DNA of 38,286 nucleotides. Origin: Neolentinus lepideus HHB14362 ss-1. Lineage: Eukaryota; Basidiomycota; Agaricomycetes; Gloeophyllales; Gloeophyllaceae. Below the pieces are notes generated by a model. The model was not told the DNA's origin and made no database searches. It saw only the letters and a program-made list of their open reading frames with translations. This document shows, piece by piece, positions 1 to 38,286 of the stretch. Position numbers and translations under genes: made by a program. Position 1 is the first letter of the stretch; the number at the start of each line of letters is the position of its first letter. The stretch lies in assembly GCA_001632425.1 (NCBI GenBank), contig KV425693.1, positions 1 to 38,286 of the forward strand, given 5' to 3'.

Positions 1-614
1 CTATAAAGGTGGAGCCAGTGGAAGAGGTCATCGCTGTGACTTCGCGTCCGAATTCCAGGTCTAGTTCGAAGAGGAAGTTCCCGTCTTTGTCTGCTGACAG
101 ACAGCGCGAATACGACGCGGATACTGAGTTGCAAGTCAAGAGGCCCCACTTCCAAACCACCTCCCCATCAACGGTTTGGGCTTCATATGATACCCTTCCT
201 GCAGCTCCCGCCCCTCCATCCAATAGCTTGAAGAGAAAAGGCTCGTCCATCCTCCAGAAGAAGCGACACTGTCGCACCCTCCCTCGTACAACTCCCCTGA
301 GGACGAAGGCCATAGAGGATGCTACGGAGAAAAGCATACATGACGATTTCTATTTACTCGAGAGGACAAAGGAGATAAATCGTAACCTCCCTCGACGTGT
401 CCAGCCACCCCGCGCGGCCAAGACGACCCATACAGTGGTCGTTTCCGTTGAGCCTTGGACCCTTCGAAACCGGAGGAGAGCCAATGCACTGCCAACCAAT
501 CCTAGGACGAAGACTGCCGCGACCACGGCGCCTACCCCTGCTGTGAAGGCCGAGTCCAACCAGGTTGTGGTGGTCCGTCGCAGCGCTAGGAAGGCGGCGA
601 AATCTCTCGCTTAG
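1..614 (+). pseudogene. FunK1-type kinase C-terminal tail (K4), cut by the window edge
   Basis: An open frame enters from the left edge and ends at TAG 612-614. The encoded residues are a low-complexity, Lys/Arg/Ser/Pro-rich tail with nuclear-localisation-like clusters such as SSKRK and RRSARKAAKS. No kinase motif lies inside the window. It is assigned to FunK1 because it aligns base for base with 20841-21475, where the same tail follows a recognisable FunK1 kinase (K3). Compared with that copy, this one keeps CAG (Gln) where K3 has TAG, and lacks K3's 24-base insertion, so it reads to the natural end. The parent gene may therefore be intact upstream, outside the window. It is typed as pseudogene only because the kinase domain cannot be seen; partial CDS is equally possible. 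Confidence 0.6.
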
Positions 615-689
615 GAGAGGTATGGTGTCATGTCCTCTGGAACTCGTGGCCCGCGCTCGGGTAGGACGTTCTAGAGTGCTAATTTTGCT

Positions 690-880
690 CGCTCACACGG
701 ACGACGGTGAATGTGGAAGTTACGATACGAGTGCAGAGAAAGTGGCATCGTCGTGGAGACTCCAATCTCTTTACGTGCCGATGTAGGAAATGATATAAGG
801 AATTGGTCATACCATGTAGCCTGTCTAGTCGTCCACAGCACTATTCGGGCATTGAGCATAACGTGTCGACTAATTTCACA
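690..880 (-). pseudogene. Fragment of unidentified segment U (5' exon)
   Basis: On the minus strand this encodes a stretch resembling WTTRQATWY followed by SARKEIGVST and SLHSYR. Similar stretches are at 21555-21740 (-), 29140-29310 (-) and 34420-34560 (+). In the other copies the exon ends at a consensus donor (GTAAGTTCTAC); here the donor reads CGTAAC, so it is degraded. The segment is cut off shortly after this exon, where it joins the 3' flank of the FunK1 tail. The product is not recognised. Confidence 0.4.
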
Positions 881-1030
881 GGGAAATATAAAACATACAT
901 CAGTAAGAGATTCGTTTGAATCGAGGGAGATGATGTCAATAGTAGACGCAGTTGCTCACCAAGTGTTCTAGCGGCGGATCGCACTGCAGGCATAACCTCC
1001 GTACGAATCAGAGGTAATGGCCACAAAGTA

Positions 1031-1443
1031 TCCCTATGGTAGTCGCCATGTAATTGCGTCGACTATGCTGGTCTCTAGACACATTGAATGAATCTATCCT
1101 CGAGACGGCAGACCGCTCGATGAACTCACTCCTACCGGGTTTGAATCAACGTTCCGGATGAAACTCATTTCGAGTCGGCACTACGAAAAAACAGAACAAG
1201 CGAGCTATGGCGACTTGGAGGGGAGATTCACGTACAGGCTGATTGCGATGGTACGGTCAGATCTCGTAGAAAACTGGGGGGTGTATCAAGCTTTACATCA
1301 AGTCAGTTCGGTTTGCTCACTCTCAATTTTGACAGCAATATATCGTCCGTTGTAGTACGGACTTTGGCGTTCGATATTGGGATGCAGACAACGACCTTGC
1401 TGAACTAGTCCCTGGGTGCGATGTGGAAAGAGGGCATGGATGA
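1031..1443 (+). pseudogene. F-type IELRG-family remnant: exons 3 and 4 only
   Basis: This aligns with exons 3-4 of the complete F-type copy at 12114-13578. Exon 3 covers about 1031-1276, with recognisable LLPGLNQRS and an EL..-like end. The CAA codon after VVAM is TAA here. The donor that reads GTGCGT in other copies has become GGGGTG, so splicing would fail. Exon 4 starts after an AG at 1334-1335, encodes QYIVRCSTDFGVRYW and stops at TGA 1441-1443. Exons 1 and 2 are absent: the U fragment lies directly upstream. Clearly non-functional. Confidence 0.7.
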
Positions 1444-2308
1444 GGGAAAGCGCATTTAAGGGACTAAGAGTGATCGTCGAGCAGTTGTAGAATTTAAAAA
1501 AATGTTTAGAAAGAAGCGTGCTGTAATTACCACGGTCCCGTACCATAAATTGATAGTCCAGGCCATAGTAGCGAACTAATGCCAATGTGCGCACCTATGA
1601 TACATGACATCCCTGCTCATCAGGTCGTGAGATCATGCTTCCCAAGGACAGCGCTCGAGCCATTTAGTCCATCAACCGCCAAGACCAGGTCGGAACGATG
1701 AAAAGCAGCTTTGAAATCGAGCGGGAAAGGGTTTGCGGAATGTTAGATCACCGGGACTAGCTGTACCAACGGAATTTCCTGATCTCTGATATGCAGTCTT
1801 GATGATCTACCGGCACATTCCCGGTTGGCAGGATACGATAGTAGTGCTGAATAGCTTTGAGAGGAACGTAGTGAAAGAGTCAGGAGGCCGTGGTCGTCGT
1901 TCTATGGTTATTGAGGCTGATGTCGGAATGGTAAGCGAAAATTTTACGTCAGAACGAGGAGTAGCTGAACGGAGAGAACTGAACAGTCGATACAGTTTCG
2001 AAAAGTGGAACCATGCAGTCGCGCCCACAGGATCCAATGGCCGAGTCCACGTCGTCGTCTTGTAGTCGTCCTAGACAAGTATTGATCAACAGTCAAAGTG
2101 CAAGTTCCTTCATAGCCGCAACACCGGTGATATAGATGAGTGTATCCAGTGCAACTAGCAGCGAAACTGGACACATAGAGGAGCTACTACATAGACAGGA
2201 TCCCAGTTCCAGTCACGTTTGTACAGGCAGATGCAAATTTGAATCGGCGATCTCCGGAACCACTGCGATTGGCCAGCCACTGGTATCCTATGTTTAGATC
2301 AACCGCGC
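1444..2308 (+). other. Spacer between F remnant and G gene, with two exon-like stretches
   Basis: This is shared with blocks B and C. About 1640-1750 reads in frame as a short basic Ser/Ala/Lys-rich peptide (LEP.SPSTAK...AKS in the better copies), similar in style to FunK1 tails. About 1880-1936 encodes GRGRRSMVIEADVGM and ends at a donor-like GTAAGC. No complete gene can be built here. The spacer contains the point corresponding to the transposon insertion site in block B (ggacTAgctg, 1754-1763). Confidence 0.4.
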
Positions 2309-2324
2309 TTGTCCTGAAAGCTCG

Positions 2325-2404
2325 GTACAAAGGCTGTACAGACCACTCTATATAAACCAGTCCACAGAACAGCGCCCACACCTCATAACTTGCATCCTGC
2401 TAAA
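2325..2404 (+). promoter_or_regulatory. Core promoter of the G-type family copy A
   Basis: A short inverted repeat GTACA-AAGGC-TGTAC (2325-2339) is followed by a TATA box, TATATAAA (2349-2356), about 50 bases before the ATG at 2405. The same arrangement precedes copies B and C. The palindrome is a candidate activator site; that role is inferred from conservation and position only. Confidence 0.6.
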
Positions 2405-3619
2405 ATGCCCTCCATCGCCGATATGTCGATCATCGAGCTCCGGGCCTCCCAACCGAGGGGCTACGACCCGGCTCAAGAATTATTGTCGGGAATAAAGAGT
2501 ACGAGTATTATGATAGCGACGACGACGACTCAATCGAAGATGTCCCTTGGCCTGGAAGAACGCTATACAAGATGATCAAGTGTATCTCTGCTCCCATCGA
2601 GATGTTCATCAGCAACGGCCCCGACGCGATATATGCTAGACTGATGGATGCGCCACGTCTCTATCCAAGATATAAATAAGAGTGTGTGGGGCTCTAACAT
2701 TGGGCTGTGAATGTGCCCTGGAATTTAATGTACCACGGGTGGGAGGCCTACCGGCCTGCTACACGAGTGGTAGATTTCGTAATGTAAGCACTCAAACAGC
2801 TGCGCTAGTGACGCCAATGACCTAGCTGGATGGCATTCAGTGATTGTAGATATTCATTCTCAGTTCGATTAAAAGAGGCATACTATTTTATCCTAGTGCT
2901 GGCGTACAGCGCCCTTGGCGATGGCGGGAGTCCAGACATGCCTTACTACCCATCATGCCACTTATTTAAGGAGCGCTTCAGCGCATATACGAGGAAGGGT
3001 GTCGGAACATATCCTTTGCGAGGCATTCACGTCCAATATTCAATTTTCTTGTCTGCAAACGCGATATCCTACGTCTAATGTGTTGTGGAGAAGAGGAAGT
3101 ACCGCAACTCATTATGTATGCACGTTCATTGCTCCTCTATCCTTATTATGTGATTAACAATATCCAGTGGGACCACTAATCGCAAGATTGGATGCACGGA
3201 AAATTTTATACAATTATGTCGATTCAATCCTTGGTTTATTGGGACCACGTCTGATATTGAGATGGCAAATCGTGCACTGAATCGACTCCTCCCGAATTTG
3301 AAGCAACATCCGGTCGATGAAACCCACTTCGAATCTGCATTGCGAGACGCAACGGATACTCTATATGAAGACAGGGTGGTAAGCTTGAGACACCGACAGA
3401 CGCAGCTGGAGATACAAGAGCTCATTGAAAATCTGGTGCGTGTCTCAAACCTAATAATGCATCGATCACCTTACCCACTCTCTGATTAATCAGCTATATA
3501 TTGTGCCTTGTGGTCCGACATACAGCATCCGGTGTTCACTTTGGTCTGAGAGGCATTACCGCTTGTATGAAAAATTCGAGAAGGAATGGATGCCACTGAA
3601 TGGAATATGGGTTCTGTGA
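2405..3619 (+). pseudogene. IELRG-family gene, G-type, copy A (frameshifted)
   Basis: It has the family's four-exon plan: exon 1 2405-2783, exon 2 2841-3115, exon 3 3168-3435, exon 4 3494-3619. Introns are 57, 52 and 58 nt with GT-AG ends. Exon 1 starts with MPSIADMSIIEL, then loses one base near 2441 (CGTGGCC has become CGGGCC), which throws the rest out of frame. The middle of exon 1 is shortened around the GNGPDA motif, and exon 2 has further indels and an in-frame TAA in the LIY region. Exons 3 and 4 are open, including NRALNRLLPNLKQHPVDET and LYIVPCGPTYSIRCS, ending at TGA. The function of the family is unknown. The 3' half looks much fresher than the 5' half. Confidence 0.75.
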
Positions 3620-5281
3620 GTGCGGGAAGAGCATTGGCATACGGAGGCGAGTTCATGTTATCCATTACTGCTCCCAGTCTGCCCTTCAAATTTGTATTGC
3701 AAAGCATGACTTCGCTGTTTGTATCGTATGTATCCCTTCGTGGTTTGATTGTACGCAGTGAGGTGGCATTGTCTTGCCCGTTCTCTATGGAAATCTATGT
3801 TTCAGATTGGTACCGAGCATTGAAACGCTGACTCTTCCCTTGGATGCAGGTCTCTCGAATAGGTCTTTGTCGCAGTGTGCAACTTTGAACGTGATACTAG
3901 TTCGAGAGCGTAGAGCGATGAGATTTATTGACCTGGAATATGAAGACCAAGGTGACGCGAATGCTACAAAAGGTGAGAGGGGTTGACGATATATCTGTAT
4001 GACAATGGAGAAGGCAGTGTGTGCCATAGATGTCCTTGGTCGAAGTACTAGGGGGTGCCTTGGACGATGCCATGAACAATAGCTTGCGGGAAACATACAG
4101 TTCATGACAGAATGTCGCTCAGAGCTCTTGAGCATACCATGGCTGGATGTCCCTCACTCATGGATTGGTCATCCCGTCTAGTGCGATCAGAGGTGGAATG
4201 TATGCCACTCGGACTTGGGACGTGATGCGAGTAAGATAAGAGCAGTGCCTAGGAGAGTGCGGTGGAAGTGATTTTCAGGTGTGGAGGGGCATGTCTATTG
4301 ATTCTGATGTGCGTGGAGATCTACAGAACTATCCAGTCCTTAGAGGTGATGGAGAGGCTTGTGCTGGCGAGAGTTGAAGAATATGAATGGCGTTGAGGAT
4401 GTAGTGTGATAATCGCCGAATATTATGTGATTGAGGGTTACCAGCATAATCTGTGAACTTTGCTCGACCTGCTCGACCTGATAAAGACCCCCAACTCCAC
4501 TGTATATTCTCAATATCGCCTTTGAACATCAGTTAAGACAATTATAAGTAAGTACACAAGATTCACTTACCTCAGGAATCTGAACTCTTGGGCAGACAGT
4601 GGCACACCGACTTCATACTCGACAAGAGGTCTTGTCGGACGTGCAAATACGTGTTGATTTTACATTGAAAATCTGGCAGCTGCAGATGATGTAGGAGCTC
4701 GTCACCGGATTTTCAATACCGCCACATATCCAAGGACCATACGGGAAGTAGACATATTTCATTGATGGCCATTGTTCGAAAGCGGGCTCGGTCCCGTGTT
4801 GTGAGAACGTGTGCATTGTAGTCACAGAAGTTGTCATAACAATGAAAAGAAATTTTATAGAAGCTAGATTGCAATGAAAGAACCTTCCATATCGGGCTGC
4901 CCATCGATAGGAAGCTCAGCAGCCCGATATATGTCTACTTTGGGTGTGCGGTCACGATGTTTTGCAAAACTGCAGCTATGGACGTTTGAGTGTAAGTGCA
5001 GCTATGCATATTCTCATAACGAAAAAGATGGCAGGGTTGAATGAGCGGTGCTGTGCATCGCCACTGTGGTTGTGGCGCAGAAACGCGTGACACAGAAGCG
5101 TGACATCTCAAGCGTGCTTCAAGCGAGCACGTGTGCTACTTAGCGTCGCTCAATTAGGTAATTCCGACATGACCGCTTCTCTCGCTTGACCACCAACCAC
5201 ATCGTTGACGGACGCCACACCATATCGAGTGAAACAGAGACATCGTCAAGGATCAAGGTCACACAAGCCACACGATGAAAG
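3620..5281. other. Intergenic stretch between copy A and kinase K1
   Basis: 3620-3757 is the conserved 3' flank also found after copy B (27554-27690) and copy H. Beyond it no gene can be supported. On the minus strand, about 4330-4900, there is one plausible intron (consensus GTAAGTGAAT donor at about 4571, AAAG acceptor near 4520) between short open stretches, one reading EYEVGVPLSAQEFRF. The frames do not join into a protein, so at most this is a decayed unknown gene. 5065-5115 holds the repeated word GCGTGACA. Confidence 0.35.
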
Positions 5282-5289
5282 TATATATA
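5282..5289 (+). promoter_or_regulatory. TATA box of kinase K1
   Basis: TATATATA lies 93 bases before the chosen start codon at 5382. This leaves a short 5' leader and supports that start over upstream in-frame ATGs such as 5205. Confidence 0.5.
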
Positions 5290-5381
5290 CCCGAACTCGA
5301 ACATGTCCACGTACGTCTCTTGATTTCTGCTCGTGCCGCTCGCGTTCGTACCTCCCTTCTGATGGGGATGCTTTCTCTGGG

Positions 5382-8013
5382 ATGGGATCAAATATCTTTT
5401 CAACGTCGTTCTCTGCTCCGTCGCGCGATATCACTGGGCTTATGGGTGGAAATCGCCAGGTTACGCACTCAGAACACCGTCTCTACGCAGGGATCGAAGG
5501 CAGCTCTTGCATACACAGTCCTGTGGATATCGACACTTTCTTCACCGAAGTGTTTCATGGTGGACTTAAGTTCTCATCCATCCGCAACCCGAAGCTGTCC
5601 CGGATCCGACGCAATCTGGCCAAAGTGAAGCCTAAGGTGTTAAACGGGAACCTATCAGAGAAGCCGATGTATGATCCATTGGTACGCTTTTCGGATGGTT
5701 ATCTACAAACCTCCCTCACTCTTCTCTTCTCTAGGTTAAAGCGTGCAACAGCATCACAGAGGAATATCCTGGCAAGGCGCTACCTATTTCCTTTCACGAG
5801 TGGGCCGATCGACGACACCAGGAGTCGAACGATCCCAACCGCCGCTTACGTACAATTCCAGATATATCGATTATTCACAGAGGCCATCGCCTTCGGAAGA
5901 ATGTGGAGTACGGAGACCAGTACTGGGGTCGTGGCGTTGGGTTCATTGAAGTGAAAGCGAGGGAAGATCAGGACCCGTTCTACCAGTATGACGGCGCAAA
6001 AAAGCTGAACGAAGAACAGCACAGTAACTGGTGTCAACTTCAAGAGTACGCTGTCATCGCCTTTCTTACTATCCCTCACTCCTACTTGTTGGGTATTGGC
6101 GTCTTTGACGACAAAGCTCGTCTTTACCGGTGGGACCGGTCGTCAGTTTTAATGTCAGCCCCGATAGATTGCAAGACGGACCCGATTCCACTGGCGTACT
6201 TCATTGGGGGCATGGCGCTCTATGAGAACAGTGGCATGGACGATACTATTGATCGGTCAGTCTTCTCTTCTGCCGAGGTGAAACTGATCGAGGAGGAGTA
6301 CGCCCGCGCTGTATCATCAGGAATCCTTCAAAAGTACACAAGCTGTAGACCAGGAGAAACACTGATTGATGAAAGTTCTCGACTCGTAGTCCCGGACAAA
6401 TCTCGCGGGTGGCACACGTACCTCACCTTAGGACGGCCGGTCTTCTGTAGTCCTTCCCATATTGGTCGTGGAACGCGTGTCTGGTTGGCAAAAAGGACGG
6501 GGCGCTCAGCCGAGGGCGAAGACTTAGTCATTATCAAAGACTCATGGCAACCGAGGAATCGCAAGACGGAAGGAGGGATTTATAAGGCCATCGGCGAGAA
6601 TATTTTTGGAATCGCACGTTTCCTATACGACTTCGACGTCTGTCGTCCCAATGCTGATGAGGAACCTCATTCGACGGCGGGCGCAAGGCTGAACAAGTCC
6701 CGGGAGAGGCATTACCTCACAGATCGTGTGCACCATCGGTGTATATTGTCTTCTGTTGGCATTCCACTCTCTCATTTCACTTATACGAGGCAATTGCTTG
6801 AAGTCCTCCGAGATGTTGTCAAGGGTACGTACTTGACTATCTCATTGCTTGTCGGTACTCACACATTCCACAGGGCTTCAAAAGATGTCTGGGAAAAAAA
6901 TACTTCATCGTGACATCAGCACAAACAACATAATGATTAGCGCGAGCCCTGAGAAGGAACACGGAGCGAAGGGGTTTCTCATAGACCCCGAGTTCGCTGT
7001 AACGCCAGATATGGTCGACTTGGAGAAGGAGCTGAAGATGCTGACTGTAAGTCTCAATTTCTTCCTGAAGTTTCTTCACAATAACTCTTTTATTGAAGGG
7101 TACAATGGCGTTTATCTCTATTGATCGTTTAGAGAAACCGGCAGGGGGTCACCAACCATGGCACGACCTGGAGTCCGTCTTTTGGGTTTTACTTCACACC
7201 GTTTTCCGACATGTTCGCTGTTATGTTGTGGAATCGGGCCAGAATAAGCCAGGGTGGGAGTTCTTGGCACCTCTGTTCGACACTTCAGATCCGTCTAGCC
7301 GAAGTGATTTCCTTGTCCGCAAGACACGAAATCTACACGTAGTTGATAACGAGCCCTTAACTATGTGTCTCCATCGGCTAGGCAAACTTGTGTGGAGCCA
7401 GTACTTCGGCCAGTACTTGAATGCTCCGCACCCTTTCCCGGAGGAGCTAAATCAGCTTACGCACGAAAATGTTATCGCCGCATTTGAAGAGGCTATTGAC
7501 TCCGGCGGATGGCCCCAGGATAACGATGCCTCAACTCCGTTCGAGCTTATCCAAAAGCAAAGTCAGCAGGGGAAGGGAGTCATTGACGCTCAACTTCAGC
7601 AGGGCTTCCTTGCAGTACATGGCTATCCTTCCCCTTCTCCTCCTCCATCTCAAGTTCAACAACTCGAGGAAGACCTTTCCAGGGCTGCTGAACAAAATGA
7701 ACTTGCGGAATTGATGCCACCTCCAGAATCTGTTCCCGTCCCAGGACCTTTGCGCTCCAAGCGGAAGCAGCCCACCGACAGTGTGCTACTTCCCGATGCG
7801 CCATCCAGTTCCAAGCGGTCTCGGAGGGACTCCATCGTGACGCGTTCGACCACAGCCAAGAAAACTTCCGAGCGGTGTTCTGGCCGTAGCAAGGCGCGTA
7901 ACTCTGCTGACGACAGTGTGACTGGGACGCACCGACGGTCGGGTGCGCCTGGATCGAAGACTCGATCTACGACGCGTCTTACTCGCTCCATGACTCGTGC
8001 AAGTCGTCCTTGA
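5382..8013 (+). CDS. FunK1-type fungal protein kinase K1 (complete, 4 exons)
   Basis: Spliced model: 5382-5681, 5735-6824, 6874-7046, 7099-8013, encoding 825 residues, with introns of 53, 49 and 52 nt. All joins keep frame and there is no internal stop. FunK1 kinases are a large expanded family in mushroom-forming fungi with presumed Ser/Thr kinase activity. The N-terminal FunK1 region includes LSEKPMYDPL and GVGFIEVKARED. The glycine-loop equivalent is HIGRGTRVW and the ATP-binding Lys is about residue 368 in VIIKDSW. The catalytic loop HRDISTNNIM has Asp about 477. The metal-binding Asp is about 501 in LIDPEFA, so DPE replaces DFG. Then come GTMAFIS and the HDLESVFWVLL helix. Residues from about 690 are a basic, Ser-rich, nuclear-localisation-like tail. 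The start follows a TATA box. The last intron position matches K2. It appears functional; substrate unknown. Confidence 0.85.
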
Positions 8014-8514
8014 ATGATGTAGCTACATTTTGTGGCTCTTCTCGTTTGCGATCGTCTTAATGCTGTTATGTATCTCTCGCTTTATCGTCATTCTACTATC
8101 TTCATCCAGTTCTTGTTTTACCTGCTTATTGTAAAAGTTCGTTCTCAAAGCTTGTAGTGCATCAGGCACGCTGCTCACTCTTCAGTGAGCTATTGAGTGG
8201 ACGGTAAGATTATATTGCAGCAATTAGGTATGATTATCATGATTTATTACAGAGGGACGTTTTGGAATCGTCATAAGTAGATCAACAATCCGAGATATGA
8301 AAGCCAGTCAGCTTCCGACTTGTGAACAAAAGCATCTGCGCATCTATAAGACGGGTGAATCGTGATTGCAAAATCAGTTCGCTATTATAGCCTGGGATAT
8401 TGATTTATTCTGGACGACGACGGTACCATGGTGAGTCCAGAACACTTCTTTTCAAACAATATTGATAATCATACAGCTGCTCGACGATCACTCAGAACTC
8501 TTATCCCCCTCAAT
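8014..8514. other. 3' flank of K1
   Basis: AT-richer sequence without an open frame or recognisable element. It presumably holds the K1 terminator; no clear signal can be singled out. Confidence 0.4.
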
Positions 8515-8870
8515 TCCATTTTCCCTCTCCATGCCCGCTTTGCACATTACCTAATTCAGCAACGTCGTCATCGACAGCCCAGTATTGAATGCCTGAGTCT
8601 GCACCACAATGGACGATATATTGTTGTCGAAGTGAGTCAACTGGGCTGATACGATATAAAGCTTAATATGCTCACCAGTTTCTCTACGAGGTCCGCCCGC
8701 TCCATCGCACTTTGTCTGTACGCAAACCTCCATTCCTAGCCGCCATAGCTTCCTTGAGCTGTTCTCCGTAGTTCTGACTCGAAAATGGTTGTATTAGGTG
8801 GGTGTTAATTCAAACTCATGAAGAGAGACTTCAACGAATGGTCTGCCGACTCGAGACAAGATCTATTTAA
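8515..8870 (-). pseudogene. F-type IELRG-family remnant on the minus strand
   Basis: Minus-strand sequence aligns with exons 3-4 of the F-type copy at 12114. Exon 3 spans about 8870-8676 and ends ...ERADLVEKL at a GTGAGC donor. The intron follows, and exon 4 begins at 8623 with QYIVHCGADSG, followed by YWAVDDDVAEL. The acceptor AG has mutated (GACAAC before AAT), and the exon 3 frame is broken. Exons 1-2 are absent. An isolated dead fragment near K1. Confidence 0.6.
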
Positions 8871-11800
8871 AATGTGTAGAACCCTGCGTAGTCGACATAA
8901 TGAGAGATGACCAGCCACAACATCTCTGGCTCATTGGAATAGAAAACCTGACTTTCTTAATGGTTCTACGGAGCTAAGTGGCTAGGCAGCATACGACCTT
9001 TACCTCCATCAAAGCCTCTCACCCGCGATTTCCGGTGGCATTCACGTCACCTCGGTCCATCCCACTCCTGATTCTCTCCGTCATCGAACTACATTCAAAG
9101 CCGCATGCCGTGACAAATACCTATTCGAGAGGCTTGCATCTCCTACCAAGGACCCAGTCAGCATTTCCGCCTTCGGTCCAATCCGAGACATAGACTTTGC
9201 ATAGAGAACAGGAGAGACGGCGCCATCTCACTGCGTATGAAACCCCCAGTCCTGTGTGCAGGATTTTCCAGAGGTTTGCGCTGGATACACCCTCGCATAA
9301 CTTGCAGTCTCATCCTCTCACCGACGCATGTCCAATGTCTTTACACTACCACCTGTACGATGCTGCAGACATCCAAGCACATTACCTCAGCACATCATCT
9401 CTCATTGTTGCATCTTCTACCTTCCTCTCTAAATATCCCCAAGTCTGCGGGACATATACACCACTGCAATAACTCACTGGTTTCGTGCTGGACAAAATGT
9501 CCAAATCCTGAGCGAGATGTCCGGCTTCTTTTTTAGGGACGGCTGATGCATGAGCGTTCATTACGCACACCGGCATGCCGACCAACGATGCTCAAATTCC
9601 CGACGTTCTATACATTGAAAGCGAAGTCAGGACGTACCTGCGCTGCCAAGAACTTGGTCTGCTGCTTCTACCTCTGTCGCCTCAATGAGCCCGAGTGGCA
9701 TCTACATCACATCGGGGCCCCTTGCAGACCATCCACCTCGGTCTATTCAATCATGGAATGCTCCTCTTCTTTCGTGATGCATCGCACCTTCGCTTCGAAT
9801 AACTGAGAAGCCGTGTGCCAGTCTCAGCAATGACCGGGTCAGTGCTTGCCACTCACATATGCGTCGTAGAGCTCTCCAATGCGACTTAATGCTGATTTGT
9901 TGACGAATCACGTGCTGGACTCTCTATCGCAGGTGTATCGCGAGTGCAAGCAGATTCAAAATGTGGCGGTAGTAGTACCTTCTTCGCTGGGACCCTAACC
10001 CCGGCTTGCCGTTTCCCGCATCATTCCTGCTTCCGCCCATGTCCCTTGTTCAGCACGAAAACCGCTTGACCACTTGGCTTCAAGTTGTCACTCTGCTCTG
10101 CATGCATCCACTTCAACCCATTCGCACGATTATACTGATATTTTTCTAGCTGGGACAACAACTCCTTCGTACCCATCACCCTACCTTAGTAATGCTACCA
10201 TGGCACTCCTTCCGGGATTTTCTAGTCTATATCTTGAGGAAATGGGGTACTCTTCTTGCGGCCAAAACTTTGGTCCACTCGCATGGACGATCCAACAAGT
10301 ACATGTCAAGTGGTCCTTCGACATCTCGTCTGTCGCATTCCATGACTCGATCTGAACGCACTTGAGCCCATCAAAACGGAATGGAGTCCTTTCTGCCATC
10401 GTCGTCCCCTTTAACTGCTGATAATCATGTCCTACTCAAACCAGATTCTCATCCAACGTTTGTGGATGTACTTCGTTCGTATTGTACCCTTGTTCGGAAC
10501 GAAAATTCCATTTCAGTGATCCTGACTCCTACGTGTTCGTCCTACTCCGAAGCTTTCCACCTCATGACGCGAATAGTGACCCAACACTGTTCTAGGCGAC
10601 AACGCCAAACATACTTTTAGACTGACATTTTGGCGATAATTCTTTATGCTGTGTCCGGCCATACCTAGTGAGTTTTCAAGCAGTCCAAAGTTCCAAGACG
10701 TAACCTTTCAACCAAAGGAGATGGCCCAGGGCATACGGATTTGGTAGTCCGAGGTGAAAACAGGGCCGCAGTGGTGTTTCTGTCCGTCTCGAAGAGATGC
10801 GAGGGGTCAAGATCGATACTTTCTGTCCAGTAGCCACACTTTCTCCATACGCGCCGTGAGGTCTATGACGAGTGCTGTTCCCAGCTGAGAACTTGGGATG
10901 CGAGAAGGGTCCTGCACGCAGATAAGCGCGAGGTGAAGCCGAGACCACTTAGGAACTGGCAGAACAGAGTCGATTGGACTCCCGTATTGCAAAGTTTGGC
11001 GTATAGCAGCACGTCGCTCAAAGCTCAAAACGGAGACAACAAGATAAAGTAGACTCACAACAGCAGCCTTGTGCTCTCGGCTCCTGGATGGCGGGGAAGT
11101 GTAGCAGTGATTTCACATGTTATATCGACCTGGGCCATCTACAGACGCCAAGATGGAATTGCGTTGTGTCATTCTCTCTGTCAACTCCAAGGATCCCATG
11201 TCATTTGGAGAAGGTATATATGGGCTCCAAGATAACAAGAACAACACTGACATGAAGCGATTGAGATATCCATTGCTATCAGTTCGCGGCCAGACTATTC
11301 ACGCAATGAATTACGGGTGTGGCTGAATAGAGCGATTAAGCGACAAGGGATCTTGCGTGGCGTCGACTGTACAAGTACTCAGGTTTCGTGAGGACGATCA
11401 GGCAGGATCAAAACGATTGAGAAGGGCTGGTATCGTCCTCGGACCGCTGTATACTCTAAACTGGAAAACAACGATTAGTGGTGTAGTTCATTCGTCTGAA
11501 ATAGCAGTAGAGAGTGGAGTATACCTCTTGCACGTGAATTATATTACTGAAATATATTGCAATTCGCCTACAGAGAGCGGTGGCTGTCCAATGAACCAAT
11601 AAGAGAAGCCAGAGCATAATGAGAGCAGAAGCCAGTAGACCTGTCAAGGACGGGAACCCGGGTGACGTACCGCCCAAAGACTTGTTACGTTCGACTCAAT
11701 TTGCTCATCATCAACTCGGAACAAGCTATTTGCCACAGAGATCCAACTGAGTTGTGTCATTCTGTCTGTAAGCTCCAAACGTCTTAGAGTGAACTAGATA

Positions 11801-12050
11801 TACTGATCAGTGTTCCAAGGTCTCCAGGACAACTGACATGGTGCGATTCAGGGATGGCATAACAGCCTGTTTGTATAGAGACCCGGTGCACGTACTAAGC
11901 CAACCATCTTTCATATCACTCCAATGACAGCAGAGTGGTTGAGGTAGGCAGAGACGAGAAGAACGACAGTCGAACTGTGATTGGCTGATAAATAAGATCC
12001 CACGTGTAAACACAGCCTCCGCGTCGGAGTCGTCCACGCTACTCGGATGG
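8871..12050. other. Long stretch without supportable genes
   Basis: Both strands have only short open frames without introns that join them. 8980-10620 is pyrimidine-rich on the plus strand and may be an old decayed element; no reverse transcriptase, integrase, transposase or kinase motif was found. The one internal structure noticed is a diverged direct repeat: about 11150-11285 resembles about 11738-11865 (shared words TTGTGTCATTCT, CTCCAA, GACATG..GCGATT). Confidence 0.4.
11150..11865 (+). repeat. Diverged direct repeat, two units about 590 bases apart
   Basis: Unit 1 (about 11150-11285) and unit 2 (about 11738-11865) share a long imperfect match beginning at GTTGTGTCATTCT(C/G)TCTGT and including CAACACTGACATG versus CAACTGACATG. 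No coding role or terminal repeat structure is visible. They may be remnants of a duplicated non-coding segment. Confidence 0.35.
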
Positions 12051-12113
12051 AATGCTCTATAGACTGGTCTGTAGAGACATCAACTGTTACCATTGATTTT
12101 ATATACCCTCATA

Positions 12114-13578
12114 ATGCTCACTGACGACCTATCTATGATTGAGCTGCGTGGCCCTTTCGTCGAATCACTCCGACCTGGTGGACAAATCACCATTGGGGAC
12201 GCCGAATATGAGTACGCCAACAGTTCTGACGACGAATCGGTAGAGAATCGCCCTGGTGTAGGGAGAACGCTGGACAGGCTTATTTGACACGCCGCTGCGC
12301 CAGTGGGTGTCTTCCTCACCCGGCACTTGCCTCTAAGGCAGTCCTCTGCAGGAGAGATTCGCAATATAGAGCTTCGAAGTGAGAACCTTGAGTGGCTCGG
12401 CCCAGATGGCCGTATCACTATTCAGGGTGAGGAGTATGAATATCTGGACTTTGATGACGACGACTCGGGCGATGAACACGTAGGTCCTGGACGAACCTTG
12501 GGCAAGATGGTGAAGCGCGTCTCTGCCCCGGTAGAGATGTTCATTAGTCTATGCTCGGACATGCTAGGCAACGGTCCAGATGCATTATTTTTCAGGTTCA
12601 TGCACGACATTGGCTCGGGTCTCCGGGAGACGCGCCGCAAGCGCCGTCGACCGCTGTCCTATTGGATGGATCATATGCGAAGCGGATTCTACAGCCTCCG
12701 TTGGTTAGACTCCACCCAGAACCACAAGGCCGATACACGACTGGTGCAGTTCGTCATGTAAGGAATCTATCCATATCCACCTTCTTCCCGTAGACTGAGT
12801 CCATCACTTCCAGTGACCGCCGCTTCCACTTCTCCGTTAGGCTCACTGCAGCGTACTACCTGATCCTAGTGCTGTTATACGGCCTCCCTTCTAACCTCCC
12901 TTACGTTATCCCACATATCCACGACGCGCTAACTCATCTATGCTAGGAAGGGTATCATCGCGGATACCACACAAGCACTTTTCACCTGCTGTGTGCGGTA
13001 GTAACCTACAGAAATGATATCCTGTCCATCTCCACCTGTAAAGACCATGAAGTGCCAACGGTCATTCTGTACGTATGCGGGTTTTCTGTATGTCATGATA
13101 TTGTACTAAGTCCATAATCTACGATATTTATCAGGTTTACTGATCGCGTTGTATCCCCTATGGTAGTCGCCATGCAATTGCATCGACTACGCTGGGATCT
13201 GGACACTTTGAACAGATCTGGCCTCGAGGCGGCATACCGCTCTATGAAGTCACTCCTCCCGAGCTTGAATCGATGTTTACCTGATGAAGCTCAATCCGAG
13301 TCGGCACTACGGAACACAGCGCAAGCCAACTTTGACGGCTTGGAATGGAGGTTCGCGTACAGGCTCAGTGCGATGGAGCGGGAAGAGCTTCTAGAAAGAA
13401 CGGTGCGTGTCTCAAGCTTTCTTATATCATATCAGTTCCATCTACTCACTTTCGATTTCGATAGCAATATATCGTCCCTTGTGGTACTGAATTTGGCGTT
13501 CGATATTGGGTTTTCAACAACGATCTTGCTGAATTCGGCCCAGGGTACGATCTACAAGGGTCACATGGAGAGGGATAA
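12114..13578 (+). pseudogene. IELRG-family gene, F-type, with duplicated N-terminal module
   Basis: This is the most complete F-type copy. Exons: 12114-12758, 12814-13068, 13135-13402 and 13465-13578, with introns of 55, 66 and 62 nt. Exon 1 contains the N-terminal module twice in the same frame. The first is 12114-12287 (SMIELRG...PGGQITIGDAEYEY...GRTLDRLI), ended by TGA 12285-12287. The second is 12350-12540 (IELRSENLEW...GRITIQGEEYEY...KRVSAPVEMF). Only the TGA separates them. Exon 2 (DRRFHFSVRLTAAYYLILVL) has one TAG at 12944-12946, where relatives have a sense codon. Exon 3 is open and exactly 268 nt. Exon 4 begins QYIVPCGTEFGVRYW and ends at TAA 13576-13578. Two in-frame stops make it a probable pseudogene, though the rest of the frame is preserved. 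Function unknown. Confidence 0.7.
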
Positions 13579-13811
13579 GCACGTGGAGGGGGCTGGGAGT
13601 GGCCGCATGGGCACCTGTAGGGTTCGCAGAATCGCCTGGAAAGAGTCGTTCTGGAGTCATCAAAGTAGTGCCAAAGACGAACTGACAGTCCCTGAATCAG
13701 TTCCGAATGGACATATATGATTCAAATGCCTGTGGAAGACGTCGCATTTGAGCAGCTTTCCCCTGAGTACTGCCGCATGCGTCTCAGGTCGTGCAATCGC
13801 GATGCACATTT

Positions 13812-13889
13812 CCTGAAAGCTCGACACGAAGGTTGTACAGACCACTCCCACGGTTCTTCCACACACCTCATGCCCTACATCCTGCCGCC
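13812..13889 (+). promoter_or_regulatory. Degraded promoter of G-type copy E
   Basis: This aligns with the promoters of copies A, B and C (CCTGAAAGCTCG...TTGTACAGACCACTC). The left arm of the palindrome is altered and the TATATAAA box is replaced by CCACGG-like sequence, so core-promoter function is probably lost. Confidence 0.45.
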
Positions 13890-14950
13890 ATGACGTCCAT
13901 CAGTGATATGTCAATCATCGAGCTCCGTGGCCGCCGAACGGAAGGGCTAGGACCCGGTTCAAGAATCACTATCTGGGACGAGGAGTACGAGTACCTCGAC
14001 AGCGACGACGACGACTCAATCGACGATGCACCTAAGCCTTGCAGAACGCTGGGAGGCTGATAAGCCGTATCTCTACTCCCATCGAGATGTTCATCAGTAC
14101 TTTACTGCTCCGACCTAGCTGTCAACGGACCCGACGCGCTGTATGCTAGGCTCATTATAGCCTCTGACAGTTTGTCATTATCATTTATCATTATGAAAGA
14201 TAAAGCACAGCACGCTGGGCTGGGCATCTGCACTTTCGTCCGAGTGTTGCCACTACCGACATGCTGTGGGACTAATAGATTTCGTAATGTAAGCGGACAA
14301 ACAACTGCTCTAGTACTTGCATCAATGACCTGGCTGAGTGGCATCCAGTGATCATAGATATGTCTTCTCAGTTCGATTAACAGCGGTATACTATCGTTTT
14401 CTAGTGCTGGCGTACAGCGTCCCCTGGCTAACGGACACAGGACATATCATACTACCACACATCATCCCACTTATTTACGACGCCATCCAGCACATATGCG
14501 AGGAAGGGAGTCCGAGTCGGTAAATATGCTTTGCGAGTTATTTGCGTCCGCTATGCGATAATTTTCATTACAAACGCGATATCCTACGTCTAATAGGATG
14601 TGGACTGTGGCGGGGAGGAAGTGCCCGAACTCATCATGTATGCACATTCATTTATCTCATTATGTGATTTACGATATCCAGGTGGGCCAATAATTGTGAT
14701 ATTGGATCTGTAGAAAAAGTGATACAATTACCTCGATCAAGTAGTTCTTGGACCATGGGGAGTATATCTGATCTTGAAATACAAAACCGTGCACTCAATC
14801 GACTCCTACCTAGTTTGACTCAATATCTGGTCGATGAAACTCAATTCAGATCTGAACTACGAAATGCAGCAGGATACTATATATGAACGTTATCAGAAGG
14901 AAATAATGAGATTAACAAAGAGCTTATTGAAAAGCTGGTGGCTTTCCGGG
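13890..14950 (+). pseudogene. IELRG-family gene, G-type, copy E (multiple lesions)
   Basis: It starts MTSISDMSIIELRG with the acidic SDDDDSIDD stretch, then loses frame just before the KRVSAPVEMF segment and stops at TGA 14058-14060. Exon 1 ends at 14288; exon 2 is 14349-14637, with DHRYVFSVRLTAVYY and a TAA at 14521-14523. Exon 3 starts at 14682 and frameshifts before TGA 14884-14886. It then runs to a non-consensus donor near 14940. The fourth exon is not visible. It lies about 310 bases after the F-type gene in the same direction, preserving an F-then-G tandem order also implied by blocks A-C. Confidence 0.65.
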
Positions 14951-15310
14951 ATTTCAAGTTGCTGTCCTAGGCCTCCGGATGTAAGTTGGCCTCGGATCAT
15001 CTTCGATCCAAGGACAGCCCGAGGCTGTAATGACTGTACTCAGTAAATTAGTCCTAAGATAGACTGGTGTGTTTATGTATAACGAGGCGTTAGCTGGACA
15101 TGATCCGGCAATCTTCTAATCTATTGGGACTGTGGCATGTTCTTAAGTGATTCAGAGTGCAAGGAGGGCGGCAGGCTATTACATTATCCCACTGAAAGTA
15201 GAGTAATGACAATTCAAGAGATATATAAACTAGATATGCAAAGCGTGGACACAGACAAGATCACAAATACAATGAACATTCTAACGGAACGAACAAGAAA
15301 AAGAAAACGA
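14951..15310. other. Intergenic gap between copy E and kinase K2
   Basis: No gene or repeat recognised. It contains the region downstream of K2's stop codon (minus strand), so the K2 3' end is expected here. Confidence 0.4.
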
Positions 15311-17666
15311 CTAATTGACATCAGACTTTGCCTGAGGACGGAGACCAGTGCGTCTGTTACCAGGCCTGGACGTGCCTGGAGATGGAGTCTTCCTGAGCTG
15401 GCGGCCGTCACTCTTGCCATCTTGACCCTTGCGGCGGCCTCGGCGAGGACGTTTGCTCCTCGACGAACCATCCGAGTCGCCATCGACTGGGGATGTCGAT
15501 TCCTGGGCGTTGATACGTGTCTTGGCGGCGAGTCGAGAAGAACGACGGGGTTTCTCGCAAATCTCTCGTCCTGCATTGGTCGATGGACTTGGTTCATCTG
15601 TCTGTGTCTGAGCTTGCGCCCCCGTCGTGGGTCGTCTCCTGTTTTCTTGCTCTCCGTCCACTGACAGGATTGTCTGCTTTGCACCAGTGGATGTGAGATT
15701 TCCCCTCGCATCTGCCTTGGCTTTCTTGGAATTCGAGGTGTTCGACTGCATGAGACTGACCGTGCTCCGTTCTAACGCTTGAGACATGAAGGCATTGGTG
15801 ACGACGGCTGGAGACTCCAGCAGCATAAAGGGCACAGCTCCGTCGTGTTCCTCGTCCGGCCACCCCTCAGTATTCAGCGCGTCTTCTATAGCCGATATAA
15901 CTGCAACATGAGTGAGCCTATTGCACGACTGGGACATAAGCTGGCTGAACTCGGCTTCAACCAGCTGGTCCATCTCATTCTGAGATATGACCTTTCCGTC
16001 GAGTCGCGTTGTTACATGAGCAAAGGCTATACCCCGCACGGAGACGTGATGACCCCGCGATGGATAATGAGTAGCGACGAGATCTGCGAACTCCTTGATG
16101 CATTTCGTCAATGGCTCGTTGTTCGAGACTGTCAGAGTATCCACGTGACGAGAGAGGAAGGTTTCTCGATGGGAGAGATCAGCCGTGAATATCAAGGCTA
16201 CCGCCTGGGAGCCACGTAATAGCTTGTCATCTATAGTAATGAAGCAGGAGGTGTGCTTCAGAACGACTTCGACAACGACCCAGAAGAATGATTCAAGGTC
16301 ATGCCACTTGTCATGTTGGACCTTTGCCCGGAAAAGAGCCATGGCAGTATACTGGAATGTTCCCTGAATGTTTCGAGTCAATAAGGCGTGTGCTTATAAA
16401 TGATGCCGCCTTAGACTTACCGTGAGATCGCACAGGAGATCATCGGCGCCAGGAGCCCTAAGGTCTACAGCGTATTCAGGATCAATTATGAATCCTTTAG
16501 CCCCATCCTCCGCTTTGACGTCAGCACTGATCATGATGTTGCTCGCACTGATGTCGCGATGCAACACACCCTGTTCGCACATGTTGTTGTGGCCTATGAT
16601 GGCATCGCGGATGGATTCCAAGAGAATCCTGGTGGAATTGAAGCGCCAAAGGGGTATCCCAATCGACAAGAGAATCACGCGGTGGTGGACCAACTCCTTG
16701 AATCGTTGTCTGTCCTTCTGATTCCCAGCCAGAGACGGAAGGATCCCCGCGATTCCTTGATTGAGGCGGGCACCAGAAGAACGATGGACAGTGTCGTCAG
16801 GACTATCATCGATGTCGTAATCATGTGAGAAGCGAGCCACTCCGAAAGTCTTGGTTCGTCCACGGTATATCGCTCTATAGACGTCACCTTCGGCCCATCG
16901 GTGGCTCTCTCTCCAATAATCTTTGATCACGACCATTGGCGCATCTCCATCGTCCCCATGACATATTTTCGTCGCAATCCAAACACGCGTACCGCGACCA
17001 AAGATGGATTTAGAGCAGAACAATGGTTGCCCTAGCGTAACGTAGGTGTCAGGCATTCCTCCTTCCGTGGAAGACGGAACACTGATACGCATACTTGACT
17101 GCGCCAAGGAACACCCAGGAGGATCACTCTGGTATGATCCTGGCGGAAGTAGATTATCTTCTTGTCCTCTCCTGTAAGCCTTGCTGACCAACTCTCGCTC
17201 AGCTTCGAGGACGGACGCCGTCAGAGTCGCATCAATGCCACCGTTAGCGTACAAAGCCAACCCGATGACAAACTTGAGTAGAGGTTCGGGCTGGGTCTTG
17301 TAGGGAAAGGAACGCGAGGCAATGACGGACGATCTGTCCCAACGAAAAAGACGAGCCATGTCCCCGAATATACCAATAGCAAGCAGGAAGCACCGGGGAA
17401 CAGAACGGAACGCGCTGACCGCATACTCCTGTATCTGGGTCCAGTTGTTGACCTGTTCGGTGTTCATCTTAAGCTTCATTCCCGGATCATAGCCATAGAG
17501 AGGGTCATCCATCACAGTTCTCTTGACTTCGATAAAGGCGATTGATCGTGCCCAATGGCTGTATTCTTCATCCGACTTAAGTATGGCCAAGTCCGGTGCG
17601 ATGCGGTAGCCCTGCTGGGACTCTTTCTGGCGTTCATCTGCGCAGATGTGGATTTGCAAAGGCAGG
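15311..17666 (-). CDS. FunK1-type fungal protein kinase K2 (5' part lost in the assembly gap)
   Basis: The visible exons are 17666-16421 and 16363-15311, joined across a 57 nt GT-AG intron at exactly the position used in K1 (after ...DLT, before GTFQYTAM). No internal stop is seen. Motifs in order: FunK1 N-terminal part (RIAPDLAIL, SIAFIEVKRT), glycine-loop equivalent IFGRGTRVW, ATP-site Lys in VVIKDYW, catalytic loop HRDISASNIM, FIIDPEYA in place of DFG, the KWHDLESFFWVV helix, and a long basic C-terminal tail (RRSSRLAAKTRIN, RSKRPRRGRRKG) suggesting nuclear location. K1 and K3 have an intron just before the catalytic loop; K2 reads straight through. The start codon and N-terminus lie in the gap (17667-18116), so any start drawn beyond it is artificial. 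Probably functional. Confidence 0.8.
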
Positions 17667-18116
17667 NNNNNNNNNNNNNNNNNNNNNNNNNNNNNNNNNN
17701 NNNNNNNNNNNNNNNNNNNNNNNNNNNNNNNNNNNNNNNNNNNNNNNNNNNNNNNNNNNNNNNNNNNNNNNNNNNNNNNNNNNNNNNNNNNNNNNNNNNN
17801 NNNNNNNNNNNNNNNNNNNNNNNNNNNNNNNNNNNNNNNNNNNNNNNNNNNNNNNNNNNNNNNNNNNNNNNNNNNNNNNNNNNNNNNNNNNNNNNNNNNN
17901 NNNNNNNNNNNNNNNNNNNNNNNNNNNNNNNNNNNNNNNNNNNNNNNNNNNNNNNNNNNNNNNNNNNNNNNNNNNNNNNNNNNNNNNNNNNNNNNNNNNN
18001 NNNNNNNNNNNNNNNNNNNNNNNNNNNNNNNNNNNNNNNNNNNNNNNNNNNNNNNNNNNNNNNNNNNNNNNNNNNNNNNNNNNNNNNNNNNNNNNNNNNN
18101 NNNNNNNNNNNNNNNN
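17667..18116. other. Assembly gap (450 N)
   Basis: 450 undefined bases. The length is as given and may be a placeholder. It removes the 5' coding part of K2. Open frames that appear to run through it in any direction are meaningless. Confidence 0.99.
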
Positions 18117-18120
18117 TCAT

Positions 18121-18230
18121 GACGGAGCGAGTCGCAGTGGACGTACCCAGCAAGACTCGCAAGAGTCGTCGTCTTTATACATTTTGCTCGTGTGACTCGC
18201 TGATGTGGTTGAGTCAATGTGGCCGAGTCG
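18121..18230 (-). promoter_or_regulatory. Candidate K2 promoter with clustered GAGTC/GACTC sites
   Basis: Reading on the minus strand, GTATAAAG (18180-18173) is a TATA box facing the gap and K2. Upstream lie TGAGTCA (18210-18216), TGACTC (18193-18198) and GAGTCG (18225-18230). Three more GAGTC/GACTC words fall between the TATA box and the gap (about 18130-18168). TGA(C/G)TCA is the classic fungal Gcn4/AP-1-type bZIP site; its use here is inference. Confidence 0.45.
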
Positions 18231-19619
18231 TGGTGGTAAGTGAGCACAAAGAGACCAACTCTCCATCAATCGCCGCGTCACATCATTGTGACAGAGCTTC
18301 AGTCACGCACCTCGTGTCAGACGCGTCTTGCCACACCTCCGACTTAGTTCTATTCCTTCCTCTTTTGTATCGTGTAAAACTAAATCATAACGTGTATATA
18401 CCTGAATACTGCGATATTCCCCATCTTTTATAAGTCGAGAAGCCATCCAAATGATTGTGGCACATATCCTCACGATTCCGTGCTGCTTTCCCTTTCGGTA
18501 TCGATTGAATGACTGCTTTGAGATGGAAGTTATCGTCTCATTGTTCTCCCTTACTTTCATGACTCGTTCCTGACGTCCGTCGGTCACCAGTCTCGACCCG
18601 AATACGATATTCCACTCTGCCGGTTCCAAGTGCATGATTTAAGGAACATCCGACGGGCATGTGGTGGACCTTCTTACGTATATTTCCTCTATCCGTTGAG
18701 CGCTCGTACCGAGGCCTGACTCGTGTCGACCTGGCAAAAAAGGACACGACTCTGGTAGAATTGCTTTCACGGTAAATACGGATGTCTTTAAATTTTCAAT
18801 CTTATAATTAACTTTACAAGTACTTGAATGATATTATATCACAATCTCTGTGTCATCCCAAATATCTCCATTTCTCCCCACGAATAAAGGAGTCCTTCAC
18901 ATCACCTTCAAATTGCTATGCCATCTCTACACCATCCGTAGTCGCCATCAATCCTCGGTAAAGGGCGCCATGGGTGATGGGGATGTGAGTTGCTAGTATA
19001 TTAAGCCAACCGTTCAGGAAGATTAGGCATGGGTATAATAGTGAGGTGCTTTCTTCTGTTCTAGCGTGTGGTCGTGCTACATACCAGAAATAGGTTGAAA
19101 TGGAAGACTAAATATGGTGCCGAGAATCGCGCGGTCTAGCTTCCATTATGATTAAGCGATGATGGTGGCTTTGCCTCGCATTGTTGGAAGCTACGCACGA
19201 ATTGGATCGGCATCCGATACGAGTCATGAACAGATGATGTCCATAAAAAGTTACACTGAGTCCGAGTACGTATTCAGTATCTCATTCCTTCCATAATTGG
19301 ATGTACAGCCTGGCAGGCGCAGTTGTTCAGATAAAGAAACAAAGATTCGAGCGTCCAGAACCGTTGCAGCCAAGTCAATGTTCTTTCAAGATAAATTAAT
19401 TGGGATGGGCACAATGAGGTTAGGCATGGCAGCGTGAGTGTTACATCACGAGGCTTCCGCGCCTTGTTGAGGTCAAGTTTGTTCCTCGCTTAAACACCAC
19501 CAACCACCACGAGGCAGCAACAGCGGTGAATTACAGACAAAAGAAGCCAAGAGAGCCACACAAACACTGTAATAATTGTACGGCGGTTTCCCCACGTCTC
19601 CGTACATTGCCTTATCCTT
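18231..19619. other. Stretch without recognisable gene
   Basis: Only short unsupported frames are present. The N-terminal half of K3, expected just upstream of 19620, is not found here, so K3 is 5'-truncated rather than merely frameshifted. Confidence 0.4.
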
Positions 19620-21475
19620 TCTCGTCATCCCAACTCTCTCTGCCAACAGCGGCCTCGACGATACGACATCAATTTCTGAGCATACCATTACTACTATGAT
19701 GCAATTCAATGCGCAAGATAATGTGGCGGACGCTATGTCTGTCGTCCCTACCCACTATCCCATCCATGAAGGGCGTACCCTGGCCGACGACAGTACCTTG
19801 ATCTATGCAAAACACAGAGATGGTAATGTCGCCATCTGGCATCACTATGCCACTCTTGGTTCACCTTTGTTTGTTTCCCGATCGATATTCGGTCGTGCAA
19901 CGGTCAACCCGGGATTGAATTACAACGAGAGCCACGGATGTCACTCCCGTAAACTTCGACACTCCTGGTAGTTGCGTAGTCATAAAAGATAGGAGGACAA
20001 GCGACCGCCCAACCGAGGAGTCAATATATCACAAGATATATGGTAACCGAACAGAGGTGTTTGAGGTGGCACATTCCCTGTGCGACTATGGCGTAGTGGA
20101 CGATCTGATGGACAGGGTTCACTGGACGCTGGGAGGTCGCGACCATGCTGAAAAGGAGAGAGCCTGTGAAGAACCAGTTCACCACCGTTGTGCACTGCTA
20201 TCCGTTGGTATTCCTCTTTAGAGATTCACGTCAATACGCCAGCTCGTGAAGGCCATCCGATATGCCAGCAAAGGTGACGCACTCGAATTTTGTCTGCCTT
20301 ATGCTTTTTCATTGACGTAAAATAGGACATTGTAACATGAACGTCAAGAATGTGCTACATCGCGATATCAGTGTGAACAACATCATGATCAGTGCTGACG
20401 TGAAAGCCGAACATGGAGCTCAAAACTTCCTGATCGATCCGGAACTAGCTGCTATCATGGACATCAAGACAAGCCTCTAGCATCCAGCATCCGCCGTCTG
20501 GCTGCTCTTGTTGCTACTCACTATCCAGACTTTAAAACGGCGGTGACAGCCGCCCCCGAAGATCTCAATCGATTCACTTACGATACAGTTCTTGCCACCA
20601 TAGAGGAATTGCTTGACTCGGAAGACTGGCCATCATTTGGTGATGAGGCGTCGTCGTTGCCTTATGCATTGGATGAAAACGAAGGCAAACAAACCCATGT
20701 TACCGGGTCCAAGCTCCAGGAAGCGATGCGAGTCGCAGAGATTCTCAAGCAACACTCTGCGCCCACAAGAATGGCCTCTTACCAGTGCAAACCGCTCTCT
20801 ACTGGAACTGCAGCTCAGGAGAAACGCGGGACCACGCGGACTATAAAGGTGGAGCCAGTGGAAGAGGTCATCGCTGTGACTTCGCGTCCGAATTCCAGGT
20901 CTAGTTCGAAGAGGAAGTCCCCATCTTCGTCCGCTGACAGACAGCGCGAATACGACGGAGATACCGAGTTGCAAGTCAAAAGGCTCCACTTCCAAACCAC
21001 CTCCCCATCAACGGTTTGGGCTTCATATGATACCCTTCCTGCAGCTCCCCCCCCTCCATCCAATAGCTTGAAGAGAAAAGGCTCGTCCATCCTCCCGAGG
21101 AAGCGAAACTGTCGCATCCTCCCCCGTACGACTCCCTTGAGGACGAAGGCCATAGGGGATGCTACGGAGAAAATCACACATGACGATTCCTATTTACTCC
21201 CGAGGTCAGTGGAGATTATTCGTGACCTCCCTCAGCGTGTCCAGCCACCTCGCGCGGCCAAGACAACCCATACAGTGGTTGTTTCCGCTGAGCCTTGTAC
21301 CCTTCGAAACCGGAGGAGAGCTAATGCACTGCTAACTAATCCTAGGACGCAGACCGCCGCGACCACGGCGCCTACCTCTGCTGTGAAGGCCGAGTCTAAC
21401 TAGGTTGTGGTGGACCTCGCTCCGCGCGTGGTGGTCCGTCGCAGCGCTAGGATGGCGGCGAAATCTCTCGCATAG
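19620..21475 (+). pseudogene. FunK1-type kinase K3 (decayed copy)
   Basis: Similarity to K1/K2 begins at SANSGLDDT (about 19640), so the N-terminal third is missing. It continues through HYATLGSPLFVSRSIFGRAT. The frame shifts around 19915-19940 and is regained at SCVVIKDRR. It runs through VHHRCALLSVGIPL to an in-frame TAG (20219-20221). An intron (20274-20325, 52 nt) precedes the catalytic loop LHRDISVNNIMIS and FLIDPELA. A TAG follows at about 20478, and the activation segment and following helix are deleted: the next recognisable part is RRLAALVATHYP. The basic tail (20841 onward) then matches K4 at 1-614, but ends early at TAG 21400-21402, where K4 has CAG. It also carries a 24-base insertion before the original end. 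Non-functional as a kinase. Confidence 0.8.
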
Positions 21476-21554
21476 CAGAGGCGTGCTGTCACGTCCTCTC
21501 GATCTCGTGGCCCGCGCTCAGTAGGACGCTCTAGAGTGCGTATTTTGCTCGCTC

Positions 21555-21740
21555 ACACGGTGAATGTAGAACTTACGATACGAGTGAAGTGAGCGTGATG
21601 CCACAGTGGAGAAGCCAATCTCCCTGCGTACTGACGTAGGCAATGATACAACGTATTGCTTATACCATGTAGCCTGTCTAGTCGTCCTCAACACCATTTG
21701 GCCATTGCGCATAACGTGTCGACTAAGCGCACGAAGGGGG
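21555..21740 (-). pseudogene. Fragment of unidentified segment U (block B)
   Basis: The minus-strand stretch RTTRQATWYKQYVVSLPTS, REIGFST, SLHSYRKFYIHR aligns with the U 5' exon at 29140-29310 and keeps the GTAAGTTCTAC donor. It is truncated at the same base as the block A fragment. Product unknown. Confidence 0.4.
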
Positions 21741-21895
21741 ATAAAACATACATCAGTCAGAGATTAGCTTGGATCGAGGTAGATAATGTTAATAGTAAAA
21801 CGCAGTTGCTCACAAGGTATGCTCGAGGCGGATCGTACTGCAGGTATAACCTCCATAGGAGAGGAGTCCACGAATTATAGGTAATAGCCACGAGG

Positions 21896-22414
21896 TATCC
21901 CTGTGGTAGTCGCCATGCAATTGCGTCGACTACGCTCGGATCAAGATACTTTAGACGAATATGGCATCAACGCGGCAGGCCTTTAGATAAAGTCACTCCT
22001 ACCATATCGACACTCACCCGATGAAAATCGAGTCGAGTCGACACTACGAAAAACAGAACAAGCTATAACGGCTTGGAGTGGAGGTTCCCATACAGGCTGA
22101 GTGAGATGGAGCGGGCAGAGCTCGTAGAAAGACTGGTGCGTGTATCAATCTTTACATCATATCAGTTCGATGTGCTCACGTTCGGTTTCGATGACAATAT
22201 ATCGTCCCTTGTGATACAGACTTTGGCGTTCGATGCTGTATACGACGACCTTGCTGGATTAGGCGCTGGGTACGATGTGCAAAGCGGGAATGGAGAGGGA
22301 AGTCGCATGGAAGGAGTCGGGAGTGATCATCGAGTTGCTGTAGCATTAAAGAAATTGTTTGGAAAGGAGTGTTCTGGGATTACCATGGCCCCATTCCCGT
22401 CGATAATAAAATAA
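21896..22414 (+). pseudogene. F-type IELRG-family remnant: exons 3 and 4 (block B)
   Basis: Exon 3 (about 21896-22135) has an in-frame TAG in the ...AGL.IKSLL region but keeps WRFPYRLSEMERAELVERL and a GTGCGT donor. The acceptor of exon 4 has lost its AG (GATGACAATAT instead of GATAGCAATAT). Exon 4 carries an indel, but its 3' half is open to TAA: SGNGEGSRMEGVG, VAVALKKLFGKECSG, ending PSIIK. The related block C remnant preserves GAGIIMVPYSSRIN at the same end, so the ancestral F-type C-terminus was probably longer than in the 12114 copy. Confidence 0.65.
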
Positions 22415-22671
22415 TAGCCCAGGCTATAGTAATTTGGGACTTTCTAAAAGGAAAAACGTGCGCACCTATGATGAATTAAAAAATGCCCACGAAAGACGTC
22501 ATGATGTTGGGGCAACTCCCTCTCGCGCCTGCGCCCGCCCATCAGGTCGTGAGATCATGCTTCCAAGTACAGCGCTCGAGCCAGTCAGTCCATCAACCGC
22601 CAAGGCCAGGTCGAAACGCTCGACGACAGCTGCGAAATCGAGCGTGCGGAATGTTAGATCACCAGGACTTA

Positions 22672-25600
22672 AGATAGGCGACATCCACAGGCATCGACAT
22701 CACGTGCATGTGACATCTTACGTAATAGTCACGCATAACGTGGCAAAAATTGCAAGGATGAAGCCATTTTTTTTCGAAATCACCGGTAAAGGTTCTAGAG
22801 TAGCTTATATTGCTCTGTGTATTATATACATTAGTTATGTCACCTTTGCTGCCTCAAGTTCCTTCAAAATAGACTCTGGAAGGACCCGGTGACCCCGATA
22901 CTTCTTACTTGCCCATGCTGCTTGCGAGCCATTCAATCCCCTCCGGTATGCATCCATAAATCTCTGTGATCTGATGGAGAACTTCCGCATCGATGAGATT
23001 GGCACAGCATTAAGGGCAGCAGTTCCATTAGCCACTAGATCTGCTTCCGCGGAAGATGCTGGGAATTCACGATAGACGCGTTTTGCATATCCCCAGCACT
23101 GCTTGATGAAGTTCAGTTCACAATGAAACTTCGGAAAGAACATGACCTTGAATCCCCGCGCCTCGCAATGCTCCTCGAGAATAGACTTCTGATGGACAAA
23201 ATCAGGTTGTGAATATAGGATACGGCGGCAGCAGCAATCCTTCTGCCCAGGTGGGCATTTGAATTTCATGCATTGAGCCAAAATACGCTGCCGGCGTGGA
23301 TCAGGAATTTTAGCGCCCTTGTCGACACGCTCCTCAATAATCTTTTTCATTCCTTTAAACCAGCCTTTCTCATCATAGAATGACTGGGGTGTGCCGTTGG
23401 GAAAGGTGCCATTCTGCATCTGGATATGCGAGATGCTCCCATCTCCGTGTTTCACTTCACACAGAAAGTTCTTCTCTTTGGGAGGATAGAGAGGCATTTT
23501 GCGAGCTGAAAGAGCATCGGGACGGCGAGCCAGATGTGTGGTGGCATTATCATAGACAAATACATGTTCTTCGTCAGGGTAGTGCTCATTGAGGATGTCC
23601 ATGGCTCTTGTTGCCTGCTCCAGGACATCTTGTGTTGTGAAATACCCGTCTCAGTTCTTACCCGGCTTCCAAGTGACCCGTGCTTCCTGTTTTCTAAATT
23701 TGACATCAGTGTGCCGTCACATAATGAAGTTTGAAGCTCCGATTACGCACCCATCCTTTGAACGCAGCCACCCATAATCTGGTGACACAAAGTCCGCAAA
23801 CATCAGCGACGCGCCTTCACCTTTGGCATACGGCTGAGCTGACTCTCCCGTATATACCCATCATAGCTTTCGGCGATCGTTGGCATAGAAGATTGACTCA
23901 TCGTGCCGCCAAATCACAACTGTCCGCGTGTGCTGGCTCCCTCCAGGCAGTGAAGTCTCGACGCCGTCGCCATCCCAGGTTCTCGTCCATGATTCGAGTT
24001 TTAGCCATGCAGGGAGGAATATCATCTGGCGATACTCTACGACATCCTGTCTCTCATGCCCGTCTTTATACTGTCCTTTGGGCTCACGTTGCCACCGGTA
24101 ACCCATCCTATGCATCCATCTCTGTGCCGTCCTCTCTGAAATCGGCTTTTTGAGATTCAGGCGCTGCTTCATCTCCGGGGTTTCGAGGAAGTGGACGATT
24201 TCCAGGGCACGGACATATTTGCCCTTGCTCTGAAGGTGTAGGTGGATTTCCTGGGCCAAATCTTCATCTTCGAGAATTGACGAGTTGAATTTACCATAGG
24301 TGTGTGTTGGAAGCTTAGTCTCATCTTGCACAAAGTCATGACACCACTCCCGCAGTCGACGCGCAAGCCATTTGCCTTTCCCTGCCGTCCGCGCGACTGC
24401 AACTGAGCACTCCATCCAGTTCACATAGCCGCGGGACTTGTACACCCGCAAGAACATGAGCATAAGCTCGATGCGCCCGTACACGACATGGCCTAGATGC
24501 TGGTAAGCAACGTGTTTGTATCCCCGACCTGTCTTCCGGTGAGGTCGGATGATATTCTCGATTTTCGTGATGCTTTCGTCAATGGCAGAGGAGATCGGAG
24601 GAGGTCGATAGGGCTGTGTTAGGCGTTGGGATTGCGTAGTCGGTGAGTCCGGTGTCAATTGCGATATCTGACGGTCGGTAGGGACTGAATGCGGGATATC
24701 GGGCAGACTTGCAAGGCCGTCCTCTTCGAGGTGAGCAGATTCAGTCCTCTCTGCCGCTGCCTGGAACCCCTGCTCGTCGACTTCAGCACCCTCAAACCAC
24801 GAGCCTTCATCCTCGCTATCCCCTCCATCATCCACCGATTCTCGTGGTTTTTCCTCTGTAATGCTGAGGGACTCTTCGTCAACTGCCTCAAATGCATCCG
24901 GATAACTCGGGTCAGGACTCGGAGTCAGTGCTGCATTGACGTCGATCACTTCATCATCAGGCACTCGTTCCTCTACCTGATCAGCAGCATTCACCGACTT
25001 CCGTCCCTTGATGGGGTACCAGTGTGTGAGTGCCTTGAACCCACTGTCCCGAAGCTTCTTCTTCTCCTCGCGGTCCTTCTGTTTGTGGTGTCTTTCAGTG
25101 CGCGGAGCTTGCTTTGTGCCTTTCAGCTTGTACTGACCTCTCTTTCTGGTTTCGTGATCTGCATTCCAGCGGAACAGTTTCTTCAAGTGCGCCTTGCTGG
25201 TATTCAGCCAATTCATGAGCCCCGACACATCTTCAGTGTCGGGCACATCATTTACTTCTGACAATACACTGAGCTCGGAGGCATTGTCAAGAGTCGGGCA
25301 AGTCTCGTCCTCCCAGAAGTCCTGATCTTGCGTCTGGTGAGTCACATTGGTGCGATATTTCTGTCATTGTCTTTCAGCATCTCACATGGGCCAAACTTTA
25401 GGAATCATTTTGCCTTCTTCACTGAGAATTCACCGAGATTAGCTGCCCTACGCCTTCTCTTGCCTCCCACCATCACTGATGCAGCGCAGAGACACCTCGG
25501 GGATACCCGGACTGTCCAAAAATTACCATATATAGTTATTATGTAATATTACATAAGCGGCAAATTTGGTGGGCCCCGATTTCTCAAACCACCCAATTCG

Positions 25601-25822
25601 ATGAAATAGTGCATTCTGGGATGGAGAGAAAAAAGTGACTTTTTTCTCTAAGAAATCGTCTAATTCAGGAAAACTGCAACCGAGACCCTTAAGTATACAT
25701 CTGGATATATCCTTTGTAGGTCACAGAATTGGCAAAATGATGTTGTTGTCGTGGAGGAATGCTCTGCATTTGACCGTCACAGTGCATCACGTGATGTCGA
25801 TGCCTGTGGATGTCGCCTATCT
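22672..25822 (-). mobile_element. Tc1/mariner-like DDE transposon, 3,151 bp, with perfect TIRs
   Basis: The terminal inverted repeats are 35 bases and perfect: left 22672-22706, starting AGATAGGCGACATCCACA; right 25788-25822, its reverse complement. TA lies on both sides (22670-22671 and 25823-25824). The matching uninterrupted sites in block A (about 1754-1763) and block C (about 30276-30285) read ggacTAgctg or ggagTAgctg, so this is a clean insertion with TA duplication. One extra T on the left flank is the only difference. The single gene inside is a transposase on the minus strand. TA duplication and the DDE motif order place it in the IS630/Tc1/mariner superfamily. Confidence 0.9.
22835..25345 (-). 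pseudogene. DDE transposase (two in-frame stops)
   Basis: Model on the minus strand: exon 25345-23751, a 57 nt intron (23750-23694, GTGCGT...TTTAG), then exon 23693-22835, 818 codons in all. The N-terminal half is charged and low-complexity. A helix-turn-helix-like ISERTAQRWMHRMGYRW follows. The catalytic residues are Asp in HDESIFYANDRR (near 23900), Asp in VYDNATTHLA (near 23550) and Glu in FHCELNFIKQCWGYAKR (near 23115). Between the second Asp and the Glu is a Cys-rich insert (KCPPGQKDCCCRR), possibly metal-binding. TGA at 23863-23861 and TGA at 23653-23651 interrupt an otherwise open frame. Both stand where related proteins as I recall them have Arg, suggesting CGA to TGA changes. The element is probably immobile unless helped in trans. 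Confidence 0.85.
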
Positions 25823-25824
25823 TA

Positions 25825-26208
25825 GCTGTGCCGACTGGATTTCCAGATCTCTCATACGCTTGACACTCCATCGGCACAATCGAGATTAGCAAGATACGTG
25901 GGTAGTATGGCGCTGATTGAGAGGAATGAAGCCGAAGAGTGGGAAGGACGTGGTCGTCGCTCTATGATTATCGAGGCTGATGTCGGAATGGTAAGTATAA
26001 TTTTACATCAGAACGAGGAGCAGCTGAACGGAGAGAACTGCGCACAGAGTCGATATAGTTCCAAAAAGTGGAGCCATGCAGTCGCGCCCACCAGTTCCGT
26101 TTGTGGCGGTGAGTACTGCAATGCAAATTTAAATCGGCGATCTCCGGAACTATCGCGACCACAGATAAGATGCTATGTTTAGATCAACCGCGCATGTCCT
26201 GAAAGCTC
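25825..26208 (+). other. Block B spacer to the right of the transposon
   Basis: This continues the spacer interrupted at 22671. It includes an open stretch LIERNEAEEWEGRGRRSMII... ending at a donor-like GTAAGT (25991), shared with blocks A and C. No complete gene can be built. It may be a leftover exon of an unknown gene. Confidence 0.4.
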
Positions 26209-26209
26209 G

Positions 26210-26285
26210 GTACAAAGGCTGTACAGTCGTATATAAACCAGTCCACAGAACAGCGCCCACACCTCACACCTTCAGTCCTGCAGCC
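26210..26285 (+). promoter_or_regulatory. Core promoter of G-type copy B
   Basis: GTACA-AAGGC-TGTAC (26210-26224) is followed directly by TATATAAA (26230-26237), 49 bases before the ATG at 26286. Spacing to the start codon matches copies A and C, although five bases between palindrome and TATA box are missing here. Confidence 0.6.
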
Positions 26286-27553
26286 ATGAACTCCATCGCC
26301 GATATGTCGATCATCGAGCTCCGTGGCCTCCCAACCGAAGGGCTAGTACCCGGCTCAAGAATCACTGTCGGGAATGAGGAGTATGAGTATCTCGACAGCG
26401 ACGACGAAGACTCTATTGATGATGCACCTGGTCCTGGGAGAACTCTCTACAAGCAAATCAAACGTGTCTCGGCCCCCGTCGAGATGTTCATCAGTTACTG
26501 CTCCGACCTAGCTGGCAACGGCCCCGACGCGCTATTTGAACGGGCGCTAAACGGGGTCCATCGTTCCAGATCATCTTTGGGACATAAACGAAAGCACACT
26601 GGACTCTACTATTGGGCTGGCTTTCCTCACCTGACTGTAATTTATCCCGGATTTCATGACTACCGATGTGCTGCACGACTGATAGATTTTGTAATGTAAG
26701 CGTAAGCACTCAAACAACTGCTCTAGTTGTATCAATGACTTGTCTGAGTGGCATCCAGTGATCGTAGATATGCATTCTCAGTTCGATTAACAGCGGCATA
26801 CTATCTTGTCTTAGTGCCATTGTAAAACGCCCCTTGGCTGGACTCCAAACATCATGATGCCATACTACCCATGATACCACTTATTTATGGAGGGCTTCAG
26901 CGCATATACGAGGAAGGGTGTCGGAACATATCCTTTGCGAGGCATTTACGTCCACTACGCGATTTTCTTCTCGGAAAACGCGATCTCCTACGTCTAATGT
27001 GTTGTGACGACGGGAAAGTGCCGGAACTCATTATGTGTGCGCTTTTATTTACTATCTATCCTTATTCTTTGATTTATGATGTCCAGGTGGTCCACTAATC
27101 GCAAGATTGGATTCGTGGAAAAAGCTATGCAATTACAGCGAATGTATGTTCGGGACGTTCAGAGTATGTCCGACAGTGAGACGTTAGCTCGTGTATTGAA
27201 TCGACTCCTACCGAGCTTGAATCAACATACGGTCGATGAAACACAATTCGAATCTACACTACGACACAGAGTGAAGAAGTTATATCAAGAGATGATGGGT
27301 TCAATGACAGACGAGCAGACGCGGCTGGAGATACAAGAGCTTATTGAAAAGCTGGTGAGTGTCTCAAACCTAATAATGCATCGATCACCTTGCCTATTCT
27401 CAGATAAATCAGCTGTATATTGTCCCTTGTGGTCCAACGTACAGCATCCGGTGCTCATTCTGGTCCGCATGGGATTTGGCCTTTTATCAAAAATTTGAGA
27501 TGAGATTGCTGGACGATGATGATTGGTCACTGGATAGTATAATGGTGGCATGA
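26286..27553 (+). pseudogene. IELRG-family gene, G-type, copy B (one nonsense codon)
   Basis: The best G-type copy. Exons: 26286-26695, 26759-27034, 27087-27354 and 27413-27553, joining in phase to 365 codons (364 residues), with introns of 63, 52 and 58 nt. Parts in order: IADMSIIELRGLPTEGL; PGSRITVGNEEYEYLDSDD with an acidic run; PGPGRTLYKQIKRVSAPVEMF; SYCSDLAGNGPDALF. Exon 2 is hydrophobic and basic (DRRYAFSVRLTAAYY, ISFARHLRPLRDF, GKRDLLRLMC). Exon 3 has VLNRLLPSLNQHTVDETQF and LEIQELIEKL. Exon 4 has LYIVPCGPTYSIRC and an acidic end. The only defect is TAA at 26823-26825, where other copies have TAC. No signal peptide or catalytic motif is recognisable. Function unknown; recently inactivated, unless the stop is a sequencing error. 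Confidence 0.75.
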
Positions 27554-27659
27554 GTGTGGGAAGATGGATGGCATACGGAAGCGAGTTCGGGTTACCTATT
27601 ACAGTTATCAGTTTGCTCTGCATTGCAAATCATGACTTCGTTGTTTGTATCGTATGTAG

Positions 27660-29310
27660 CCCCTCGCTATTCGTTTGTACATATATGGATTCAATGGGCC
27701 TAATATCCTACCTCGATACCTCATCGGGATCCTCCCAGAAAACCACGTCAGTACATAGTTAAATTTCGAAGAGATCATCGTCGAGTACATGATAACTCGA
27801 CGGGCGCAAGATAACTGTTGAGCAATGTTCAAGACAAGAACACCAAAATACACACCGGCACATTGACGATCAAGACGAGAGCGACAATTTACAAAGGCGA
27901 AGCCCTGTAATGGACGGTTGAGTGGAAGAGTGCCCATAACAAATCCGGGCGCGTTGCGAACGGTGTTGAATTGAAGGCTCCCGAGAGGATCGGATGATCG
28001 GAGGATAACAGAATAATGTCCGTAGCAAGGAAGAGTGTATAGTGTCTCTCGAGAAGCTCTGAGCGAAGACGAGTGTCGAGAAACAGGAGGAAGCACAAAG
28101 GTGATGCACACAGACCGGGACATGAGTTAGGATGAGACCGTGGACTCGATTGCACGATAGTGATGCATCGACGCCCTGCGACCTTAAATCTTGTCAATTC
28201 ATCCTGGTGTCAAAAAAAATAGGCCATTAAGCTCGTAGCGCCCTGCGCACTGTACGCAGCCGAGGTCTGGTTGCAAGGGAAACAGAGGTTGACTCACTCG
28301 GCTAGACGTATGATGTCAAGGGGTGTTGCTGCGCTAGTTAATGATTGGGAGCGCAGCTTAAGCTTGTGCACGGCACGGCAAACGTAGCACGAAACTGTAA
28401 GGTGCAACGAATATATCAAGGTAATAGTCCGCGCACCCATAATACAGGAAACTATGTCTGGGCGTCTGACTATCACTCGTTTTGTGTCAGCACGCGCTCG
28501 TCAATCGGGTGAGATCGTTACTTCTGACGAGATTGCTCGAGTCGATGAATACAATAACCGCCATGACTGAGTCGCGAGAGACAAGATAATACGAAGATAG
28601 AGTGATTTGGGTTCTTGTGGGGCAGCACTTACGGTGCAGATCGGCTTATCGGACACGCAGTCTCTCGACTCTTTCTGCTCCGGGTGTAGACAGACATCAA
28701 ACTCACCATTTTCGATTGATCTGCGCGCAGTACGGAGATTATCGAGAAGGGGCTGCGCAGGATGGTAAGATAATAAGCATCGCTGTTTAGTACTCACATT
28801 CATAAAACGCGACAGTCTATTTTGTGACATTGTCGACTGACGAAGTGTTGGCGGGTTGTAAGCGTCTCCATATGCGACGATGGTGGGTGAAAATGTTATT
28901 TGACGAGTAGCTAAAAAGGCAGGCCTTCAGGGGTAATATCATGTCCAAGAGAGAACTCATACAGTCGTACTCACCGTGTCCAATGGTCAAGCGTTGAGTG
29001 GGTCGACTTGATAGTCGCCGCACGAGTAAATGACTAACAGTCAGTGCAGAAGCTCCGGAGAAAAGCGATACTAAGTACTTCGGGATCGACATAGGGAGCA
29101 CACTGGCATGTGCACGGACACGGATATTGGCGACGGCGGATGTAGAACTTACGAGACGAGTGAAGTGAACGTGACACCACAGTAGAGACACCAATCTCCC
29201 TGCGTGCGGGCGTAGGCAGTGATACAGCGAATTTCTTATACCGTGTAGCCTGTCGAGTCGTCCAACACATCATTCGAGCATTGAGCATAACGTGTCGACT
29301 AACCGCACGA
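27660..29310 (-). other. Unidentified multi-intron segment U (block C copy)
   Basis: On the minus strand this shows several exon-like stretches bounded by good donors and acceptors: LNARMMCWTTRQATRYKKF to SLHSS|GTAAGT (29148), then RRLSSRPTQRLTIGHG|GTGAGT, RLSRFMN|GTGAGT, LLDNLRTARRSIENG|GTGAGT, and SDKPICT|GTAAGT. Further on come moderately hydrophobic stretches (TITLIYSLHLTVSCYVC, GVYFGVLVLNIAQQL) before NYVLTWFSG (about 27745). A related copy runs at 34410-36760 on the plus strand, and 5' fragments lie in blocks A and B. The hydrophobic 3' half faintly recalls fungal multi-spanning membrane proteins, but no complete reading frame was assembled and the product is not identified. Confidence 0.3.
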
Positions 29311-29486
29311 AAGGAGATAAAACATACTAAAACATACATCAGTCAGAGATTAGCTTAGATAGAGGTAGATGATGCGAACAGTAGACGCAGTTGCTCACGA
29401 AGTGCAATAGAGGCGGATCGTACCGCAGGCATAACCTCTGTAGAAGAGGCTAGTCCGCGAATCAGAGGCAATGATCTCGGTATCCT

Positions 29487-30028
29487 CTATGGTAGTCGTC
29501 ATGCAATTGCATCGACTGCGCTGTGCTCTGTACACTTTAGACAGATCCGACCATGAAGTGGCAGACCTCTCGATGAAATCAATCCTACCAAGATTAAATC
29601 AGCGTTCACCTCATGAAACTCAGTTCGAGTCGGCACTACGAAAAACAGCTCAAGCGAGCTATAGCGGCTTGGGGTGGAAGTTCGCATACAGGCTGAGTGA
29701 GATCGAGCAGGCAGAGCTCGTAGACGGTAGAAAAACTGATAAGGGTATCAAGCTTTCCATAAGACAAGGTTGATACACTCACGCTCGATTTCGACAGCAA
29801 TATACTGTCTGGTAGGAACTTTGGCGTTCGATATTGGGCTGTCGACGACGACCTTCCAGAATTAGGTGCTCGGTACGATTTGGGAGGACATGAAGAGAGA
29901 GGGGCGCTGGGTGATGGCTAGAGGTGACCGTCGAGCAGCCGCAGGACTAAAAATTTGCTTGGAAAGAGGGGTGCTGGAATTATCATGGTCCCGTACTCGT
30001 CCAGAATAAATTGATAGTCCAGGCTATA
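29487..30028 (+). pseudogene. F-type IELRG-family remnant: exons 3 and 4 (block C)
   Basis: Exon 3 (about 29487-29725) reads MVVVMQLHRLRCALYTLDRS to YRLSEIEQAELVD before the donor region is disrupted by inserted bases. Exon 4 starts after CGACAG (29803) with a damaged YIVPCG segment (QYTVW..NFGVRYWAVDDDL). It ends with GAGIIMVPYSSRIN and TGA at about 30012, through frameshifts. Exons 1-2 are absent. U lies immediately upstream in the opposite direction. Confidence 0.65.
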
Positions 30029-30892
30029 GTAGTTAACTAATTCCGGACTTTGTGAGACAAATAATGTGCGCACCTATCACACAAATACCCACGACAGACG
30101 TCGTTAACTCTCTCACACACCTCTGGTATCTCTCGGCCATCAGGTCACAGTATCGTGCCTGATCCGAGGACATCGCTCGAGCCAGGCAGTCCATCGACTG
30201 CAAAAGCCAGGTCGGAACGCTGAACGACAGCTGCGAAATCGAGCATGGAAGGGTATGCGGAATGGTAGATCACCAGGAGTAGCTGCAGCGACTGGATTTC
30301 CAGATCTCTGATATGCGGCCTTGAGACTCCATCGGCACAATCGCGATCAGCAGGATACGTGGGTATTACAGAGCTGATTGAGAGGAATGAAGCCGAAGAG
30401 TGGGAAGGACGTGGTCGTCGTTCTATGGTTATCGAGGCTGATGTTGGAATGGCAAGTGAAAAATAATATTTTACATTGGAACGAGGGATAGCTGAACCTA
30501 GTGAGGACTCCAGAGTCGGCACTGTTACAAAGGGAGAATGGATATACACCATGCACAGTCGCGCTCCCCGGATCCAATGTCCGAGTAGATACCGTTGTCC
30601 TGTAGTCGTCCTAGACAGGCATTGGTTAACGGTCATAGTGCAAGTTCCGGCATAGCCGCGATACCGGTGATATGTATGAGTATATCCAGGGCAACTAGCA
30701 GCGAAACTGGACACATGGAGGAGCTGCTACATATGCAGGATCCCAGATTCATGCACGTTTCGTTTGTGGCGGTGAGTACAGCAGGAAATTTAAATCGGCG
30801 ATTTCCGGAACCATCGCGATTGGCCAGCCACGAGTGATAAGATAAGATCCTATGTTTAGATCGACCGCGCATTTCCTAAATTTAAAAGCTCG
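30029..30892 (+). other. Block C spacer with exon-like stretch
   Basis: Undisturbed version of the spacer that carries the transposon in block B. The empty site GGAGTAGCTG is at about 30276-30285. An open stretch from ITRSSCSDW to LIERNEAEEWEGRG, RRSMVIEADVGM runs to about 30451. It is preceded in the same frame by a stop and a basic PSTAKARSE, AAKSS stretch. It may be a decayed exon or FunK1-like tail. No gene can be assembled. Confidence 0.4.
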
Positions 30893-30973
30893 GTACAAAG
30901 GCTGTACAGACCACTCGTATATAAACCAGTCCACAGACCAGCACCCACACTTCACACCTTTCGTCCTGCCACC
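30893..30973 (+). promoter_or_regulatory. Core promoter of G-type copy C
   Basis: GTACA-AAGGC-TGTAC (30893-30907) and TATATAAA (30918-30925), 49 bases before ATG 30974. Just upstream, six extra bases (TAAATT-like) interrupt the CCTGAAAGCTCGG word conserved in A and B. Confidence 0.6.
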
Positions 30974-31930
30974 ATGCTCTCCATCGCCGATATGTCGATC
31001 ATCGAGCTCCGTGGCCTCCCAACTGAAGGGCTGGGACCCGGCTCACGAATCACCATCGGGAATAAGGAGTACGAGTATTATGATAGTGACGACGATGACT
31101 CTATCGACGATTCACCTGGCCCTGGTAGAACGCTCTACAAGCTAATTAAGCGTGTCTCGGCTCCCGTCGAGATGTTCATCAGTTACTGCTCCGACTTAGC
31201 TGGAACGGCCCCGATGCGGTATTTGAACGGTTTATAGCCAAGAGCCATCGTTCCAGATCATCTTTCGAATATAAACGAAAACACTCCGGCATCTACTATT
31301 GGACTCTAAATCTTCACCCGAATATACCTTGGCTCGATATTCACTACTACCGTCGTGCTGCACGACTGGTAGATTTCGTAATGTAAGCTCTCAAACATAT
31401 GCTCCAGTTGCATCAATGACCTGAATGAATGGACTCCAGTGATAGTAGATATGCCTTCTCAGTTCGATTAACAGCGGCATACTATCTAACCCTAGTGCTG
31501 GCGTACATCTCCTTGTACCACAGACATACCATACTGCGCATGATCCCACTTATTTACGAAGCCCTGGAGCTCATACACGAGGACGGGTGTCGGAAAATAT
31601 CCTTTGCGAGACATTCGCGTCCACTATATGATCTTTTGCTCTGCAAACGCGACATCCTACGTCTAATAGGTTACAGATATGAGGGAGTACCGGAACTCAT
31701 TTTGTATGTGCATTCATTTACCGTCTGTCCTTATTCTGTCCTTTGCGATATTCAGGGGGGCCACTAATCGCAATATTGGATCCGTCACAAAAATAATCCA
31801 ATTAAATCCATTCGATCCTTTTTCCATTGCGAATATGTCTGACTTCGAAGCGGAAAATCGTGCACTGAACCGACTCCTACCGAGTTTGAATCAATATCCT
31901 GTCGATGAGACTCAATTTGAATCTACGAAA
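30974..31930 (+). pseudogene. IELRG-family gene, G-type, copy C (frameshift and 3' truncation)
   Basis: Exon 1 30974-31382, exon 2 31440-31703, exon 3 from 31756. Introns are 57 and 52 nt. The N-terminus is intact (MLSIADMSIIELRG, PGSRITIGNKEYEYYDSDDDD, KRVSAPVEMF, SYCSDL), but one base is lost near 31203 in the GNGPDA motif (GGCAACGG has become GGAACGG), giving a stop at 31236. With that base restored in the comparison, the rest of exon 1 and all of exon 2 would read through. Exon 3 follows the family to ETQFEST (about 31927), then leaves it abruptly into unrelated sequence ending at TAG 31979-31981. Exon 4 is missing, so the copy was cut by a rearrangement. Confidence 0.7.
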
Positions 31931-32207
31931 TACTGCCTTCTCTTACCAAATATCGACGACGAACACATTACAACTCGGTAGACGCAGAACAAACAGAGAA
32001 TTTGTGGAACCATTAATATTCAAGGGCGAGAACGCCGGGATACACTACTGCAGATTGACGGACAAGAGGAGGGTGACAGACGCGCAGCGATACGATGCAA
32101 GGCACGTGCCACAATACATGACACGCCATTCGCATGCGGCATAGCTCCATTCCTGCAATTAAGCTGGTAGTGCGCGCTGTGCACTTGGTGCAATTTCCAT
32201 ACAGTGA
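31931..32207. other. Breakpoint region between copy C and copy D
   Basis: Sequence after the truncation of copy C. Open frames are short and unsupported. It presumably holds the 3' end of the minus-strand gene at 32208-33311. Confidence 0.35.
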
Positions 32208-33311
32208 TCAAGGGATATCGTCCTCAGAACTAATAGTGCAACGAGTCAGCATAAACATTGTGTAGTTTAATCATGCACTCACTCGTAATCTGGACTCTCA
32301 AATCGATCGATGTTGTCTTCAATACGTCGACGGTACTCTTCTATGTAAGTCCAGAGTGCCACCTCCAGTGGATTTGGATTCCGGGGGCATATCCTCTGGA
32401 GCCAAATCCACCGCTTCACTGTTGTAAACACTTGAGGCCCATGTTTAGCTGTAAGGCAAACGGACAATATCCCCATCTGTATTGAGAGTAGCACGAGGGA
32501 GATGCTCATGTCAATGGGCCGACTGATATCCAAAGACTTAGACAATGACTAGAACGGACATAAATGAACTTGATAGAACATACCTAAGAAGTTCTGGTAT
32601 GTCTGAGAGTCCGTCATCGAAGGCTCTCAATTTGTTATTGCCTATGTCAGTGACTAGCTCACACAAAAGGCGCATAATGTTAGCGGGATATCCACGGCGG
32701 CACACTTCTTGGCATATTTGGAGTAGTGCTCTGTGGTAGTCGGCATTATGAAACAAACGATGGTGATTGTGAGCGGATAACGAGAGTAGCACCATGTAAT
32801 ATGCCCCCAAAAGTCGCGTTGAAAATTGATAGCGTCGATCACTGAAAGGTTTGCCGTAGATTAGGAGTGAATAAAGCAGTGAAGTACTAAATACTCGCAT
32901 TATGAAAGGAATCATTGCATTGAGGTCAGCGCTAACATTGGGGACCGCCAGGACCAGCCACATCGAATGGGCTGCGTAACGGTGTATCCAGAACGATAGA
33001 CGCCGGGGACGCCGTGAGGAAATCACATTACCAGCACTAGTTACTGGAGATGCCCTGGCAAATATAGCCTCCGGCCCATTTCCCCGAAGTTCTGAGCAAT
33101 AGCTCAGAAACATTTCCACAGGTGCGGAGACCCGCTTTAGCATCCTGTCCAAGGTTCGACCAAGTCCTACTCGATTGTCGATGGACTCATCGTCTGAGCT
33201 ATTCTCGTACTCGTACTCCACTCCATGAATGACGATTCGTCCGCCGGGACTTAGCCACTCGATGTCATTTCCTCTAAGTTCGATGATGGAAGAGTCGGTG
33301 GAGGAAGACAT
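32208..33311 (-). CDS. IELRG-family protein, copy D: only copy without premature stops
   Basis: Model: exon 1 33311-32899, exon 2 32841-32584, exon 3 32522-32283, exon 4 32229-32208, about 310 residues. It starts at MSSSTDSSIIELRG and carries PGGRIVIHGVEYEYE, the acidic SSDDESIDN, GRTLDRMLKRVSAPVEMF, SYCSELRGNGPEAIF. Exon 2 has DRRYQFSTRLLGAYYMVLL and a bipartite-looking basic/hydrophobic region. Exon 3 is diverged (TVKRWIWLQRICPRNPNPLE, YIEEYRRRIEDNI). The first intron (32898-32842, 57 nt) begins GC instead of GT, is a multiple of three and has no stop, so it may be spliced as GC-AG or read through (329 residues). The last exon is short: DSEDDIP then TGA, where relatives have YIVPCG. GATAAAAAAT at 33360-33351 is a possible TATA box. 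Function unknown. Confidence 0.6.
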
Positions 33312-34389
33312 GAGGACGGATAGACGTGGACAAGAGACAAAGCGACGTTAATTTTTTATCGAGATATGAAACGCACGTCTTCTCATGCCCTCTACATAGC
33401 ATTATACCACATGACCGTCTGGGATTATCTATGGCATGATGAGGCTGTGATTATAGGCGCCGTTCACGAGGAATACTGACATGAGGACGCACACCTGACC
33501 TCCAGTACGTTTTCAGCGCGTAAATGACAGAGATTTATCTAGAACCTACCGCCCGCTAACGGCTCGGCTACGAGGATATGGACTACTATAGGGCTATGAT
33601 CATGAGCCTGGTTGTGACGGACCTAAACTTAGTGTGACGTCACAAAGGGACTGTGCGAAACCGACTCGTGATCTCAGGAACGCTTCCGATGATACGTGGC
33701 CATGCACGATTCCATCTGTTTCGACGCTCGGTCAGGACAGCGACTACGAGTGCAGCTACCAATTAATGTCCTCGATCACGTCTGCTATGACTTGACTCAC
33801 CATGACAACTTCTTGCTTGACCGATCTATGCTGGAGTGAGGTAGAGACACTTGTAAGGTGCGCATGCTCTCGTCTCTGTCTGCGTTCACTTGAATATGGT
33901 GCTGGGGTGCCATGAGATTAGTATCTTCAGAGGCTTCATCATAGATGCCTTATTCAAATTGTCCGTTTTCACGCCCTCGAAGGCTCTCCCACGGACTATC
34001 ATCTTCGTCTCATTCTAAATCCTATTCATTTTGCTGGAGAGATGGCCAGTGAGGAGAGCAGGAGATACGTTCAGAAGTAACGTGGCTTCCGTCAGAATCA
34101 TGCAATCACACAATCCCGTGGATGAATTCAAGAACACCGTCTTTCTTGCCGGCAGAAATATAGCTTTTACCACACTCCTGACTCAACGGCAATTTCCACC
34201 TACGGGAGGGATTGTCCGGGGCACAAAATGACTCTTGTATGTTCAGTTTGCTTCCGAATCTCGGATTTACACGACCAAACTTCGCGGACATTGTTCCAGT
34301 AACTTTCCCAGCTGACGGGTTGTGAGAAACTGCGTCTGCTGTTGGCGTCATCCACCTCGTTCCTGTCTAATCTTTGGTCGATGCACCTT
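33312..34389. other. Intergenic stretch, divergent between copy D and U copy
   Basis: It contains the presumed promoter of the minus-strand copy D (AT-rich word at 33351-33360) and, further right, no recognisable gene. Open frames near 34031-34351 are short and lack support. Confidence 0.35.
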
Positions 34390-34409
34390 CATCTCCCTTT
34401 GCACAGTTA

Positions 34410-36560
34410 GTCGACTCGTTATGTTCAACGCCCGATGAAATAGTGTTGTAGACGATGGCAAGACGATGTAATCGATTCGTCGTATCACTAGCTACATCAG
34501 CACCCAAGGAGATTGGAGTCTCCATTGTGGTGCCGCGCTCACTTTACTCTTATCGTAAGTTCTACATCCTCCGCCATCACTATTCACAATCGCATAGATG
34601 CAGCGCGCTTTTCGTGTTGGTCTCGAAGCGGCGTCATGTCTTGGAAGCACTTGTACGTTTACCGTTAATAATTGACTCATGCGGCGGATCTTAGGTCGTC
34701 CTAACCAACACTTCTCCAGGAGATGGCGACATCTACTCCAGTCGGTTTAAGCTGGCGATTGGACACAGTGAGCGCGACGGTACGAAGTATAGACGTTCGG
34801 CTTGGACGTTATATTGACGCCGAAGGCCTACTCATTTTACCGTCAAATGGTACTTTCACCCATCATTCTCGCATCCTCTTTGAGACCAATATTCTTTCAA
34901 CCCATCAACGTCCTGTCAGCCTGCAAGTTCAGTACTACGGGAAGATCCTTACCGCATATGTCTTATATCGCATATATCTTGATGACCCATCTGCGCCCGG
35001 AGCAAAAAGATCCTAGAGTCTGCGTGTCGGCCGAGCCGGTCTGCGTCGCAGATGCAGGTACCAGTTTCTGAAGCACTGCCCTATGCTCTATCTTTCTTTA
35101 TCTGCAAGACGTCAGTCTTGGCGGTTATTGGATCGGTCAGCTCGAGAGATACTGTCGGGAATGAAGATCTCACTCGACAGACCAGCGCGAGGAGGGATGC
35201 GAAATGGGTGGTAGAGAGACACCTAAACAGCGCCATGTCTCTTGTACCACGGGTGCACAGACTATTATGCTCACAGGTTTTTGGAATCTGCTCACTATCA
35301 CCGCTTGGACTGGCAACGTATCCCCGGCGGTACTACGATAATTTCAGAATACCACTCTCTCAGCGATCTTACAGTTAATCGACGTGGAAAATTCTCTTCG
35401 TCTCCACTTAATAGGTCGCCGGTGTACTTCTGCAGGAGCTATATGTTCTTCTGCGTCTCAGACCCACACTGCTCAACTACGGGCGAATAAAGCCATACCT
35501 ATGGAGTCATTACACCGTCGGCATGACCCTTGTCGTCCGCGTTGCCATCTCAAAGTGCCTAATATAGTGCTACATTAGTATTACTCATCTGGTGAGTTTC
35601 CACGTCTGTTGTCACTGATATCTGCGCTTTGCACAGTTAGCGGAGTACCCTTTCTATTAGATCTCGAAGCTGCGTTATTTATTCTCAAGAACGTACGAGC
35701 CTTTTTTGATTTATACCTTGCTCCGGTGATGATATCCATGTCAGCGTCCGTTTACGATGACTAGAAACAGCTACGTCACCTCTGGTCTCCTGCAACCAGC
35801 CATTGTAGTCGACGAATCCGACCATTATACCATTGATAACTGGTCCCATCGTACACTTACTCGATGTGGGAGTTCATCGCCTCCACTCGATAGCTCGCTT
35901 CTAAATTCCTGCGAAAATTCTCGACGTGTAAAATATATGCTATCCCAGGATCCGACATTCACGTCATGCTCAGCTTGCGATAAACAACGCCAGTTCTAGC
36001 AGATGCCGTCCTCGACAATAAATGGATCAAGTCTGACGGATGACGTCCTCCGAGTCAGACAGCCAACATGGCGCGCATCATCCGAACTACTTCGCGGATA
36101 TGCGAGTTCATGATTTCTTGTACGCTCTGGTTTGTTCTGCTGGTACATTTATGAGCCGCCGTTCTTCGGAGTTCGGAGATTAGTCGTCATTCCATTCGGT
36201 AGTATTGTCCGCGCACAGGAAGTCTAACCGACTCTACTCCTATTTCGGACTGATGATTTCACTATCTTACTTTCCCTTTCCCAGATCGTACGTCGGTAAA
36301 CATACTACACAACTCTTCTCGCTCTATCCGTCCTCTTAAGAAAATCTGAGCGCCTGTACAGGTAGAGCTACACGACTTTCCATATCGCTCAAGCTGCTGT
36401 ATGTGGACATCTTTTGCGTCTCACCAATACCTCGACCACTAACTGCCCGCAAGAGATGCGTGAATTGAACGGGATAGCACCGATCTGCAGTGACGTGCCG
36501 TGCTCTATCCAAGTCTGCTTGTCCTGATATGCGCGCTTCATTTTTAGTTCATAGTCTCAG
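34410..36560 (+). other. Unidentified multi-intron segment U (inverted copy)
   Basis: The plus strand matches the minus-strand U of block C. TTTGCACAG (34401-34409) is a good acceptor. The first exon-like stretch ends SLYSY(R) at GTAAGTTCTACATC (34556). Later stretches align with the GGCGA...TTGGACAC and CGTGTC.G..GCCG.TCTGC words of the block C copy. Stops break most frames. A second acceptor of the same form (CGCTTTGCACAG|TTAG, about 35639) precedes the short open stretch VPFLLDLEAALFILKNV. No product identified. Confidence 0.3.
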
Positions 36561-36884
36561 TTCTGTCTCCTGTGCCAAGGATGCGCTCGATATCTTTTGT
36601 TGGCCCAATACTCCTCGATGCCATATGACTTACGTGGGTTCTTTTCATTGTTCTATGAAAGTTGACCACGTACTGACGTGGTTTTCCGGAGGGATCCCGA
36701 TGATGTATATGCATACAATTAGAATATTGTGTCCATTGAGTCGATAGGTGTGCAATCAAACAACGAAGAGCTACATACGATACAAAGAGCGAAATCCTGC
36801 TTTGAAATACAAACTTGAAAGGTAGACTGAGAACCGTAGTGGATATCGCAAAATCGCTTCCGTATGTCGTCCGTCTTCACGCAC

Positions 36885-37920
36885 TCAAAATGCCTTTGTA
36901 TCATCCCCTGACGTCTTATCATCATCCAACCATCTCATCTCGAATTTCCTATGGAAGCCGTAATTCCATGCGGACCGATCTGAGCACCGGATGCTGTAAG
37001 TCGAACCACAAGGGACAGTGTATCCGAGAGTAGGTAAGGTGATCGATGCATTATTATGTTTGAGATGCGCACCAGCTTTTCAATCGGCTCTTGTACCTCC
37101 CGCTGCCTCTGCCGGTGTCTCATTAATTCCACCAAGGATTTATACAGAACATCCGCTCCGATTTGTAGTGCAGATTCGAATTGAGTCTCATCGACAGGAT
37201 ATTCATTCAAACTCGATAGGGGTCGATTAATCGCACGATTCGCCGTTTCAATGTCGGACATATTCGTAATGAACCAAGGATTGAATCGATGTAATTGTAT
37301 CAATTTTTCCAAGCAACCAATATCGCGATTAGTGGCGCACCTAGATATTTTAAATCACAGAATAAGGATAAAGGATCAATAGACATGCATACATAACGAG
37401 TTGCGGTACTTCCGCGTCTCCACAACACATTAGACGTAGGATATCGCGTTTTCCGGGAAAAATATCGCGTAGTGGACGCAAATGCTTCGCAAAGTATGTG
37501 TACTGACACCCTTCCTCGTATATGCGCTCGAGGCCTTCGTAAATAAGTGGGATCATAGGCAGTATAGTATGTTTCTAGCGTTCGCGCGGGAAGATGTACG
37601 TCAGCACTAGAATAAGGTAGTATGCCGCTGTTAATCGAACTGAGAATGCATATCTACGATCACTAGATGCCAACCAGTCACGTCATTGATGCAAATAGAG
37701 CAGTTGTTTGAGATCTTACATTACGAAGTCTATCAGTCGTGCAGCACGTCGGTAGTGGTGAGGATCGACCTACGATACACTCTACGTAAGATTTAGAGCC
37801 CAAAGGGCCTTCGTTTATCTCTTAAAGATGATCTTTAACGACGGCCGTAGTTTATAAACCGTTGAAATACCGCATCGGGGCCGTTGCCAGCTCGGTCGGA
37901 GCGATAACTGATAAACATCT
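36885..37920 (-). pseudogene. IELRG-family gene, G-type, copy H (5' deletion)
   Basis: On the minus strand the promoter word CATGTCCTGAAAGCTCG is fused directly to mid-exon 1 (GAGATGTTTATCAGTTATCGC), so the palindrome, TATA box, ATG and first roughly 75 codons are missing. Exon 1 ends at 37720. Exon 2 is 37662-37393, exon 3 37340-37073 (268 nt), then exon 4 to TGA 36887-36885. Introns 1 and 2 are 57 and 52 nt. An in-frame TAA occurs in the SRSSL region of exon 1 and a TAG in exon 2 (...FPRER). Exon 3 is open (NRAINRPLSSLNEYPVDETQ, LYKSLVELMRHRQRQ). Exon 4 is damaged at its start but keeps VPCGSTYSIRCS and an acidic end. Non-functional. Confidence 0.7.
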
Positions 37921-37942
37921 CGCGAGCTTTCAGGACATGCGC

Positions 37943-38286
37943 CCCAGTCAAAACCGACAAAAAAGAAATCGAATACCTTCGAACTAGATAGAGTTTAATC
38001 GAATTAGATTGAATAAACGCTTCAATTCGTCGAATAAACATAAACTTGGCGCGAGTCTGCCTTGCGTCATTTCCAAATCGGGCAGGCAGATGGCTGCACT
38101 CGGAGCAAGCTCCCGTAGCTCGAGATGGCGGCTTCGAGAACTCGGCCAGCTGCCTTCAGCCGTGCTCGAAGTCCATCGCGCTCGACGTCCATCGCGCGAC
38201 TTGCTTCAAATTTCGTAAGTTCCTCGAATTTCGATGAATTTCGCTGTTCCCGCTACTGAACCGGATCTTTAGCCGTGCGCTAGCAG
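37943..38286. other. Unrelated flank at the right edge
   Basis: Similarity to the other copies ends at about 37942. The following 340 bases are rich in TCGAA/TTCGA words and contain no supportable gene. This may be the edge of another repeat that continues outside the window. Confidence 0.35.

Follow-up and report, generated by a model that had tools for sequence, protein, structure and literature searches.

IELRG genes of Neolentinus lepideus: a largely decayed cluster that probably belongs to a wider multigene family

A reading of one contig of the wood-rotting mushroom Neolentinus lepideus HHB14362 ss-1 had proposed a local, multi-copy gene family with a fixed exon design and no recognisable domain. 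The question raised by these IELRG genes is whether they are an orphan family, a mobile element, passengers of their neighbors or part of something larger. The contig, C141, is 38,286 bases long and is the entire window, that is, the whole stretch of DNA analysed here, within a genome of 33.8 Mb in 168 contigs. The labels "GPGR module" and "wider family", and the copy letters beyond those of the original prediction, were coined in this analysis.

All of the loci first proposed, seven of them full or near-full copies and four of them 3' remnants, were recovered where they had been placed, using exon-wise tblastn with translations of copies D, F, G and B together with spliced alignment (Table 1). 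The best genome-wide match of copy D to the other copies lies far past chance (E 5.8e-35). Beyond the window, two copies (C121a and C121b) and one remnant were found on contig C121 and one remnant on C148, so that IELRG matches fall on three contigs only. Copy B carries two N-terminal modules in tandem, B0 and its own, in the same frame. Of ten copies modelled or seen (seven in the window, two on C121, and B0), nine are broken and copy D alone is open throughout; the family is thus represented here mostly by dead copies around a single intact gene. A shared element, TATATAAACC, lies 56 bases upstream of the ATG in copies A, F and G (window positions 2349, 26230 and 30918) and is a possible core promoter.

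Table 1. Positions of IELRG copies, remnants, duplicated blocks and neighboring genes in the window.
Feature	Position	Strand	Remarks
Remnant r1	1036-1380	+	3' remnant, B-type exons 3-4
Copy A	2405-3580	+	pseudogene: 1-nt frameshift near 2440; exon 1 with two in-frame stops; exon 2 with a frameshift and a stop
Remnant r2	8906-8579	-	3' remnant
B0	12126-12341	+	extra N-terminal IELRG/GPGR module in frame with B; TGA at 12285-12287
Copy B	12342-13509	+	single in-frame TAG, exon 2; introns 12758-12813, 13069-13134, about 13403-13464
Copy C	13890-14940	+	multiple stops and frameshifts
Remnant r3	21903-22236	+	3' remnant
Copy F	26286-27550	+	four exons; one stop in exon 2
Copy F introns	26696-26758, 27035-27086, 27355-27403	+	phases 2, 2 and 0
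Remnant r4	29489-29837	+	3' remnant
Copy G	30974-31927	+	exon 1 frameshift; 3' end missing
Copy D	33311-32208	-	NEOLEDRAFT_1173652 (P0001, 310 aa); sole intact copy
Copy D introns	32898-32842, 32583-32523, 32282-32230	-	all phase 2; first is GC-AG
Copy H	37921-36903	-	lacks its 5' end; has in-frame stops
Duplication unit (r1, spacer, copy A)	702-3336	+	73% match to 29131-31924, which comprises r4, a spacer and copy G
Repeated block	1-1758		matches 20841-22669
Repeated block	26094-27257		matches 30757-31926
FunK1 kinase gene (PF17667)	5735-8013	+	4641-8357 matches C121:16006-19720 at 85%
FunK1 kinase gene	15311-18265	-	broken by 450-base N gap; adjoining blocks 92.6-94.1% identical to C121
Probable FunK1 gene, fragmented	19576-21403	+	PF17667 at 20328-20462 only; 3' end from 20841 matches 1-1758; open frame 20399-21400 matches no Pfam family
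DNA transposon	about 22670-25824	-	DDE_3 transposase and winged-helix open frame; perfect 31-bp terminal inverted repeats

The intron design had been described as the same in every readable copy, with phases 2, 2 and 0 and an exception at the third intron of copy D, and where introns can be read spliced alignment bears this out. Intron 2 has phase 2 at one position in all nine modelled copies (seven in the window, two on C121), and intron 1 is a phase-2 intron 13 residues upstream of a conserved AYY in seven of nine (A, B, D, F, G, H and C121a), the departures being C and C121b, both frame-broken at that point. For intron 3 the phase is 0 in copies A, B and F; in copy D it is 2. The deposited copy D protein fits a GC-AG first intron, at the place where the other copies have GT-AG. 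Given two deposited proteins as templates, the splice-aware aligner recovered their splice sites; the extra, spurious introns that it set over frame breaks or lost ends (A, B, G, H, C121a) were left out of the counts, as were the unreliable third introns placed in H and C121b.

How the cluster arose is best seen from the repeat maps. Blocks shared between C141 and C121 are 67-94% identical and include FunK1 genes, and the colinearity of the maps implies that the arrangement of FunK1 gene, remnant and IELRG copy was copied as a segment. Judged from these alignments, the cluster grew by segmental duplication that took FunK1 kinase genes along. Window 15221-20472 consists of blocks 92.6-94.1% identical to C121:13575-8434, compared with roughly 70-78% among the IELRG units themselves; owing to this closer identity, this FunK1 segment was duplicated more recently. 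A run of 450 Ns at about 17666-18117 lies within the FunK1 gene there, and the C121 matches resume on either side, at 11232 and 10781. A search for (TTAGGG)4 telomere repeats found them on C134 only and not on C141.

The joint expansion of IELRG and FunK1 genes that had been proposed therefore stands as a regional event. FunK1 exon matches number at least 116 in the genome (107 of 141 candidates scored), and among 13 other contigs with wider-family matches at least four also carry FunK1 (C34, C41, C13 and C147) and nine are without it among the matches listed. The association thus belongs to the C141/C121 region, and FunK1 as a general neighbor of the wider family is not supported. It should be considered that the FunK1 model also matches four of 14 control bacterial genomes, in two of them above the cut-off, so weak single-exon matches need care. 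The FunK1 kinases are co-duplicated neighbors of the IELRG genes and not their homologs, as copy D and exon 1 of copies F and G show no kinase or PF17667 match.

Co-duplication of this kind raises the possibility that the IELRG copies have no present role and were multiplied only because FunK1 genes lie next to them in a region that is unstable and rich in repeats, any constraint being a relic of one older gene. It would fit such a history that every copy seen except D is broken, that FunK1, remnant and IELRG segments were duplicated jointly and are about 70-94% identical including their spacers, and that exons 2 and 3 are not far from neutral. Among A-type copies omega is 0.76 for exon 2 (bootstrap 0.50-1.17; copies F, G, H and C121a) and 0.72 for exon 3 (0.47-1.10; A, F, G, H, C121a and C121b). 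For exon 1 (A, C, F, G and C121b, with C and G extending no further than into the module) the N-module gives 0.27 (0.16-0.44) and the remainder 0.97 (0.59-1.60). Over all these parts pS is 0.26-0.37. When A, F and C121b serve for both parts, the values are 0.30 for the module and 0.91 for the rest of exon 1, and the order was reversed in 5 of 2000 bootstraps (0.0025). The module border was chosen after inspecting pairwise values. Adding D and B gives 0.24 against 0.54 (0.007). In D and B alone the contrast, 0.04 against 0.24, is not clear (0.22) because synonymous sites are saturated.

The N-module is thus constrained between related copies, and the body is nearer to neutral (0.7-1.0). This pattern implies that translated copies stayed under selection for their heads for a considerable time after duplication, with the bodies drifting. 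Constraint between copies already differing at 36% of synonymous sites implies that selection acted on several of them once they had been duplicated, and this, together with the intact state of copy D, makes a purely passenger history a possible but less probable account.

We also sought described relatives. No Pfam row at E ≤ 1 was returned for copy D or for exon 1 of F and G, and none at E ≤ 10 for D; for eight relatives the best Pfam rows (E 0.07-0.23) all fell short of the cut-off. NCBIfam gave no match for seven proteins, a PDB search by sequence yielded nothing for D up to E 10, and with the profile it gave two chance-level rows only (E 0.29 and 1.1). Among the papers listed, none names an IELRG or GPGR-module family in the opening of its abstract. 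The original prediction of a family without a described domain is in agreement with these searches. Its further suggestion, that the family is lineage-specific, held in part. Among 5.77 billion sequences, a protein search with copy D (1627 candidates scored, each sharing 5-residue words) gave one match at E ≤ 1, NEOLEDRAFT_1173652 of N. lepideus HHB14362 ss-1 itself, and yet the IELRG genes do not stand alone.

A weak match of IELRG in its own genome, on C34, is the 558-aa gene NEOLEDRAFT_534743, which has a relative 68% identical in Heliocybe sulcata. Exon matches to this protein number 47 in the genome, spread over 14 contigs including the window, and both copy D (E 1.9e-4) and copy F (0.012) are among them. 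This wider, P0002-like family of Gloeophyllales, marked by the GPGR module, has about 20 other loci in N. lepideus; 18 were spliced (11 near full length, five partial, two fragments), and three more loci lie on C69. A profile search returned ten proteins, six from N. lepideus and one each from Gloeophyllum trabeum, H. sulcata, Coniferiporia weirii and a source labelled "lgn" (P0008); in the protein searches only the candidates sharing most words were scored (7996 and 7998), so absences carry little weight. Members including NEOLEDRAFT_534743 / OE88DRAFT_221586, NEOLEDRAFT_724329, _154352, _1133361 and _819641 and GLOTRDRAFT_96668 of G. trabeum are all deposited as hypothetical proteins. Polypores may have many proteins of this type.

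The link to the wider family rests on three lines of evidence: the N-module, exon 2, and the place and phase of intron 1. The N-terminal core of the wider family, S.STVSN.PGPGRTLDK...GRGPNAL, is present in the IELRG branch with its GPGRTLD and GxGPxA elements, and the profile-profile alignment of the two N-modules covers 56 columns and scores 70.1, against a maximum of 21.6 in 60 shuffled controls and 21.7 in a reversed control. Exon 2 alone scores 24.6 against a maximum of 14.0 in 40 shuffled controls. Intron 1 of the wider family has phase 2 and lies 11-12 residues upstream of an AYY-type anchor, a loose pattern, in 13 of 18 loci, matching the phase-2 intron before the AYY helix in IELRG. 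It is conceivable that an unrelated orphan family gained one GPGR-like motif by convergence, as the strongest similarity is limited to about 46-56 residues and exons 3-4, like exon 1 after the motif, give no profile signal to the wider family. However, exon 2 matches independently, and intron 1 agrees in phase and lies within 1-2 residues, and we regard convergence as very unlikely.

By these comparisons the IELRG genes are a divergent, fast-evolving branch of a genome-wide Neolentinus multigene family rather than an orphan. In a tree of 28 rows, with a midpoint root for drawing only, a long branch with full support (1.72 changes per column) sets the seven IELRG rows apart, and among them copy D splits first. 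The intron phases of D (2, 2, 2) are those of P0002, in exons that from the third onward carry no profile signal to the wider family. What sets the branch apart from the wider family is an IELRG/EYEY front and exons 3-4 that are peculiar to it; D is shorter, at 310 aa compared with 505-736 in the fuller N. lepideus models, and in the alignments lacks their Cys residues and C-terminal half. M0805_009785 of C. weirii (P0013) has the GPGR module twice in tandem, as in B0-B, with recognisable likeness limited to the N-terminal part (10% of the query covered). Loci L040, L044, L045, L046 and L047 (C13, C147, C69) are likewise single open frames with two tandem modules, most preceded by an acidic stretch of the type DALDIL..N..DFE.AS. 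Five wider-family loci, one of them a fragment, cluster at C26:24000-41000 (L031-L032), and C26c and C26e are close relatives.

Single-sequence AlphaFold2 gave an unusable model of copy D (pLDDT 39.9). The AlphaFold2 model of a relative, P0004, is an armadillo-like helical solenoid, a fold thus predicted in relatives, and IELRG exon 2 would correspond to the start of the region so modelled. Likeness to armadillo-repeat proteins such as importin-alpha and beta-catenin lies in this predicted solenoid; in contrast, neither the IELRG pieces nor the eight relatives match a Pfam armadillo model, Foldseek TM-scores are low and D is without a confident model.

That the IELRG genes are part of a transposable element, as might be supposed from multiple clustered copies in either orientation and from a DDE_3 transposase in the region, is extremely improbable and was rejected, since copy D and exon 1 of F and G hold no transposase or other element domain, the repeat maps show no common ends around the copies, the blocks are colinear with FunK1 genes and spacers and differ in extent from copy to copy, matches occur on just three contigs in 33.8 Mb, and the DDE_3 element is a separate insertion between remnant r3 and copy F, with an empty site at C121 near 5866 and in sister units.

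On balance we favor the reading that IELRG is a fast branch of the Neolentinus family, amplified in a FunK1-rich region and mostly decayed, with copy D as survivor and putatively encoding a non-enzymatic adaptor or receptor-like protein. Family membership, duplication, decay and constraint on the head are observed in the data themselves. In the architecture proposed for the family, an N-module leads into the predicted armadillo-like solenoid; the module consists of a Ser/Thr-rich stretch, then G-P/L-G-R-T-L-D and a helix with G-x-G-P-x-A at its end. Segmental and tandem duplication amplified the branch beside FunK1 genes, after which most copies decayed. As for function, the constrained module may dock to a partner that stays fixed, and the helical body, which drifts, may bind a ligand that changes or is dispensable, or has been lost.

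A bolder idea, which we consider doubtful, casts the GPGR-module/armadillo-like family as a recognition system of Agaricomycetes, in which a conserved signalling head, sometimes doubled, is joined to a fast-diversifying solenoid. The family would multiply by birth and death, in this region in step with FunK1 kinases as possible partners; its behavior would then be like that of receptor-like immune and allorecognition families. Through this analysis, what looked like an orphan cluster finds a place in an unnamed family of proteins from several brown-rot and related fungi. The family itself acquires an anatomy, with a conserved N-module, a fixed intron and a probable helical solenoid, and a selection pattern open to testing. 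Were the recognition idea false, the locus would still be a clear case of birth-and-death evolution adjoining FunK1 genes; were it true, the family would bring a new type of protein to the little-known nonself biology of mushrooms.
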